A stretch of DNA of 64,000 nucleotides, from positions 124,001-188,000 of the forward strand of contig NZ_CP012643.1 of assembly GCF_001310085.1 (NCBI RefSeq). Direction: 5' to 3'. The translations under genes and the position numbers were made by a program. Under the pieces are notes generated by a model, which saw only the letters and a list, made by a program, of their open reading frames with translations, made no database searches and was not told where the DNA came from. Of this stretch, positions 1-64,000 are shown piece by piece (position 1 is the first letter of the stretch; each line of letters opens with the position of its first letter). Origin of the DNA: Rufibacter tibetensis. Its GTDB lineage: Bacteria > Bacteroidota > Bacteroidia > Cytophagales > Hymenobacteraceae.

Positions 1-351
1 AGGGAACGCGTTGGTCCATAATCTATCTGCCCGGCTGTTATTGGAATTGATCACCCCTCTGCCTGACAGGTCCATTACCAGGAAGTTCTCGTCGGCATCT
101 CTGCCATAGGTAACTTCATCTGTTCCCGTTTGAGTAGTGTTATAATAGTAAGCATCTCCGTAGATATAGCGCAGATGAGCATACATAGACGTTAGACCTC
201 CTTGTACACCTCTCTCGCTCTGGAAGTATTCAGGTGTATAAAGGCTGCGAGGCTCCTCCTCCAGGATATCTGAGCACCCTGCCGCGGACATAGAGATCAC
301 GGCTGCTCCAATCAGAAACTTTATTTTAAAACTCTTCATTTTTGTCTTCAT
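1..351 (-). CDS. SusD/RagB-family outer-membrane lipoprotein (N-terminal part, cut by window edge)
   Basis: This is the surface glycan-binding partner of SusC. Translating the minus strand from 351 gives 117 residues: a signal peptide, a lipobox ending at Cys26 (SAAGC), and then the typical mature SusD start with ILEEEP, TPEYF and a helical stretch. The ATG at 351 overlaps the susC stop (TAATG, one shared base), which implies translational coupling. A second in-frame ATG at 339 is the alternative start. The gene continues beyond base 1, so the substrate-binding region is not visible. Pairing with SusC and neighbouring GH67/GH10 genes suggests xylan-derived ligands; that is inference. Confidence 0.9.
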   Translation of the reverse strand, partial: MKTKMKSFKIKFLIGAAVISMSAAGCSDILEEEPRSLYTPEYFQSERGVQGGLTSMYAHLRYIYGDAYYYNTTQTGTDEVTYGRDADENFLVMDLSGRGVINSNNSRADRLWTNAFP

Positions 352-3300
352 TAGAATGTAACGTTTAAGCCCACTAAGTAGCTGCGGGTGGCAGGTGCGT
401 TCGTGCCAATCGTTAGCAGACGGTTTGGAGTACCTGTAGTTACTGCCACATTTTGGTCGGCGTAAGAGTTGGTTTCAGGATCCATACCAGATTCTCTGTG
501 GTAAGGTGAGAACATCACAAATGGGTTCTGAGCAGTCACATAAAGGCGTAGTCTGTTCACACCAGCGTTTTTCAACCACGCGTTGTTGTCAAAGTTATAG
601 CCAAGAGAGATGGTACGTACTTTCATGTAAGAGGCATCAAAGTAGCTAAGAGTACTGGCATACTTTGGGTTATCACCGCTCGCGATTCCACCTGGTTTAG
701 GGAATCTGGCATCTGTGTTCTCAGGTGTCCAATAGTCCACTTTCACGTTTCCACGGCGGCCGTTCATCATGTTAAGGTAACCTGCTGACCCGTAAAGAGT
801 ACTGATCAAAATACCGCCGTTCTGGAAGGCACCTACTGCGCTCAAATCAAATCCTTTGTAAGCAAGGCGGGTGTTGAAACCACCCTGGAAGTTAGGATTC
901 ACATCCAGAATTTGCCGGTCCTGAGGTCCAATGGCTCTGGCAGGTGTACCATCAGGTTTGTATTCGCCGGTGTATTTCACTTTGATCATACCTACGTTTC
1001 CGCCTGGCTCAAGAATGTTTCTGTACGGATCTTCTTCCTGCCACAAACCTATTCTCTCGTAGTCATAGATTACGTTGATAGGCTGGCCAACAAACCACCA
1101 GTTTCCTTCGTCTCTCTGTTGCTCACCGGCAAGTGATACAATCTTGTTGCGGTTAGCATACATGTTGACACCAGCTTCCCATGTAAAGCCGTTCAGGTTA
1201 TCCAAGATCACGCCGTTCAAAGAAAGCTCCACCCCTTTGTTCTGGGTAGCTCCAATATTTGCAGTATAGCTGCTCACACCAGACGTGAAAGGCAAGGGAA
1301 GACCAAGCAGAATGTCTTCTGTGTTGGTGATGTAGTACTCCACTGTACCAGACAAACGATTGTTCAGGGCAGCGAAATCTAACCCGTAGTTCCAGGTTTT
1401 AGAAAATTCCCATCCTAAATTAGGGTTAGGCAATTGGGTAACAAAGAGACCAGTTTGGTAATTGGTAGGACCAAAGTTGTAAGGTCTGGTGGCTAGTAGT
1501 CCAAGAGTTGAATAAGGAGCAATAGATTGATTTGAAGTTCTACCGTATCCAACACGCAGTTTCAGCATGTTGATGGCAGAAACACTCTCCATGAATCTTT
1601 CTCTGGCAACGTTCCATCCTAATGAAAGGGCAGGATAGGTATGCCACTTATACCCAGGGGCAAGTCTTGAAGACCCATCAGAGCGAACGGTTGCGGTCAA
1701 CATGTAACGATCATCATACGAGTACATCACACGACCCATATAAGACAATAAACCACTCTTGAAATATTGCTGATCGCCTGGGCTCACCGTGATCTCTCCT
1801 GCGGCCAGTCCTAAATTGTAATACTGGAATCCGTCTGAAGGAATATCTCTGGCGGCAATGCGTGATCTGTTGAATTTTGTATCAGAGGCAGAATATAAAC
1901 CTACCGCATTTATATTATGCTTTCCAGCAAATGTGCGGTCATACGATACAATGTTTTCAATGGTCCAGTCTGTTGTGATCTGGTTGCTAACAGAGGCAGT
2001 AGAAACAGTGGTAGGATTGACAGCATTAATTCCCTGCCCGGTGTAAGCGCCACCTTGAGCCTGACGATAATTAACACCCAAGTTGATACGATATTTCAAG
2101 CCCTCTACTCCAGGAATTTTAACTTCCCCAAAGAATGTATTGTAAGAAGCCATAGATCTGGTTTCACTTAACCATCTGTCTCTGTTATCTTCTACCACGT
2201 CTCTGGTGTACACCCACTGCTCATCCAATGGCATTCTAACGGTTCTCTTCAGAGTACCATCAGGGTTGTACGGGTTAGCAATTGGAGACATGCTTAACAC
2301 TCCGTACAAGCCCACGTTAGAACCTTCAGACAAACTGTAGGTATTGTTTGTGGTGAAACCTAAACGGAAATATTTTCCAACGCCTTGATCAAGTGTACCA
2401 CGCACGGTATAACGGGTGTACTGCTGCGTTGGGATTACGCCTTCTTCCTGGTAATACCCAGCATTGAAATTGTAACGGCCGTTTTCAGTACCACCAGAAA
2501 CACCTAAGTTTTGGTTTGTTTGAATACCCGTTCTGTAAAGCAGATCCTGCCAATCAGTGTTTACATCATCAGCCTCATCTAAGGCGTTGGTGTACTGACC
2601 CGCTGCTTTGCGAAGAGCAACAAACTCAGGACCACTCATCATGGGGTATTTAGAGAAAATTGTTTTAGCACCAACAAAACCATCATAAGTGATTTGTGGC
2701 TTTTGGCCTGCTTTGCCTCCTTTCGTGGTGATCAAAACAACTCCGTTTGCGCCCCTGGATCCATAAATAGCAGTAGCAGACGCATCCTTCAGGATGTCAA
2801 CACTTTGAATATCATTCGGGTTGATGTCTCCAATGGATCCTGGGAAAGGAATACCATCTAATACTATTAAGGGATCGTTGCTGGCTGAAAGCGAACGAGT
2901 ACCACGTATACGGATTTGCATACCAGCACCTGGCTGTGAGGAAGACTGTGAAAACTCCACACCTGGCAGACGTCCTTGCAGAGCTTGCGAAATATTTGCC
3001 GCTGGCACTTCACGTAATGCATCTCCACTAATGGAAGCTACTGAACCAGTTACCGCTTCTGCTTTCTGGGTACCATACCCTACTACCACCACCTCATCCA
3101 GGGTCTGCTGGTCAGTGGCCAGGGTCACATTAATCGTGCTTCTGTTATTGATCGCTACTTCCTGGGGGATATACCCAATGAAAGAATACACCAACGTTCC
3201 GGTACCACTTGGAACCGAAATAGAGTAATTACCTTCCACATCTGTGGGAGCAGCAGTGGTTGTTCCTTTCAAAAGAACGGTTACCCCAGGCAAACCTCCT

Positions 3301-3461
3301 CCGGTTTTATCGGTCACTCTCCCAGAAACCGTCAAGCTCTGCGCCATGGCCGGCACACTCATCAGCAGAGAAACCACTAGCAACATGGCTAGCTTAAGGA
3401 TTTCAGGCTTCTTCAGAAGCGAAATCGTTGATCTGGGATTTTGGGTAATATTACCTTTCAT
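351..3461 (-). CDS. SusC/RagA-family TonB-dependent outer-membrane transporter
   Basis: TonB-dependent importer of oligosaccharides across the outer membrane. The 1036 residues contain a signal region ending near residue 40 (VPAMA-Q), a carboxypeptidase-regulatory-like domain at about 43-115, a TonB box (DEVVVVGYG, 122-130), a plug domain at about 135-250 with the SusC hallmark around DILKDASATAIYGSRGANG, and then the beta-barrel to the C-terminus. Length is normal for SusC. It is the first gene of a susC-susD operon on the minus strand and is divergent from the LacI-family gene. A palindromic site about 205 bp upstream matches one in front of the GH10 xylanase. Xylo-oligosaccharide specificity is inferred from context only. 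Confidence 0.95.
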   Translation of the reverse strand: MKGNITQNPRSTISLLKKPEILKLAMLLVVSLLMSVPAMAQSLTVSGRVTDKTGGGLPGVTVLLKGTTTAAPTDVEGNYSISVPSGTGTLVYSFIGYIPQEVAINNRSTINVTLATDQQTLDEVVVVGYGTQKAEAVTGSVASISGDALREVPAANISQALQGRLPGVEFSQSSSQPGAGMQIRIRGTRSLSASNDPLIVLDGIPFPGSIGDINPNDIQSVDILKDASATAIYGSRGANGVVLITTKGGKAGQKPQITYDGFVGAKTIFSKYPMMSGPEFVALRKAAGQYTNALDEADDVNTDWQDLLYRTGIQTNQNLGVSGGTENGRYNFNAGYYQEEGVIPTQQYTRYTVRGTLDQGVGKYFRLGFTTNNTYSLSEGSNVGLYGVLSMSPIANPYNPDGTLKRTVRMPLDEQWVYTRDVVEDNRDRWLSETRSMASYNTFFGEVKIPGVEGLKYRINLGVNYRQAQGGAYTGQGINAVNPTTVSTASVSNQITTDWTIENIVSYDRTFAGKHNINAVGLYSASDTKFNRSRIAARDIPSDGFQYYNLGLAAGEITVSPGDQQYFKSGLLSYMGRVMYSYDDRYMLTATVRSDGSSRLAPGYKWHTYPALSLGWNVARERFMESVSAINMLKLRVGYGRTSNQSIAPYSTLGLLATRPYNFGPTNYQTGLFVTQLPNPNLGWEFSKTWNYGLDFAALNNRLSGTVEYYITNTEDILLGLPLPFTSGVSSYTANIGATQNKGVELSLNGVILDNLNGFTWEAGVNMYANRNKIVSLAGEQQRDEGNWWFVGQPINVIYDYERIGLWQEEDPYRNILEPGGNVGMIKVKYTGEYKPDGTPARAIGPQDRQILDVNPNFQGGFNTRLAYKGFDLSAVGAFQNGGILISTLYGSAGYLNMMNGRRGNVKVDYWTPENTDARFPKPGGIASGDNPKYASTLSYFDASYMKVRTISLGYNFDNNAWLKNAGVNRLRLYVTAQNPFVMFSPYHRESGMDPETNSYADQNVAVTTGTPNRLLTIGTNAPATRSYLVGLNVTF

Positions 3462-3664
3462 ACATATTTAATTTAGTTGATTAGTATTGGTGAGGGTAAG
3501 CATAATTAAAATAAAGTGTTGTAAAGTGGTTGTATAGGATTGCTACCTTTCAGGTGTAAAATCTTCTTTCCTTTAGTAGGCATGAAATTATCTTGAAGCC
3601 TATTCAAATTGTTTTACCAACCAGAAACAATACTTGTGAATAGGGTAGAAAAAAATCAGACCTC

Positions 3665-3680
3665 ATGCCATCGATGGCAT
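3665..3680. promoter_or_regulatory. Perfect 16-bp palindrome upstream of susC (LacI-type operator candidate)
   Basis: ATGCCATCGATGGCAT is its own reverse complement and has a central CG, as LacI/GalR-family operators usually do. Nearly the same site lies upstream of the xylanase (8318-8333). With flanks, 20 of 22 bases agree, in the same orientation relative to the downstream gene. Confidence 0.6.
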
Positions 3681-4003
3681 AAACTCTATTCCATCTTTTC
3701 TCATTCTTCACTTCTCTACAAACTTGAATATAATTTTCAAATAATACAACCGATTTCATAAAACTTTTCAAAAAAAGAATCCCTTATCTTGGCTTTAAAT
3801 TTTAATTATGTGAATAATCACTGGTTTTAAGATGCAACAAGAAAAGCATTCTAAGCACTCCTTCCTTCAATTAACAAAATCAAATCGTCCTAATCTGGCT
3901 TTATTAGCCTATCAAACTTAAAATAGGTCAAAATTTTGTTTCATTCAATTAAAGAATGTAGTTTCAGAAGTGCTTAGATTTTCCTATATTTAGAAATAGA
4001 GGC

Positions 4004-4036
4004 ATTGTTAATATTGAAACCGATTTCATATATTTG
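4004..4036 (+). promoter_or_regulatory. Bacteroidota-type promoter of the LacI-family gene
   Basis: A TATATTTG at 4029-4036 matches the -7 consensus TAnnTTTG exactly. An ATTG at 4004-4007 sits 21 nt upstream, in the place of the -33 TTTG. The predicted transcription start is near 4043, giving a short leader before the ATG at 4058. Confidence 0.55.
4015..4028. promoter_or_regulatory. cre-like operator overlapping the lacI promoter
   Basis: TGAAACCGATTTCA fits the LacI/GalR-type pattern TGWAANCGNTNWCA (the catabolite-responsive element) at every position. It lies between the -33 and -7 elements of the regulator's own promoter, as expected for autoregulation. A partial copy is at 3745-3758. Confidence 0.55.
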
Positions 4037-4057
4037 TTACAGCACGAAGTTACCAGC

Positions 4058-5110
4058 ATGGAGAAGGATATCACGATATACGACATAGCAAGAGAACTGG
4101 ACTTGTCTCCCACTACTATTAGCAGGGCCTTGAATGACCACCCGGCGGTGAACAAGAAGACAAAACAGAGAATCTCTGATGCGGCTGCGCAGATGGGGTA
4201 TCGTTCTAATCTATTTGCCAGTAATCTTAGAACGCAGCGCACCAATACCATTGGGGTCATTGTTCCCCGGTTGAACAGCCCCTTTATGTCTTCTGTCCTG
4301 GCAGGTATGGAAAAAGTGGCGAATGATGCAGGCTATAACCTGATCATCAGCCAGTCATTGGAGACGTTGCAGAAAGAAGTTGCCAATGCCAAAACCATGT
4401 TTGACAGCCGGGTAGACGGTTTACTGGTTTCCTTGTCTTATGAGACCGAGAACATTGACCACTTTCTGAATATCATCAACAAAGGCATTCCGGTAATTTT
4501 TTACGACAGGGTAGCAGAGCACCGTAACTGTACCAGCATTGTCATTGACAACCTTCAGGCAGCCTACCAGGCCACTTCGCATTTAATTGAACAGGGTTGC
4601 ACCAACATTGTCAACATCACAGGTAACCTGAAAAGGAACGTGTATTCAGATCGTCTTAAGGGGTACAAGTATGCTTTAATTGACCACAATCTGGCGTATA
4701 ATGATGCAAATGTCATCATCAACAACCTGAGTGAAGAAGCCGGCGAAGAAGCAGCGAAAAAGATCCTGAAGATGGATCCTTTGCCGGATGGCATCTTTGT
4801 GTCAAACGACACTTGCGCGGTGAGTTGCATCAAGACCTTAAAACAAGCAGGCGTTTCAGTACCCAGAGACATTGCCGTAGTAGGCTTCAACAATGACGCC
4901 ATCTCCAGAGTAGTGGAGCCAAATCTGACAACCATCAATTACCCGGGTCAGGAAATGGGAGAAGTAGCTGTAAGGGTTTTACTGTTGCAGATGGGTGGCA
5001 ATACGGAACGTATTCCCAGCAATACCATTAATCTACGATCTGAGCTGATCATCCGGGACTCCTCGCTGAGAAGCAAGATTAGCACTAAAAAGAAAGCAAT
5101 CCTTATATAA
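4058..5110 (+). CDS. LacI/GalR-family transcriptional regulator
   Basis: Sugar-responsive DNA-binding repressor or regulator, 350 residues. The N-terminal helix-turn-helix (about 4-38, TIYDIARELDLSPTTISRAL) and hinge are followed by a periplasmic-binding-protein-like sensor domain (IGVIVPRLNSPFMSSVL, DGIFVSNDTCAVSC, IAVVGFNND). I chose the ATG at 4058, which begins MEKDITIYD, as in related regulators. An upstream in-frame TTG at 4034 lies inside the -7 element and is unlikely. It stands between susCD and the xylan-degrading genes, so it probably controls them; the ligand is unknown. Confidence 0.9.
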   Translation: MEKDITIYDIARELDLSPTTISRALNDHPAVNKKTKQRISDAAAQMGYRSNLFASNLRTQRTNTIGVIVPRLNSPFMSSVLAGMEKVANDAGYNLIISQSLETLQKEVANAKTMFDSRVDGLLVSLSYETENIDHFLNIINKGIPVIFYDRVAEHRNCTSIVIDNLQAAYQATSHLIEQGCTNIVNITGNLKRNVYSDRLKGYKYALIDHNLAYNDANVIINNLSEEAGEEAAKKILKMDPLPDGIFVSNDTCAVSCIKTLKQAGVSVPRDIAVVGFNNDAISRVVEPNLTTINYPGQEMGEVAVRVLLLQMGGNTERIPSNTINLRSELIIRDSSLRSKISTKKKAILI

Positions 5111-5163
5111 CAGAAAGCCTTTCCTCTTACCAAAGCATCTGTGGTAAGAGGAAAGGCTTTCTG
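5111..5163 (+). terminator. Terminator hairpin after lacI
   Basis: A perfect 21-bp stem (5111-5131 with 5143-5163) around an 11-nt loop lies immediately after the lacI stop. It separates lacI from the GH67 gene. Confidence 0.8.
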
Positions 5164-5266
5164 TTAAGAAAACATTGTAGTGCTGTTTTCTGCGCAACTT
5201 TCAGAAAAAAGCCTATAAGCAGGCTTAAAATATTTTCCTTCCACAAATCCTCCCCAGACTAGCAAC

Positions 5267-7429
5267 ATGAGCAAGAAAATAGTTATTCGACTCGCCCTTC
5301 TGTTCTCTCTAATCTTCTGGCAGAGTGCTGCCCAGGCGGAAGACGGTTATCGTCTTTGGCAACGCTATGATCTAATTCAAAACAAAGACCTGCTGAAACA
5401 ATACCGCAAAGCTCTTGAGGACGTAACGGTACAAGGTTCCTCCCCTACCCTGACGGTAGTGAAAGATGAACTGCAAATGGGTTTGAGTGGTCTTTTGGGT
5501 TTTAAGGTGACAGTGTCTGATAAAGCGACCAAAAGAGGTTTGGTGGCAGGCACGCCAGAAACATCTTCGCTCATCAAGGAAATGGGCCTGGAACAGAAAC
5601 TGAATGAAGTGGGCCAGGAAGGTTTTCTGCTGCTTTCCCAAAAACACAAAGGAAAAGACTACACCGTTATTGCCGCTAACTCTGAAAAAGGCGTGATGTA
5701 CGGCACCTTCCATCTCCTTAAGTTGCTGCAAACCCAGCAAAGCCTCAAAGACCTGAACGTCAGCAACAGCCCCAAAACCAAACTGCGCATCTTAAACCAC
5801 TGGGACAACCTGGACCGCACCGTGGAGCGCGGATACGCCGGCTTCTCTATCTGGGACTGGCACAAACTGCCAGATTACATTGACCATCGCTACATTGACT
5901 ACGCCCGCGCCAACGCTTCAATTGGCATCAACGGTACGGTGCTTACCAACGTGAACGCCAATTCGCTGGTGCTTACCCCAGAATACCTCAAGAAAGTAAA
6001 AGCCTTAGCCGATGTGTTCCGTCCGTACGGCATCAAAGTCTATTTGACAGCACGCTTCAGCTCACCTATTGAATTAGGCAAACTAAAAACGGCTGATCCG
6101 TTGAACCCTGAGGTAAAAGCATGGTGGAAAAACAAGGTGAACGAGATTTACACCTATATTCCTGATTTTGGCGGGTTTACGGTAAAAGCAAACTCTGAAG
6201 GACAGCCCGGCCCCCAGAATTACAATCGATCTCATGCAGACGGTGCCAACATGATGGCCGAGGTACTGGCCCCTAAAGGTGGCATTGTGATGTGGCGTGC
6301 CTTCGTGTATGACAACAATGTGCCCGATGACCGTCACAAGCAAGCGTACACCGAGTTCAAGCCATTGGATGGCACCTTCCAGGGCAATGTGATGGTGCAG
6401 GTAAAGAACGGCGCCATTGACTTCCAGCCCCGGGAGCCTTTCCATCCACTGTTCGGCGCCATGCCTAAAACGCCGCTCATGATGGAGTTTCAGATCACGC
6501 AGGAATACCTTGGGCAAGGCACCCACTTGGCGTATTTGGCTCCAATGTTCAAAGAAACCTTGGAGTCTGACACGTATGCCAAGGGCAATGGTTCTACCGT
6601 GGCAAAAGTAGTAGACGGAAGTTTAAACAACCACGCCATCTCGGGCATGGCCGGCGTCGCCAACATTGGGAACGACATCAACTGGACCAGCCATCCGTTT
6701 GGGCAAGCCAACTGGTACGCCTTCGGCCGCTTAGCCTGGGACCATGCCTTAACCTCTGAAGACATTGCCGACGAGTGGATTAAAATGACATTTTCTAACT
6801 CTCCGGCGCAAGTAGCGCCTATCAAAAAAATGATGATGGGCTCCCGCGAAGCAGTGGTGAATTACATGACGCCTATGGGCTTGCACCACCTCATGGGTTG
6901 GAGCCACCACTACGGCCCGGGACCATGGATCAAAGATAAGCCGCGCGCTGACTGGACTTCCGTGTATTACCACCGCGCCGATGAAAAAGGCATAGGCTTT
7001 GACCGCACCAAGACCGGTAGCAACGCCCTTTCGCAGTACGCTCCAGAAGTGCAGGCGCTATGGGGAAACCCTACTACCTGCCCAGAGGAAGTGTTGCTTT
7101 GGTTCCACCACGTAGCCTGGGATGCGAAAACAAAATCCGGCAGAACGCTGTGGGACGAACTGTGCTATCGCTACTCTGGGGGCGTAGACTCTGTAAGAAC
7201 CATGCAGAAAACCTGGAATGCATTGGAAGGACAAGTAGACAAGGAAAGACACCAGCAAGTGAAGCAGTACCTGGCCATCCAGGAAAAGGATGCCCGTTGG
7301 TGGCGCGATGCCTGTCTGCTGTATTTCCAGACGTTTTCCAAAAGACCTATTCCGCAAGAACTTGAAAAGCCACAAGGCACTTTAGAGGAGTATATGAAAA
7401 TAGATCCCAAATTTGCGCCTGGCATTTAA
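5267..7429 (+). CDS. aguA: GH67 alpha-glucuronidase
   Basis: Removes (4-O-methyl-)D-glucuronic acid from xylo-oligosaccharides. The 720 residues start with a signal peptide (cleavage near QAAQA, about residue 24), so the enzyme is probably periplasmic. Family hallmarks are clear: a GH67 N-terminal domain, a catalytic TIM barrel with the acid in KANSEGQPGP (E311), and the catalytic base pair D385 (GAIDFQPREP) and E413 (MMEFQITQEYLG). Spacings between these residues (74 and 28) closely follow those of characterised GH67 enzymes. Length is normal. An SDR oxidoreductase follows after 18 nt, suggesting one transcript. It fits the glucuronoxylan role of this locus. Confidence 0.95.
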   Translation: MSKKIVIRLALLFSLIFWQSAAQAEDGYRLWQRYDLIQNKDLLKQYRKALEDVTVQGSSPTLTVVKDELQMGLSGLLGFKVTVSDKATKRGLVAGTPETSSLIKEMGLEQKLNEVGQEGFLLLSQKHKGKDYTVIAANSEKGVMYGTFHLLKLLQTQQSLKDLNVSNSPKTKLRILNHWDNLDRTVERGYAGFSIWDWHKLPDYIDHRYIDYARANASIGINGTVLTNVNANSLVLTPEYLKKVKALADVFRPYGIKVYLTARFSSPIELGKLKTADPLNPEVKAWWKNKVNEIYTYIPDFGGFTVKANSEGQPGPQNYNRSHADGANMMAEVLAPKGGIVMWRAFVYDNNVPDDRHKQAYTEFKPLDGTFQGNVMVQVKNGAIDFQPREPFHPLFGAMPKTPLMMEFQITQEYLGQGTHLAYLAPMFKETLESDTYAKGNGSTVAKVVDGSLNNHAISGMAGVANIGNDINWTSHPFGQANWYAFGRLAWDHALTSEDIADEWIKMTFSNSPAQVAPIKKMMMGSREAVVNYMTPMGLHHLMGWSHHYGPGPWIKDKPRADWTSVYYHRADEKGIGFDRTKTGSNALSQYAPEVQALWGNPTTCPEEVLLWFHHVAWDAKTKSGRTLWDELCYRYSGGVDSVRTMQKTWNALEGQVDKERHQQVKQYLAIQEKDARWWRDACLLYFQTFSKRPIPQELEKPQGTLEEYMKIDPKFAPGI

Positions 7430-7447
7430 CATTGATTTAAAAACCAC

Positions 7448-8200
7448 ATGACTCAAAACACCGCATCTAAAACCGCCATTGTTACTGGTGGTGCCTCAGG
7501 AATAGGCCTGGCCATTGTAGAGAAGTTTATCCAGCAAAACATCAAAACCATTGTCATAGGCCGCGATGAGCAGAAACTAAAAGATGTAAAAGACAAATTT
7601 GGGGAGCTTTGCATTACAGAATCGTATGACCTGAGCAACCTGGAAGGTATTCCGGCTCTGGTAGAAAGACTGGCTCAGGAGCACGGCAGGCTGGATATTC
7701 TGGTGAACAACGCGGGCATTAACCAGAAAAAGCCTTTTGTGGAGGTAACTGATGAGGAATTCCAGCGCATCAACACCACAAACGTGACGGCTGTCTTCGC
7801 CTTGAGCCGCGAAGTGGTGAAAACAATGTTGCCGCACGGAGATGGTTCTATCGTGAACATCAGTTCCATGGCCTCGCAGTACGGTATCCCGAAGGTAATT
7901 TCCTACACCGCTTCTAAATCGGCGATAGAGGGAATGACCCGCGCCATGGCCACCGAGCTTTCCCCGATGGGCATCCGGATCAACTGCGTAGCCCCGGGTT
8001 TTATCAGAACTGCTATGTCGGCTACCGCTATGAAAAGTGACCCTGAGCGTATGAACCGGGCCCTAAGCCGCACACCAATGGGTGATTTCGGATCTCCCGC
8101 CGATGTGGCCGAAGCGGTGTATTTCTTTGCTTCAGATGGCGCCAGGTATGTGACTGGAACCGTGTTACCGGTAGACGGAGGGAACTCCATCGGTTTCTAA
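7448..8200 (+). CDS. SDR-family NAD(P)-dependent oxidoreductase
   Basis: Classical short-chain dehydrogenase of 250 residues: cofactor motif TGGASGIG (13-20), NNAG (87-90), and catalytic Ser140, Tyr153 and Lys157 (YTASK). The C-terminal DGGNSIGF is typical. It begins 18 nt after the alpha-glucuronidase, so the two are probably co-transcribed. Because GH67 releases glucuronate, a plausible role is reduction of a uronate-pathway intermediate such as fructuronate. That is context inference; the sequence alone would also fit gluconate 5-dehydrogenase or an acyl-carrier-protein reductase. Confidence 0.85.
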   Translation: MTQNTASKTAIVTGGASGIGLAIVEKFIQQNIKTIVIGRDEQKLKDVKDKFGELCITESYDLSNLEGIPALVERLAQEHGRLDILVNNAGINQKKPFVEVTDEEFQRINTTNVTAVFALSREVVKTMLPHGDGSIVNISSMASQYGIPKVISYTASKSAIEGMTRAMATELSPMGIRINCVAPGFIRTAMSATAMKSDPERMNRALSRTPMGDFGSPADVAEAVYFFASDGARYVTGTVLPVDGGNSIGF

Positions 8201-8223
8201 GAACTCCCGTATTTAATCAAGGT

Positions 8224-8274
8224 GCCCTTCTGTTTGAGGCTAATTTTTTGAAACAAAAACTCAAACAGAAGGGC
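8224..8274 (+). terminator. Terminator hairpin after the GH67-SDR pair
   Basis: A perfect 15-bp stem (8224-8238 with 8260-8274) lies 23 nt after the SDR stop. Confidence 0.75.
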
Positions 8275-8317
8275 CTTACTTCTCCAAGTATATTTTTTTT
8301 ATCAATTTCGAACCTTT

Positions 8318-8333
8318 ATGCCAACGATGGCAT
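8318..8333. promoter_or_regulatory. Operator candidate upstream of the xylanase, matching the susC site
   Basis: ATGCCAACGATGGCAT differs from the perfect palindrome at 3665-3680 by one base and lies 42 bp before the xylanase start. The flanking bases also agree, so the two genes probably share one regulator, most simply the adjacent LacI-family protein. Confidence 0.6.
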
Positions 8334-8374
8334 TAGTTTTACAAGAACATATCAGCTGATCATATTGAAAGCCC

Positions 8375-9505
8375 ATGAGAAAAAACAAAATCATGTTAGC
8401 GGCCGGGGTTGTCATCGCCTCCCTAGGGTGCGTTTCTGGTACGCTAAACCAGGGACAGCCTTCCCTGAAGCAAATCTTCAAGGATGATTTCTATATTGGA
8501 GCCGCGCTCAACTACCAGCAGGCTGCTGGTAAGGACCCCAAAGCAGAAGCTATCATCGCTCAGCACTTCAGCACCATCACCCCAGAGAATCTCTTGAAAT
8601 GGGGCAACGTGCACCCGCAACCTGATACCTACAACTTTAAACCCGCCGATGATTTTGTTGCACTGGGCAAGAAGCACAAGCAGTTTATTGTAGGCCATAC
8701 CTTAACCTGGCATCAGCAAACCCCAGATTGGGTGTTTGAATCTGAGCCCGGCAAATCTGCCACCAAAGAACAACTTCTGAAACGGCAAACCGAGCACATC
8801 ATGGCAGTAGCCGGCCGGTACAAAGGCCAGATCAATGGTTGGGATGTAGTGAACGAAGCCTTAAACGATGACGGCACCCTGCGCCAAAGCAAATGGTACA
8901 AGATCACCGGCGAGGAGTACCTGGCCAATGCATTTGCTACCGCTCGTAAAGCTGACCCTAAGGCGGAGCTGTACTACAATGATTACAACATGTGGAAGCC
9001 TGCCAAAGCCGATGGCGCCATTAAACTGGTGAAAAGCTTGCAAGCCAAAGGCTTGAAAGTAGACGGCATAGGCATGCAAGGACATTACGGTTTGGAAAAC
9101 CCTTCTATCCAACAAATAGAAGAAAGCATCATCAAGTTTTCTAAAGTTGGCAAGGTGATGTTCACGGAGGTGGATATTGATGTGCTGCCTAACCCTAGCA
9201 ACCGCCAGGGTGCTGATATTGACGCTACCTTTGATTTCGACCAGAAGTATAACGTGTACACCAACGGTTTACCAGAAGAAGTGCAACAGAAGCTGGCAAA
9301 ACGCTATGCAGAGCTTTTCGCCTTATTTCACAAGCACAGAGACAAAATCACCCGTGTAACGTTCTGGGGAGTAACCGACAGAGATTCCTGGTTGAACGAC
9401 TGGCCTATCAAAGGTCGCACCAGCTACCCAATGATCTTCGACCGCAACTACCAACCAAAACCAGCTTTCCACGCCATTGTGAACTCTAAGAAGAAGGCGA
9501 AGTAG
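8375..9505 (+). CDS. GH10 endo-1,4-beta-xylanase
   Basis: Cleaves the xylan backbone. The 376 residues hold one GH10 barrel: GHTLTWHQQTPDWV (about 107-120), acid/base Glu161 in WDVVNEALND, substrate-site GMQGHYG, nucleophile Glu265 in VMFTEVDIDVLP, and a C-terminal WGVTDRDSWL. The N-terminus is a signal sequence with Cys19 (ASLGC), a weak lipobox, so the enzyme could be lipid-anchored. It is separated from the SDR gene by a terminator and has its own upstream palindrome. No binding module is attached. Confidence 0.95.
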   Translation: MRKNKIMLAAGVVIASLGCVSGTLNQGQPSLKQIFKDDFYIGAALNYQQAAGKDPKAEAIIAQHFSTITPENLLKWGNVHPQPDTYNFKPADDFVALGKKHKQFIVGHTLTWHQQTPDWVFESEPGKSATKEQLLKRQTEHIMAVAGRYKGQINGWDVVNEALNDDGTLRQSKWYKITGEEYLANAFATARKADPKAELYYNDYNMWKPAKADGAIKLVKSLQAKGLKVDGIGMQGHYGLENPSIQQIEESIIKFSKVGKVMFTEVDIDVLPNPSNRQGADIDATFDFDQKYNVYTNGLPEEVQQKLAKRYAELFALFHKHRDKITRVTFWGVTDRDSWLNDWPIKGRTSYPMIFDRNYQPKPAFHAIVNSKKKAK

Positions 9506-9530
9506 AAAAAACCTCTTCCTACGGTAAATA

Positions 9531-9590
9531 AAAATCCCTTCCGTTTAAGGGCTGTTTTGGTTGAAACAGCCCTTAAACGGAAGGGATTTT
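9531..9590. terminator. Long perfect hairpin after the xylanase
   Basis: A perfect 27-bp stem (9531-9557 with 9564-9590) with a 6-nt loop. It starts about 25 nt after the xylanase stop, ends in a T run, and could act in both directions. Confidence 0.8.
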
Positions 9591-9649
9591 CGTTAACAGC
9601 GACAAAAAAGAGGCTTCTTACCAATTTACCAACTGCGCCTCTCCAAAGC

Positions 9650-9814
9650 GAATTCTCCCCTAGAGGGGAGCGTCAAGAGGTGTTTACACCTGCCGGTTCA
9701 CGCATTGCTGTTTATTCTTCGCTTCCCTTATGAGAAGATGCCTTTAAAATGATCTCCGAAATACGTGCTCTCTTGTGTAAACACCCCCTCTTTATCTCCC
9801 CTCAAGGGGAGAAT
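9650..9814. repeat. Inverted-repeat element, family A, copy 1
   Basis: Two arms of about 40 nt (9650-9690 and 9775-9814) face each other around an 84-nt spacer. Each arm contains a short internal hairpin (CTCCCCTAGAGGGGAG or CTCCCCTCAAGGGGAG) and a GTGTTTAC or GTAAACAC block. Copies occur at 35626-35789 and 44362-44539. The element has no reading frame. It fills much of the 430-bp gap between the xylanase and the aminotransferase. Confidence 0.75.
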
Positions 9815-9935
9815 CTTCGTTGAAGAGGCGTATATGTTTATGTTAAAGAGGGGCTATCAGTGCAAATCAAGTGTATTAGCTAAAGGCTTTCTCAACTGCC
9901 AAATTCTCGTTGGCTGCTGTTAACCTTTACACCAA

Positions 9936-10787
9936 CTACACTGCCGTTATTTGAGCTTCTTCCAAAGCAATAAGATCTTGCAACAAATCCAGCGACACGG
10001 TTCCCGGCTTTCCATCTCCTATTGGATTTCCGTCTACCTCTACAATGGGCAGAACGCGTTTGGTGGTGCTGGTCATGAACGCTTCTTTTGCTTGCGCGAT
10101 GTCGTCGAGCGTAACGGTGCCTTCTTCCACCCTGTACTTTTTGCCGGCTAGTTCCAGCACGTTTTTACGGGTGATGCCTTTCAAAATTTCATGGGCTGGG
10201 GTGAGGATGGTATTGTCTTCTTTCACCAAAAAAAAGTTACTGCGCGGAAACTCAGACACCACGCCCTTCTGGTGGTATAACACATCATCGGCTCCTTTGG
10301 CTTTCACCTGCTGAATGAGCTTTATTCCCACAATATAGTTGATGGTTTTTGCCGCCGCCAGCTCCCGCACATATTCATGCGTGATGACCTTGATGCCTGT
10401 AGCCACCTGTGCTTCGGAGGGCAAGGTAAGCGGCTGTTCCATCATGATCAGGTTAGGTGGGCCAGGATTGTATCCATTCTCAGAATAGCCGCCGGTTAAA
10501 AGCATTTTCACCCCAGATTCAGAGAGGCCGTTCATCTGAATCAACCCCGTGATGGTAGCTACTAACTCTTCTTCGGAAAGCGGTACCTCCAGCCCCATGA
10601 GCAAGGCCGAGGCATAGAACCGATTGAGGTAATCTTCCAGGAAAAGTGGTTGTCCATGATGGGTTTTGAAAAAGTCAAAGATACCGTAGCCGCGTTGAAT
10701 GGCCAGGTCACTCACGTGAAGGTAAGCGCTTTCCAGGGGCAGGATCTCTTCGTGCAGGTACGCGTACAATTTATGGTTTGATAACAT
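9936..10787 (-). CDS. Class IV aminotransferase (branched-chain or D-amino-acid transaminase-like)
   Basis: PLP-dependent fold-type IV enzyme, 283 residues. The pattern fits the family: RGYGIFDFFKT near the N-terminus, Arg56 in LNRFYASA, Lys147 in AAAKTINY as the PLP lysine, the glutamate of VVSEFPRSNFF, and the later LKGITRKNVLELA. Relatives include IlvE, D-alanine aminotransferase and 4-amino-4-deoxychorismate lyase; the sequence does not separate these with confidence. Its start overlaps the end of the upstream DmpA-type peptidase gene by 17 nt, so the two are probably translationally coupled. Confidence 0.85.
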   Translation of the reverse strand: MLSNHKLYAYLHEEILPLESAYLHVSDLAIQRGYGIFDFFKTHHGQPLFLEDYLNRFYASALLMGLEVPLSEEELVATITGLIQMNGLSESGVKMLLTGGYSENGYNPGPPNLIMMEQPLTLPSEAQVATGIKVITHEYVRELAAAKTINYIVGIKLIQQVKAKGADDVLYHQKGVVSEFPRSNFFLVKEDNTILTPAHEILKGITRKNVLELAGKKYRVEEGTVTLDDIAQAKEAFMTSTTKRVLPIVEVDGNPIGDGKPGTVSLDLLQDLIALEEAQITAV

Positions 10788-11910
10788 GGTGTTTCTTTAA
10801 GATGTCAAGGGTTTTCTCCAGAGGCAGTGCCTCTACTTTGTTTTTGTCTTTTCCAACAATGGTTTCTGCTTTGAACAGGGAATTGAGAATGGCTTCTTCG
10901 GTGGCTTCAATGGTGGCCATGAACAAAGGAGACATTTCATCATTTCTGAGCAGCGTCACCGTTTGGGTTCTCTCTCTACTTTCATACGGAACCCGCAGCC
11001 CTGGGTGTGCAGAAAAAGAAATCACGTAATCACCGCTGCCGTTGGAGGCAATACCGCCGGTTTTGCCCAAGCCCAGCATAGCACGTTTAGCCATTCGCTC
11101 CAGGTTGCGGGCATCTACGGGTGCATCGGTGGCCACCACGATCATGCAGGAGCCATCGGCTTTCTCCATAATCTGCTGCCGGAATGAAAAACGCTCGAGC
11201 TCCTCTCCTACCGGAGCACCGGCAATCTGCAGCACGCCCCCAAAGTTGGTTTGCACCAGCACGCCTACTGTATATCCCCCTAAACTAGGCGGCAATTTCC
11301 GGGAGGAGGTTCCAATGCCGCCTTTGAACCCGAAGCAGATGGTACCGGTACCCGCACCTACGTTCCCCTCTTCCACCTCTCCGTCTTTCGCTTTCTGAAT
11401 GGCTTCCAGCACGTGCTTCTCTGTCACGTGACGGCCCCTGATGTCGTTCAAGCCACCGTCATTGGTTTCGCCCACCAAGGCGTTCACCGATTGCACCTTT
11501 TCATTGCCGGGCTGTTGCAGGGTGTGGGTAATCACCGCGTTCATGGCCGTAGCTACGCTCAGGGTGTTGGTTAAGATAATGGGCGACTCCAGGTTTCCCA
11601 GCTCCTGCACCTGTGAACTGCCGGCTAACTTCCCAAAGCCGTTGCCCACGTACACGGCCGCCAGTACTTTCTCCTGGAACAGGTTACCGGCGTGCGGCAG
11701 AATGGCGCTGACACCCGTCCGCACCTCGGTGCCTTTGTTCAGCGTAACCTGGCCCACCTGCACACCGGCTACATCGGTGATGGCGTTTAACTTTCCGGTG
11801 GGCAGAACGCCTATTTTTATGCCATATTCCCTAAGCCTTTTCCGTTGCTGGGCATGAGTTTGAGCTAGAAAGACCATCATGAAAAGACAAATTATGAATA
11901 CTTGTTTCAT
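10771..11910 (-). CDS. P1-family (DmpA/BapA-like, S58) aminopeptidase
   Basis: N-terminal nucleophile hydrolase that self-cleaves into two chains and releases N-terminal residues from peptides, amides or beta-peptides. From the ATG at 11910 it has 379 residues; the frame also extends two codons up to a TTG at 11916, which I do not favour. A signal peptide ends near TQTHAQ. Family features include ITDVAGVQVGQ, LVGETNDGGLND, VGAGTGT and KGGIGTSSR. The expected autocleavage is Gly-Ser in ADGSCMIVVATDAP (nucleophile about Ser254). It overlaps the aminotransferase by 17 nt. An extracytoplasmic location is inferred from the signal peptide. Confidence 0.88.
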   Translation of the reverse strand: MKQVFIICLFMMVFLAQTHAQQRKRLREYGIKIGVLPTGKLNAITDVAGVQVGQVTLNKGTEVRTGVSAILPHAGNLFQEKVLAAVYVGNGFGKLAGSSQVQELGNLESPIILTNTLSVATAMNAVITHTLQQPGNEKVQSVNALVGETNDGGLNDIRGRHVTEKHVLEAIQKAKDGEVEEGNVGAGTGTICFGFKGGIGTSSRKLPPSLGGYTVGVLVQTNFGGVLQIAGAPVGEELERFSFRQQIMEKADGSCMIVVATDAPVDARNLERMAKRAMLGLGKTGGIASNGSGDYVISFSAHPGLRVPYESRERTQTVTLLRNDEMSPLFMATIEATEEAILNSLFKAETIVGKDKNKVEALPLEKTLDILKKHHVIKP

Positions 11911-12071
11911 GCGCAAGAGGTAGTTACCGGGTTAAATCTATATGTTCTGCGGGAATAAAGCTCTCCTTAAAGTGAGGTAATCCTGTTTTGAGGCTTGATT
12001 CAGGAAAAAGGCTTGAAAGAAGGATTTCATAATTGTGTTAGATGAAGTATCTTTCTACAAAATCCAAACGA

Positions 12072-13712
12072 ATGAACAGACGCAATTTCTTAAGATCCGG
12101 TTCTTTGGCCGGAATCTCCTTTTCAGCTTTGGGGTTGGGCGCCTGCGCCACCTCAGTTACCAGCAATACTGCCCAGGAAAGCACCTCCGCTACGGCAGAA
12201 ATTTCACCTACAGACTTTCAATTAAATGAGGCTACTATCCAGGACTTGCAGCGCAGAATGCAGTCTGGTGAGTTGACGTCAAAAGCAATTACCCAACTGT
12301 ACCTGGACCGCATAAAAGCCGTGGATAAGAGCGGACCTAAAACCAACTCGGTGATTGAGGTGAACCCAGACGCCATCCAGATTGCCGAAGCCATGGACCA
12401 GGAACGCAAAGCCGGCAAAGCACGCGGACCGCTGCACGGCATTCCGGTAATGGTGAAAGACAACGTAGACACCCATGATAAAATGAGCACTTCGGCTGGA
12501 GCTTTGGCTCTAGCTGAAAATAAAGCAACCAAAGATGCTTTCATTGTAAGCCAATTGCGGGCTGCCGGAGCTGTTTTAATTGGGAAAACTAACCTGAGCG
12601 AGTGGGCCAACTTCCGGTCAACAGAGTCTTCCAGCGGCTGGAGCGGACGTGGCGGGCAAACCAAAAATGCTTACGTGTTAGACCGTACTCCTTGCGGTTC
12701 AAGCTCCGGTTCTGGAGTAGCCGTTTCTGCCAACCTGTGCGTGGTGGCTGTAGGGACTGAGACAAACGGTTCCATTGTGTGTCCATCGGCGGTAAGTGGC
12801 GTGGTAGGCTTTAAACCAACCGTTGGGCTGGTGAGCCGTTCCGGAATTATCCCGATCTCCCATACGCAGGACACCGCTGGTCCTATTGCCAGAACAGTGA
12901 CCGATGCCGCTATTCTATTAGGCATGTTGGCGGGCGTAGACCCCAACGACAGTGTCACCAAAGAAAGCACCGGCAAAGCCCAGACAGACTACACCAAGTT
13001 CTTGGATGCGAACAGCCTGCAAGGTAAGCGCATTGGCGTAGAGAAATCCTTCCTGAAAGGACACGTAGCCATTGATGCCATGTTGCAACAAGCCTTGGAG
13101 CAACTGAAAAGCAAGGGCGCTACCATAGTAGAAGTGGAAGTGATGAAGAAGATCAGAGAGGTCTCTGGCAACAGCTTCAAAATTCTGCAGTACGAGTTCA
13201 AAGACGGCGTAAACAAGTACCTGGCCACTGCCAACGCGAAGGTGAAAACCTTGTCTGACGTAATTGCCTGGAACAAGCAGAACGAGGCTACTTCTATGCC
13301 TTTCTTCAAGCAGGAAATCTTGGAAATGTCTGATAAACTAGGTGATCTGAATTCAAAGGAATACAAAGAGGCCTTAGCTAAGCAAGTCTCTGGTTCACGC
13401 GAAGCCATTGACAACATCATGAAAGAGCACAACCTGGATGCAATCACAGGTCCTACTTATGGTCCGTCCTGGTGCATTGACCTGGTAAACGGTGACTCAT
13501 TTACCGGTTACGGTCTTTCAACCCCTGCTGCCATTTCAGGCTATCCGCACATCACAGTTCCTATGGGACAGGTGCAAGGCTTACCGGTAGGCATTTCCTT
13601 CTTCGGCCGCGCCTATTCTGAGCCTCAACTACTGGGCATTGCGTACGCGTATGAGCAGGTTTCCAAGAACCGAAAAGCTCCGCAGTTCCTGAAAACAACC
13701 ATACCTTCATAA
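12072..13712 (+). CDS. Tat-exported amidase-signature lipoprotein
   Basis: Amidase-signature hydrolase with a Ser-cisSer-Lys triad: Lys129 (VMVKDNVDT), cis-Ser210 (CGSSSGSG) and nucleophile Ser234 (TETNGSIVCPSA), numbered from the ATG at 12072. That start gives a twin-arginine signal, MNRRNFLRSG, then a hydrophobic stretch and a possible lipobox (LGLGAC). An ATG at 12042 adds ten residues. The family includes peptide amidases and Glu/Asp-tRNA amidotransferase A subunits. Export and the absence of GatB/GatC neighbours argue against the tRNA role. The physiological substrate is unknown. Confidence 0.88.
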   Translation: MNRRNFLRSGSLAGISFSALGLGACATSVTSNTAQESTSATAEISPTDFQLNEATIQDLQRRMQSGELTSKAITQLYLDRIKAVDKSGPKTNSVIEVNPDAIQIAEAMDQERKAGKARGPLHGIPVMVKDNVDTHDKMSTSAGALALAENKATKDAFIVSQLRAAGAVLIGKTNLSEWANFRSTESSSGWSGRGGQTKNAYVLDRTPCGSSSGSGVAVSANLCVVAVGTETNGSIVCPSAVSGVVGFKPTVGLVSRSGIIPISHTQDTAGPIARTVTDAAILLGMLAGVDPNDSVTKESTGKAQTDYTKFLDANSLQGKRIGVEKSFLKGHVAIDAMLQQALEQLKSKGATIVEVEVMKKIREVSGNSFKILQYEFKDGVNKYLATANAKVKTLSDVIAWNKQNEATSMPFFKQEILEMSDKLGDLNSKEYKEALAKQVSGSREAIDNIMKEHNLDAITGPTYGPSWCIDLVNGDSFTGYGLSTPAAISGYPHITVPMGQVQGLPVGISFFGRAYSEPQLLGIAYAYEQVSKNRKAPQFLKTTIPS

Positions 13713-13756
13713 GCTTTCATTAAAGGCATGTTTTCTGAAAACAGGCGGTAAACAAG

Positions 13757-13804
13757 AGCAAAAGAAAAGGGCTGGAACAATTGTTCCAGCCCTTTTCTTT
13801 TGCT
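13757..13804. terminator. 48-bp perfect palindrome terminator
   Basis: Bases 13757-13804 form a 24+24 perfect palindrome (centre ACAATTGT) between the amidase and the convergent PepSY gene. It can serve both strands as a terminator. Confidence 0.8.
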
Positions 13805-13886
13805 AGACATGCAGTGCTCCTGCCAAGTTTCCAGAACTACTTTGGGGCTGATTTACTAGAATCAACCCCAAAGCAGCGGTTCTGGA

Positions 13887-15185
13887 CTATACCCTTGAAG
13901 CAACTTTTCTGGTTGGTGCTGTTTGCTTAGCTGATTTCTTTTTCAGCTTGTTCCACCAGATCAAGGTACCAGTGACAGGCAAGCTGGTAGCAATCAGGCA
14001 GCAGATGAAATAGATGATCTTGGAGAAAGTGCCGAAGATCTCCCCTACGTGCAGTCCTTTGACAGATGCCGCTATTTTTTCATTGAACTTCTTATCCGCG
14101 AACTTCTCTACTTTCAGTGGTTTGCCGGTGTACTGGTCCAGTTGCACTTTGTCAGCGGCCTGAAGGGTGAAGAAACCACTTTGCGATTTACTCAAGACCA
14201 CGGCTCCGGAAGAGTCGGCAGGCAGGGAGATGCGGTAGTTTCCTTTGTAAGGAAGAACCGCGTCAGTGGTATTGATGTAACTAACTATGGTTGGTTTCTG
14301 TAAAGCCATACCTGCCAGATCAGAGGTAAGCGGCTTTTCAGAGCGCTGTTTGAAAATCTGGTCACCTATGACGGCACTGGCTCCCTCGCGGTACCAATCA
14401 AACGACCAGCAAAGTCCGGTTAAAGCAATGATCAGCAACAGGAACGAGGAATAAAAGCCTAAGGAGTTGTGCAGGTCATGGTTAATGCGTTTCCAGTTAC
14501 CACTGGTTTTCACTTTCAGGCCTTGTTTCCAGTTCTTTATTTTTTTAGGGAACCAGATCACCAAGCCAGTGATAATGATGAAGACGAAGATGATGGTAGA
14601 ACCTCCCACGATGATCTTGCCGGGGTTCAGTTCACCAGGCTCCGCTTTCACCAGTAGAGTGCGGTGCAAGCCTTCCACGGCTTCAAAGAAACCGTGCGCC
14701 GGTCCTTCAGTAGTGCCTTTGATTTCACCGGTGTATTGATTGACCAGATACGTCTTACCGCGTCCTCCACCAGGGCCTCCTTTCTTTCCTTCTTTGCCTT
14801 TCCCGGCTGCAGGTCCGGCAACCATCGCCTGGGGAGCGTCCCCCTGTTTGGCTTTTTCTCCTTCCTGTTTACCGCTTTTTCCGCCCTCTTCTTTTTTAAG
14901 TGTGAAGCGGTAAGGTTTGGCAGGGTCTTGCGGAATTTGCAGAGCCGTTACTTTGCCTTTCTCCGCTTGCTGCAGTTTAGAGATAAGTTCATCTGGCGAA
15001 AGGGCTACCGCGTTGGCAGGTACCTCTACCTTGTATTTGCCGGGCTCCAACATCTCTTCCACTTCGGTGTGGAAGGTGAAGATGGTACCGGTAAGGCAAA
15101 CCAAAAACAACACCAATCCGCTGGCCAATCCTAGCCAAAGGTGAATGTCGTTGAACAATTTTCGCCAGGTAAACTCTTTTTTCAT
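13887..15185 (-). CDS. PepSY-associated membrane protein (PiuB-like)
   Basis: Inner-membrane protein of 432 residues with four likely transmembrane segments: WLGLASGLVLFLVCLTGTIF (about 17-36), a helix near 190-210 (IIVGGSTIIFVFIIITGLVIW), one near 245-265 (FYSSFLLLIIALTGLCW), and one near the C-terminus (IIYFICCLIATSLPVTGTLIWW). The family is often linked to siderophore or ferric-iron reduction. A Gly/Lys-rich low-complexity insert (about 120-150) interrupts the first periplasmic loop. The promoter carries an iron-box-like palindrome, which supports iron control. Exact activity is unknown. Confidence 0.85.
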   Translation of the reverse strand: MKKEFTWRKLFNDIHLWLGLASGLVLFLVCLTGTIFTFHTEVEEMLEPGKYKVEVPANAVALSPDELISKLQQAEKGKVTALQIPQDPAKPYRFTLKKEEGGKSGKQEGEKAKQGDAPQAMVAGPAAGKGKEGKKGGPGGGRGKTYLVNQYTGEIKGTTEGPAHGFFEAVEGLHRTLLVKAEPGELNPGKIIVGGSTIIFVFIIITGLVIWFPKKIKNWKQGLKVKTSGNWKRINHDLHNSLGFYSSFLLLIIALTGLCWSFDWYREGASAVIGDQIFKQRSEKPLTSDLAGMALQKPTIVSYINTTDAVLPYKGNYRISLPADSSGAVVLSKSQSGFFTLQAADKVQLDQYTGKPLKVEKFADKKFNEKIAASVKGLHVGEIFGTFSKIIYFICCLIATSLPVTGTLIWWNKLKKKSAKQTAPTRKVASRV

Positions 15186-15347
15186 GGGTGATCTTTCTCT
15201 TATAATGGATGATGGAGCTCAGTCTGGGGTTGCCTTTCCTGCTATCTTCTTTGGGTTTTATTCTAATTGATCACTCAATAAAAAACCCTCTGCTTCTCTA
15301 AATAACATACTTAAATATTATGAGACCGGCCTCAGACATAGCGAAGG

Positions 15348-15381
15348 CAAACTAACGATCTATTTAGATTAAATCCAAATA
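15348..15381 (-). promoter_or_regulatory. PepSY-gene promoter with embedded iron-box-like palindrome
   Basis: On the minus strand a TTTG (15376-15379) is followed after 20 nt by TTAGTTTG (15348-15355), one base from the -7 consensus. A 10-1-10 inverted repeat with one mismatch (15361-15381, core TTTAGATTAAATCCAAA) fills the spacer. Such Fur/DtxR-like sites are common before iron-uptake genes in this phylum, so repression by metal-loaded regulator is likely. The rest of the 370-bp gap up to 15555 shows nothing clear. Confidence 0.55.
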
Positions 15382-15555
15382 AAGAAAATAGCAAATGAAT
15401 AACAACGTAAAAACGCTTCACTATCAATTATTTATGGTGTATAGGTTTTATACCAATCAATACCTATTTATAAGGAAGTAGACCTTGTGTAGGCCTTTTC
15501 TCCCCTTTTATATAATGCAAGGTCTCCGTATCTTTCTGCGTATTTTTAATCTTTT

Positions 15556-18500
15556 ATGCTTAAGAAACTTATTTATACCGGGGCTTTGCTTTTTAGCACG
15601 GCAAGTGCGGTACAAGCTCAAAACGCACCCTCTTGGCTACGCTACTCCTCCATCTCACCAGACGGCCAAACCATTGTTTTCACCTACAAAGGCGATTTGT
15701 ACCGGGTACCAGCCAGTGGTGGAAACGCAGTACCTCTCACAGTCCATGAAGCGCATGATTTCATGCCAGTTTGGAGCAAAGACGGCAAAACCATCGTGTT
15801 TGCCTCAGATCGTTATGGCAACTTTGATTTGTTCCAGATGCCAGCCACTGGGGGCGAGGCGCAGCGCATGACGTTCCACTCGGCCAACGAGTACCCGTAT
15901 GAGTTCAGCCCCGATAGCAAAACTGTTTACTTTGGGTCTACCCGCATGGACATGGCTACAAACCGTCAGTTCCCTACGTTTGCTCAACCCGAGTTATACA
16001 AGGTGGCTTTAAGCGGCGGAAGAGTGCAGCAGATCCTGACTACTCCCGCCGAAGAAGTAAAGCTGAGCCAGAATGGCCAGATCATGCTGTACCAAGATAA
16101 AAAAGGGGGCGAAAACCAGTGGCGGAAGCACCATGTTTCTTCTGTGGCCCGCGACCTATGGAGCTATGACACTAAAACCGGCAAGCACACTAAACTCACC
16201 ACTTTTGCCGGTGAAGACCGTACCCCTGTTTTTGCCGATAATGACAAAACCATCTATTATTTAAGCGAGGAAAGCGGCACCTTCAACGTACACCGCATGG
16301 CCGCTGACAAACCAGGCGCCTCTACCCAGCTCACCAAGTTTACCAAACACCCAATACGGTTCCTGACCGCCTCCAACAATGGTTTGCTTTGCTTCGGGTT
16401 TGACGGAGATCTGTATACGATGCAGGCCAACGGTGCTCCGCAAAAAGTGAACGTGGTTATCAATACCGATGCTAAAACGAACAACGAGCGCATTGTACCG
16501 GTAGCCGGAAATGGCGTGCAGGATTTAGCCGTGTCGCCAAACGGCAAAGAAGTAGCCTTCATCTACCGCGGCGAAGTTTTTGTTTCAGCGGTGGAGGGAA
16601 GTGCAACCAAACGCATCACCAACACTCCAGAGCAGGAACGCCACGTAAGCTTCTCGCCAGACGGTAAGACCTTGATCTATGCCACGGAACGCGGCAAAGG
16701 TTGGAAAATCTACCAGACGCAGATCACTCGTAAAGAGGAGCCCTATTTCTACGCCTCTACCCTGCTCAACGAAACGCCCATCATCAACAACGAAAAGGAA
16801 AACTATGAGCCTCAGTTCTCGCCAGACGGCAAAGAGATCGCGTTTGTGGAAGACCGCATGACATTGAAGGTTTACAACATTGCTGATAAGAAAGTACGCA
16901 CCCTGCTCACCACCAATGAGCTGTTCTCCATGCGGGAGAACGACCAGTACTTTACCTGGAGCCCAGACAGCAAGTGGATTGCCTTTGACTTTTCAGAACC
17001 AGGTTTTGCCAACAGTGAAGTGGGCTTGATCTCTGCCGACGGCAAAAGCAAAAAGATCAACCTTACTGAAAGCGGCTATCAGGATGATTCTCCCCAGTGG
17101 ATGGCAGGCGGTAAAATGCTCATCTGGAACAGTACCCGTGAAGGCATGCGTGCTCAGGCCAACAGCGGCGGAGCGCAGTCAGACATCTTTGCCATGTTCA
17201 TGACCCAGGCCGCGTATGACAAATTCAGGTTAAGCAAAGAAGATTACGCCCTTATCAAAGAGCAGGAAGAAAAGGCTGCCAAAGAGAAGGAAAAAGAGAA
17301 AGACAAAAAGAAGAAAAAGGACGAAGAGGCACTGGCTATTGACTGGGAAGGATTAAAAACCCGCAAAGCACGCCTGACACTGCATTCTTCTCAATTAGGA
17401 GATGCCTTGGTTTCTAAAGACGGCGAGACATTGTATTACTTAGCTCGTTTTGAGAAAGGATACAACCTCTGGAGCACCAACCTTCGCACCAAGGAAACCA
17501 AAATGGCCGTGACGCTGAACGCCACCCGCGCCAGCATGGACTGGGACAAAGACTTCAAAAATCTGTTCCTGTTAGCCGATGGCCGGGTGATCAAGTTAGA
17601 CCCAACCGCCAACAAGCAGGAAAATGTGGCCATAAGCGGTGACATGAACCTGAACGTAGCTGCGGAACGTGCTTTCATGTTTGAGCACGTGTGGCGCCGC
17701 ACCAACAAGACTTTCTACACGGCTGGTTTCCACGGCGCCAACTGGGCTGCCTTGAAAGAAGACTATGAAAAGTACCTGCCACACATCAGCAACAACTACG
17801 AATTTTCTGAAATGCTGAGCGAATTGCTGGGCGAGCTGAACGTATCACACTCAGGATCCAGCTTCTCCAACGTCCCGGTAAATGCTGATGCAACGGCGTC
17901 TTTGGGGGTTTTCTATGACCAGAACTTTTTCGGAAACGGCCTCAAAATAGAAGAGGTGATTTTGGAAGGTCCACTGCAGAAAGCTGGTTTTGACGTGAAA
18001 CCGGGTATGATTATCGAGAAAATTGATGGCGAAACCCTTACTCCTGAGAAAGACTATGCCCAGTTCCTGAACCGCAAAGCAGGCAAGAACACCCTGCTGA
18101 CCATTTATGATCCGTCTTCTAAAAAGCGCAGAGACATCTCGGTAAAGCCTATCTCTGCAGGTGAAGAAAGCGGTTTGCTGTACAAGCGCTGGGTACGCCG
18201 CAACGCAGAGGAAGTAGATCGCCTGAGCAACGGCCAATTGGGCTACGTGCACATTCCAAGCATGAACGACCCTAGCTACCGCACCGTGTATGAGGAAGTG
18301 ATGGGCAAATACGCCAACCGCAAAGGCATGGTGGTAGACTCCCGTAACAACGGCGGTGGTGACCTGGTAGCAGACCTTGCCATGTTCCTGAGCGGTAAAA
18401 TGTTCCTGAACTACACCACAGACAATCGTGCCGTGGGTATTGAACCCGCTTTCAGATGGACGAAACCCAGTATTGCCTTAGCCAATGAAGCGAATTATTC

Positions 18501-18786
18501 AGATGGTCACTGCTTCGCGTTTAGCTACGTTGATTTGAAATTAGGCAAACTGGTAGGGATGCCGGTACCAGGCACCTGTACCTTCGCCGGATGGGAATCT
18601 CTCCAGGACAACAGCGTGCGCTGGGGTGTTCCGCCATTGGGCGTTAAGGATGTGCAGGGCCGCTATCTGGAGAACCTGCAAACTGAGCCAGACGTGAAAG
18701 TGATGAACGAGTACGAACTGGTAAGCAAAGGCAAAGACCAACAGTTGGAAGTAGCCGTACAGGAGCTTCTGAAAGAAGTTAAGTAA
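15556..18786 (+). CDS. Tricorn-like S41 protease with beta-propeller and PDZ domains
   Basis: Exported serine protease of 1076 residues. After a signal peptide (AVQA-Q) come WD40-like/PD40 beta-propeller repeats (many copies of SPDGKT or similar, about 25-540), a highly charged Lys/Glu linker (about 571-592), the tricorn C1-like region, a PDZ domain (about 782-865) and the C-terminal S41 domain. RNNGGGD and the nucleophile Ser982 (NEANYSDGH) are present. Length and layout match the bacterial tricorn homologues that probably trim peptides in the periplasm. It is monocistronic, with a terminator after it. Confidence 0.92.
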   Translation: MLKKLIYTGALLFSTASAVQAQNAPSWLRYSSISPDGQTIVFTYKGDLYRVPASGGNAVPLTVHEAHDFMPVWSKDGKTIVFASDRYGNFDLFQMPATGGEAQRMTFHSANEYPYEFSPDSKTVYFGSTRMDMATNRQFPTFAQPELYKVALSGGRVQQILTTPAEEVKLSQNGQIMLYQDKKGGENQWRKHHVSSVARDLWSYDTKTGKHTKLTTFAGEDRTPVFADNDKTIYYLSEESGTFNVHRMAADKPGASTQLTKFTKHPIRFLTASNNGLLCFGFDGDLYTMQANGAPQKVNVVINTDAKTNNERIVPVAGNGVQDLAVSPNGKEVAFIYRGEVFVSAVEGSATKRITNTPEQERHVSFSPDGKTLIYATERGKGWKIYQTQITRKEEPYFYASTLLNETPIINNEKENYEPQFSPDGKEIAFVEDRMTLKVYNIADKKVRTLLTTNELFSMRENDQYFTWSPDSKWIAFDFSEPGFANSEVGLISADGKSKKINLTESGYQDDSPQWMAGGKMLIWNSTREGMRAQANSGGAQSDIFAMFMTQAAYDKFRLSKEDYALIKEQEEKAAKEKEKEKDKKKKKDEEALAIDWEGLKTRKARLTLHSSQLGDALVSKDGETLYYLARFEKGYNLWSTNLRTKETKMAVTLNATRASMDWDKDFKNLFLLADGRVIKLDPTANKQENVAISGDMNLNVAAERAFMFEHVWRRTNKTFYTAGFHGANWAALKEDYEKYLPHISNNYEFSEMLSELLGELNVSHSGSSFSNVPVNADATASLGVFYDQNFFGNGLKIEEVILEGPLQKAGFDVKPGMIIEKIDGETLTPEKDYAQFLNRKAGKNTLLTIYDPSSKKRRDISVKPISAGEESGLLYKRWVRRNAEEVDRLSNGQLGYVHIPSMNDPSYRTVYEEVMGKYANRKGMVVDSRNNGGGDLVADLAMFLSGKMFLNYTTDNRAVGIEPAFRWTKPSIALANEANYSDGHCFAFSYVDLKLGKLVGMPVPGTCTFAGWESLQDNSVRWGVPPLGVKDVQGRYLENLQTEPDVKVMNEYELVSKGKDQQLEVAVQELLKEVK

Positions 18787-18801
18787 TAAAGATACATTTA
18801 G

Positions 18802-18830
18802 AGAAAAGCCCGGTTCAGCCGGGCTTTTCT
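18802..18830. terminator. Terminator after the tricorn-like gene
   Basis: A 12-bp perfect stem (18802-18813 with 18819-18830) with a 5-nt loop, AGCCGGGCTTTT type. Confidence 0.85.
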
Positions 18831-18949
18831 GCTTTTAGGGCCATTGGAAAACATCAACAAGTTTATTGGTAAGTGTTTCAAGTGTCTTTTTCAGAAAATA
18901 GCCGTAAAAATGAAATGCTAAACTTCTCACACCCCTATGCCTTCGGCTT

Positions 18950-19495
18950 ATGAATAACAGAGACCTCAGCAAATTCCTAAGCCTGGTTCTTCGGCACAAA
19001 CCTGAGGCTTTAGGCATACAGCTAGATAAAGAAGGCTGGACAAGCGTTGAGCAACTCCTGCAGAAACTTAACGCTAAAGGTAAACCTATTACCCGAGAAC
19101 GTTTGGAAGAGGTTGTTTCAACGAATGACAAGCAGCGGTTTGCTTTCAATCAGGATCATACCCGCATCAGAGCCAATCAGGGACATTCATTAGCCGTTGA
19201 CCTCCAATTGAAGGTAGTTAATCCACCAGAATTCCTGTACCACGGCACGGCAGAACGAAATGTAGCCTCCATTCTCCAAAACGGCCTTCATAAGAGGTCG
19301 CGACAATACGTGCATCTTTCCAGTGAGGTAGACACGGCCAGGAAGGTTGGTGCCCGGCATGGAAAACCTTTCATCTTTCTGGTTAAAAGTGGGCTTATGC
19401 GCCAGGAAGGAATCAATTTTTACAGATCAGAGAACAAGGTCTGGCTGACAGACTATGTGGCTCCGGAGTATCTGGAAATGTACAAAGAGCCTTAA
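18950..19495 (+). CDS. kptA: RNA 2'-phosphotransferase (KptA/Tpt1 family)
   Basis: Transfers an internal RNA 2'-phosphate to NAD+, forming ADP-ribose 1'',2''-cyclic phosphate. The 181 residues match the family end to end: N-terminal winged-helix LSKFLSLVLRHKPE with the catalytic Arg-His pair (15-16), the RIRANQGHS motif, the NAD-binding YHGT, and RQYVHLS with a further conserved Arg. Bacterial copies act on 2'-phosphorylated RNA ends of uncertain origin; no RNA ligase or repair gene lies beside it here. It appears to be a single-gene unit. Confidence 0.95.
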   Translation: MNNRDLSKFLSLVLRHKPEALGIQLDKEGWTSVEQLLQKLNAKGKPITRERLEEVVSTNDKQRFAFNQDHTRIRANQGHSLAVDLQLKVVNPPEFLYHGTAERNVASILQNGLHKRSRQYVHLSSEVDTARKVGARHGKPFIFLVKSGLMRQEGINFYRSENKVWLTDYVAPEYLEMYKEP

Positions 19496-19769
19496 GGCGT
19501 CAGCCTTTGAAGGTATTCCACTTGTTTTGGCAATACTTTTCAGAAAAAGGGCTTAAAATGAAGTGTCAATTATTTCCCTCATCCTGCACATCGCTACTAA
19601 TTATCCTAAAAGTCCAATACTAAAAAGTCTGCTATTGCGTACTAGTTTACATAGTAGAGCAGAGTTGATTGGTGAAAGCCAATGAGACCAACGGGTAGTG
19701 GCTTTCTCCTTTTTCATAAGCCAACCCTGTCGCGAACCCATCTTTAACTTCGTAAAGGAACCACTGGAT

Positions 19770-21086
19770 ATGCAGGTAACAGATAAACTCAAGACGTACT
19801 ACCAACATTATCAGGAATTAAAAGAAAATGGTGGGCCTGAGGAAAATACAGAATTGTTTGAGGCAGTCATAGAACTGGAAGAAGACATCATGTCTGCGTA
19901 TGGCTTACCCCCATCCCATACCCATCTTCAGATTCTATGGCAGTTTACTGAAATAACTCCCTTAACGGATGAAGTGGTAGAGGAAGCCCAGAACCAGCTG
20001 AAAGCAGCAGCCACTGAGCATCTGATGGCTCCCGTAAAAACCAATTTGGAGTTACTGCAGGAAGCCAAATCAGAAAGGATGAGTGCGTTCAACGTTTTGC
20101 CGGAAATTGGCCAACCTACCCACGACTATCCTATTTTCCTGTTCGAGGAGATGCTCCTGAAAGACAAAGCCACTCCTGAGGCCGTCTTACAGGAAATGGA
20201 GTCTGTAAAGGAATTGGACTGTTATGGTGAGGTAGCCACCTTGCTGTACTATCACCGGAAGACGTACAAGCGAACCAAAATCTACAAGACTTTAAAGCCT
20301 CACCTCCAGTTTCTGGACACCTACCTGCAGCAACTAAAAAACATTGGGGAAAGTGAAAACCATAGCAGCTTTGTCTCCAGCTTAATTAAAAAAGAAGCTG
20401 CCGAGGAAGCGACTACCCCTTCTGTGGTTTACCCTGAAGATACGTTACTGCCCCTCATTGGCATAGATCCTGCTTCTTACGCCCCAGAGTCCATCTTACT
20501 GACAGATGTCTTTGAAATGGAGGAGATAGTGTATGACGTGGATACTGCCGTCACTGTAACCGGAATGCTTTCATCTGGGGAAGATACAAAGAGAGTTTCT
20601 TTAGGGTTTGACTTGAAGGAACTGGTTAGGCTCTTCACTTTTTATGATGGGCAGGGAGAACAAATTTTTGCTTTGTTCTCTAATCAGCCGGAGAATGAGG
20701 TCCAAGACTCTCCTATTGTCATCAACCTGAAAGACAGCACCGGCAGTACTTTCCTAGCTTATCAGCACTATTTCAAAGTGTACAAACCATTGGTATTAGG
20801 CGAAGACGGCTCCCACCAGGTTATACAAGAGGAGTTTTACCTGGTAGAGGAAATCCTGGAAAGAACTGCTTATGATGCGGAGCAACTGGAAATCTCTAAA
20901 GTATCCCTTCACGGGTTGTTTCAGCACCTTAAAAGCAGCTATAGACTGTATTTAGAACTTCGGCAAGTAGGAGAAAGCGAAAAAAACGCCCGTAATGAAA
21001 GTGCGTTGGAGAACCCAACAACTTTTGAACTGGCCCGCCACCTTTTCACCCTTGACCAACACGGAGGCAAAATAGATTTTGAGTAA
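19770..21086 (+). CDS. Conserved hypothetical acidic protein
   Basis: I do not recognise a family. From the ATG at 19770 (MQVTDKLKTYYQHYQ) it has 438 residues; the frame is open from 19698, but the extra 24 residues look unlike a protein N-terminus. There is no signal peptide or membrane helix, and the composition is strongly acidic. The first half is mostly helical, with repeated Glu/Leu-rich segments. The second half has more beta-like stretches (VTVTGMLSSGEDTKRVSLGF and SPIVINLKDSTGSTF). It lies alone between kptA and tRNA-Glu and has its own terminator. Cytoplasmic location is likely. Confidence 0.75.
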   Translation: MQVTDKLKTYYQHYQELKENGGPEENTELFEAVIELEEDIMSAYGLPPSHTHLQILWQFTEITPLTDEVVEEAQNQLKAAATEHLMAPVKTNLELLQEAKSERMSAFNVLPEIGQPTHDYPIFLFEEMLLKDKATPEAVLQEMESVKELDCYGEVATLLYYHRKTYKRTKIYKTLKPHLQFLDTYLQQLKNIGESENHSSFVSSLIKKEAAEEATTPSVVYPEDTLLPLIGIDPASYAPESILLTDVFEMEEIVYDVDTAVTVTGMLSSGEDTKRVSLGFDLKELVRLFTFYDGQGEQIFALFSNQPENEVQDSPIVINLKDSTGSTFLAYQHYFKVYKPLVLGEDGSHQVIQEEFYLVEEILERTAYDAEQLEISKVSLHGLFQHLKSSYRLYLELRQVGESEKNARNESALENPTTFELARHLFTLDQHGGKIDFE

Positions 21087-21162
21087 ACGCTTTTCTTACC
21101 AAAAACTTAAAGCCTAAATAGAAGTAAAGTTTCACCATACCCAGCAATAAACTTCTTAATTG

Positions 21163-21199
21163 GCCCTGTTGCTTTTTCTCAAGAATAAAGCAACAGGGC
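21163..21199 (+). terminator. Terminator after the hypothetical acidic protein gene
   Basis: A perfect 13-bp stem (21163-21175 with 21187-21199), 76 nt after the stop codon. The rest of the gap between the gene and the tRNA holds nothing else except the tRNA promoter. Confidence 0.7.
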
Positions 21200-21349
21200 A
21201 AATTCCTTCTTTTTTAGTGCTTCTTACTAAAAGTAGAAAAATAGACTGCGTGACAAAAAACATCCTCCTGCATTTCTCTTAATAATCAGAAGGTTAAGAA
21301 AGAGATGCAGTCTTAAGGTAAAAAACCTTCAACTTTTTTCCTGAAGAAG

Positions 21350-21381
21350 TTTGGCAGATAAAAAACAGCCTTCTATATTTG
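21350..21381 (+). promoter_or_regulatory. Consensus Bacteroidota promoter of tRNA-Glu
   Basis: TTTG (21350-21353), 20 nt, then TATATTTG (21374-21381) matches TTTG-N19-21-TAnnTTTG exactly. Transcription would start near 21388, about 14 nt before the mature tRNA. Confidence 0.75.
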
Positions 21382-21401
21382 CACCATCAAAACCGAAAGA
21401 T

Positions 21402-21473
21402 GGTCCGTTCGTCTAGGGGTTAGGACACCAGATTTTCATTCTGGTAACAGGGGTTCGATTCCCCTACGGACTA
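21402..21473 (+). tRNA. tRNA-Glu (anticodon TTC)
   Basis: A full cloverleaf is visible: acceptor GGTCCGT paired with ACGGACT (G-U at 1-72), a D arm with AGGGGTTAGGAC, an anticodon stem CCAGA/TCTGG around loop TTTTCAT (anticodon TTC), and a T arm with GGGTTCGATTCCC. The discriminator base is A and CCA is not encoded. It has its own promoter and terminator. Confidence 0.95.
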
Positions 21474-21477
21474 CACG

Positions 21478-21509
21478 AAAGCCTCTCAGTTCATTCTGAG
21501 GGGCTTTTT
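21478..21509 (+). terminator. Terminator after tRNA-Glu
   Basis: Stem GCCTCTCAG/CTGAGGGGC (one G-U) with loop TTCATT, followed by five T. Confidence 0.8.
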
Positions 21510-22073
21510 CTTGCTATTCAGACATCAATAGCCTGCACTTATCCAAACTACCCTATTGGGTGCCAGTTATTGAGAGCTAATGCATCTGTAATCCCCTCTT
21601 TTCTTTGATACTCTGTTGTTTCCAAAGAAAAACTAGAAGTGGCCTATGCTACTAAAAATGAAAGAAGCCTTGGTATCAGGGCAGTCAATATTTTTAGTTT
21701 TTGGATCTTAAACTTTTGTGAAGCTTTATGCATATAGAAGCAAACAGCATTAAGTTTTAAATATTGTCAACAAAATATAAGTACAATTTGATTTATCTAT
21801 ACCTCCCAATATACTTTTATTTTCAAACTCCGTATACGACTTGCAAAACAGCCCAGAGAAGAAGATTTCAGTAAAATAACTAAAAACTGAAAGTCTTTTT
21901 AATTGTGATAAGAATTACCTAAAACCTCTAAAGTTCTAAAATCACATCAAAATACTTGAACAGGTATCGTTATTCTTTATTTTCTGGTGCTTTAATTTTA
22001 ATAGAAGCCCAATGAGTCTATTTAATAGTTCTTATTAAACAAGAAAAAAAACAACTTACAATAAAATAAAAAG
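21510..22073. other. AT-rich gap without recognisable genes
   Basis: About 560 bp of low-GC sequence between tRNA-Glu and the outer-membrane protein gene. I see no credible reading frame, hairpin or repeated tRNA end in it. Confidence 0.5.
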
Positions 22074-22643
22074 ATGAAAAAACTACTTTTACTCGTTGTG
22101 CTGTTTGTTATAGCAGCTAATAGCACACATGCACAGCACATGAACCTGGGCATAAAAGGCGGATTAAATTTATATAGCATAAGCAACTCGAACTACAATA
22201 CTAAAGAACACTTTAACGCTGGTTTACTCAGCCACTTCCACCTATCTGACCGCGTAGGTTTACAACCTGAAATTATGTTCTCGGGCCAGGGGGGGAAATT
22301 AAATAACTCTTCCAATCCCCGGTTAAACCTGAGCTACATCAATGTACCCGTTTTGCTTCAGTACATGTATAACAATGGTTTCCGGTTACAGGCTGGTCCG
22401 CAAATAGGGTACTTGGTTAGTGCAAATTCAAAAAATGATGGTGTTAGCACCGATGTGAAAAGTGGATTTAATTCACTCGATTTTGGGATTAGCGCAGGTG
22501 TAAGTTATGTGTTTGTACAAACAGGCATTGGCCTGGATGCCCGTTACAACCATGGAATCAGTAACATAAACGAAAATAACGCCAACAGATCTACGAACCG
22601 TGGCTTTCAGTTAGGAGTGTTTTATATGTTTAAGCACAATTAA
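22074..22643 (+). CDS. Outer-membrane beta-barrel protein (PorT/OmpX-like)
   Basis: A 189-residue exported protein: signal peptide to about residue 20 (STHAQ), then alternating short beta-strands with Gly/aromatic endings (LGIKGGLNLYSI, LQPEIMFSGQGG, FRLQAGPQIGYLVSA, DFGISAGVSYVF), ending GFQLGVFYMF, a typical C-terminal barrel strand. It matches the general porin-family small-barrel type of Bacteroidota. Function cannot be assigned. It is followed by a strong hairpin. Confidence 0.8.
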   Translation: MKKLLLLVVLFVIAANSTHAQHMNLGIKGGLNLYSISNSNYNTKEHFNAGLLSHFHLSDRVGLQPEIMFSGQGGKLNNSSNPRLNLSYINVPVLLQYMYNNGFRLQAGPQIGYLVSANSKNDGVSTDVKSGFNSLDFGISAGVSYVFVQTGIGLDARYNHGISNINENNANRSTNRGFQLGVFYMFKHN

Positions 22644-22669
22644 AAGCAGCTGAATCGACATAACATCTA

Positions 22670-22709
22670 AAAGCGAGAGCTCCCAGTCTAAGCCGGGAGC
22701 TCTCGCTTT
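22670..22709. terminator. Terminator after the beta-barrel gene
   Basis: A perfect 15-bp stem (22670-22684 with 22695-22709) around a 10-nt loop. Confidence 0.8.
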
Positions 22710-22951
22710 CAGCATAAACCAAATTGCTCCTCTGGGCCCGTATGTTCTGGAAGTTAGAGGATTGGTGGATGTGTAAGTTATACTACTTATTGTAATTACT
22801 AATCCTCTACTTCTGATTCAAAATGAACCGAATCACTTTGTACAATTTATAACAACAAAGTTCAAATATTATTAGATAAATACCTATTTTTAAGTATTTA
22901 TTAAGACTATTTTGTATTTAAATTTGAAAAAATATAAATACAAAATACTAT

Positions 22952-23803
22952 ATGACTAAAGCCCTTACTCTCCTCTTGCTCTTTTCGGCTCTTAACAGTT
23001 TTGCCCAGGAACTACCTGCAACAGACACGACAAAGGCACAATCAATTAATGCTACTTCACCTTCGCAGGGGATCATTCCATCTGATCCAGCATCTAAGCA
23101 GGAAGTATTCCGGAGAAACATAGTTAAGATGAACCTTTCTTCGCTTGCCTTCAACAATTACAGCTTTAGTTATGAACGGTCATTAACCAGAAAAATGACT
23201 CTGGTGGCGGGGTATTCATTTATTCCTAAATCAATTGTGTCGTCCATTCCGCTGGTGGAAAAAGGTTTGGACCAATCTGCGGAGGACGAAGACGACCTTA
23301 TTGAACAACTCCAGAATTCTACCATTGCCAACAAGGCCTATACTGGTGAACTCAGGTTTTACTCGGGCAAGAAACCAGGAGCAAGAGGCTTATACCTGGC
23401 CCTATATGGTCGCTACATGAATCTGGACGCCACCTACTCTCATGAGTATGAAACTGACTCCAGGACTTACGAAATCCCGATAGATGGTAAAATCACAGGA
23501 TTAGGAGGCGGATTGATGGTAGGCGCCCAGTGGCTCATCGCTAAAAGAATAACCTTTGACTGGTATATCATGGGGGGGCATCTCGGGAAAATGAAGCTTG
23601 ACTTAGATGGCAAGTCAGACCTAAGTACCATGACTCCTGCTGAAAGAAAGGAGTTAGAGGAAGAGATTGAGTCTGTTAATGATGACCTGCCTTGGAACCC
23701 TAAGGTAGACGCCACTGTGACTAGCAATGGGGTAAACGTAAAAGGGAATGCACCCTTTGCAGGAATCAGAGGCCTCGGCTTCTCTTTTGGTATAGCATTC
23801 TAA
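22952..23803 (+). CDS. DUF3575-like outer-membrane protein
   Basis: A 283-residue exported protein with a signal peptide (NSFA-Q, about residue 19). After a Thr/Ser-rich linker comes a barrel-like body: KMNLSSLAFNNYSFSYERSLTRKMTLVAGYSF, then YTGELRFYSGKK and GLYLALYGRYMN, ending GLGFSFGIAF. This resembles the DUF3575 family of predicted outer-membrane proteins. An acidic loop (about 220-245) interrupts it. A TAAATTTG at 22919-22926 fits a -7 element about 25 bp before the start, although its -33 partner is weak. Role unknown. Confidence 0.7.
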   Translation: MTKALTLLLLFSALNSFAQELPATDTTKAQSINATSPSQGIIPSDPASKQEVFRRNIVKMNLSSLAFNNYSFSYERSLTRKMTLVAGYSFIPKSIVSSIPLVEKGLDQSAEDEDDLIEQLQNSTIANKAYTGELRFYSGKKPGARGLYLALYGRYMNLDATYSHEYETDSRTYEIPIDGKITGLGGGLMVGAQWLIAKRITFDWYIMGGHLGKMKLDLDGKSDLSTMTPAERKELEEEIESVNDDLPWNPKVDATVTSNGVNVKGNAPFAGIRGLGFSFGIAF

Positions 23804-24138
23804 GGACAACTCATTTATCAATTATTTAGGTTTCAGTACCCAGAGGTTTTTCTATAACGCTAATGCACAAAATGTGCTCCATCTACAGAACGTTAGCTAA
23901 TTATTGATTTAAATTGAAGAATAAGCATTTTTGCCCCTGCTGACTTATGGCCACAAGAGCCTTTTCTTTTATATTCAGAATTAAATTTATTCAATATTTA
24001 TATTTACACAAAGCAATTCTAAAGCTTATTCATCGTCTAATTAGCAATACTCAACCTGTAAAGTTCTATTTCTATCGTTTTGGATTGTTGCTTGTTGTTT
24101 ATTGCATATTTTTATGTAGTCGCATTTTACCCCGAACC
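23804..24138. other. Gap before the small helical protein
   Basis: About 335 bp, AT-rich. An open frame runs through it from 23947, but its 64 residues are Phe/Leu/Tyr-rich and look non-coding, so I place the gene start at 24139. Confidence 0.5.
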
Positions 24139-24486
24139 ATGAAAAGCACTACTCAACCAAGCAACTTTACCTACCAAGCCTTTATGATAGGCAAAATAAA
24201 GGAGGGTTTCAACAATGAAGTATTTGAACGCGGCGATGCTCCTAATGAGGTAGCCATGCTGGCGCTTCAAGCTCGTTCACTTGTTGCCCAATTAGAGGCA
24301 TCTGAACCCACTCTTTCTCAACCTCTCCAAGAAGTTGCCTGGCAGGTAGATAACCTACTGCATGAAGCGCAGGCCATCACCTCTGCCCCAAAAAGAGATC
24401 TATACGGCTACCTGAAGGCATTTTACGACACAAAATTATCAATACTAGGGCTCCTTCAACACTTTGAGAGACACCTAGACTATTAG
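24139..24486 (+). CDS. Small hypothetical helical protein
   Basis: From the ATG at 24139 (MKSTTQPSNFTYQAF) it has 115 residues, with no signal peptide. The middle is predicted helical (EVAMLALQARSLVAQLEAS; LQEVAWQVDNLLHEAQAI) and the end is LLQHFERHLDY. I do not recognise a family. The frame is open upstream to 23947, but that extension reads like untranslated sequence. It sits among other small lineage-type genes. Confidence 0.55.
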   Translation: MKSTTQPSNFTYQAFMIGKIKEGFNNEVFERGDAPNEVAMLALQARSLVAQLEASEPTLSQPLQEVAWQVDNLLHEAQAITSAPKRDLYGYLKAFYDTKLSILGLLQHFERHLDY

Positions 24487-24700
24487 GCTTTCATTCTCTT
24501 TACCTTTTGAATAAATTAATTCCATAGTCTTGGAACACAGAAGTATTCGTCTCTTATAAGCCATGCCGCACGCATAAGCTACAAAGAATTGCATTTCAAA
24601 ACTCTTATAATTAAACTTGGGCATAATACAATGGGGCAACCAAGAGACCCAGCCTATTTCCCCTGGCGGCAGAGAATTCCTTGGCTATAACTGAAAAGCG

Positions 24701-25150
24701 ATGGATAAGCAGTACCCTTTCAAGGACTCCCCCCAGTTGGTATTTCATAAGGAGTACGTATCTATTCACCTTCTAGAAGCGCAATCACTCCTCCTTCTGG
24801 AGTGGAAACGCCAAATTTCCATGGAGGAACGGAAGGTGGGCTTTCAGGAAGCTCTTGCCTTCACACACAAAAATCAAATAAGCCGCTGGTTGGTAGATGA
24901 CTTGCAATTGTATATCATCACTGCTGAAGAAAAGGAATGGATTTTAACCCAGTTTCAGGAAGAGGCATCCAAATCTCCCCTCCTCAAGCTGGCGGTGGTG
25001 ACAGCAGACTTTTACCCAAGCCTTGTGGTCAATACCGAGTTCACTGAAAAAACAAAGGAAGGATACGAAGCCAAAGGTGTAATTCAGCATGAAGTGTTTA
25101 CAGACTATGCTAGTGCTCTTCATTGGCTTCTGCCAGACAGAGAAGTTTGA
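24701..25150 (+). CDS. STAS/SpoIIAA-like protein
   Basis: A 149-residue soluble protein whose layout resembles the SpoIIAA-like/STAS-like proteins common in this order: beta-strands near the N-terminus (YVSIHLLEAQSLLLLEW), an amphipathic helix (MEERKVGFQEALAFTHKNQ), the strand RWLVDDLQLYIIT with a conserved Asp pair, then a helix and LKLAVVTADFY. It ends with ASALHWLLPD. A diverged relative lies at 29395-29793. Regulatory or sensory roles are possible but unproven. The next gene is a receiver-domain protein. Confidence 0.6.
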   Translation: MDKQYPFKDSPQLVFHKEYVSIHLLEAQSLLLLEWKRQISMEERKVGFQEALAFTHKNQISRWLVDDLQLYIITAEEKEWILTQFQEEASKSPLLKLAVVTADFYPSLVVNTEFTEKTKEGYEAKGVIQHEVFTDYASALHWLLPDREV

Positions 25151-25279
25151 TATTCCCTTACTCTAAAAATAGCTTTCAAGACCCAACATTCTTTTATTAA
25201 TTTGCGGTTTATACGGACAACCGCCTTGTCTTATATATTTCTTAGGCAAGATTTGGTGCATAAACACACCTCATTGAAG

Positions 25280-25699
25280 ATGGTCAGGAAAGTCCTTTTA
25301 GTTGATGATGATGACATTTCTACGTTTCTGAACATAGAACTCATGGACCGCATGGCCTTTGCTGAAGAAACGGTAGTAGCCACAAACGGCCAGGAGGCGC
25401 ACGAGGTATTGCTTACTACTTGTTGCTCCTCCAACGTTTCTGAATGTCACCTTGACCTAATTCTCCTTGATATCAACATGCCTGTATTAGACGGCTTCGG
25501 ATTTCTGGAGGAATACGGCAAAATGGATCTTTGCTGCGCTCCTAAAGTAGTTCTCCTGTCCTCTTCAAATCACCCAGATGACTTAGAGAAAGCCAAACAG
25601 CATGGACTCCCCATTCTTACTAAGCCCCTGACTACAGAAAACCTCACCATTATTCTAAGTGAACTCTCTAAAGTGGTTGTAGAGACTCCTAACAAGTAA
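25280..25699 (+). CDS. Single-domain response regulator
   Basis: CheY-like receiver of 139 residues, starting MVRKVLLVDDDD at 25280 (the frame is open from 25202, but that extension lacks similarity). Acidic cluster at 9-12, phosphoacceptor Asp64 in LILLDINMP, switch Ser in VVLLSSSNHPDD and Lys115 in LTKPLT are all present. There is no output domain and no kinase next to it. Such stand-alone receivers usually take phosphate from hybrid kinases encoded elsewhere. Confidence 0.88.
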   Translation: MVRKVLLVDDDDISTFLNIELMDRMAFAEETVVATNGQEAHEVLLTTCCSSNVSECHLDLILLDINMPVLDGFGFLEEYGKMDLCCAPKVVLLSSSNHPDDLEKAKQHGLPILTKPLTTENLTIILSELSKVVVETPNK

Positions 25700-26389
25700 C
25701 TGCACAAAAAGTAAATTATAAATCTGCTTTAGGTGTGTTTTATAAAAGGAACGCATGCAACAACTAAAGGAATCCTCTGTATCACAATAATCAAGGCAGC
25801 CCTATTCAACAAAGGCTGCTTTATCTTTTTTTAAGTGCAGCTGTAGTGAGGCCTAAATTCGGCTAATTCCAAGAGATTCCGGACAAAGATTTACCTATTA
25901 CCACTTACCCTTTGGTTTTCATTTCCTTCCTGGAAACAGGCTCGGTTTAAAATATAATTCACCTTAAAAATAAATGTGTGCTGAAAATCTTTACCTCATC
26001 AGGACTGGTTTCCTGTTTCGACTATTTTGCTTTCTAGTAAACCCGAAACTTCCCAAGCCCAGTTGGCCAAAGGGAAATCTAAGTTTGTAGGAAATGCGAT
26101 TGACAGATATGAGCCATAAACTAGCAACTCTTAATTAATGGGTCTGAAAACCAAGCACATTATTCTTAGTGCGTTACCGGGTAGATAGCCCTGAGCCAAT
26201 GCATCTTATACAACTACTCTTCTTGTTTATATACTATTTTCATTAAACTTTGATCAGAGTGAAACAAGATTGATTTAGTAGTTTATTAAGAATTATCCTT
26301 AGATTGTAAACTTTTTATTGTACATTGTACGAAAATAAGGAACGGTTCTGCTGCAAGTAATGTAGTAGAGGTACAGTAAACAACAAATC
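25700..26389. other. 690-bp gap upstream of the cold-shock gene
   Basis: No gene is supported. The last 100 or so bases probably form the promoter and the untranslated leader of the cold-shock gene; such leaders often fold and control translation at low temperature, but I cannot define a structure here. A copy of the recurring TTTTCnGAAAA-like motif is at about 25926. Confidence 0.5.
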
Positions 26390-26581
26390 ATGAATAAAGG
26401 AACAGTAAAATTCTTCAATGACGAGAAAGGCTTCGGGTTCATTAAAGATGCAGCATCAGGTCAAGAGTATTTCGTACATGTCTCTGGAACATCTGAAGAA
26501 CTCAGAGAAAACGACGAGGTAACCTTTGATCTTCAAGAAGGAAGAAAAGGATTGAACGCGGTTAATGTTAAACGCGCTTAG
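26390..26581 (+). CDS. Cold-shock protein (CspA family)
   Basis: A 63-residue single cold-shock domain that binds single-stranded RNA or DNA. RNP1 is KGFGFIK (13-19) and RNP2 YFVHVS (27-32). It has normal length. It is followed by a clear terminator, so it is probably monocistronic. A second cold-shock-domain gene lies 420 bp downstream. Confidence 0.95.
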   Translation: MNKGTVKFFNDEKGFGFIKDAASGQEYFVHVSGTSEELRENDEVTFDLQEGRKGLNAVNVKRA

Positions 26582-26603
26582 TTAGTATATATACATCAAG
26601 AAT

Positions 26604-26632
26604 AAAAAGCCTTACAACCAGTAAGGCTTTTT
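26604..26632 (+). terminator. Terminator after the cold-shock gene
   Basis: A perfect 12-bp stem (26604-26615 with 26621-26632) with a 5-nt loop and a T run. Confidence 0.85.
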
Positions 26633-26704
26633 TATTCAGACCGACAGATATTTTTCTGTCTTCACTCTTGGTTCTGGCCTTCGGAACCTACTTAAACTAA
26701 TTGC

Positions 26705-26929
26705 ATGAACAGAAAATACCTAGTAGATACCGAGACGCGTGAATATCTGTGTGTTGCTTTGAAAAAAGGACAGGACTGGGTGCCTAACAACCAAGACTCC
26801 CTTCAGAAATTCATGAACTCCCGCTCTAATGAGAGCAAAACTGAGGCAGAGTTAGTCTCAGGCGAATTTAATGACAACACCTTCTTTGAGAAGTGGATCC
26901 GCAACGGCACCAATTTCCTGTTTAGGTAA
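26705..26929 (+). CDS. Small hypothetical protein
   Basis: A 74-residue soluble protein beginning MNRKYLVDTETREYLCV and ending WIRNGTNFLFR. No family is recognised. It is placed between two cold-shock-domain genes and oriented like them, with 72 nt to the next gene; joint transcription is possible. Confidence 0.55.
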   Translation: MNRKYLVDTETREYLCVALKKGQDWVPNNQDSLQKFMNSRSNESKTEAELVSGEFNDNTFFEKWIRNGTNFLFR

Positions 26930-27001
26930 TTAGTCGCGCACGGCAACGGCCGTCATTCCTCAGAAATCACAGTAGTTAACATCAAAGAGCAAGAACACAT
27001 A

Positions 27002-27460
27002 ATGGGTAGATCACAAGAAACCTTTAGTAAAAAAGAAAAAGAGAAGAAAAAATTAAAGAAACGCCAGGACAAGGAACAGAAGAAGGAAGAACGTACTGCC
27101 AGTTCCAGCAAAGGAAAAGGCATTGACGAAATGATGGCCTACGTTGACGACAACGGCAATATCACCTCCACTCCCCCAGACCCAAACAAGAAGAAGACGA
27201 TCATCAAGCAGGAAGACATCCAGATTGGAATCTCCAAGCAAGCAGAACTAGATCCCGCTGATCTCATCAGAAAAGGGACTATTACCTTCTTCAATACTTC
27301 TAAAGGGTACGGGTTCATCAAAGACCATGAATCACAGGAAAGCATATTTGTACACCAAAATGCTTTGAACAGCACCGTTCAGGAAAACGATAAAGTAACG
27401 TTTGAGGTAGAGAAAGGCATCAAAGGCCTAAATGCTATTAACGTGAAACTGATTGACTAA
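27002..27460 (+). CDS. Cold-shock-domain protein with a long charged N-terminus
   Basis: A 152-residue protein. The first 40 residues are extremely Lys/Glu-rich (KKEKEKKKLKKRQDKEQKKE), followed by a linker and a C-terminal cold-shock domain (about 89-152) with RNP1 KGYGFIK and RNP2 SIFVHQ. The basic tail may add general RNA affinity. Such tailed variants occur alongside the short Csp in many Bacteroidota. A terminator follows. Confidence 0.88.
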   Translation: MGRSQETFSKKEKEKKKLKKRQDKEQKKEERTASSSKGKGIDEMMAYVDDNGNITSTPPDPNKKKTIIKQEDIQIGISKQAELDPADLIRKGTITFFNTSKGYGFIKDHESQESIFVHQNALNSTVQENDKVTFEVEKGIKGLNAINVKLID

Positions 27461-27526
27461 AAAGAACCATGGCATTCTGTGTTCATTTCACATGTAACAC
27501 GTAATACTGTAGATTCTTCTAAAGGA

Positions 27527-27571
27527 AAAAGGTATTGGAGAACGCCTGTAGAGCGTTTACCAATACCTTTT
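27527..27571. terminator. Terminator after the tailed cold-shock-domain gene
   Basis: A 12-bp outer stem (27527-27538 with 27560-27571), plus an inner AACGC/GCGTT stem. Confidence 0.7.
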
Positions 27572-27673
27572 GTAATTTATGGGGGAACCTCTATGATAGG
27601 CTACCTCACCCTACTGCTCTAATGCAGAATCAATACATCCCCGGCAACAGCAGCATTCCTTTTAATTAAGAAT

Positions 27674-27859
27674 TCACTTTTTATGGCTGTCTTTCAAAGC
27701 TCCGTAAAGAACAGGGCTAAAGAACCTCAGGTTCTCCAAAAGGCAGGTCATGGTGTAAAACTTGTCTAGATCAACATCTGAACTCTCTGCCATGGACACT
27801 AGAAAAGCATCTAGGGTCTGAACAAAATTCTCATCAAACTCTTTTTCCGTCATTTTCAT
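27674..27859 (-). CDS. Small hypothetical protein
   Basis: A 61-residue frame starting MKMTEKEFDENFVQ. It is acidic and helical with no signal peptide. The sequence looks protein-like, with no low-complexity runs, and has a normal ATG start, but I do not recognise it. It could be a chance frame. Confidence 0.4.
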   Translation of the reverse strand: MKMTEKEFDENFVQTLDAFLVSMAESSDVDLDKFYTMTCLLENLRFFSPVLYGALKDSHKK

Positions 27860-28100
27860 GGCAAACTTTAATCTCTACTCTTCAATAATGAGTTTAGCTG
27901 GATAGTACAAGAACTTGGTTTACTTCTATTATGTCTAAGCATATCCGACCTTGTGGCTTAATTAGAGAACACATCTTCAGAGATAGGAATTCCAAATACA
28001 AAGAGAAAGTAAGGTAAGGTTACTTTACATAAAATTTAAGCTAAAGGCATTCTCTACTAGATTCAACACTACTTGGTTGCTTCTCCCCTGTGTTTCTCTT

Positions 28101-28484
28101 TTACTTTACCAATTGAGTATGCAGCCGGTCAAGTGTTTCCTGGGCGTTTGTACATAAGCCGGGGTGAACCGCAGAGGTCTGGACAATGGTGCTTCTGGTA
28201 GCGGTTAACCATCTGAAACGCGAAGCAATGGGTAACCTCCCTATGGTTCCGCCTGCTTTGCCGCCGGTACAGATAGTTTCGAATACCTGTAACCGTTCCT
28301 GCAGTTCCTCCTGGTCTAGCTCAGAAGAGAAAGCAGTAAGCCTGGCTGGATCAAGTTGATAGACAGTTTTCAGGAATCCTTGCGCGGGGCAGTATAGAAT
28401 GACACCCACATTGAGAAATTCCTCGCGCTCTACGCACGGAACTACCCGCAAAGTGGCGTATTCAAATAAGTGCTTTTCTTGCAT
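28101..28484 (-). CDS. DUF3037-family protein
   Basis: A 127-residue protein with the family's opening, FEYATLRVVPCVEREEFLNVGVILYCP, and the middle QLDPARLTAF. Its start overlaps the end of the HipA-like kinase gene by 23 nt, so the two are almost certainly translated from one transcript. HipA-like and DUF3037 genes are often paired. The biochemical role is unknown; a partner or regulator of the kinase is the natural guess. Confidence 0.85.
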   Translation of the reverse strand: MQEKHLFEYATLRVVPCVEREEFLNVGVILYCPAQGFLKTVYQLDPARLTAFSSELDQEELQERLQVFETICTGGKAGGTIGRLPIASRFRWLTATRSTIVQTSAVHPGLCTNAQETLDRLHTQLVK

Positions 28485-29259
28485 GCTGCGCTTCCTGGAT
28501 AAAAATATCGGTATGGGCCAGACGGGCCTCTAAAAACTGTGCGTACGCCTGCCGGTGTTCTTCTGGGGTGGCAAACGGTGAATCTCCCGTAAGCCAGTCA
28601 TCTGGGATCAAAGATACAATAGATTGAATCTGCTCAGGAGAAAGCAGGGCCTTGAATTCTGCATCTACTTCTGTTAATTGCGTGGCTTGGGGCAGCAACA
28701 CGTGGTCTTTCACCTGCACAAAAGGACGTTTGGCCTGCTCCTTCCAGTTCTGCCAGGAATGATGAAAGTAAAAGGCTGCACCATGATCAATCAACCAAAG
28801 CTCTTTGTGCCACATGAGCATGTTGGTGTTGCGGGCGGTGCGGTCTACATTGGTAATCAAACAGTCCAGCCACACAATCTGGGACGCTAACCGGGCATCT
28901 ACTGTGGTGACTAACGAATCAAAGGTAATGGCTCTGGACAGGTAATGAAGCCCCAGGTTGAGCCCTACGCTGAACTGCAGCAGGTCCTGGATTTCCTCAT
29001 CTGGTTCGGCACGGCCGAAGCTTTCATCTAAGTTGGCAAAAACCAGTTCGGGTATTCTCAACCCTAAAACCCGGGCAAGTTCTCCGGCCACCAGTTCGGC
29101 AATAAGGGCTTTCACTCCCTGTCCGGCGCCTCTGAACTTCAACACATATAGGAAATCATCGTCGGCTTCAATGATGGCGGGCAAAGAGCCGCCTTCGCGC
29201 AAGGGGGTTACATACCTGACCACATTGACTGATCTTAGTTCAGGTTGCGTATGCTTCAT
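28462..29259 (-). CDS. HipA-like kinase-domain protein
   Basis: A 265-residue protein with kinase-like motifs: Lys41 in LYVLKFRGAGQG, the catalytic loop NVDRTARNTNML (Asp139, Asn144) and the metal-binding Asp158 in WLIDHGAAF. It lacks the N-terminal HipA domain of full toxins, and no HipB-type HTH gene is adjacent. It overlaps DUF3037 downstream. A Ser/Thr kinase activity is plausible but unproven. The start at 29259 (MKHTQPELRSVNVVRYV) agrees with the usual N-terminus of this family. Confidence 0.82.
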   Translation of the reverse strand: MKHTQPELRSVNVVRYVTPLREGGSLPAIIEADDDFLYVLKFRGAGQGVKALIAELVAGELARVLGLRIPELVFANLDESFGRAEPDEEIQDLLQFSVGLNLGLHYLSRAITFDSLVTTVDARLASQIVWLDCLITNVDRTARNTNMLMWHKELWLIDHGAAFYFHHSWQNWKEQAKRPFVQVKDHVLLPQATQLTEVDAEFKALLSPEQIQSIVSLIPDDWLTGDSPFATPEEHRQAYAQFLEARLAHTDIFIQEAQHARKALI

Positions 29260-29394
29260 AGAATTGCTTTCATTGCATCAGAACCCGGAAACCTTCTGAC
29301 GTTGTACTTCCGGGCACCAGGTCACTTACAAGGTAACCGGGCAGGGGAATATCTCAAAGGTAAGGGGAAAGCGTCTTAAGTAAAGTAAACCTGG

Positions 29395-29793
29395 TTAATT
29401 AGTTAAGAGCCATTCCACAGCTGCCTCTTTATCAAAATGCACTTTGATGGGGCTGGCGTTTTCTGTTTCGGGCGTTGGCTTCTCGTAGACCTTGTTTGGA
29501 TTAGTCATGACGAAACACTCGGGAGCCATGACAATCGCAAATTTCCGTAACTGGGAAGAGGTGAACAGTTGCGCCATGTTCTGCTTAAGCCAAACCTGGT
29601 TTTCGGGAAGCATGGCTTTGATTTTTTGGGCATCGGTGATCCAGAGTCTCACATTTTTTGCCACGGCACGGTCAATGGCCAGCCGGTACCCGTTTCTGAA
29701 TTGTTCCAGGGTGGGCGTTTGGAGGAACGTTAACTGCAGCACCGCCGCCTGCCTGTCCAGCTGAATCTGGACAATCTCATCTTCGTACAGCAT
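29395..29793 (-). CDS. STAS/SpoIIAA-like protein
   Basis: Resembles the 24701-25150 protein in size and layout: a beta start (VQIQLDRQAAVLQLTFLQ), a helix with RLAIDRAVAKNV, the strand RLWITDAQKIKAM, FAIVMAPECF, and a final EAAVEWLLTN. The ATG at 29793 gives 133 residues. A GTG at 29838 would add 15 (MNASGSENVVSLQLT) and cannot be ruled out. Function is unknown. Confidence 0.6.
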   Translation of the reverse strand: MLYEDEIVQIQLDRQAAVLQLTFLQTPTLEQFRNGYRLAIDRAVAKNVRLWITDAQKIKAMLPENQVWLKQNMAQLFTSSQLRKFAIVMAPECFVMTNPNKVYEKPTPETENASPIKVHFDKEAAVEWLLTN

Positions 29794-29943
29794 TGTCAGC
29801 TGAAGCGAAACCACATTTTCAGATCCTGATGCGTTCACGGCGGAAGACTTTTAGGAACAGATTAACTTCTTGTTTTACTAGCCTCTGTGCCTAAAGGTTT
29901 ATGATTTTGAACTACTTTTTATAAAATAAACCCTAAACTTCAG

Positions 29944-30378
29944 TTAAGATTTTTTACGGCCTTTCCAGTTTTTCCGGGACTTTTCCTTTTCTCTCTCGGT
30001 CTTGAATTTGGTGAACTCCTCATTGGGCATTGACACAGAGTAATACGCTGAGGAAAGAATGGTCAGGTTTTCGTCAAAGTCATACTCCAGGGTGAGGAAG
30101 AGCTGTTTGTTTGGGTTATGGACGTACTCCTCCCCTTCTTTGTCAAACACCTTGAACTCGTATTCCCCGTCATCTGGCTTTTTTCCACTCACCCGCGCCA
30201 GGCAATCGCCGGTGATGACCAAAGGCGTTTCCAGCTCCTCCAGGTACTCAAAGTCCTGGTAATACCGTCCGTCCTTTTTGCTCGTGAGGTACTCAATAGA
30301 ATCAAGGTAAACCTCAACATCCTTGTGCCGGCTGTCTCTTGTGGTGGTAATATCTAGAACGTTGCCTATTACTTTCAT
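29944..30378 (-). CDS. Hypothetical protein
   Basis: A 144-residue soluble protein rich in Asp, Glu and Lys. It contains several beta-like segments (VEVYLDSIEYL, ETPLVITGDCLARVSG, QLFLTLEYDFDENLTILSSAYYSV) and ends in a basic, probably flexible tail (EKSRKNWKGRKKS). No family is recognised. It appears monocistronic. Confidence 0.65.
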   Translation of the reverse strand: MKVIGNVLDITTTRDSRHKDVEVYLDSIEYLTSKKDGRYYQDFEYLEELETPLVITGDCLARVSGKKPDDGEYEFKVFDKEGEEYVHNPNKQLFLTLEYDFDENLTILSSAYYSVSMPNEEFTKFKTEREKEKSRKNWKGRKKS

Positions 30379-30537
30379 GGTTTTTCTGCTCTGCTCCGGC
30401 TCCAGCGGCTTTTAGCAAGTAGTTGGAGCCGGAATAACTTCATTCATAAACAGAATAAAGGTAAGGCATTTGGCCTTCTTTACGTTGTAGTTTCTGAAAA
30501 CAGGCTCAAAACTACTTTGAAGCTGAAATTTGCCTTT

Positions 30538-32097
30538 TTAGTTATACCGGCCCTTCCGCTGCGGGTCTTGCAGGAACAGCTGCAGGAAAATCTTTTGGTC
30601 AGTAACCACGGAACGTTGGGTTGGGTAAGCTACTAAGCGTCGGTTGGTGGTGTACCCAAAATGCTCGTAACCCATGCTTAAGTTTTTGTACACCTGCACG
30701 GTGATGCGGGGCCTGATGATGCCAATGGAATTTGTCCCTTCCAAGCCTTCAAAGGTTTTAAGCCAGTAGTGGTAGTATACAAAGGCAGCCGAGGCATACT
30801 TGCCCAAGCTCAACGTACTTTCAATTTTTCCGTGCAACCCGGTGGTGTAGACATAATCCCGAAGGCCATTTTCATCTGGGGCAAAACGGGTGCTGTTCCC
30901 GGCCAGGGGAATTACTCCCAGGTGCGCGTTGGTGTATAGGTTCAATTGGTTTGTAAGCGGAAGCCTGGTAAAAAGCCCTCCTCCAAAGCCAAGGGCCCCA
31001 AGGTCAAAGTTGCGGGTGTTCCAATAATCATAGTACTGTAAGAGACCGGTGAGCACATCCAGCTTTCCCAGGTGCCCGTTCCGCCCGAAGATGAGGCCGT
31101 ACCCGGTAATGTTGTTGATGGTCCCAGAAATGGTGTCATCGCCGCCTTTGCTGAATTCGGCCCGAAAGCGGAACAAGTCAAACGGCTTGCGTTTCTGCAG
31201 CTCAAAAGGATTCCCATAATCTACCTGCACGTTCAGCATTCCCTTGGTATCTCCCGGCCCGAATAGATCGTCCTGCCGTTTGTTCTGGCGGTGTACCCCG
31301 GCAAACAACGTAATGTTGATGGGTTCTTTTTCGTATACCTCTTTGTTGGTGACCTGGAAGGTTTTACCCTGCAAGAGGCGGTTCAAACCTCGTACGGGGT
31401 TTACCACTCCGGCGGCAATCTCCCGCAGCGCCCTCTCCCGGCCCCGGGTACGGTCATCCAGTATGTTGGAACTCAGTCGATAGAGGATTTCGCCCAAAGC
31501 AGCCCCGTTCAAAGGAGTATAAATCATGTCATTGTAGGAAGGCAAAGTGTTTTCCCCGAAGTACTCCCAGGTCAGGCTTCCGGTCACGGCAAAAGGAAGC
31601 GACTGCCAGTAATTGTAGCCCTGCGACCGAGCGGCATTGAAATACAGGGTGCCCTGGTACGGATGGCCAATGAAGTTTATGCCAAACTCATCTGTGTCCC
31701 ACTCAGGTTCAGAACGAAGGTTCTTCTTCCAGGTCTCCCGGCTTACGTAGCCGTAATCTGCTTTGGCCATGTACCGGTTGTATCCCATAAAGAGGGCGTT
31801 TACTCCTACTACCTGGGCGGTGGGTTTCCAAATGGTTTGCCGCTTGTTGTATTCAGGATCATCATGGAGTAGGTCTCCATACTTGTTGAACAGCGTGGTA
31901 TCCAAAAGAAAAGCATTCTTCGGCTCAGTACCTCCCTCTGCATCGGTGAACAACCTTTTTTTGCGTTCCTTTATCTGTTCCAGTTGCGCTTCTCGGGCGC
32001 CCCGACCGGGTTTGATAGAGTCTGGCGCGGTTATAATTTGCGCCTGCGACATACTTAGGAAACAGAGAAAAAAGATAGAAGAGAAAATGTATTTCAT
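30538..32097 (-). CDS. DUF3943 outer-membrane-associated protein
   Basis: A 519-residue exported protein starting at 32097 (MKYIFSSIFFLCFLSMSQAQ, a signal peptide). The frame is open further upstream, but that stretch lacks similarity. The DUF3943 core is evident: NALFMGYNRYM, FGINFIGHPYQGTLYF, and WEYFGENTLPSYNDMIYTP. The C-terminal half consists of barrel-like strands ending SMGYEHFGYTTNR. Function is unknown; membership of the outer membrane is inferred. Confidence 0.85.
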   Translation of the reverse strand: MKYIFSSIFFLCFLSMSQAQIITAPDSIKPGRGAREAQLEQIKERKKRLFTDAEGGTEPKNAFLLDTTLFNKYGDLLHDDPEYNKRQTIWKPTAQVVGVNALFMGYNRYMAKADYGYVSRETWKKNLRSEPEWDTDEFGINFIGHPYQGTLYFNAARSQGYNYWQSLPFAVTGSLTWEYFGENTLPSYNDMIYTPLNGAALGEILYRLSSNILDDRTRGRERALREIAAGVVNPVRGLNRLLQGKTFQVTNKEVYEKEPINITLFAGVHRQNKRQDDLFGPGDTKGMLNVQVDYGNPFELQKRKPFDLFRFRAEFSKGGDDTISGTINNITGYGLIFGRNGHLGKLDVLTGLLQYYDYWNTRNFDLGALGFGGGLFTRLPLTNQLNLYTNAHLGVIPLAGNSTRFAPDENGLRDYVYTTGLHGKIESTLSLGKYASAAFVYYHYWLKTFEGLEGTNSIGIIRPRITVQVYKNLSMGYEHFGYTTNRRLVAYPTQRSVVTDQKIFLQLFLQDPQRKGRYN

Positions 32098-32424
32098 AGT
32101 TCTGCAATGTAGACCAACAGGTAAATTCCTTCCATAAAGCGGGCATTTAGGATAAAGCCCCCGGTACCTACACGCTTCATACGTCAAAACAGGCATAAAA
32201 GTGGTATTTACCCAAGCCTCTCTAATATATTCTGCTTTCTATATAGCAGTCTTCAGCTTGTTTATGCCTTATTTTCAGAAATTTACCTCTAAATACAAAT
32301 TGTCTTTTTCTTTAAAAAAATTAGGCAAGTAACCCTGCTTTAAACGTATTTAGCATACCCAGCTTTTAAGAAAAGTGAAAGTGTGGCTGAGATTAAGTAA
32401 ATTAAATTTTGTAGTAAGAAACTC

Positions 32425-32898
32425 ATGATGCGGTGGATAGACGTGATCAAGTATGCGAAATACAGCAACCCAGAACCTGACCGTTTGGTAGTTAAAACTG
32501 AGGCTGAATGGCAGCAATCCCTCACCCCTGCCCAGTTCCAGATCCTGCGGCTGAAAGGAACCGAATCTCCGTACCGAAATGCTTTCTGCCGATCTTATGA
32601 ACCCGGCGTATATGCCTGTGCCGGCTGTGGCAGTCTCTTGTTCAACTCCACTGAGAAGTACCACGCCATTTCCGGGTGGCCAAGCTTTACCCAACCTATC
32701 ACCAAAGGAGCCATTAAGTACTTGTTTGACGACAGCCACCTCATGCAACGCATAGAGGTGCAGTGCAATGTCTGCGATGGTCACCTAGGTCACGTGTTCC
32801 CTGATGGGCCAGAACCCAGTGGCTTACGCTACTGCATCAATTCTGAAAGCATGATCAGATTAGACCCTATTTCGGAAAAAGATGCAGAAAACACCTGA
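32425..32898 (+). CDS. msrB: Peptide-methionine (R)-S-oxide reductase
   Basis: Repairs oxidised methionine. The 157 residues show the zinc site CAGC (65, 68) and CNVC (114, 117), the substrate residues SGWPSF and GHLGHVFPDGP, and the catalytic Cys137 in RYCINS. No MsrA domain is fused. No signal peptide is seen, so it is cytoplasmic. It is flanked by a repeat element downstream and appears monocistronic. Confidence 0.95.
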   Translation: MMRWIDVIKYAKYSNPEPDRLVVKTEAEWQQSLTPAQFQILRLKGTESPYRNAFCRSYEPGVYACAGCGSLLFNSTEKYHAISGWPSFTQPITKGAIKYLFDDSHLMQRIEVQCNVCDGHLGHVFPDGPEPSGLRYCINSESMIRLDPISEKDAENT

Positions 32899-32950
32899 CC
32901 TGGTAAAAGAATTTCTATTGCCAATATTGTGGGATTAAATTAGCACGCGT

Positions 32951-33097
32951 ATCGTCCCCCTTCGAAGGGGGGTAGGGGGATGATTACTCGTGCGGGTTAG
33001 GTATTCCCGAGAATCATTTTAAAGTTTTCTGTTACAGCTGTTCATTGTTTCTATAAGCGTCTTTGTCATCCCCCTACCCCCTTCAAAGGGGGACGAT
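32951..33097. repeat. Inverted-repeat element, family B
   Basis: C/G-rich arms of 32-33 nt (32951-32983 and 33066-33097) pair with one extra base and one mismatch. Each arm contains a small internal hairpin around TTCGAA or TTCAAA. An 82-nt AT-richer spacer lies between them. Layout matches families A and C, but the sequence differs. It is the only copy seen in this window. Confidence 0.65.
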
Positions 33098-33112
33098 ATA
33101 CCCAAAAACATA

Positions 33113-33160
33113 GAAAAGCCCCATGCACTCTCCCAACATAGAGGAGCACATGAGGCTTTT
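33113..33160 (-). terminator. Terminator of the M3 peptidase gene
   Basis: AAAAGCCCCATG (33114-33125) pairs with CATGAGGCTTTT (33149-33160), with one mismatch. It lies just downstream of the M3 gene on the minus strand. Confidence 0.6.
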
Positions 33161-33178
33161 ATATTTGCTTAGCTTTAC

Positions 33179-35425
33179 CTATTTCTTAGAAGTCTTTTGC
33201 TTTGAGGCTTTCTGACCAGGAACCGGGAAGCCACGATCGCGCATAAGCGCGTCATTTTTGGCATCACGGCCTCTAAACAGGCGGTAAGCCTCCGCAGGGT
33301 CCATAGAGTTGCGGGGAGCAAACAGGTATTTCACCAGTTTAGCTGCCACTTCTTTGTCATAGAATCCTCCCGGCGCCTCTTCAAACGCTTCGGCGGCATC
33401 TGAAGTCAACACATCGGCCCACAGGTAGCCGTAGTAGCCGGCAGCGTAGCCTTCACCAGAGAATACGTGGGTGAAGTGCGGCGAGCGGTGACGCATTACA
33501 ATCTCTTTTGGCATCTTCAGGGCTGCCAAGGTTTCGCGCTCAAACTTGTCGGGGTCTAATCCGGTTGGGTCAGGAACCGTATGGAATTTCAGGTCCATCA
33601 ACGCCGAAGCCAGGAACTCAGTGGTTTCAAAGCCTTGGTTAAAAGTGGCCGCTTTCTTCACCTTCGCTACCAGGTCTGCCGGCATCACTTTACCGGTTTT
33701 GTGGTGCTTCAGGAATTGGTTGATGACCTTATCAGTAGACAACCAGCGCTCCAGCAACTGCGATTGGAATTCAGTATAGTCACGCACACCGCTGTTAAGG
33801 GTTGGGTATTTCACATTAGAGGCCAGGAAATGCAGCGCGTGCCCAAACTCATGGAAGAAGGTGGTAGCGTCATCCCAGGAAACCAGTACCGGTTCACCCG
33901 GAGCTGGTTTGATGAAGTTGGAGTTGTTAGAGGCTAATACTGTTTTCTTGCCATCAAAGGTAGAGAAGCTGCGGTACTGTGAGGCCCATGCTCCGGAACG
34001 CTTACCCGGACGGGCAAAGGGGTCCAGGTACCACAAGCCCACATGTTCTCCGGTGGTTTTATCGGTTACTTCCCACACTTTCACGTCTTCATGGAAAACA
34101 GGCACTGTTCCGGCTGGTACAGGTTTGAAGGAGAAGTTGAACAATTCGCCTGCTGTAAAGAAAATAGCTTGGGTCAGGTTGCCCAATTCTAGGTATTGCT
34201 TCACCTCGTCTGAGTTCAGGTCGTATTTCTTCTTACGCACTTTCTCAGCATAGTAGCGGTAATCCCAGGGAGCAATGGTGATTTTGGCACCGCTCGCATT
34301 GGCTACGGTCTGCATGTCTTTTACCTCTTCTTTCACCCGGGCCAGGGCTGCAGGCCATACTGCTTCCATCAGGTTCATGGCATTCTGCGGGTTCTTTGCC
34401 ATGCGGTTCTGCAAACGCCATTCAGCGTAGGTGTCATGGCCCAGCAGTTTCACACGCTCATCGCGCAGACCCAGAATACGGGTAATGTTCTGGTTGTTGT
34501 CGTTCGCATCCCCATTGTCGCCGCGTGAATAGTAGGTGTTCCACACTTTCTCCCGCAAGGCCCGGTTATCTGCATAGGTCAGGAACTGGTCCATGGAAGA
34601 GCGGGTGTTGGTGACCGCGTACTTGCCTGGCTGCTCGTGGTCCTCGGCCGCTTTGGCGGCGGCTTTCACAAAAGACTCCGGTAAACCGCCCAGCTGTTCT
34701 TTGGTGAAATAGGTCACGTACTTCTCTTCATCAGCGAGCACATTGTTTCCGTAGGAGGTGTACAGCGATGACAGTTCTTTGTTGATGGCGGCATACCGCT
34801 GCTTGGCCTCTGCGCTCAGGCCAGCCCCTTCCATGGCGAAGTCTTCATAGATCAGTTGCACCACGCGTTGCTGATCGGCTGGTAAGGGAGACTTCTGGGC
34901 GTTGTCATACACCGCCTTGATGCGCTGGAACAAACGTGGGTTCTGGGAAACTTGCGACCGGAAGTCAGAGATCTTAGGCGCCATTTCTGCCTGAATTTTC
35001 CTAAACTCGGGAGAAGACATGTTGCTGCCCCAGATGCCGTAGTAAATAAAGGCTCTGCCCAAAGCCTCGCCTGCTTTCTCATAAGGCACAATGGTATTCT
35101 CAAATGTTGGCGCCTCAGAGTTAGTAACAATGGCTTCGATGTCTGCCAGGTGCAGGGCCATGCCTTTCTCCAAAGCAGGCTTTATATCAGCTAGATCCAT
35201 TTTGTTAAAAGCAGGAACCCCGCCGTACGGACCAGTCCATTCCTTTAACAAGGTATTTTCTAGCACAGAGGTACCGCTATTGCCATTATTCATCTCGGTT
35301 TGCGCCGGGACACTACTGGTTGCCGTGGAAGCACTTTGCTGTGGCTGTGTAGAGGTACAACCCACCAGTGCCAGCAAAACCAAGAAACCAGGTTTCTTGC
35401 CAAAAACTAAAGTTTGTTTGCTCAT
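33179..35425 (-). CDS. M3-family metallopeptidase (Dcp/oligopeptidase A-like) lipoprotein
   Basis: Zinc-dependent oligopeptidase of 748 residues. The start at 35425 (MSKQTLVFGKK) puts a lipoprotein signal at the N-terminus (LLALVGCTST). The catalytic motif HEFGH is at 525-529 in ATTFFHEFGHALH, followed by the second-shell glutamate region. Helical M3 bowl features (LKEWTGPYGGVPAF, RAFIYYGIWG) are typical of Bacteroidota dipeptidyl carboxypeptidase-like enzymes. It probably degrades short peptides in the cell envelope. The frame extends 25 codons upstream without similarity. Confidence 0.92.
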   Translation of the reverse strand: MSKQTLVFGKKPGFLVLLALVGCTSTQPQQSASTATSSVPAQTEMNNGNSGTSVLENTLLKEWTGPYGGVPAFNKMDLADIKPALEKGMALHLADIEAIVTNSEAPTFENTIVPYEKAGEALGRAFIYYGIWGSNMSSPEFRKIQAEMAPKISDFRSQVSQNPRLFQRIKAVYDNAQKSPLPADQQRVVQLIYEDFAMEGAGLSAEAKQRYAAINKELSSLYTSYGNNVLADEEKYVTYFTKEQLGGLPESFVKAAAKAAEDHEQPGKYAVTNTRSSMDQFLTYADNRALREKVWNTYYSRGDNGDANDNNQNITRILGLRDERVKLLGHDTYAEWRLQNRMAKNPQNAMNLMEAVWPAALARVKEEVKDMQTVANASGAKITIAPWDYRYYAEKVRKKKYDLNSDEVKQYLELGNLTQAIFFTAGELFNFSFKPVPAGTVPVFHEDVKVWEVTDKTTGEHVGLWYLDPFARPGKRSGAWASQYRSFSTFDGKKTVLASNNSNFIKPAPGEPVLVSWDDATTFFHEFGHALHFLASNVKYPTLNSGVRDYTEFQSQLLERWLSTDKVINQFLKHHKTGKVMPADLVAKVKKAATFNQGFETTEFLASALMDLKFHTVPDPTGLDPDKFERETLAALKMPKEIVMRHRSPHFTHVFSGEGYAAGYYGYLWADVLTSDAAEAFEEAPGGFYDKEVAAKLVKYLFAPRNSMDPAEAYRLFRGRDAKNDALMRDRGFPVPGQKASKQKTSKK

Positions 35426-35625
35426 GATAAGTAAAGTTTGTTTCAGAGATGCCTCAGGCACTTCTTCGGGTAAATTGAAATTTGAAGGTACTAAAAACAA
35501 CGCATAAACCTTTTGGATTATGCGAATGGCTAGGATAGCCTAAACTGAAGAAGCAATGAAACACGTTTCCGAGCTGTTGCTATGATATACTTTTTCCCAC
35601 AACACCAGCTTTGTCAAATCAATGC

Positions 35626-35789
35626 AGATTCTCCCCTTCAGGGGAGCTAGAGGGGTGTTTACACAGGAGAACATGCATTCCAAATCCAATTTCATTTGTA
35701 TCCTTCTCATTAGAAAAAGAAAGCAACCTCAGCAATGTATAGAACAGCAGGTGTAAACACCCCTCTAGCTCCCCTGAAGGGGAGAATCT
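35626..35789. repeat. Inverted-repeat element, family A, copy 2 (perfect arms)
   Basis: 39-nt arms at 35626-35664 and 35751-35789 are exact reverse complements, around an 86-nt spacer. Each contains CTCCCCTTCAGGGGAG (or its complement) and GTGTTTACAC. It occupies the 400-bp gap between the M3 peptidase and GH43 genes. Confidence 0.8.
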
Positions 35790-35825
35790 TCTCAGCCAAG
35801 CAGCATCAGAGATCAGGCAAACACA

Positions 35826-36836
35826 TTAAAGAGGCTTTCTGGCTACTCCTTCATTTGTCAGTTTCACCGGCTTTATGAAGCCTTGCTCATTAAAAAACAT
35901 TTGTTCAATGCAGGTGACGCGGTGATCTCTGTCAATTTCGGTTAAGGGGCGGCGGTGGTAGACAATGTACCTTTCATCTTTCTTGGGGACCTGAATGACG
36001 GAGTGATGTCCTGCGCCGGTGGCGATGGCCGGGTCTTGCTGTAGGATCTTTCCTACCCGTTTAAAAGGTCCGAAGGGTGAGTCTGCCACAGCGTTGGCCA
36101 CCGAGTAATCTGGTCCGGTCCAGCCGCCTTCAGACCACATGAAATAGTACTTCCCGTTCCGGATGAACATAAATGGGCCTTCCACATAGTTCTGCGGGGT
36201 GATCTCTTTGAACGTGGTGCCATCTGCAAAAGGAACAAAACCGGTGAAATCATCTTTCAGTTTGGCGATGTTGCAGTGCCGCCAGCCACCATAGATCAGG
36301 TAATATTGTCCGTCTTTGTCTTGGAACACAAACTGGTCAATTGGCTGCGCACCGTTATGAAACTTGTCCACTAACGGCTTGCCCAAGTAATCTTTGAACG
36401 GACCGTTAGGTTTATCTGCGACGGCTACGCCTATGCCGCCTACCTCCTGGTCACTTTGAATATCATTCGCCCCGAAGAACAGGAAGTACCTTTTGCCTTT
36501 CTGCACCACCGCCGGAGCCCACATGGCTTTGTTCGCCCATTTCACTGAAGCGGTATCAATAATCCGGTTATGCTTGGTCCAGGTAATCAGGTCCGGCGAG
36601 GAAAACGCATCCAGGTGCATCTGGTCTTTATACCGCGCGGAAAACGTAGGGTATATCCAGTACTTTTTGCCGAAGATGGTGCCTTCCGGGTCGGCGTACC
36701 ACCCCGGATAAACAGGGTTCCCTGCGGTTTTTGCGTTTGTGCTGTCACTGTCGGTCTTTGTTTGCGAAGTAGTACATGACGAGAGATGTACGTATAAGAA
36801 CGTAAATACCAAACAGGAACGCAGGAGCTTCTTCAT
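35826..36836 (-). CDS. GH43 glycosidase lipoprotein (arabinofuranosidase/xylosidase type)
   Basis: Five-bladed propeller glycosidase, 336 residues from the ATG at 36836 (MKKLLRSC), which gives a lipoprotein signal (LSSC). Catalytic residues fit GH43: Asp49 (GWYADPEG), the pKa modulator Asp166 (PIDQFVF) and acid Glu218 (YVEGPFMF). The family mainly removes arabinose or xylose side groups or ends. Subfamily cannot be decided from the sequence. It stands 27 kb from the xylan locus and has no SusCD partner, but it could complement GH10 and GH67. Confidence 0.88.
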   Translation of the reverse strand: MKKLLRSCLVFTFLYVHLSSCTTSQTKTDSDSTNAKTAGNPVYPGWYADPEGTIFGKKYWIYPTFSARYKDQMHLDAFSSPDLITWTKHNRIIDTASVKWANKAMWAPAVVQKGKRYFLFFGANDIQSDQEVGGIGVAVADKPNGPFKDYLGKPLVDKFHNGAQPIDQFVFQDKDGQYYLIYGGWRHCNIAKLKDDFTGFVPFADGTTFKEITPQNYVEGPFMFIRNGKYYFMWSEGGWTGPDYSVANAVADSPFGPFKRVGKILQQDPAIATGAGHHSVIQVPKKDERYIVYHRRPLTEIDRDHRVTCIEQMFFNEQGFIKPVKLTNEGVARKPL

Positions 36837-37121
36837 CTCGGTTAAAACATGGTTTAGGAGGGAATATAAGAAAATGCCTGATAAACCGGGAAGGCCGTAC
36901 AAAGGGATTGCCCCTATATTAAACGATATACACCAAAGTACATTTCTGCAGGGAAATTCTTGTGGTTGTCCTTTGCTGCAAGTCTCCTCACACCGTTCCC
37001 TGCCTGTTTTTTCATAACAACCCTAAAACACCAGAACGGCTCACTTGCTAGTGTAAAACCTGAACAGGAAATTCTTTCGGAAGAAAATTCCTACCTTCAA
37101 CCCCTCAGAAACAAGAGCCAC

Positions 37122-40100
37122 ATGGCGGAAAAAGAACAGGTACCCACGCAGGCAAGTGTACACCCCACAGAGTATTTTTTGGAAGGCGTTGATGGGGCAA
37201 CTCTCACCTATGCCCTTATTGCCCGCCACTCCTCCGCCGAGGCCATGGCGGGCGGCACCATCGGCTTTGACCTGCAACCTACGCACCTGGAGATTAACCG
37301 AGCAGTGATTTCAGGGGTGTCTCCGTTTGGCCGTTTTCCGGCCGTTTCGGTAAAACAGCTACCAAACGGACTGCTGCTTTCCTGCGGGTGCCAGGTGACT
37401 AAACGAGCCATGTGCGCGCACCAATCGCAGGTGCTGCAAACCCTGTTGAACCGGCAGGAGTTTAGGGTCTTTTTTGACGAAACGCTCCGGAAAGAAAAAA
37501 TAAGACCGGTAGCGGCAGAGTACGGCCTGGCCGAAGAGGAAAACCTGGACCAGTACTTTTTGCTGGAATACGCGAACAAAAGCCTGCTCATCAAGCCCCG
37601 GTTGACAGAGTTGTTGCCTATTACGGAGGAATCACAGGCTTTTTTGAAGGAGAAGCTCGTGCCTAAACAAGGACTGCCCTTTCTGCCCTCGGGCCCCAGC
37701 CCCAAAGAAAATACGCAGCGCATCATTGTGTTGGGCGAACATAAATACTACAAGCACCTGAGCGTGGAACTGCTGGAGGCGACCTCCACGCAAACCGGAA
37801 AGATTAAGAACCCGCTCAAAGCGCTGAGTCCGCTGGATTTTGTCTGGCAAACCAACCAGCCCGAGGAACTCAAGTTCTACACGGCGCTATCCCGTTTTCA
37901 GAACAACTACAACACCGAGCCCTCCGAAGCTGATCTGGAAGCCCTGAAAGCCTTGGTGCAGAATCCGCTGGGATTGGACGTGTACCAGCACAACGCAGAG
38001 GTTTCGGCCAACATCACGGCCAGTTCGGTGTCACCCATCCAGTTGAAGAAAGCGCCCTTGGACTTGGTATTGGAGGTGCAGGTGAAAGACAACTTTTACT
38101 CGGTCACGGCACTGCTGCACATTGAAGACCAACCGTACGCGTTGAAGCACCTGCAACTCAAGTACGGTCATTTCCTCCAGGTTCAGAACAGTTTGTATTT
38201 GCTGCACAACCCAGACTTGCGGCGCGTCATTGATTTTTTCCAGAAGCGCGGTTATTACCTGCTGGTGCATGCGTCCAAGTTTGAGGAATTCCGGGAGAAC
38301 ATTCTGGCTAACCTGGAAACCCGAATCAAGATCTCGTACTCTTTCCTAAAGCCGGCCACGCCGAAGCAATTGGAAGAACAAGGCTTTGACGGAGGGCGGG
38401 AACAGATTATTTACCTTTCAGAATCTGATGATAACGTGCTGCTGACGCCGGTCATGCGCTACGGCCACGTAGAGGTTCCGGTGTTCTCACAGAAGCAGAT
38501 TTACGCGACTGATGTGCTGGGTAATTCCTTCACGGTGACCCGCGACAAGGAAGCCGAGCTGCAGTTTCTGGCCGTGGTGCTCAAGCAGCATCCGTTCTTC
38601 AAAGAGCAACTGCACCTGGACTGCTTTTACCTGCACAAATACCGCTTTCTGGACCAGGACTGGTTTCTTGAGGCGTTTGATACCTGGCGGAACAAAGACA
38701 TTACCGTGCTCGGCTTCAAAGAACTCAAAGCCTCCAACCTGAACCCGCACAAAGTCAAAATTACCATTCTGGTGACCAGCGGCATCAACTGGTTTGACAC
38801 CTCGCTGGATGTGCAGTTCGGGAAACAAAAGGCCTCACTCAAGAACCTGCACAAAACGCTGCGCAACAAAAGCCGCTTCGTGCAACTGGACGATGGTTCT
38901 CAGGGCATTCTGCCTCAGGAGTGGATAGAGAAACTTAAACGCTTTTTTGAGCGCTCAGAGGTGGTGGGCGAACGCCTGCGCACGCCCAAAATCAACTTCG
39001 CCATCATTGAAGAACTCTACAAGGAGGAAGTGCTGAGCCAGGAAGTGCGCCAGGAACTAGCTACCTACCGGAAAAAGCTCGCCAATTTTGAAGCCATTCC
39101 TGAGGTAGCTGTTCCCGCCGAGTTGAAAGCCACGCTCCGCACGTACCAGCAGCAGGGCCTCAATTGGCTTTCGTTCCTGGACCAGTTCAACTTTGGCGGC
39201 TGCCTGGCAGATGACATGGGATTGGGGAAAACGGTGCAGGTTCTGGCTTTCCTGCTCTCGCAGCGCGGCAAAGTAGCCCGCAACACCAACCTGGTGGTGG
39301 TGCCTACGTCGCTGTTATTTAACTGGCAGGAAGAAGTGGCCAAGTTCGCGCCTTCGCTCAAAATTTTGACGGTGTACGGGAACCACCGCGTCAAAAATCC
39401 GCAGGAATTGTATGGATACGAACTGGTGCTCACCACGTATGGCACGCTGCTGTCAGACATTCTGGTGCTGAAGGAATATCGGTTCAACTACATCGTCCTG
39501 GACGAGTCGCAGAACATCAAGAACCCCGAGAGCCAGCGGTACCGGGCGGTGCGGTTGTTGCAGGCCCGCAACCGAATAGTGATGACAGGTACCCCGCTGG
39601 AAAATAATACCTACGACCTGTACGGACAGCTTTCCTTCGCCTGTCCCGGACTGCTGGGCAACAAACGCTTTTTCCGGGATCATTACTCCAAACCCATTGA
39701 CCAGTTCAAGAGCAGCGTACGGGCCGCCGAGTTACAGCGTAAAATTAGTCCGTTTCTGCTGCGGCGCACCAAAGAGCAGGTAGCCAAAGAATTGCCGGAC
39801 AAAACCGAGATGGTGCTGTATTGCGAGATGGGTACCGAGCAGCGCCAAGTCTACGCTGCTTATGAACTGGAAATCCGGGAATTCATTTCGGCCCAAGCCG
39901 AGGAGGAAATCCAGAAGAATCCCATGCACGTGCTGCGTGGCCTCACCAAACTGCGCCAGATTTGCAACTCCCCCGCCCTGCTGCCTGAGGAAGCTTCGTT
40001 TGGCGAGGCTTCATCTAAACTGAACGTGTTGCTGGAGCAGATTGAAAGCAAGGCGCCGCACCACAAGATCCTGGTGTTCTCGCAGTTTGTATCCATGCTG

Positions 40101-40514
40101 GAACTGATTAAGAAAGAGCTGAATGTCCGCGGCATCAAGTACTCCATGCTCACCGGTCAGACCAAAGACCGACAGGGCGCGGTGGCGGCGTTCCAGGAGC
40201 AGGAAGACGTGCGCGTGTTCCTCATCAGCCTGAAAGCGGGCGGCACCGGCCTCAACCTCACCCGCGCCGATTATGTGTACCTGGTAGACCCGTGGTGGAA
40301 CCCCGCCGTGGAAAACCAGGCCATTGACCGCACTTACCGCATAGGCCAGGAGAAAAACGTAGTCGCCGTCCGCCTCATCTGCCCCGATACCGTGGAGGAG
40401 AAAATCATGAAGTTGCAGGCGAGTAAGAAAGACCTGGTAAAGGATCTAATTAAGACCGATGGTGGTATGCTGAAAGCTTTTAGTAAGCAGGAGTTATTGG
40501 CTTTATTGGGGTGA
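37122..40514 (+). CDS. SWIM zinc-finger and SNF2-family helicase/ATPase
   Basis: A 1130-residue SNF2-type DNA translocase, starting at 37122 (MAEKEQVPT). The N-terminal SWIM finger is CGC...CAH (about 85-103). After a long middle region come the ATPase motifs: DDMGLGKT (about 697-704), the DESQ box in VLDESQNIKNP, TGTPLENN, and the C-terminal helicase domain with KAGGTGLNLT and AIDRTYRIGQ. This layout is common in Bacteroidota as a RapA/SNF2-like protein, probably acting in DNA-bound protein remodelling. The 54 in-frame codons upstream look non-coding. Confidence 0.92.
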   Translation: MAEKEQVPTQASVHPTEYFLEGVDGATLTYALIARHSSAEAMAGGTIGFDLQPTHLEINRAVISGVSPFGRFPAVSVKQLPNGLLLSCGCQVTKRAMCAHQSQVLQTLLNRQEFRVFFDETLRKEKIRPVAAEYGLAEEENLDQYFLLEYANKSLLIKPRLTELLPITEESQAFLKEKLVPKQGLPFLPSGPSPKENTQRIIVLGEHKYYKHLSVELLEATSTQTGKIKNPLKALSPLDFVWQTNQPEELKFYTALSRFQNNYNTEPSEADLEALKALVQNPLGLDVYQHNAEVSANITASSVSPIQLKKAPLDLVLEVQVKDNFYSVTALLHIEDQPYALKHLQLKYGHFLQVQNSLYLLHNPDLRRVIDFFQKRGYYLLVHASKFEEFRENILANLETRIKISYSFLKPATPKQLEEQGFDGGREQIIYLSESDDNVLLTPVMRYGHVEVPVFSQKQIYATDVLGNSFTVTRDKEAELQFLAVVLKQHPFFKEQLHLDCFYLHKYRFLDQDWFLEAFDTWRNKDITVLGFKELKASNLNPHKVKITILVTSGINWFDTSLDVQFGKQKASLKNLHKTLRNKSRFVQLDDGSQGILPQEWIEKLKRFFERSEVVGERLRTPKINFAIIEELYKEEVLSQEVRQELATYRKKLANFEAIPEVAVPAELKATLRTYQQQGLNWLSFLDQFNFGGCLADDMGLGKTVQVLAFLLSQRGKVARNTNLVVVPTSLLFNWQEEVAKFAPSLKILTVYGNHRVKNPQELYGYELVLTTYGTLLSDILVLKEYRFNYIVLDESQNIKNPESQRYRAVRLLQARNRIVMTGTPLENNTYDLYGQLSFACPGLLGNKRFFRDHYSKPIDQFKSSVRAAELQRKISPFLLRRTKEQVAKELPDKTEMVLYCEMGTEQRQVYAAYELEIREFISAQAEEEIQKNPMHVLRGLTKLRQICNSPALLPEEASFGEASSKLNVLLEQIESKAPHHKILVFSQFVSMLELIKKELNVRGIKYSMLTGQTKDRQGAVAAFQEQEDVRVFLISLKAGGTGLNLTRADYVYLVDPWWNPAVENQAIDRTYRIGQEKNVVAVRLICPDTVEEKIMKLQASKKDLVKDLIKTDGGMLKAFSKQELLALLG

Positions 40515-41106
40515 GTTAGGTTTTTGGGTGTTTTTGGGGATATAATCTTAAAATAGATGTACTATGGGTGCATGCCTAAAGCTGTTCCCTTGGTTTGTCC
40601 GCTTTTCTCGTAGGTGCATGTGCAGGGTTGTTTCATAAATGCTGCTATGCGCTCACGGCCGCGAGACCCCGTCTTCCCCTCTCGCACTGCCCTTTTGGCC
40701 TGAGCTGTCCGTACCTTTTAGTTCAAGTATATCTAGGGCCAAAAGCGAGGCGCTCGATGGAAAGACTAGAACGGGGGAAAGTAGCGGAAGAATGGGGATG
40801 ACCTTTGCATCCCAAATCTTGGCCTTTACGCTTATGTTCAAGTAAGGTCCCTTACCCTCTCATTTTCAAGCATGTTTTGATTTCTGAGAACTCAGATTTA
40901 CTTATGTGACTTACTAAATTGGCATTGATGAAGGAAGATCTCTCCCCCTTTTTTTGTTTTTGGGATTATTTAGACAAAACAGATTAAAAGCGGAAGAACA
41001 TAACTGGGAGCTTGAAAGCCTCAGCAACGTTCTTCTGCTTTTAACCTGAATTTCATAAAACTGCCTGGAAGCTACAAGACTGGAGAATGGCTCCAGGCCT
41101 AGATTA
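40515..41106. other. 592-bp gap with a GC-rich patch and a terminator hairpin
   Basis: No gene is supported. Bases 40640-40800 are unusually GC-rich and contain two small overlapping frames that look spurious. Bases 40984-40999 pair with 41029-41044 (one G-U) as a likely terminator for the minus-strand gene that ends at 41107. Confidence 0.5.
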
Positions 41107-41880
41107 TTATTTCTGAGTCAGATCAAGTAAGGAGATGGTGTATTCTTTGGTGGAAGCGTTGTAGGAATAGCTGTACCGTTGAGGATACAAGCCTGGTACC
41201 TGGTACTGGGTAGGTTGCGGGATAGGAATGGTTTGGGTGCCTACTGTTGGCAAGGTATTCAGATAGGCCAGGGTGAACATAGGCTCATGGAAGATGAAAT
41301 TTCCGTCAACGGAACCATAGATAAAGGTTTTAGCGAAGTTACCCGGTGAGTTGTTTACATCTGAGATATCAACCCAGTGCGCTCCCATGGCCGGAACCAC
41401 GCCCGGGGTGAGTACATAATTTTGTGGCCTGAACTGCGAAGCAGGCATTTCGTCCATGGCAGCCTGGCCTTTAATTTCAGCTACTTCTTCCGGTGAGATC
41501 ATGTAGAAATGCAGGTCAAAGTGAGGCACTCCGTACAAGGGTGCGGGGTCATGGCCCTGGGGGTTCCAATCCAGCATGACGTGGTCGTAAAGCGTTTGTT
41601 CTGCCTGTTCCGGTAAGTCGAGGATGTACATCCGCATGGCGTTGCCTAAGTTTCCTTTCACTGCCTGCTCAGAGAATGTGACGCCCAGAGAGACTGGCAC
41701 TCCAACGTCATTAGTGGTCACCCAGGTTCTTACATTTCCCTGCGTCAACGCTACAATTGGACCATAAAACGTACCCGCCAGTTCTTCGTCATCGTCGTCA
41801 GAACAGGTAGTAAACAAGCTTAAACAGGCCAAAGCACTGCACCATAACACTGCCTTGGTAAATAGAAAATTCGTTTTCAT
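41107..41880 (-). CDS. DUF5602-like lipoprotein
   Basis: A 257-residue lipoprotein, starting at 41880 (MKTNFLFTKAVLW) with Cys following FTT (LFTTCSDDDDEE). The body resembles DUF5602/TTHB210-type domains: DVGVPVSLGVTFSEQAV, PHFDLHFYMISPEE and GAHWVDISDV. The His-x-Asp pair in FDLHFY might bind metal. Function unknown. I prefer this start to the in-frame ATG at 41892, which adds only MSTP. Confidence 0.65.
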   Translation of the reverse strand: MKTNFLFTKAVLWCSALACLSLFTTCSDDDDEELAGTFYGPIVALTQGNVRTWVTTNDVGVPVSLGVTFSEQAVKGNLGNAMRMYILDLPEQAEQTLYDHVMLDWNPQGHDPAPLYGVPHFDLHFYMISPEEVAEIKGQAAMDEMPASQFRPQNYVLTPGVVPAMGAHWVDISDVNNSPGNFAKTFIYGSVDGNFIFHEPMFTLAYLNTLPTVGTQTIPIPQPTQYQVPGLYPQRYSYSYNASTKEYTISLLDLTQK

Positions 41881-42477
41881 AGGAGTAGACAAGATTTGGA
41901 TTTGAAAAGAAGGGATGGGTCAGGTTCAGAAGTGCTTATCAGTAGAGGAGGCACTGACCGAGGGCGGGTGTGAAGTACAAGAAGGGCAATTTAATGGACG
42001 TGCAAAACGCCGGTAGATGGGGCTGAATCTCCGCTGAGGGAGGAAAGAGAAAGCTGGACACCCCGCGCAGTTTCCATAGTCTGAAAAGGGCAAGGTGATA
42101 GCGGTTTGTTTTCTACTTTGATTTTCAAAAAAGAGCATGAGGCGTTTCCTTATGCTTTGCTGTTCTTCAAACACCTTACCCGGTTCTTAGGGAAAAGGAA
42201 CGTTGGTAAGATGAATGTCTATTGAAAATAACTACATTCTATTAATAATTCAACAAATAAGGAGTTTTATCTATTAAAATCATTATTTGTAAGTAGTCTT
42301 TCCTTCATGATCCTAGTAAAAAGCTTTTGCTTCTATCAGGATTGTAATTGTGAAAGCTTGTAAGTTGCTACCTCATTCCCTTAGAGTTAATCTCCGGCCG
42401 AAGCACTTCTGGTAAACCTAAGCCCTTCTATTGAGGTAAAGAGTAAGAATTATCTGTCTTCACCTAATCAAATAGGC
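41881..42477. other. 597-bp gap between the lipoprotein and gamma-glutamyltransferase
   Basis: A minus-strand frame at 41926-42174 (82 codons, with two Cys-x2-Cys-like groups) is open, but it has weak protein character and I do not annotate it. The rest is AT-rich, and nothing regulatory is clear. Confidence 0.4.
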
Positions 42478-44169
42478 GTGATCATCCGGAAAATCTCCTT
42501 TCTTCTTTTCTTCTTTAGCTTTATAGGTTGCACTAACCGCAATCTCCATAAAACAGGTCTGGTGGCAGATAAAGCCATGGTGGTGACGGCGCACCCGCTG
42601 GCCTCTGCCGTGGGCGCGCAGATCCTGAAACGCGGGGGAAATGCCGTAGATGCTGCCGTTGCCGTTCAGTTTGCCCTGGCCGTAGTGTATCCCGATGCCG
42701 GGAACATTGGCGGCGGCGGTTTTCTGGTACTTCGGCAAAAAGACGGATCTATCAATGCCCTGGATTACCGCGAGAAAGCCCCCGCCAAAGCACACCGCGA
42801 CATGTACCTGAACGGCCAGGGCGAAGTCATCGAAAATTTAAGTTACAAGGGACACCTGGCGGCAGGTGTGCCCGGCACGGTAGATGGCATGGTGCAGGCG
42901 CATGAAAAGTACGGCAGCCTCCCTTGGACTGACCTGGTGCAGCCTGCGGTACTTTTAGCAGCAAAAGGGTTTCCCCTCACCCAAAAAGAAGCTAAAAAGT
43001 TGAATGAGCAACGAAAAGACTTCCTCCAATTCAACACCCAACGACCCGAGTTCATTTTGAAAAATCGCTGGCGGGAAGGTGATACGCTTCGCCTGCTTGA
43101 CCTGGCCCATACCTTAGAAAGAATCAGAGACAAAGGAAGAGCCGGTTTTTACGAGGGCCCAACCGCAGCGTTGATTACGGCAGAAATGGAACGTGGCAAA
43201 GGCATTATCTCGAAAACGGACCTTGCCAATTACCGGTCGGTGTGGCGTACCCCTATTGCAGGACAAGTAGGCGTATACCGGGTTATCTCCATGCCTCCCC
43301 CATCAAGCGGCGGCATTGCGTTGATTCAGTTGCTTACCATTGCCCAAGACTATCCCCTGAAAGACTGGGGATGGAACACCGTGGCCACAAGTCACCTCAT
43401 GGTAGAGGCTGAACGACGGATTTATGCTGATCGGGCACGGCACTTTGGCGACGCTGATTTCTATGAAGTTCCGGTAAAAGGCCTCTTAAACCCAGCCTAC
43501 ATCAAGAGCAGAATGAAAGGCTACACCCCTAAAAAAGCTACTCCCAGCGAGGAGGTTTCCGCGGGGGTGCCTCCCCTGCCTGAAGGGCCAAACACCACCC
43601 ACTACTCTATTGTGGATGCCCAGGGTAACGCCGTGTCAGTGACGACCACCCTGAACAGCAGCTTCGGGAATAAAGTGTTTGTGGCCGGTGCTGGCTTCCT
43701 GCTCAACAACGAGATGGACGACTTCAGCATCAAACCCGGTTTTCCTAACAGCTACGGTTTGATTGGCGAAGAAGCCAATGCCATTGCTCCCGGCAAACGG
43801 ATGCTCAGCTCCATGACGCCCACCATCTTGGAAAAAGACGGAAAGCTGTTCATGGTCATCGGGGCCATGGGCGGCTCCACCATCATTACAACCGTGTACC
43901 AGATCATCCAGAATGTAACAGTACATGGCCACACCATGCAGGGTGCCGTCAACGCCGGTCGTTTCCATCACCAATGGAAACCCAACTGGATTCTCACAGA
44001 ATGGGGTGCACTAGGGCCACTAACCGGAGCCGGGCTCTGGATCAAAGGCCACAAGATTGCGCCTAAGTATGGGGGCATCGGGAGAGCCGCGGGTATTCTG
44101 GTTTTACCTAATGGGAAGCTGGAAGGAGGCGCAGACCCACGGGGCGATGATGCCGCTGCGGGATTTTAG
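42478..44169 (+). CDS. ggt: Gamma-glutamyltransferase
   Basis: Cleaves or transfers the gamma-glutamyl group of glutathione and similar compounds. The 563-residue precursor starts at a GTG (MIIRKISFLL after initiation) with a lipobox (IGCTN). Family motifs are clear: RGGNAVDAAVAVQFALAVVYP, GGGGFLVL, VPGTVDGM, and the autocleavage site PNTTHYSIVD with nucleophile Thr373. GSSFG- and MSSM-type residues also match (LSSMTPTILEKDG). A periplasmic, lipid-anchored location is likely. Confidence 0.93.
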   Translation: MIIRKISFLLFFFSFIGCTNRNLHKTGLVADKAMVVTAHPLASAVGAQILKRGGNAVDAAVAVQFALAVVYPDAGNIGGGGFLVLRQKDGSINALDYREKAPAKAHRDMYLNGQGEVIENLSYKGHLAAGVPGTVDGMVQAHEKYGSLPWTDLVQPAVLLAAKGFPLTQKEAKKLNEQRKDFLQFNTQRPEFILKNRWREGDTLRLLDLAHTLERIRDKGRAGFYEGPTAALITAEMERGKGIISKTDLANYRSVWRTPIAGQVGVYRVISMPPPSSGGIALIQLLTIAQDYPLKDWGWNTVATSHLMVEAERRIYADRARHFGDADFYEVPVKGLLNPAYIKSRMKGYTPKKATPSEEVSAGVPPLPEGPNTTHYSIVDAQGNAVSVTTTLNSSFGNKVFVAGAGFLLNNEMDDFSIKPGFPNSYGLIGEEANAIAPGKRMLSSMTPTILEKDGKLFMVIGAMGGSTIITTVYQIIQNVTVHGHTMQGAVNAGRFHHQWKPNWILTEWGALGPLTGAGLWIKGHKIAPKYGGIGRAAGILVLPNGKLEGGADPRGDDAAAGF

Positions 44170-44361
44170 ATTAATCTTATTTATTTGAATTATAAGTGGT
44201 GGTAGTTCCTTGGAGGTACCCTTTTTCTGTTGGATCTTTAAAGAGGTAATACAAAAGGCTCTCACACAGACGGATACATCTTGTGTCCTAGCCAAATAAC
44301 AGCACATCAAAAAGGAACTTCTTCCATTAGGCCTCAACTACTCCACTGCGGTGGTCAGCAC

Positions 44362-44539
44362 AGATTCTCCCCTTGAGGGGAGATAAAGAGGGGTGTTTAC
44401 ATCTAGTGATTTAAAATTTTCTATTAGCTTCTTCCCCTTTGTATTCGCTACAAAAGGGGTATCAATATCCATTTGCATTATGCTGGAAACGTTTAGATCG
44501 ACAGGTGTAAACACCCCTCTTCGCTCCCCTCAAGGGGAG
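44362..44539. repeat. Inverted-repeat element, family A, copy 3
   Basis: Arms at 44362-44400 and 44507-44539 with the same hairpin core and GTGTTTAC block as copies 1 and 2. The right end is altered, with an extra GAAGAGGGGT. It fills the gap between ggt and the MFS gene. Confidence 0.7.
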
Positions 44540-44607
44540 CGAAGAGGGGTAACACTAAAAAGGGCAACCATAAGGGATTACATCTTCCGTGGTATACAAA
44601 CAAGTGC

Positions 44608-45783
44608 TTACGCCACTTCCTTCGCCTCAGCCACAAAGGTTTCTTCTTCTGTGCGGTCCATTTTGAAGAACAGCTTCGCAATTGGAATCAACATCAAACC
44701 CGACAAGGCAAAGGCAATAAAGGACGTTTTCAAGCTGAACGCATGAGCCAGGTATCCGATCATAGGAGGCCCGATCAACATGCCCACAATCCCGAAGGTG
44801 GCAATCAGGGAAATGGCTATGCCCGGCGAATAGGTTTTTGAGGCTCCCGCCAGCGTGTAGGTCATGGGAATGACCGATGCCGTCCCAAACCCTACTAAGG
44901 AAAACCCGATCATGGCGGGCCAGAAGCTCGGGAAAACAATGGCCAAGGCTATTCCGGAAAAGATAAACACCCCGCTCAGCATGTAGGTGGTGGCCATACC
45001 TAGTTTGTCAATGAAAGAATCAGACACAAAACGGGAAAGCGCCATAAATGCCATAAAGGTCAGGTATCCTACGGTAAACAGATCCTCCTTCACTACCTGC
45101 TGAAAGTAAATCCCGCTCCAGTCAAACATCCCCCCTTCGCACACGGCCGCGAAGAACACCAATAGCCCCAGGTACATGATGTAAGGATCAGGCTTCTTGA
45201 AGGTCAGTTTGCTTCCGGAGGCGGATTGGTCGTTTCTTAGTAGATAGCGGAAAGAGTAGACCGTGGCCAACACACTAATGATGGAAACCGTGATCAGGTG
45301 TGGCACCATGGGCACATCAAAGGAAATCAACAAGGTGGTGAACCCCACCCCCAGAATACCGCCGGTGCTCCAAAGCCCGTGAAAAGAGCCGTTGATCTTC
45401 TTATCAAATTGTTTCTGCAGGGTAATGGCCTGGGTGTTCACGGAGATGTTGAAGATGCGCATGCTCAGCGAAAACAGAAACAACACCATAGAAAGCATGA
45501 CTGGTGTAGACGCAAAGGCGATAAAAGAAAGGGCAATGGAGTTCAGCAAAAAGCCTACGGACAATGGTATTCTGGTCTCAAACTTTGACACAAGCCAGCC
45601 AGACAAGGGAACTCCTATCAGAGAGGAAACCGGCATGGTCAGAAGAATGGTGCCCAGTTCAGCCTCATTCAGATCCAAGGTTTGTTTGATGGTTGGAATT
45701 CGGGAGGCCCAACTGGAAAAATTGAATCCTGATAAAAAGAAGAAGACGCTCAGGAAAACCCGTTGCTTTTGTATTAACTGCAT
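44608..45783 (-). CDS. MFS transporter
   Basis: Twelve-helix transporter of 391 residues, starting at 45783 (MQLIQKQRVFLSVFFFLSGFNF). The signatures of the YbjJ/FucP-like group are visible: FSSWASRIPTIKQTL, GVPLSGWLVSKFETR, and GSFHGLWSTGGILG. Substrate is unknown. It lies just upstream of a hairpin that separates it from the erythromycin-esterase-like gene, so it has its own promoter. Confidence 0.85.
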   Translation of the reverse strand: MQLIQKQRVFLSVFFFLSGFNFSSWASRIPTIKQTLDLNEAELGTILLTMPVSSLIGVPLSGWLVSKFETRIPLSVGFLLNSIALSFIAFASTPVMLSMVLFLFSLSMRIFNISVNTQAITLQKQFDKKINGSFHGLWSTGGILGVGFTTLLISFDVPMVPHLITVSIISVLATVYSFRYLLRNDQSASGSKLTFKKPDPYIMYLGLLVFFAAVCEGGMFDWSGIYFQQVVKEDLFTVGYLTFMAFMALSRFVSDSFIDKLGMATTYMLSGVFIFSGIALAIVFPSFWPAMIGFSLVGFGTASVIPMTYTLAGASKTYSPGIAISLIATFGIVGMLIGPPMIGYLAHAFSLKTSFIAFALSGLMLIPIAKLFFKMDRTEEETFVAEAKEVA

Positions 45784-45820
45784 TTTGGAAAAATAACGGC
45801 GCAAAGATGCGCTATTTTAT

Positions 45821-45863
45821 TTCTGCTTTGGGTACAAATCTGTTGTTTGTACCCAAAGCAGAA
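45821..45863. terminator. Terminator of the erythromycin-esterase-like gene
   Basis: A perfect 18-bp stem (45821-45838 with 45846-45863) with a 7-nt loop. Confidence 0.8.
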
Positions 45864-45887
45864 CCTTTGAGAAGAAGACATTGAGAA

Positions 45888-47312
45888 TCAAGTGCCAGAT
45901 GGGTAAAGGTCTGGCGGCTCATTTCTGACCGTAATAGACTGGATTGGCCGCAGGGCACGGGTACTATCAATGAAGATAAAGGCATCATAGCGTTTTGGCA
46001 TGACGGATGGTACGTAGTTACCCAGATGCTCTAGTTTGGGGTTGTACACCACCCCAATAGCCCTGTGCCCCACAGGTTTGTTCAGCATCTTGTTTTCCCT
46101 GATGTCTTTAGACAGAATGATCTTATTGGTGGGGCTCAGCTGATGCAGAATCTGCTCCCAGCTACCCTGGGTGGCAGGCGGCACCTGTATGGTTTTCATG
46201 GGGTCACCCCAGCTTCCGGCTGCAATGACGGTGCCTCTGTGAGAACCGAAGCCCACAATGAAGACATTGTCTTCCCCGTATTCTTTGCGCGCGAGTTGGC
46301 CCACGTTTACCTCGCCACTGCTAGCCATGTCGGTATAGCGGGCGTCGCCTACGTGGGTGTTGTGCTCCCAGACAACAGCTTTAGAAGTTGCCCCATGAAA
46401 GTCTAGCAGGCGCTTAAGGGTTTGGGCCATGTGATGGTCCCGTATGTTCCAAGACTCGGTGTTGCTGCTGACTGCGGTGCGGTAGTAACGTTCCCCGTTC
46501 AAAGCCACCAGGGCATTCTGTTCGGCTACAAACTGAGCCTCTGTCTGGCGGGCACTTTCCCCGGGTTTCTGCTGCCGAATTTCTTTCCAGAGGCGGGCCG
46601 TCTGGGCTCTGCAGTTAGCGGAGGCATTGGCTACGGCTTGGGCATACTGCATGGCATCAGCGCTGTACGGTTGAAAGCATTTGTGTACGCCCCGGGCGGC
46701 TTTTGTCAAGTCAGGATTGTCTTTGATGTAAGGCATGAGCTCGGTCATGGATTCCCAGAGGCAATACACATCCAATCCATAAAAGCCCACTTTCTCAGGA
46801 GCGGTTTTGTTCTGGTTGTACTGATTGAGCCAGGTGACCAGCGATGCCACTTCATAGTTTCCCCACATCCAGGTAGGCCAGCGGTTGTACTGCTCCAGCA
46901 ACGCCACCGTGGCCACGCTGTCTTTCAAGGGACCTTTGATGTGCTGGTTTACCCGATAGGAATCGGCCCACTCGCCTTCCACGGCCACAAAGTCAAATCC
47001 TTTCTCCTGCATGAGGCGCTTGGTGATGGCCGCACGCCAGGTATAGTATTCTGAGGTTCCATGAGAAGCCTCGCCCAGCAAAACTACCCGCGCATCGCCT
47101 ATCTCCTGCATTAAGATATCCAGGTCCCGCTCGTCTCTCAATGGGTAATTAGGAATGGTAAGGGTTACGGCCTTGTCTTTCTTCTGAGTTATTTGCTGCG
47201 CAGGGGCAGGCTGATCAGCTCTTTGTTGCGGCGCCTGTTTACACCCCAATAGCAGGAGGCATAGCGAAAACAGAAACCAACCTTTTGGGGATTCTTTCTT
47301 CCTCTTGTTCAT
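45888..47312 (-). CDS. Erythromycin-esterase-family lipoprotein
   Basis: A 474-residue lipoprotein (LLLLGCKQAPQQ). The family motifs are visible: VVLLGEASHGTSEYY (catalytic-site Glu and His), FVAVEGEWADSYRVN, and VVWEHNTHVGDARY. Enzymes of this group include the EreA/EreB macrolide esterases, but most chromosomal, lipid-anchored members have unrelated and unknown substrates, so resistance should not be assumed. It is monocistronic. Confidence 0.85.
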   Translation of the reverse strand: MNKRKKESPKGWFLFSLCLLLLGCKQAPQQRADQPAPAQQITQKKDKAVTLTIPNYPLRDERDLDILMQEIGDARVVLLGEASHGTSEYYTWRAAITKRLMQEKGFDFVAVEGEWADSYRVNQHIKGPLKDSVATVALLEQYNRWPTWMWGNYEVASLVTWLNQYNQNKTAPEKVGFYGLDVYCLWESMTELMPYIKDNPDLTKAARGVHKCFQPYSADAMQYAQAVANASANCRAQTARLWKEIRQQKPGESARQTEAQFVAEQNALVALNGERYYRTAVSSNTESWNIRDHHMAQTLKRLLDFHGATSKAVVWEHNTHVGDARYTDMASSGEVNVGQLARKEYGEDNVFIVGFGSHRGTVIAAGSWGDPMKTIQVPPATQGSWEQILHQLSPTNKIILSKDIRENKMLNKPVGHRAIGVVYNPKLEHLGNYVPSVMPKRYDAFIFIDSTRALRPIQSITVRNEPPDLYPSGT

Positions 47313-47365
47313 ACAGCACTTCCCTGTTAGGGCTTGTTTGAAGGTTATGCAAAAAATAAAGCTAG

Positions 47366-47401
47366 TACCCCAAGGCTTTTGCTGAACAAAACCTTGGGGT
47401 A
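47366..47401. terminator. Terminator after the SDR-fusion gene
   Basis: A 10-bp stem TACCCCAAGG/CCTTGGGGTA (47366-47375 with 47392-47401), extended by CTTTT/AAAA. Confidence 0.75.
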
Positions 47402-47434
47402 ACCTAGAAGGTATGTTTGATGAATAGTTTCAAC

Positions 47435-48796
47435 TTACAAAGAACCAGGGGTAGTGTCCTGTGATCCGGTGGTTCTGCTTTGGGCATCTTCCAACGAAGG
47501 GAAATCATCAATGCCTCCGCTGGAACTAGTTCCGGTACTGCTTCCCTGGCCTACCACTCCGGTTCCGTAGATGTCAGAAGAACTGGCTGACCCGGCAGAG
47601 CTGCCATAACCACCCGTGGCCCCTCCTGCGCTTCCGGTTGCAGAATGGATGTCTGAAGCAATGCTTCCGGTCCTACCATAGGCACTGCTGTGGTTAGTTG
47701 TTTCGGTCATGTCTGAAGCGCTGCCGTATCCGCTGGCCGAACTGGTGACACTGCCCGTTGAATAATCTGCCGCCACGGGGTAAGAAGCAGGTGTTGGGGT
47801 TGACCTTTTTGGAGAAGGGAAGCTGAACGTAATCCCCTTCTTTTGTTTAGACAAATACACCCCGATGGCTCCCAATAAGGCAACTCCAGCAATAGCCGAG
47901 ACTGTCTTCAGTTTTCCCTTGCCTGAATCTTCCGGCAACCAGCCCCCGTTCACCTTGTTCCAGTTGGTCATTGGTTCATACAGGTTGCCCTGGAATTGCC
48001 GCGACGGTTTGCTTTTGAAGTGATTGTGGGCAATCATCTTCTGCATGTACTTATCAAACAGCTCCGCCGGGGAAACCATGCGCTGAAAACGCATCATGCG
48101 GGACATGTTTCCCACCTGCACCTCCTCCTGCGGCTTTTTGGTGAGTTTGTAAATGGCTTTGGCTACCCGCTTGGCAGGGATTACCGGATTGGGGGCTTTC
48201 ACCGCCTGGCCCATGTAGTTACCCGCATGCTGAAAAATTGGCGTGTCAATTACGGCTGGTAGCACACAGCACACATGAATGTCCTCTTCATCGGCGAGTT
48301 CTTGGGACAGGCTGATGCTCATGCCCCTGATAGCGAACTTGCTGGTGGTGTAAGGTATAGAGAAAGGCTGCCCAACCAGAGCCACCATAGAAGAAACATT
48401 AATCAGCGTGCCATACCCCTGAGAACGGAACTGTCTCACCGCAGCCCGCGCCCCATAGATGTACCCAAACAGGTTGATCTCCATCAACTGCCGGATGTCT
48501 TCGGTGGGTATTTCCTCAAAATGGCCAAAAAGCCCAACTGCGGCGTTGTTTACCCATACATCAAACCCGCCAAAGGTATCTCTGACGCGCGCGGCAAGGG
48601 CATTAATATCTTCTTCTTTGGCTACATCAGTAGGTACGGCTATGGCTTGTCCGCCTAACTGGGTACATTCTTCGGCTACTTCTTCCAAACCGGCCCCAAA
48701 ACGGGCGGCCAATACTAAATCATAACCTTTGCGGGCGAACTCTAAAGCCGTAGCTCTACCAATTCCGCTGGATGCTCCTGTGATAACTGCGATCAT
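47435..48796 (-). CDS. SDR oxidoreductase with membrane helix and Ser/Gly-rich C-terminal tail
   Basis: A 453-residue protein. The first 260 or so residues are a complete classical SDR: TGASSGIGRA, NNAA, and catalytic YTTSK. After it come a linker (NKVNGGWLPEDSGKGK), one hydrophobic helix (about 295-315, VSAIAGVALLGAIGVYL) and a tail of about 130 residues, dominated by Ser, Gly, Thr, Ala and Tyr. The helix could anchor the enzyme in the inner membrane. The tail is probably disordered. Substrate is unknown. Confidence 0.85.
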   Translation of the reverse strand: MIAVITGASSGIGRATALEFARKGYDLVLAARFGAGLEEVAEECTQLGGQAIAVPTDVAKEEDINALAARVRDTFGGFDVWVNNAAVGLFGHFEEIPTEDIRQLMEINLFGYIYGARAAVRQFRSQGYGTLINVSSMVALVGQPFSIPYTTSKFAIRGMSISLSQELADEEDIHVCCVLPAVIDTPIFQHAGNYMGQAVKAPNPVIPAKRVAKAIYKLTKKPQEEVQVGNMSRMMRFQRMVSPAELFDKYMQKMIAHNHFKSKPSRQFQGNLYEPMTNWNKVNGGWLPEDSGKGKLKTVSAIAGVALLGAIGVYLSKQKKGITFSFPSPKRSTPTPASYPVAADYSTGSVTSSASGYGSASDMTETTNHSSAYGRTGSIASDIHSATGSAGGATGGYGSSAGSASSSDIYGTGVVGQGSSTGTSSSGGIDDFPSLEDAQSRTTGSQDTTPGSL

Positions 48797-49195
48797 TTCT
48801 TATCCTATTTAAAGTACATACTCAGCTAAAGAGGTACGCCCTTAAAATGGTTAAGTTTATAGAGATAAAGGATTTAAGTATTTTCCACATGCCGTAATGA
48901 GCCCACTCTGCAGGTTGAGGACTATTTAGCTTCACCTACACCCTCCTGTTTATCACCGGCGTAGAACCTTTGAGAAATGGTTTTTAGAAGTGATTTCTGG
49001 CAAAGAAAGCCCGTTGCAAATAAGCAACCTTCTTTTAGAAAAAAGGCCTCAAAAGAATAAGCGCATAATCTGGTGGAGAAGAAACGGCTTAAGCTGAAAG
49101 GTAAGTTCACCCGATTGCCCCGCCCTTTAGCTATCTCTCCTTTAGAGCAAGTGGCAAACTAAGTTTCTAAGTTGTAAAGATTCATTTCTCTTAAG
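48797..49195. other. Gap between the SDR-fusion gene and the acyltransferase
   Basis: Nothing recognisable is found; the small minus-strand frame at 48922-49110 has poor protein character. Confidence 0.45.
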
Positions 49196-49218
49196 AGGAT
49201 TGGTACCACACCAATCCT
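49196..49218. terminator. Terminator of the acyltransferase gene
   Basis: AGGATTGGT/ACCAATCCT, a perfect 9-bp stem with a 5-nt loop, 15 nt after the stop. Confidence 0.7.
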
Positions 49219-49232
49219 TACCTGAAGTGGAA

Positions 49233-50501
49233 CTACAATTCCACAAATTCTTTTGATTTTCTTCTTGCCTTAACCGCTGCCACAGCTTTCCTCCCTTGTG
49301 TTCCAGGAGTGTAGTTTACACGAATATGCTCTAACCTTGTTGACCCAAAAGAAAGGACAAGGAATCTGGAGACCACCCATCTTATATAAAGATTATAGCT
49401 GTTTATAATCTTCAGGTTTTTACTTGACCAATCATATAAGTTCACACAAGCCAAAGACAGAAACAAACACGTAGCCAAAGCAACAGAATAGCTTAATCCT
49501 GTAGCACTGAACTTGGGGACAAAAAGTATAAGAATATTGCCATACAAGAAAATGATAAAGGTATTTCCGCCGTAATAACTTATAGTCTGCCTGAGCTTAT
49601 TTCCCATGTGCCGGACAATTACCCACGAGACAAACCAGAAGCTTAAAAAAGAAAGAATTCCGAAGGCAAAATACACGTAGCTATTATGAGCCCGGTAGGT
49701 TGAAGTGGAGGCCATTCTGATAACAAACTGGTCAAAGCCAATGGAATAGATCTCAGTACCTATAGCTACAACCGAAAGCACCGCCAGTGAAACCATAAGG
49801 CAGGTTTTAACATCTGCTTTTCTGTTGATTGTATAGTTTGCCGCCAATCCCCCAAAAACTACAAGTACCAAAGAATGTAGAATACTGGGCCCAATTTCAT
49901 TCCCTACCCCGAAAAGATTCTTTCCAAGAACTTCAAAAGGAGCCGGAAAACCATTGCTTAAAGCTTTAGTTCCCTCTGCAACAACCAGCAAACCGGCTAC
50001 TGTCAAAACCTCTCTATACCAGCCATATTTGAATCTGATCCACATCAGCACCAAAACTATAGGAATCAGAAATGTGTAGTATTTGAACAGGAACGCAAAG
50101 CCGTGTTCTACATAGGCAAAGGAGATGGTGCCCAACAGGATTTTAAAATTTCCTCCACCTACTGCCATAATAGCCAGGGAGGCGACTGCCACAAATGCCA
50201 GATAACAAATAACAGCCCTTGTCAGCATTTTCTGCGTGACTAAAGCTCCTCCCTTTGTCTTCCAGATATTGGCGTACACATACTCAATCATGAACCCAAA
50301 AATGATAAGTAAAGCCGACATGGAGGAACGGGTAAAAGCAGCCAGGTAGGGAAGATTAAGAGAACCTGAGCTTTGAGAGGCGTTGTACTTGTGAAGATCA
50401 AAACCAACCCCTTGTGATATTCTAAAATGTGCAACCAGCGCTAACAGCACAAAGAAAATACGAAGTAAATCAAAGCTAACCAGCCTTTTAGAATCTTTCA
50501 T
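49233..50501 (-). CDS. Acyltransferase-3-family membrane protein (OafA/YrhL-like)
   Basis: A 422-residue protein with about ten transmembrane helices. The N-terminus has the family pattern, SFDLLRIFFVLLALVAHFRIS, with the conserved Arg and His. Such enzymes move acetyl or other acyl groups onto surface sugars. No glycan gene cluster surrounds it. The gene and its upstream 500 bp are clearly more AT-rich than the neighbours, so acquisition by transfer is possible. Confidence 0.82.
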   Translation of the reverse strand: MKDSKRLVSFDLLRIFFVLLALVAHFRISQGVGFDLHKYNASQSSGSLNLPYLAAFTRSSMSALLIIFGFMIEYVYANIWKTKGGALVTQKMLTRAVICYLAFVAVASLAIMAVGGGNFKILLGTISFAYVEHGFAFLFKYYTFLIPIVLVLMWIRFKYGWYREVLTVAGLLVVAEGTKALSNGFPAPFEVLGKNLFGVGNEIGPSILHSLVLVVFGGLAANYTINRKADVKTCLMVSLAVLSVVAIGTEIYSIGFDQFVIRMASTSTYRAHNSYVYFAFGILSFLSFWFVSWVIVRHMGNKLRQTISYYGGNTFIIFLYGNILILFVPKFSATGLSYSVALATCLFLSLACVNLYDWSSKNLKIINSYNLYIRWVVSRFLVLSFGSTRLEHIRVNYTPGTQGRKAVAAVKARRKSKEFVEL

Positions 50502-50940
50502 ATATCGTCCTAAAACTCCTAAATCTTTAGAATAGAATTAACTTTATATAATTTTACTAACAATTATTATTTTGATTTACATTTACTGGTGAAATAAATT
50601 AAAAGATACACAGAATTATAACTTCCTAGATTTGTCTAGTAGCCAGGTACAATGTCGCACCCCAGAGTTTAAGGGAAAAGAAAAACTGACAGATGAATTA
50701 TTGATCATAAACTGCGTCCAGACACAATTTATAGCATTTATATCCAATAAGTTAATAAGACAAAGCAAGCTTCAGACTCCTTGGCTCTTCATTTTCCTTG
50801 TAGTTTATTTGATCCATAATGATTTAGGAAGCAAATTAAATAAGTACAAAACTGCATTCATAGATCTAAACAGACTGTATGTATTTACCTCTAAAAATGG
50901 CGAACAGAAGACCCTTAAACCCTTTGCATATACATGCAAA
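50502..50940. other. AT-rich gap upstream of the acyltransferase gene
   Basis: The open frame from 50632 to 51180 on the plus strand runs into the antisense of the CheB-like gene and is not supported. No other feature is seen. Confidence 0.45.
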
Positions 50941-50991
50941 AAGCTCCCGTTTAACGCCTGTTTTAGGAATACAGGCGTTAAACGGGAGCTT
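50941..50991. terminator. Terminator of the CheB-like gene
   Basis: A perfect 21-bp stem (50941-50961 with 50971-50991) with a 9-nt loop, 22 nt after the stop at 51013. Confidence 0.8.
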
Positions 50992-51012
50992 CAAACAAAC
51001 AGAACCTACACC

Positions 51013-51444
51013 TTACATTTCTCTCTTCTGGTGCTGGATGTCGCCGCTGAGGAGTTCGTGTTTGAAGATGTTGTCATGGATGACCCGGGCTTGCTTTCCG
51101 GCTTCATCGGCTTTTTTGTAGAACAGGTCGGCTACCTCCTGTTGCTTTGTTTCCTTGAAGTGGTCGCCCATGTTTTGTAGCAACATTTTGGTTTCTTCCA
51201 GGCCGCGCATGCCCTGGTACAGCATGCTTTCCACCGATTCTGTCACCTCAGCTAGAAGGGTACTGATAGTATACGCGTGGCCGGTATGGCAGCGGAACCG
51301 GATCAGGTTGCCTTCAATTAGTTTGGTCAACGCTCCGTGGCAATCTGGGCAGGTAAAAGCGGTCAGGTTGCCTTTGTCTATAATCCCCATTTCAAAGGCA
51401 TTGTCCTGCCGGGCAATGGTGATCTCTATTTTGATGCGTTCCAT
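51013..51444 (-). CDS. C-terminal part of a CheB-like protein (downstream of an apparent frameshift)
   Basis: The 143 residues starting at an internal ATG (MERIKIEITIARQDNAF) carry the zinc-ribbon-like CPDCHGAL...FRCHTGH segment and a helical tail that normally follow the CheB domain in single-chain homologues of about 340 residues. Translating this frame further upstream reads VSPRISKEDMERIKIE, which looks like a natural continuation of the CheB protein. The ATG is therefore probably not a true start, and the gene may have been one with 51426-52073. Confidence 0.65.
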   Translation of the reverse strand: MERIKIEITIARQDNAFEMGIIDKGNLTAFTCPDCHGALTKLIEGNLIRFRCHTGHAYTISTLLAEVTESVESMLYQGMRGLEETKMLLQNMGDHFKETKQQEVADLFYKKADEAGKQARVIHDNIFKHELLSGDIQHQKREM

Positions 51445-52073
51445 GTCCTCTTTGGAAATTCTTGGGGAGACAGAGCTGCTTCGGTGGTCAGGCGCACCAG
51501 CAAAGAGGCAAGGCCTGCCAGCGGCACAATGTGATCGGCTTCCACAAACTCCAGGGCATTAGACGGCATGTCGGGGAACGGGGCATCTTTGGGGTCCTGC
51601 ACCACCGTGATGCCGCCCAACCGCTGCACCGACCACAAGCCGGAGGTTCCGTCATCGAGGTACCCGGTAAGAACCACGCCAATCACCCGGGGGCCGTGCA
51701 CGTAGGCGGCAGACCGGAATAGGGCATCTATGGACGGACGGAATTTGTTTTCTTTAGGTCCCTTGGTCACCAGCACTTTGTCACCTTCTACCAAGAGGTG
51801 GTGGTCTGGAGGAGCCATGTAAATGAACCCGGGTTTATACTTCTCGCCGTTTACCGGGTATTTGGCTTTCAAGGGGGAAACCCTTGAGATCAGGTCGGGT
51901 AGGATGCTGTGCGTATGGGGCGCAACGTGCTGCACCACAAAGATTGGGGCCGGAAAATCTGCAGGCAGGCTTTTGGCAAACTCCAGCAAGGCGGTCACAC
52001 CACCCGCGGATGACCCAATGACCACGATGTCCCGTTTAGTTTTTCTTTTTGAAGATTTAGCTTTGTCTGGCAT
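51426..52073 (-). CDS. CheB-type methylesterase domain (no receiver)
   Basis: A 215-residue protein-glutamate methylesterase domain. Catalytic residues are present: Ser22 (GSSAGG), His49 (VQHVAPH) and Asp141 (TGYLDDGTSG). The last residues (SPQEFPKRTWNASK) lack similarity and result from a frame shift near the GGGG at 51463-51466. The family usually continues into the 51013-51444 frame. No receiver domain precedes it. Methyltransferase or chemoreceptor genes are not in this window. Confidence 0.75.
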   Translation of the reverse strand: MPDKAKSSKRKTKRDIVVIGSSAGGVTALLEFAKSLPADFPAPIFVVQHVAPHTHSILPDLISRVSPLKAKYPVNGEKYKPGFIYMAPPDHHLLVEGDKVLVTKGPKENKFRPSIDALFRSAAYVHGPRVIGVVLTGYLDDGTSGLWSVQRLGGITVVQDPKDAPFPDMPSNALEFVEADHIVPLAGLASLLVRLTTEAALSPQEFPKRTWNASK

Positions 52074-52215
52074 GGTCGGGGATTTGTTAAGGTTCTATGG
52101 AACATAATTCCTCCTTCTCCTTCCACTCAGTTCCATAGAGGTAAACCTATGTTTACTCTAAACCAGGTGATAAGTTATTTGCGTCGAAGCTACGCCCCTA
52201 GCCAGGATACCGCAT

Positions 52216-52266
52216 TATAAAAGGCTATTTCACCCCTTCTCCTGAAGAATGAAATAGCCTTTTATA
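52216..52266. terminator. Terminator of the small membrane-protein gene
   Basis: A perfect 17-bp stem (52216-52232 with 52250-52266). Confidence 0.75.
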
Positions 52267-52275
52267 TTACAATAA

Positions 52276-52767
52276 TCAAGCTTTTTCGCCTACAGTCCAG
52301 CCTTCGCGTTCTACAGGGGTTTGGTCAGGACCTTCCAGCAATGCATCGGCGACTAGTCCGGTGGTGAACGCATAAACGCCCTTGTGGAGTAGATCAAGCG
52401 CTTGTTCGTCTTTAGGCCAGGTCCAGGGAAGCGCCCCTACTCCGGTCATGTTCTCCTGGGTCTGATCAGCGAGCAAACGCAAATTCATGAACAGAAAAGA
52501 ACCCACCGGGCCCCGTAATCCATTAGCGGCCATCAGCCCTCTGACAGCTCCCATTAAGATGCCTTGACCCCAATGCATGGTCCAGTTTAAGCCCAGCCTT
52601 TCTGAGTCAGGCTTTTGCGGAAGCCCCAGAAGCCGCTCCAACGTGTGGGCGGGCACGTAGGAGTTAGGACGTTTGGTAAACTGTTGCTCAATCTTCTCGG
52701 CCAGGGTCATGGCCGCCGCTCCGGCAGCCCCTGCTACCAATCCGTACAATAGTGCTTTTCCTGTCAT
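52276..52767 (-). CDS. Hypothetical membrane-associated protein
   Basis: A 163-residue protein beginning with an Ala/Gly-rich hydrophobic helix (GLVAGAAGAAAMTLAEKI) and holding further moderately hydrophobic segments (GQGILMGAVRGLMAANGL; GVYAFTTGLVADALLEG). It has the sequence HWGQG and several Trp residues. I do not recognise a named family. It has its own terminator. Confidence 0.65.
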   Translation of the reverse strand: MTGKALLYGLVAGAAGAAAMTLAEKIEQQFTKRPNSYVPAHTLERLLGLPQKPDSERLGLNWTMHWGQGILMGAVRGLMAANGLRGPVGSFLFMNLRLLADQTQENMTGVGALPWTWPKDEQALDLLHKGVYAFTTGLVADALLEGPDQTPVEREGWTVGEKA

Positions 52768-52910
52768 AAGAGTGTCTGCTTAATTGTGTTGTTATGTCCA
52801 CCCGTAAATGATTGTAATTAGTAAATGGGTTATTTGCACTACCCCTCTGGTGAGGTACGGCATTTTAGATTTACGACTAACCTTCAGGATAGATATTGAT
52901 CATCTCCTAC

Positions 52911-53600
52911 TTAGTCCCTGGCTAGCAGTTCTACGGCTAGTTCAGTAAGAGTGGGAGCAATGATTTCGGGCTCTGGTGCCTAAGGATATAGCGCTTGCCC
53001 TGGACGGGAAAGGAACGCAGCCCGTGCCCCCGCTCGCAAAGCTCCTGCCACGTCCCACCCATGAGCCGCCACCAGCATGATATCTTCCAATTTTACGTTC
53101 ATTTTATCCGCCGCGTATTGATAAGTGAGGGCATTTGGTTAGAATTTCTCTACGCCATCTACGCTGAGGGTACCTTCAAAGAACCCTTTCAACCCCACTG
53201 CTTCCAGGTGCGGAAAGGATGACTTTGCGGGAGAGTTAGAAAGCGTGGCCAACCTGAAACCAGCTTCCTGGAGCCCCTGTAACCCTGGTATAACGTCGGG
53301 GTGTGGTTGGCTGCTCTTCACCATTTCCACCAGCTCCTTTTGCTTTGCCTCCGGCACCTCTTGTCCAGTCTTTTCTGCCATCATGTACATGACGGCCTGG
53401 CCCACCTTACTGAAATCGTGGTAAGTACCGGTTACGTTTTCTACCTGGGCATATTGGATCAGGAGTGAAAACCAGAGTTGGAAAGCCATCTCGTTCCCGA
53501 AGGTGGTATTCACGGCCTCTTTCATGTGCGAAAGATCCAGTAAAGTTTCGTTCACATCAAACAAAAGCAAGCCAGGGCGTTTTTTAGAGAAGAGATGCAT
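52911..53600 (-). pseudogene. Haloacid dehalogenase type II, two in-frame stops
   Basis: Reading 53600 to 52911 in one frame gives about 229 codons, the usual length of this HAD subfamily. The first 153 residues have nucleophile motif LLFDVNETLLDL (Asp15) and LATLSNSP. A TAA at 53139-53141 replaces a residue after GVEKF. The frame then continues PNALTYQYAADKMNV and LVAAHGWDVAGALRAG, a clear HAD motif, up to a TAG at 52980-52982, and on through APEPEIIAPTLTELAVELLA to the normal TAA at 52911. It is probably a decaying gene; sequencing error at two sites is less likely. Confidence 0.8.
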
Positions 53601-53732
53601 GAGAAAGCGGGTTAGTAATTAATAACTACTAGCAGATACGTGGCAGAAAGGGATAAGACTGTTTTAAGCCCGATTTCTGAAGAACCTACCTAAAAGACAG
53701 AAGTGAACAACAACAGAAATCAGAGCGACCAC

Positions 53733-54566
53733 TCAAATATTGTAATGTTCCTGTAAAACATTCACGAACTCCATTTGATTATGCGACCACGGAATGTGCC
53801 CACTGGCTGGTATAGTGTGGACCTGGGCAGTGGGGTACCGTTGCACCACATACCGCATGCTTTCCCCAAAAATATCCTGGTCCCCGTAGGTAATGGTGAC
53901 CTTACATCCCGGCGTTTCCATGTCTGGGAGCAAAGGGTTCGCAATGATATTCTTTAGCGTGCGGTTAATGGCTTTGGCTTTGATACAGTAGATGGCAAAA
54001 TCTTCGGGGTGTGCCTCTTTAAAGCCCCGGCTGAAATTGATCAACGCTTGGCCATAGAAGTTTTTGTACCCTTTGTTACTTCCTAATATCCCCAAAGCTG
54101 AGTTAGCGTTCATGGCGGCAAACTCCAGGAAAGAAGTTTTCTTTTTGTTGTAGCGGGCTATTTCCAGCATGGCTTCGGTCCATTGCGTGCCGGTGCCGGA
54201 CCCAGGACTGCACAGAAACAAACTCAATAAGCGGCTTTGAAACTGCTGGGCATACACCTGCGCATACAACCCACCCCAGGAATGCCCAAACAAGTGAAAC
54301 TTCTCCACCTTGAAATGGTCGGCTATCCGGTTGATGTCTGCATTATACCGCTCCAAAGAATAGTCGTGCGAAGTACACGGTGACCGAAGCGTGCCCCTCT
54401 GGTGAAAGGTAATCACTTGGAAGTACCTGGACAGGTACTTTCTCATAAAGGTCAGCCCATCGGGTACTCCTGGCCCACCATGCAGCAGAATGACAGTTTC
54501 TTTTCCCCGGTTGGGGTAAATGGTAGTGAACAACCAGGTATCTATGTTCTGGAGTAGTATGTCCAT
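53733..54566 (-). CDS. Alpha/beta hydrolase (proline-iminopeptidase-like)
   Basis: A 277-residue soluble hydrolase. HGGPG (29-33) is the oxyanion region, Ser96 in FGHSWGGLYA the nucleophile, and Asp (TYGDQDIFGE) and His (ASGHIPW) complete the triad. The HGGPG pattern suits proline iminopeptidases and related C-C or ester hydrolases. Substrate is unknown. It appears to be transcribed alone. Confidence 0.85.
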   Translation of the reverse strand: MDILLQNIDTWLFTTIYPNRGKETVILLHGGPGVPDGLTFMRKYLSRYFQVITFHQRGTLRSPCTSHDYSLERYNADINRIADHFKVEKFHLFGHSWGGLYAQVYAQQFQSRLLSLFLCSPGSGTGTQWTEAMLEIARYNKKKTSFLEFAAMNANSALGILGSNKGYKNFYGQALINFSRGFKEAHPEDFAIYCIKAKAINRTLKNIIANPLLPDMETPGCKVTITYGDQDIFGESMRYVVQRYPTAQVHTIPASGHIPWSHNQMEFVNVLQEHYNI

Positions 54567-54628
54567 GGCTACTTTAGTAAGGACTTTCTAAAAGCCTCTT
54601 GTACGCAGAATCTTTTATGAATAAGTAC

Positions 54629-55351
54629 TTATTTTTCTCTCCTGGCTAAAGTAGCCAGCAGCGCTTTCACACTAGTGGCCATTTCGTGCAGGACCTTTTG
54701 CCAGACTTCAGGGTCACCGTTCAGGAAGAACTTCTGGTTTATCTCCAGCTCAAAACCGGCGTACTGGTCATTGCTGAATTTGGTGCGCAGGTACGTAGGC
54801 AGGCCATCATCTACCCCGGGATAAGGCGAGTTGTCCAACACCTTGCGATCCAGGTTTTGATTTTGAAGATCGGCTTTAAGTTGGGCGGCAATCTCTTTTT
54901 CCCAGGATCTGTCCGGATCAAACAAAATCCCGATCTCCGCTTCGCGCACTTCACCCTCCTTTACCGGGGTAAACGTGTGCACCGCCAGATGCAGGACCTT
55001 GTTTCCGGCTTCTACTTCTTCCCTTACTTTTTCCTCCACCTCATCACGGTGCGGGAAATAATACTTGTCCAGAATGGTGTGCTTCTCCTCTTCAGAAAGG
55101 TCTTTGGTAAAGTCAGAGAACAGCTCCTCACTGTCTAAGGACCGGTTGTGTTCTACCAGCAGCCGGGAGATAGAAGTAGAGTACAAGGGCAGGTAACAGG
55201 CCGTAGCCAGGTGCCGGGCCAGCCGCAGCGCGCCAAAATCAATGGCTTTGTGCGAGTAAAGTTCTTCCTCTTTCCCTTTGAACAGGTGCTCAAACTCAGG
55301 CGGAAGTTCATTGCCCGCGTGCTCACAGGTGAGAATACAGGTAACAGGCAT
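54629..55351 (-). CDS. N-formylglutamate amidohydrolase-family protein
   Basis: A 240-residue protein with the family's start (TCEHAGNELP), the metal/substrate segment ISRLLVEHNRS, HLAVHTFTP, and FELEINQKFF. The named reaction belongs to histidine degradation, but no hut genes are nearby, so the real substrate may differ. It is cytoplasmic by its N-terminus and stands alone in a series of minus-strand genes. Confidence 0.85.
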   Translation of the reverse strand: MPVTCILTCEHAGNELPPEFEHLFKGKEEELYSHKAIDFGALRLARHLATACYLPLYSTSISRLLVEHNRSLDSEELFSDFTKDLSEEEKHTILDKYYFPHRDEVEEKVREEVEAGNKVLHLAVHTFTPVKEGEVREAEIGILFDPDRSWEKEIAAQLKADLQNQNLDRKVLDNSPYPGVDDGLPTYLRTKFSNDQYAGFELEINQKFFLNGDPEVWQKVLHEMATSVKALLATLARREK

Positions 55352-55445
55352 AGTGATGGTAAAATTAGTGGTACTTTATTTTACAGCAATTTTCCGAAAA
55401 GAAGCTTTGAAACACCGGCTACTTGTGGTGTTCAGCAGGCTTGTG

Positions 55446-56351
55446 CTAAACGGTGAATCGGATGGTAGATCCCTTGTCAGAAACATCCAGGTGCACCAGC
55501 GTCCCGAAGATCATGGCCTTGTTCACCTTCCCGTGGCCGGCCTGAAACCCGAAACAAACCGGGAAGTTAAATTCCTGCACGGCATCCAAAACAATCTCCT
55601 CGGGTGTTTTCCCGAAAGGCGGCTCGTCCTCCTCTATTTCTATCAGATCTCCCACCACCAGCCCCCGCACGTAATCAAACTTGCCTGCCTTTTTCAAAGA
55701 AGTGAGGTAACTGTCCAGCCGGAATTTGTGCTCCCCTACCTCTTCCAGAAACAGGATTTTTCCGTTTGAATTTACCTCAGAGAGGGTGCCTTTGGCATTG
55801 CACAAAACGCTGGCAGTTCCGCCTACCAACATCCCTTCAGCGGAGCCAGGCTGGTTGAGGGGGTGCGGTTTGACATGGTATTCCAGTTTCTCCCCAAACA
55901 AGGCTTTCCGGAGCGACTCCCAGGACTGGGCCTGGTACCCTTCTTCCAGATCGGCGGCCATGGTGCCATGAATGGTGGCGGTACTTAACATGCCCTGTAC
56001 ATGGCTGTGCAGAAAGGTAGTATCACTGTAACCCACCAGCCATTTTGGGTTGTACTTGAATTTACTGAAATCCACCTGGTCAATAATCCGGATGATGCCG
56101 TACCCGCCCGTAGTTTGCAGCACGGCTTTGATTTCGGGGTTGTCCAGCATCTTCTGCAGATCTTTCTTCCGGACATCATCAGAGCCCGCAAAGCTTCCGT
56201 GGCGGGCTCCAATGGTTTTGCCCAAAACCGGCTCCAGCTTCCACTCTTTCAGGATTTGGACCAGCTTGTCTATGTAGGCTTTCTCGGTGTAGCTACTAGT
56301 GCTTATGACGCCAACTTTGTCACCTGCTTTCAGAAAAGGGGGAATGATCAT
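55446..56351 (-). CDS. S66 LD-carboxypeptidase
   Basis: Muramoyl-tetrapeptide carboxypeptidase or MccF-like enzyme, 301 residues. The start at 56351 (MIIPPFLKAGDKVGVIS) matches the family; 25 more codons are open upstream. The nucleophile elbow is WLVGYSDTTFLH (Ser109). Catalytic Glu (FLEEVGEHKF) and His (FGFQAGHGKVN) are present. It probably trims recycled peptidoglycan peptides. No signal peptide is seen. Confidence 0.9.
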   Translation of the reverse strand: MIIPPFLKAGDKVGVISTSSYTEKAYIDKLVQILKEWKLEPVLGKTIGARHGSFAGSDDVRKKDLQKMLDNPEIKAVLQTTGGYGIIRIIDQVDFSKFKYNPKWLVGYSDTTFLHSHVQGMLSTATIHGTMAADLEEGYQAQSWESLRKALFGEKLEYHVKPHPLNQPGSAEGMLVGGTASVLCNAKGTLSEVNSNGKILFLEEVGEHKFRLDSYLTSLKKAGKFDYVRGLVVGDLIEIEEDEPPFGKTPEEIVLDAVQEFNFPVCFGFQAGHGKVNKAMIFGTLVHLDVSDKGSTIRFTV

Positions 56352-56539
56352 GGTGCTGTCCTTTTCTCTTCGGAACGTGAGATACCCTTCATGAGTTGAC
56401 CTGCCCGGCCAAGGCAGTAAATTCACCTAAAAGGTGCCGTGTTCATACAGTTTCACCTAAGGTGGAAGATGGATTGTTTCAGGCCACTTTTTAGAAAACT
56501 GCCCCTAAACCAAATCACTCAAAAAGCGAGTATTCTTCC

Positions 56540-56572
56540 GTTGCAAAGCCGGTGCGGGAATGTGTAGTTTTG
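56540..56572 (+). promoter_or_regulatory. Promoter of the TTG-started gene
   Basis: GTTG (56540-56543), 21 nt, then TAGTTTTG (56565-56572), an exact TAnnTTTG. Transcription would begin about 14 nt before the TTG start. Confidence 0.5.
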
Positions 56573-56592
56573 CGGCTAATTAACAGGAAGCA

Positions 56593-57339
56593 TTGGCAGA
56601 GGCAGAAGAAAAGAAAGCGGGTAAGGCGGAGCGAAACGGCATCAACATTCAGAATGAGCGATCCTTGCACATTGGGTTAAAGCAGTGGTATGCGCAGCCG
56701 CAGGACCGGTTTGAGGTGCCGGTGGGCGGGTTTGTGATTGACCTGGTACGCGGTCCGCAATTGGTAGAGATCCAGACCCGGAACTTCACGGCAATCAGAC
56801 CCAAACTGAAAGCGCTGCTGAAAGAACATCCGGTGCATCTGGTTCACCCCATCACCTATGAGAAATGGGTGGTGCAGGTAGAAGACAAAGGAGACACGGT
56901 ACTTTCCCGGCGCAAGTCATCTTACCGTGGAGCTCTGACTGATATTTTTGAGGAACTGGTGCGTTTGCCGGAGCTGGTGCTACACGAGGGGTTTACCTTG
57001 GAGTTTCCCTTCATCCGGGAAGAGGAAATCAGGTGCCGCGACGGGAAAGGCAGCAAACACCGCAAGAAAGTCAGCATCAAAGACCGCAGGCTGTTAGAGG
57101 TGATTAGCACGCACCGCTTTTCCTGTGCCCAGGACTTTCTGCAGTTCCTGCCCTCCACCCTTCCACAGCCCTTCTCCAACAAAGACTTGGCGAAAGCCCT
57201 GCGCCTGCCCCTCCACCGGTGCCGCCAGATCACGTATTGCCTGCGCAAAATGGAAGCCATTGCCGTGGTAGGCAAAAACCGGAACGAACTGCTGTACTGC
57301 ATTGCTTCTGTACCTTTTTCAGAGGCATACGCCGATTAG
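56593..57339 (+). CDS. Hypothetical protein, nuclease-like N-terminus and winged-helix-like C-terminus
   Basis: A 248-residue protein with a TTG start; no suitable ATG is near, and the promoter fits this start. The N-terminal half includes HIGLKQWYAQPQDRFEVPVGG, VIDLVRGPQLVEIQTRNF and LVHPITYEKWVV. The pattern of an acidic residue followed by E-x-Q resembles a restriction-endonuclease-like fold, which is speculation. The C-terminal part (LAKALRLPLHRCRQITYCLRKMEAI) looks like a winged helix. No family recognised. Confidence 0.65.
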   Translation: MAEAEEKKAGKAERNGINIQNERSLHIGLKQWYAQPQDRFEVPVGGFVIDLVRGPQLVEIQTRNFTAIRPKLKALLKEHPVHLVHPITYEKWVVQVEDKGDTVLSRRKSSYRGALTDIFEELVRLPELVLHEGFTLEFPFIREEEIRCRDGKGSKHRKKVSIKDRRLLEVISTHRFSCAQDFLQFLPSTLPQPFSNKDLAKALRLPLHRCRQITYCLRKMEAIAVVGKNRNELLYCIASVPFSEAYAD

Positions 57340-57470
57340 ACAAGTACTGAAGAGACTAGTCTAACTTTTGTTTCCGGCCCCATTTCCAGAAAACAACTGC
57401 AAACGACTACCGCATATAACCCTGCACAAACGTAAATGGACTAAGGTCACTGTAGGACCTAATCCTTTAC

Positions 57471-58277
57471 ATGTCTTGCCTCCACTCCTTCTTTCTAAGC
57501 AGATTCTCCCCTAGGCTTGTAACCCTCTGGTTTATCTCCGTATGCATTACTTTGTGCACCTGTAAAGAAGGAGGTGAAATGATTGTCAGCAGAAACACCT
57601 ACAAAACCGGGCGCCTTACGGCCAGGCCAGCTACTCCCACCCAGCAGCCCACGGCTAAAAGCGGCGTGCAATCCCTCAACCTGGACTCCACCAAAGACGG
57701 CTTGTTGTACGTGCCCAAAGGCTATTCCCCTGCCAATCCGGCTGCCCTGGCAGTGATGCTGCACGGTTCGGGTGGTAATCCAGAACAGGGCATGTGGTTG
57801 CTGCAGCGGTATGCAGATGCCCATAATATGATCCTGATTGCTCCTGCCTCCCGCAAATACACCTGGGATGTAATTGTGAGCGACTCCTTTGGTCCTGATG
57901 TCATTTACATAGACCAGGCTCTTGCCCACGTCTTTAATCACTATGCCATTGACACCACCCGCATTGCTCTGGGCGGATTTTCTGATGGCGCCTCTTACGC
58001 GTTGTGTCTGGGTTTGACCAACGGAGACCTGTTCACCCACATCATCGCCTTTTCACCAGGGTTTGGTTTCAGCCTGGAGAAAGTAGGAAGGTCCGCCATC
58101 TTTATCTCCCATGGCTTGCATGACAGTGTGTTGCCCATTGACCCTTGCAGCCGCAACGTAGTAAAGGACCTGAAAAGCCAGGACCGCGAAGTATACTACC
58201 TTGAATTTAACGGTGATCACGAAATTCCCGAGAACATCTCGAATACAGCCGTGCAGTGGTTTACAGGGCAGCAATAA
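57471..58277 (+). CDS. Exported alpha/beta hydrolase (esterase type)
   Basis: A 268-residue hydrolase with a signal-like N-terminus and possible lipobox Cys (TLCTCKEGG). Oxyanion HGSGG (98-102), nucleophile Ser171 (GGFSDGAS), Asp218 (SHGLHDSVLP) and His250 (FNGDHEIPE) form the triad. The arrangement matches phospholipase/carboxylesterase or feruloyl-esterase-like families. Substrate unknown. Confidence 0.8.
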   Translation: MSCLHSFFLSRFSPRLVTLWFISVCITLCTCKEGGEMIVSRNTYKTGRLTARPATPTQQPTAKSGVQSLNLDSTKDGLLYVPKGYSPANPAALAVMLHGSGGNPEQGMWLLQRYADAHNMILIAPASRKYTWDVIVSDSFGPDVIYIDQALAHVFNHYAIDTTRIALGGFSDGASYALCLGLTNGDLFTHIIAFSPGFGFSLEKVGRSAIFISHGLHDSVLPIDPCSRNVVKDLKSQDREVYYLEFNGDHEIPENISNTAVQWFTGQQ

Positions 58278-58528
58278 GCCATAAACTAAAGAAAGCGGCT
58301 TTTTTTGGACAGGAGTACTTTCTACCCGCAAATCCGCTTCAACTCCTGTAAAGGCGTTTCAGGTGGCCTTTATTTTAGCTGCTCGTTTTTATCCTGTTTT
58401 CCAGGAAAGAAGCATAAAGCCAGCCTTAGAGGAATGTTCCGGTAAAAGAGAAACGCCACCTTTTATCTAAACCGATCAGAGTTAGGACCGTTAAAATAGG
58501 GTATGTGACACCATTTAACCTTGGAATT

Positions 58529-59371
58529 ATGGATAGATACGATAGAGAAAGGAACGATAGAGACCACAGGGACGAAGGCAGATACAACTCTCACCACCGG
58601 AACCAGCACGACTCTAACGACTGGCCAGGCCGTGAGATGAGCCGTGAGGACCAGCACTTCCAGCATTACAGAGGACATCACCCACAAGACTTCAGGCAAC
58701 ACGACCATAACCGCTACGGGCAGGATCACGGCTACCACCGGGAAGGCCGGCGCATGGATGATTCGCACCGTTACCGGCGAGACCAGGACGGCCGTCACCC
58801 TTACCAAACAAACTACAGCCGCAACCAGGACCAATTTGGCGACGGGTACCAGGATAATTTCCGTCATGAACCCACCTTACCCAAGGGGGGCGAAGACGAT
58901 GATTTGATAGGCAACATCCGGCAGGGCTACGGCATTTCCAGCTATGACGGCACCTCAGACCGGTTCAACACCCTCAACAGCGAACACCGCTACGGCACCC
59001 AGCAAGACCAACAATCCTATTATAACGGTAGCCAGAACGAGTACCGCAGTTCTCAGTTTGGCGGTGGCGCAGGAGACGCTTCTACGCACTCAGATAGGGG
59101 CATTCCAAACTACGGCACGCGTTCGTTCAGTGACCAATACGGCTCTGGTTTGGGAAGCTCATATAGCGGCACCAACTACGGCGCAGGCCGGGGGTATGTA
59201 GGTGGTCACCAGGGCGGCACCTGGGGCGACAACACCTATGGCACCAACTCGGGTAATCTGGGCGGCTACGGTCCTATGGGAGACAGTACGTACGGCGGGG
59301 GCCGGGGCAGTTATGGAAGTACCTCCTCCCAGAACTCCAACCGGGGTGATGCAGAGGTAGGCGGTTTTTAA
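58529..59371 (+). CDS. Low-complexity disordered protein
   Basis: A 280-residue protein from the ATG at 58529 (MDRYDRERNDRDHRDEG). The first 110 residues are dominated by His, Arg, Asp and Gln; the last 130 are Gly, Ser, Tyr and Asn-rich with repeats such as YGSG, YGAG and NYG. A short ordered-looking island (DDDLIGNIRQGYGISSYDG) separates them. No signal peptide or domain is recognised. Composition resembles condensate-forming or hydrated stress proteins, which is inference. A strong terminator follows. Confidence 0.75.
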   Translation: MDRYDRERNDRDHRDEGRYNSHHRNQHDSNDWPGREMSREDQHFQHYRGHHPQDFRQHDHNRYGQDHGYHREGRRMDDSHRYRRDQDGRHPYQTNYSRNQDQFGDGYQDNFRHEPTLPKGGEDDDLIGNIRQGYGISSYDGTSDRFNTLNSEHRYGTQQDQQSYYNGSQNEYRSSQFGGGAGDASTHSDRGIPNYGTRSFSDQYGSGLGSSYSGTNYGAGRGYVGGHQGGTWGDNTYGTNSGNLGGYGPMGDSTYGGGRGSYGSTSSQNSNRGDAEVGGF

Positions 59372-59400
59372 AGCAGCAGTTGCAAGATGCTTTAAAAGCA

Positions 59401-59436
59401 CAAAAAGCGTCAGGTGATAGCACCTGACGCTTTTTG
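59401..59436 (+). terminator. Terminator after the low-complexity gene
   Basis: A perfect 16-bp stem (59401-59416 with 59421-59436) with a 4-nt loop, ATAG, ending in TTTTTG. Confidence 0.9.
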
Positions 59437-59647
59437 TTTGAGGTGCTTTCAGTTTAAGATCTGATCACCCTTGTGGAGGCAAACGAATGCTTCAACAAAC
59501 TATGGCCAAGTTCATCTATCCTTAGAAATCAACTTGTTAAGTACATCTGCGATAAACCAGAAGTGAAAGGTCAAATAATAAAATATAGTATATTGGCTAT
59601 CAACTGAAAGCAAGGCATTTGTACTCCTCAGCTGTAACCATAGAACT

Positions 59648-60280
59648 ATGAAAACCGGAAGATTAGAAGCCTTTAGTGATGGGGTCCTGGCCATCATCAT
59701 CACCATCATGGTGCTGGAAATCAAAGTGCCCCATGAACCCACCTTTGACGCGCTTACGCCCCTACTTCCAATTTTTCTGAGTTACCTGCTCAGTTTTATC
59801 TACATAGGCATTTACTGGAACAACCACCACCACATGCTGCACAGCACCGAGAAGATCAACGGTCCTATTTTGTGGGCCAACCTGCACCTGCTGTTCTGGA
59901 TTTCCCTCATTCCCTTTGCCACCGGTTGGGTGGGCGAAAACCATTTTGCTGCCCCTGCCCTTGCCGTGTATGGAGTCATTTTGTTTATGTCTTCGGTGGC
60001 GTACTGGATTCTGGAGCAGCTCATCATCAGAAAGAATGGCAAACATTCGCTGCTGGCCGTTGCCGTGGGCAAAGACCTGAAAGGCAAACTATCACCCATT
60101 CTGTACCTGGTCGCCATATTGGCCACGTTTGTGATTCCATGGGTGGCCCAGGCCATTTACATAGTAGTAGCGCTGATCTGGCTTATTCCAGACACCCGCA
60201 TTGAGCGAATCTATGACAAAGAAGAATTGCTGCACCAACAGCACCAACGGGAGCGAGAGCGGGAACAGGAACCTGTGTAG
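59648..60280 (+). CDS. TMEM175-family (DUF1211) channel-like protein
   Basis: A 210-residue protein with about six transmembrane helices. The opening RLEAFSDGVLAIIITI contains the family's FSD motif (9-11), which forms the pore region in bacterial TMEM175 potassium channels. The tail is charged and Gln/Arg/Glu-rich. Potassium transport is inferred from the family. Confidence 0.88.
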   Translation: MKTGRLEAFSDGVLAIIITIMVLEIKVPHEPTFDALTPLLPIFLSYLLSFIYIGIYWNNHHHMLHSTEKINGPILWANLHLLFWISLIPFATGWVGENHFAAPALAVYGVILFMSSVAYWILEQLIIRKNGKHSLLAVAVGKDLKGKLSPILYLVAILATFVIPWVAQAIYIVVALIWLIPDTRIERIYDKEELLHQQHQREREREQEPV

Positions 60281-60467
60281 TCATTTTCCTCATACCTATC
60301 CTGGTAGTTTCATTTGTTTCCGGATACCAGTTGGATAGGTAGGCTGACGGAAAAAGTTTAATCACCTACCAGTTCTAGCCAGACTAGAAGTACAATCCCT
60401 ATATTCAATAAATTCAATACTTAATTTCTTCTGGTCCGTATAAACACTTAAATAAAAAGATATTACT

Positions 60468-60896
60468 ATGGAAATGGTCACTAAACTTACAAAGGCCGGC
60501 ATTGGCTTAGCCATGCTGTTTATGTTTTCCTCCTGCACACAGGAAGCGAAAAATGAAACTAATGCCGAAGCCACCGAAGTAGAAGCAGAAACCAGTGCTG
60601 CCGGTTCTGAGGTCTCTTCTGAAATGGGTGAGGCAGGCAACGAAGTAGACAGTGAACTGAACGATTTTTCAAATTGGGTAAAGGATAAGACTGCCCGAGC
60701 TGAAACTGCGACTGAAGCGGAATGGCAAGAGTTCGAAACCGAATACAAACGCCGTGAAGCGGAGCTGGACGCCAAAAGCAGTACTTGGGATGAAAAAACC
60801 AAACGGGAATGGGAAGACGTAAAAGACTCCTGGAATAAAACCGAAAACAAGGTACAGGAGAGGCTAAGAAACTTAGGTAGAGAAAACAACAACTAA
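60468..60896 (+). CDS. Small helical lipoprotein
   Basis: A 142-residue protein with a lipobox (MFSSCTQEA) and an Ala/Glu-rich mature chain, including the repeated STWDEKT-like and EWQEFETEYKRREAEL segments that predict a coiled coil. No family recognised. It is probably an envelope stress or structural lipoprotein; that is a guess. A terminator follows. Confidence 0.7.
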   Translation: MEMVTKLTKAGIGLAMLFMFSSCTQEAKNETNAEATEVEAETSAAGSEVSSEMGEAGNEVDSELNDFSNWVKDKTARAETATEAEWQEFETEYKRREAELDAKSSTWDEKTKREWEDVKDSWNKTENKVQERLRNLGRENNN

Positions 60897-60925
60897 GATT
60901 TCGCTTGAAAAAGCGCTTCACCCAA

Positions 60926-60967
60926 GGAGAGATGTAAGGGAGCTCCCCGAGCATCTCTCCTTTTTTT
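60926..60967 (+). terminator. Terminator after the small lipoprotein gene
   Basis: GGAGAGATG/CATCTCTCC (60926-60934 with 60952-60960), followed by seven or more T. Confidence 0.85.
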
Positions 60968-61152
60968 GTGACGTTTCGCAGAAACAAGCCCAAAGTCTCA
61001 CCCTACTGGTTCATTTTTGGATGAGGTAGCTTACTTACCATTTAAAGCGACAAGCTAAAACGCAGCTTAATTTGATTGCCTTGAACATTGGTTCTAACAG
61101 GTGCTATCTGGTCTACAGGGCTTTCTGCACCTCTTCATATAATTTCACCTAA

Positions 61153-61190
61153 AACGCAAAAGCCCGGGAAAATCCCCGGGCTTTTGCGTT
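61153..61190. terminator. Terminator of the YD-like lipoprotein gene
   Basis: A perfect 16-bp stem (61153-61168 with 61175-61190) lies 32 nt after the minus-strand stop. Confidence 0.8.
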
Positions 61191-61221
61191 CGTGTGCTTT
61201 AATCTGCAATAAATGGCTGCC

Positions 61222-62124
61222 CTATTTCTCACACTCATAGGTGAAGGTTCTGGTCACGCCCTGCGACCCGGTTACTTTTGCCGGCAGGTTGTTGGCGGTG
61301 TAGGTATAAGTGTTGGTTCCCGTGAAATTAAGCGGAGCCGTGTCAAAGGTACTGCCGGGGCCATAGGTGGTGCCTTCGGTGGTGGTCCTGGAAGTGACAG
61401 TGAGAATGTTGTTCGGGGACATGTTCGGGATCAGCAACCCCGGGGGCAGGTAATTCTGGTAGCTGTACTCATGGTACGGGTTCCTTTTGTCGTCATGGGT
61501 ATAGGTGGTGTTGATGACAATGTCATTGTAGGTCCCGTTGCTCTGGTAATTGAAAATCCGGTACTCCCGCACCGCAGTCAGGTTTCCCTTGTCATTGTAC
61601 GTGAACGTAAAATCATTTAATAGGCGCGGCGTGCCTCCGGTTACCTGGTAATTCTTGCTGGACACCAGTTGCTTTTTAGTATTGTAGGTATGCTCCCGGG
61701 TGCCCGTTTTCACGGGCTGTGAACCAGGCCCACTAGGTCTGGTATGTAAATCAACCCGGCTAATCAGGCCTTCCGCATTATGTTCAAACAGGTAGTACTG
61801 GAAGACACTGCCGTTTCTAACGATGGTGGTACTGGCAATCCGGTCATTGGCCTCTACCCCAAAGGCAATGGTGCTGGTTAAAGCAGTATTTGAAGGATAG
61901 ACGTCTTCTACCGTTGCCAGCTGAAAGCCCGAATAAAAATACTCCCGGGTGTGGGTTTGGCCAGGGTTAGGAGACACCACCTCCTCCTTGAGCAATCTGC
62001 ATTTGACTACAACAGGTTGAGGCGCAGGTTCGGGCTGCGGGTCTTCCTCCTCTTTCTCAGAACAAGCCCCCAGTCCTAAAAACAGGAAGGCAAGAGACAT
62101 TAAAGTACGTAAAGGTTTCGGCAT
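61222..62124 (-). CDS. Lipoprotein with YD-repeat-like beta strands
   Basis: A 300-residue lipoprotein, starting at 62124 (MPKPLRTLMSLAF) with lipobox GLGACSEK and an acidic/Pro linker (EEEDPQPEPAPQP). The mature chain alternates Tyr/Thr-rich strands such as TREHTYNTKKQLVSS and FTFTYNDKGNLTAV, which resemble RHS/YD repeats. Function is unknown. 28 further open codons upstream look unlike a signal peptide. Confidence 0.75.
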   Translation of the reverse strand: MPKPLRTLMSLAFLFLGLGACSEKEEEDPQPEPAPQPVVVKCRLLKEEVVSPNPGQTHTREYFYSGFQLATVEDVYPSNTALTSTIAFGVEANDRIASTTIVRNGSVFQYYLFEHNAEGLISRVDLHTRPSGPGSQPVKTGTREHTYNTKKQLVSSKNYQVTGGTPRLLNDFTFTYNDKGNLTAVREYRIFNYQSNGTYNDIVINTTYTHDDKRNPYHEYSYQNYLPPGLLIPNMSPNNILTVTSRTTTEGTTYGPGSTFDTAPLNFTGTNTYTYTANNLPAKVTGSQGVTRTFTYECEK

Positions 62125-62551
62125 ACGGTATTCGCTATAAGGGTTTAGGTAAGTTTCACAAAGCACAGAAAACACGCCGCTTACAAATCTAACCAGGCCA
62201 GGTACCAACAGGCCCTTAGAACGGTTTACCGGCTGTTTTTCTAAAACGGGGGAAAAAGATAGCGGGGGAAATTTACGATTCTCAAAAGGGGTTCGCTTTT
62301 GCCTTTACACTTGTGTATCTGGCAATAAAGCGAAGGCTGATATTGTGACGAAAATTAAAACTATTCAATTAAAAAAAGAACAGCAGAAGGGTTGAGTAAA
62401 GAAATTTTGTTGTTGCTTCTACCTTGGTATTCTATAAGCTCAGCGAACCTTTAACAAGCAAGTTTCCTTAACCTCCTTCCTGTTTGACGCTTCTAAAAAC
62501 AACATGCCGCATTTTTTGAGTGGAACAGGAACATGAATCATAATTCCTTCT

Positions 62552-62712
62552 CGCTGGCGCGAGCCTTTGGCTCGTGTCCGCACGCATTGCTGATCCTCTT
62601 TTGCTTAGAACTTTAAACTCTGCTCTAGTGACTCAGGCTATATGCAAATAACCAACTTAAACTGTAGTAAATCAGGAATACGTGCGGACACGAGCCGGAG
62701 GCTCGCGCCAGC
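62552..62712. repeat. REP-like inverted pair, family C, copy 1
   Basis: A 41-nt arm (62552-62592) carrying CGAGCC-TTT-GGCTCG faces a partner at 62673-62712 with CGAGCC-GGA-GGCTCG. A conserved GTGTCCGCACGCATTGCTG or a partial complement lies next to each. It sits 68 bp beyond the RAYT stop codon. Confidence 0.8.
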
Positions 62713-62779
62713 TTGAAAACAAGTTTTGCAGACGCTTGGGAAGCTCCGTTTAAATTGTTCAAGAACACTGGTCAGGCAT

Positions 62780-63325
62780 TTAGTAAATGTCTATCTCCAA
62801 CACGCCCTTACCCCCACTATAATCCAGGGCACTGCTGTACTTCCAATGATGCGGTTCCGCCACAAAGCCAGCTTCAACCGGGTTTTGATGGATATAGTCT
62901 ATTTTCTGGTCTATTATCGAAGGGCTCCACAACTCAACAGGCTGGTTATGCTGCTGCCAGAATTGCCTTTTTTGAATATTGCTGCTTTTCAAACCAGCAC
63001 GCTCCATCAACCACAGCATCCACTCTTTTCGGCTTTCCTGAATGTTATGGGCAATGGCATTCTGCATTTGTTTTGAGGTATGAGTCTTGAAATCCTTCAG
63101 CAGGGCACCTGGGTTGTTATCCTTCGCACGGAAGAGCAGATGCACATGGCTCGGCATCACACACCAAGCATAAATTTCCATCTCTTTGTGTTTCCGACAG
63201 TAAGCAAGACTATCCGTCACAATTTGGAAGTACTCCTCTCGGGTAAACACATCTATCCAATAGACCACCGCAAAGCTCACAAAGTACAAACCTTCCTGAT
63301 TGTAGAACTTATACTTTCGGCTCAT
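62780..63325 (-). CDS. REP-associated tyrosine transposase (RAYT, Y1/IS200-like)
   Basis: A 181-residue single-domain HUH transposase. The metal-binding pair His60/His62 is in MPSHVHLLF, and the catalytic Tyr144 in KIDYIHQNPVEAGF; WKYSSA follows as usual. The opening (MSRKYKFYNQEGLYFVSF) is typical for Bacteroidota members. RAYTs are thought to move the REP elements beside them, and here the gene lies between two such inverted pairs (62552-62712 and 63424-63598). It appears intact. Confidence 0.92.
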   Translation of the reverse strand: MSRKYKFYNQEGLYFVSFAVVYWIDVFTREEYFQIVTDSLAYCRKHKEMEIYAWCVMPSHVHLLFRAKDNNPGALLKDFKTHTSKQMQNAIAHNIQESRKEWMLWLMERAGLKSSNIQKRQFWQQHNQPVELWSPSIIDQKIDYIHQNPVEAGFVAEPHHWKYSSALDYSGGKGVLEIDIY

Positions 63326-63423
63326 GGGGTTCCTTTTAGTGATTGAATGGATTGAAATTTATACGGCGGAATTCAATGAAAATGACCGGGCTTTCTCTGC
63401 TGTACGTGCTAGTCTGCTGATCC

Positions 63424-63598
63424 CGCTGGCGCGAGCTTGCAGCTCGTGTCCGCACGCATTGCTGGTTTACTATAGATTGATCTTTACTGACTATTTGTTC
63501 TTTACCTATAGCTTTATTGATTAAAGCAGAAACTTCGATTTGTATACAAAAGAGGTTCAGCAATGCGTGCGGACACGAGCTGCAAGCTCGCGCCAGCG
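63424..63598. repeat. REP-like inverted pair, family C, copy 2 (perfect arms)
   Basis: 41-nt arms at 63424-63464 and 63558-63598 are exact reverse complements around a 93-nt spacer. Each arm contains a hairpin (CGAGCTTGCAGCTCG) and the conserved tail CCGCACGCATTGCTG. It lies 98 bp before the RAYT start. Confidence 0.85.
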
Positions 63599-63703
63599 GA
63601 TCAACTCTTTTTACCAAATATCGCTTTCAGCCTGTTTTCCAAAAACCAGCCTCAAAAATCAGCCTCAAACCCCACCCCATTTCTAATTTCTAATTTAGAT
63701 TTT

Positions 63704-64000
63704 TTAATAGGCTTCCAACTCCTTCGCCAGAAAAGCGGCAGTACGGCTCATGGAGGCCCCCGCTACTTCCTCCGGCATACCAGTTGCTACAATCTGGCCA
63801 CCCTCCTCCCCTGCGCCGGGGCCGATGTCAATCACCCAGTCGGAGGTGGCGGCGACGCGCATGGTGTGTTCTACCACCAGCACGGTATTGCCGGCGTCTA
63901 CCAGTTTCTCCAGTTGGGCCATGAGTTTGTCAACGTCGGCGGGGTGCAGGCCGGTGGTGGGTTCATCTAAGACGTAGAGGGTGTTGCCGCGGCTGAGGCG
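63704..64000 (-). CDS. UvrA-type excinuclease ATPase subunit, C-terminal end (cut by window edge)
   Basis: The last 99 residues of an ABC ATPase of the UvrA group: Walker B/D-loop VLDEPTTGLHPADV, the switch His in VLVVEHTMRV, then DIGPGAGEEGGQIVATGMPEEVA. In canonical UvrA the corresponding text is TTGLHFEDI and EHNLDV, so this one looks more like a UvrA2-type paralogue. The gene continues beyond base 64000. Confidence 0.85.
   Translation of the reverse strand, partial: RLSRGNTLYVLDEPTTGLHPADVDKLMAQLEKLVDAGNTVLVVEHTMRVAATSDWVIDIGPGAGEEGGQIVATGMPEEVAGASMSRTAAFLAKELEAY

Follow-up and report, generated by a model that had tools for sequence, protein, structure and literature searches.

Paired C-rich palindromes of the Rufibacter tibetensis genome and their possible REPIN/RAYT-like partnership with a stand-alone DUF559 nuclease

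The closest described counterparts of the repeats reported here are the REPIN/RAYT (TnpA-REP) systems, with which they share inverted palindromic pairs dispersed between genes, the occurrence of non-coding copies alongside a member that has one gene and is flanked by matching repeats, and repeats that co-vary with the enzyme (PMC3116915, PMC8266576). Palindromic repeats without a known enzyme exist in bacteria as well, e.g. the CGTC repeats described in a further report (PMC3733652). The domain of central interest below is DUF559, for which the Pfam entry gives the function as unknown; in Caulobacter, a DUF559-domain protein encoded by a DNA damage-inducible gene is described as a Vsr-like endonuclease (PMC12907096). 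No description of DUF559 paired with inverted repeats was found in a literature search outside of which most subscription journals lay.

The window, i.e. the whole stretch of DNA analysed (64,000 nucleotides; main contig, bases 124001-188000, in a genome of 5.41 Mb), harbors three gene-less arm pairs to which no strand is assigned. Element 1 spans 9650-9815 (left arm approximately 9650-9689, right arm approximately 9775-9815), element 2 spans 35626-35789 (arms 35626-35664 and 35751-35789) and element 3 spans 44362-44539 (left arm approximately 44362-44401, right arm approximately 44506-44539). Re-reading of the window sequence located all three where the preliminary description had placed them and confirmed that the arms are inverted, about 35-40 nt long and that each comprises a GGGGTGTTTACA block as well as a CTCCCC hairpin. 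Their position between genes is likewise borne out by the flanking genes, which are, in order, GH10 and a class IV aminotransferase, an M3 peptidase and GH43, and a gamma-glutamyltranspeptidase and MFS. At up to two mismatches CTCCCCTNNAGGGGAG has six matches in the window, precisely the six arm hairpins, compared to a mean of 0.20 and a maximum of 2 in the shuffled window. The 39-nt arms of element 2 are 100% complementary and separated by 86 nt, and as folded single-stranded DNA the element reaches -52.8 kcal/mol (z -11.9; 0 of 200 shuffles equal), while the arms of elements 1 and 3 are imperfect. Past its right hairpin element 3 is extended by CGAAGAGGGGT (44540-44550, no strand assigned), the mirror image of the inner part of the arm. 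A search of the window for known RNA families at gathering scores returned nothing but one tRNA. Two further repeats were noted in the window, namely a hairpin pair at 32950-33098, CCCCCTTCGAAGGGGG with GGGGATGA, which has many matches in two sister species, and at about 40600-40780 a repeat outside the CTCCCC family with several partial matches in the genomes G063 and G022.

Genome-wide, the CTCCCC family comprises at least 20 arm pairs. The GGGGTGTTTACA block has 38 exact matches, and 77 at up to one mismatch versus 11 for the reversed control; by hand count, 22 of the 38 form 11 pairs, plus followed by minus, spaced 87-116 nt. The hairpin TCTCCCCTTGAGGGGAG, at up to two mismatches, has 63 matches versus none in the control, some sites being counted on both strands because the motif is palindromic. 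A strict arm pattern applied to 25 loci, a set defined without L040 and the one-mismatch loci L058-L071, yielded 20 pairs (19 gene-less, one gene-bearing) and five non-pairs, with a distance between the arms of 41-102 nt in the gene-less pairs versus 414 nt in the gene-bearing one. In the copies read, the arm consists of GATTCTCCCCTTGAGGGGAG, a short linker and GAGGGGTGTTTACA, followed by a tail, either CAGGAGAGCACGCATT or CCTGCTGGTCCACGCATT. By eye, most of the 21 inner sequences start with one tail and finish with the other, and the element is therefore directional. A third arm variant, near CTCCCCCTTTGAAGGGGGCGAAGGGGGATGTTTACAC, is present at L040, L059 and L062-L066, and at L038 an arm pair occurs with a large open reading frame, read as of glycoside hydrolase type, a solo arm following 3 kb further.

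The spacers, called unrelated in the preliminary description, are so for the most part, but a few share sequence. The 25 loci gave 21 inner sequences and these 19 spacers of sufficient length for comparison, of which 4 of 171 pairs align well, compared to a mean of 0.05 in shuffled sets. Element 2 with its spacer matches copies of the sister species G063 at 78% over about 165 nt. Among family copies the arm stays near identical while the spacers drift. Conserved spacers together with target-site duplications had been named as the signs of an ordinary MITE; besides the few similar spacers, no target-site duplication was seen at the 20 pairs, where abutting repeats of up to 11 nt were sought and none longer than 3 nt was present (an abutting 3-nt repeat occurs at 2 of 20). 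In four copies (L046, L047, L053 and L057) the same arm has, at one and the same position, a similar double-hairpin insert, an indication that gene-less elements are copied whole.

The gene-bearing arm pair lies outside the window at C1:1687605-1688094, has both arms intact and encloses an open frame of 123 aa. This frame matches Pfam DUF559 (PF04480) with 102 bits (cut-off 20.6) and is the sole DUF559 match of the genome; DUF559 is also the only gene seen within CTCCCC-family arms, where the transposase search covered Y1/RAYT models. Superimposing the predicted fold (pLDDT 91) on the PDB with Foldseek gave as best matches 3hrl (E 5.4e-7) and the homing endonuclease I-Bth0305I (3r3p, E 5.1e-5), with E. 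coli Vsr weaker (1vsr, E 0.1), and judging from this model the enclosed gene is predicted to code for a Vsr/EDxHD-type endonuclease. Four residues, E27, D55, H72 and D79, are invariant among 14 aligned DUF559 proteins, and we take them to be the EDxHD pattern. Defence models gave weak matches to 14 DUF559 proteins, including restriction and homing enzymes. As judged by dN/dS (median 0.22, and below 1 in all 95 gene pairs with dS of 0.05-1.5), the gene is under purifying selection.

We prefer, with a probability of roughly 0.55, the reading that the three elements belong, as copies without a gene, to a dispersed palindromic family in which DUF559 fills the role of the RAYT; a duo of the REPIN/RAYT kind, but with an unrelated enzyme, explains the data most economically. 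The DUF559 protein would mobilise the repeats by recognising and binding the palindromes of its own arms and cutting one or both strands at them. Cutting would drive the spread, in that repair would transfer copies of the arm pair, either gene-bearing or gene-less, to new positions between genes or, alternatively, convert existing arms.

Flanking repeats were assessed by a score, the local alignment of the upstream flank to the reverse complement of the downstream flank. DUF559 (PF04480) is present in 134 of 150 genomes of the host bacterial family, and the first 60 listed matches whose frame does not exceed 190 aa were scored after exclusion of one contig-edge match and two with inner stops. 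For these stand-alone genes the median score is 69.5 versus 18 for 734 other open reading frames of the same loci; 57 of the 60 exceed the 99th percentile of the controls and 54 the highest control, 34. Gene and arms are strongly associated as one unit. Outside the family the control sets are smaller and less clean. Among Bacteroidota, 40 matches were taken by the same rule, with three contig-edge matches excluded; of the 38 scored, 19 exceed the 99th percentile of 175 controls and 9 the highest control. For 80 named loci from several phyla (7 unscored, 349 controls) 16 of 32 frames of at most 200 aa pass versus 5 of 41 longer ones, one control at 97 standing above all DUF559 loci but one. About half of the stand-alone DUF559 genes outside the family are without high-scoring flanking repeats, and E. 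coli ycjD shows no high-scoring flanking inverted repeats either; hence, the pairing is near universal in the host family and frequent but not universal elsewhere. With the DUF559 protein of L158 as query, 26 plasmid and 2 phage records match, the phage matches covering less than 80% or barely 80%. Ten plasmid loci were fetched; three, all Deinococcus, score above 40 and seven score 16-28, which argues against generality. At a Sphingomonas plasmid locus scoring 19, inspection by eye shows a hairpin to either side of the gene; the score missed them because the start rule had placed the start upstream of the left hairpin.

Arm sequence tracks nuclease lineage inside genera. Over the 57 over-threshold elements, arm and protein similarity correlate with rho 0.56 for all pairs and 0.74 for the 501 same-genus pairs from different genomes, values that none of 2000 within-genus permutations reached in either case. 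In the ten genomes with two or more DUF559 loci, dissimilar lineages of one genome tend to have dissimilar arms, G097 and G044 being partial exceptions. All 15 genomes chosen for holding arms of about the commonest type contain an arm hairpin of that type, which is not seen once in the reversed control. By our reading, pairs too short for the gene occur beside gene-bearing pairs, e.g. 3 and 1 in G079. The arm can point in either direction: in the host genome its CACCCC block is on the gene side, and in Deinococcus and many relatives it is found on the outer side of the hairpin. In G097 we counted, in addition, 21 C-rich hairpin pairs spaced 200-388 nt, a further size class. Of the arm type combining CTCCCC with GTGTTTACAC a single gene-bearing copy was seen. 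A second one was sought in the sister species G063, where three DUF559 matches were counted; the one locus fetched has a different arm.

A RAYT elsewhere in the genome had been suggested as the enzyme serving the three elements, given that their layout copies that of the RAYT-flanking ones. The likeness in layout holds, but a second RAYT in this role is not supported. Searches with two RAYT models found one gene above the cut-off, which is that of the window (62780-63325, minus strand, with its elements at 62548-62717 and 63423-63599), and one weak, divergent RAYT-like frame of 182 aa (L430, C1:4753059-4753526), which has GGACAGGTCGCGACCTGTCC repeats both in its surroundings and within it; both carry other repeats. 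A candidate enzyme does exist elsewhere in the genome, but as far as the searches show it is the DUF559 endonuclease and no RAYT.

The same separation is observed throughout the host bacterial family. Of 30 RAYT loci 28 remained after two exclusions and served as positive control, 22 passing the threshold applied to DUF559. At least one flank has a C-rich hairpin in 56 of 60 DUF559 genes, none of the 28 RAYT genes and 47 of the 691 control frames, and both flanks have one in 37, 0 and 0, respectively. With a CACCC tag required in addition, one flank or more qualifies in 46, 0 and 34, and both do in 23, 0 and 0. RAYT and DUF559 genes of the family therefore carry separate repeat classes. This bears on the first alternative, in which REPIN-type repeats are mobilised in trans by the host RAYT and DUF559 is a passenger caught between the arms. 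Apart from the common layout, it can draw on the inner core GCACGCATTGCTGA, which is shared by the window RAYT elements and some CTCCCC arms, the outer arms being different; of its 19 genome matches (0 in the control) 14 read as RAYT-type arms, 2 as CTCCCC arms and 3 as neither, and this sharing is left unexplained by the DUF559 reading. Furthermore, the GGGGWSAS shared by published terminal inverted repeats beside RAYT-like genes of other phyla (PMC3733652) fits GGGGTGAG of some DUF559 arms. But the 28 RAYT genes are without C-rich hairpins, 22 having other inverted repeats, and a chance passenger accounts neither for 57 of 60 DUF559 genes standing between inverted repeats nor for arms that follow the DUF559 lineage within genera. 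We consider it unlikely.

The set of occupied sites varies between species. The genomes G063 and G022 were compared at the sites of elements 2 and 3, of window 32950-33098 and of the DUF559 gene, the last of these also in four further genomes; synteny to sister species could not be followed at element 1. Element 2 is absent from the orthologous site in both, the element 3 site of G063 holds another copy, and the site of 32950-33098 in G063 carries a CTCCCC copy. At the host DUF559 site G037 has no element, G022 a bare palindrome, GATTCTTTTCTTGAAGGGAGAATC, and G063 a different pair of hairpins. The sister species compared yielded no empty site exact to the nucleotide, and the exact ends are not recoverable because the intergenic flanks have diverged too far. 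In Deinococcus megaplasmids, DUF559 with matching arms lies within the paa operon in one species but is missing from it in a second (paaD-DUF559-paaZ in D. psychrotolerans, no insert in Deinococcus sp. QL22); in the hpa cluster it is found at different places in several species, as a short remnant in D. wulumuqiensis and not at all in strain D7000. The sufB/sufC interval contains, by eye, gene-less C-rich hairpin pairs in Xanthomonas sacchari and Azospirillum B510 and DUF559 in Sphingomonas parapaucimobilis.

A second alternative resembles homing, as DUF559 would cut pre-existing solo palindromes and repair would copy the gene and the inner part from an arm-matched element, the arms having been spread earlier by something else. 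It would agree with the fold of an EDxHD homing endonuclease, with near-identical arms around drifting spacers, with the lack of visible target-site duplications and with the lone palindrome that G022 has in place of the gene-bearing copy. This palindrome may, however, just as well have been left by a deletion between two hairpins, and no palindrome of the same type was seen at the paaD-paaZ site of QL22, the one insert-free operon compared; we regard this course of events as improbable. Static, immobile repeats acting at gene ends as transcription terminators or mRNA stabilisers would suit three intergenic elements and the strong fold of element 2, but are very unlikely in view of the species-dependent occupancy of the element 2 and 32950-33098 sites and of the one extra hairpin insert common to four copies.

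The REPIN/RAYT-like duo with DUF559 remains our preferred reading; the main reasons for caution are the inner core shared with the RAYT elements, the single gene-bearing example for the CTCCCC arm type and the genome G022, which has no DUF559 match yet carries CTCCCC-family copies. The pairing of palindromes and nuclease across many bacteria points to a mobile element of a kind for which we found no description. The broader proposal, that a widespread class of bacterial mobile elements uses a small Vsr/EDxHD-fold endonuclease and no transposase to disperse paired C-rich palindromes, and that many orphan C-rich intergenic palindromes of several phyla are its gene-less offspring, is tentative and falls slightly short of even odds. 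The pairing ties enzyme-less palindromic repeats to a domain of unknown function and provides a testable role for each. If the nuclease does move the repeats, it would represent another, unrelated way of solving the REPIN/RAYT problem, and a hairpin-targeting enzyme of very small size.

Compared with REPIN/RAYT systems, dispersed inverted pairs are found here too, their intergenic position having been checked for the three window elements, whereas neither of the two RAYT-like genes of the genome is flanked by the CTCCCC repeat. The enzyme is a DUF559 (Vsr/EDxHD-like) endonuclease instead of an HUH tyrosine transposase, and the arms are C-rich hairpins among which, in those read by eye, no GTAG tag was seen. 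IS-derived MITEs are similarly short and non-coding with inverted ends, but the CTCCCC elements differ in their mostly unrelated spacers, 4 of 171 pairs of which are similar, and in that no target-site duplication was seen. TIRtrons (PMC3733652) likewise consist of a small gene enclosed by inverted repeats, some of them also found gene-less and some with GGGGWSAS, but their genes code for tyrosine transposases and not for nucleases of the DUF559 fold. EDxHD homing endonucleases such as I-Bth0305I, as well as Vsr, share the predicted fold of DUF559, which differs in that it is not intronic but stands alone between palindromes and, in the host genome, measures 123 aa.
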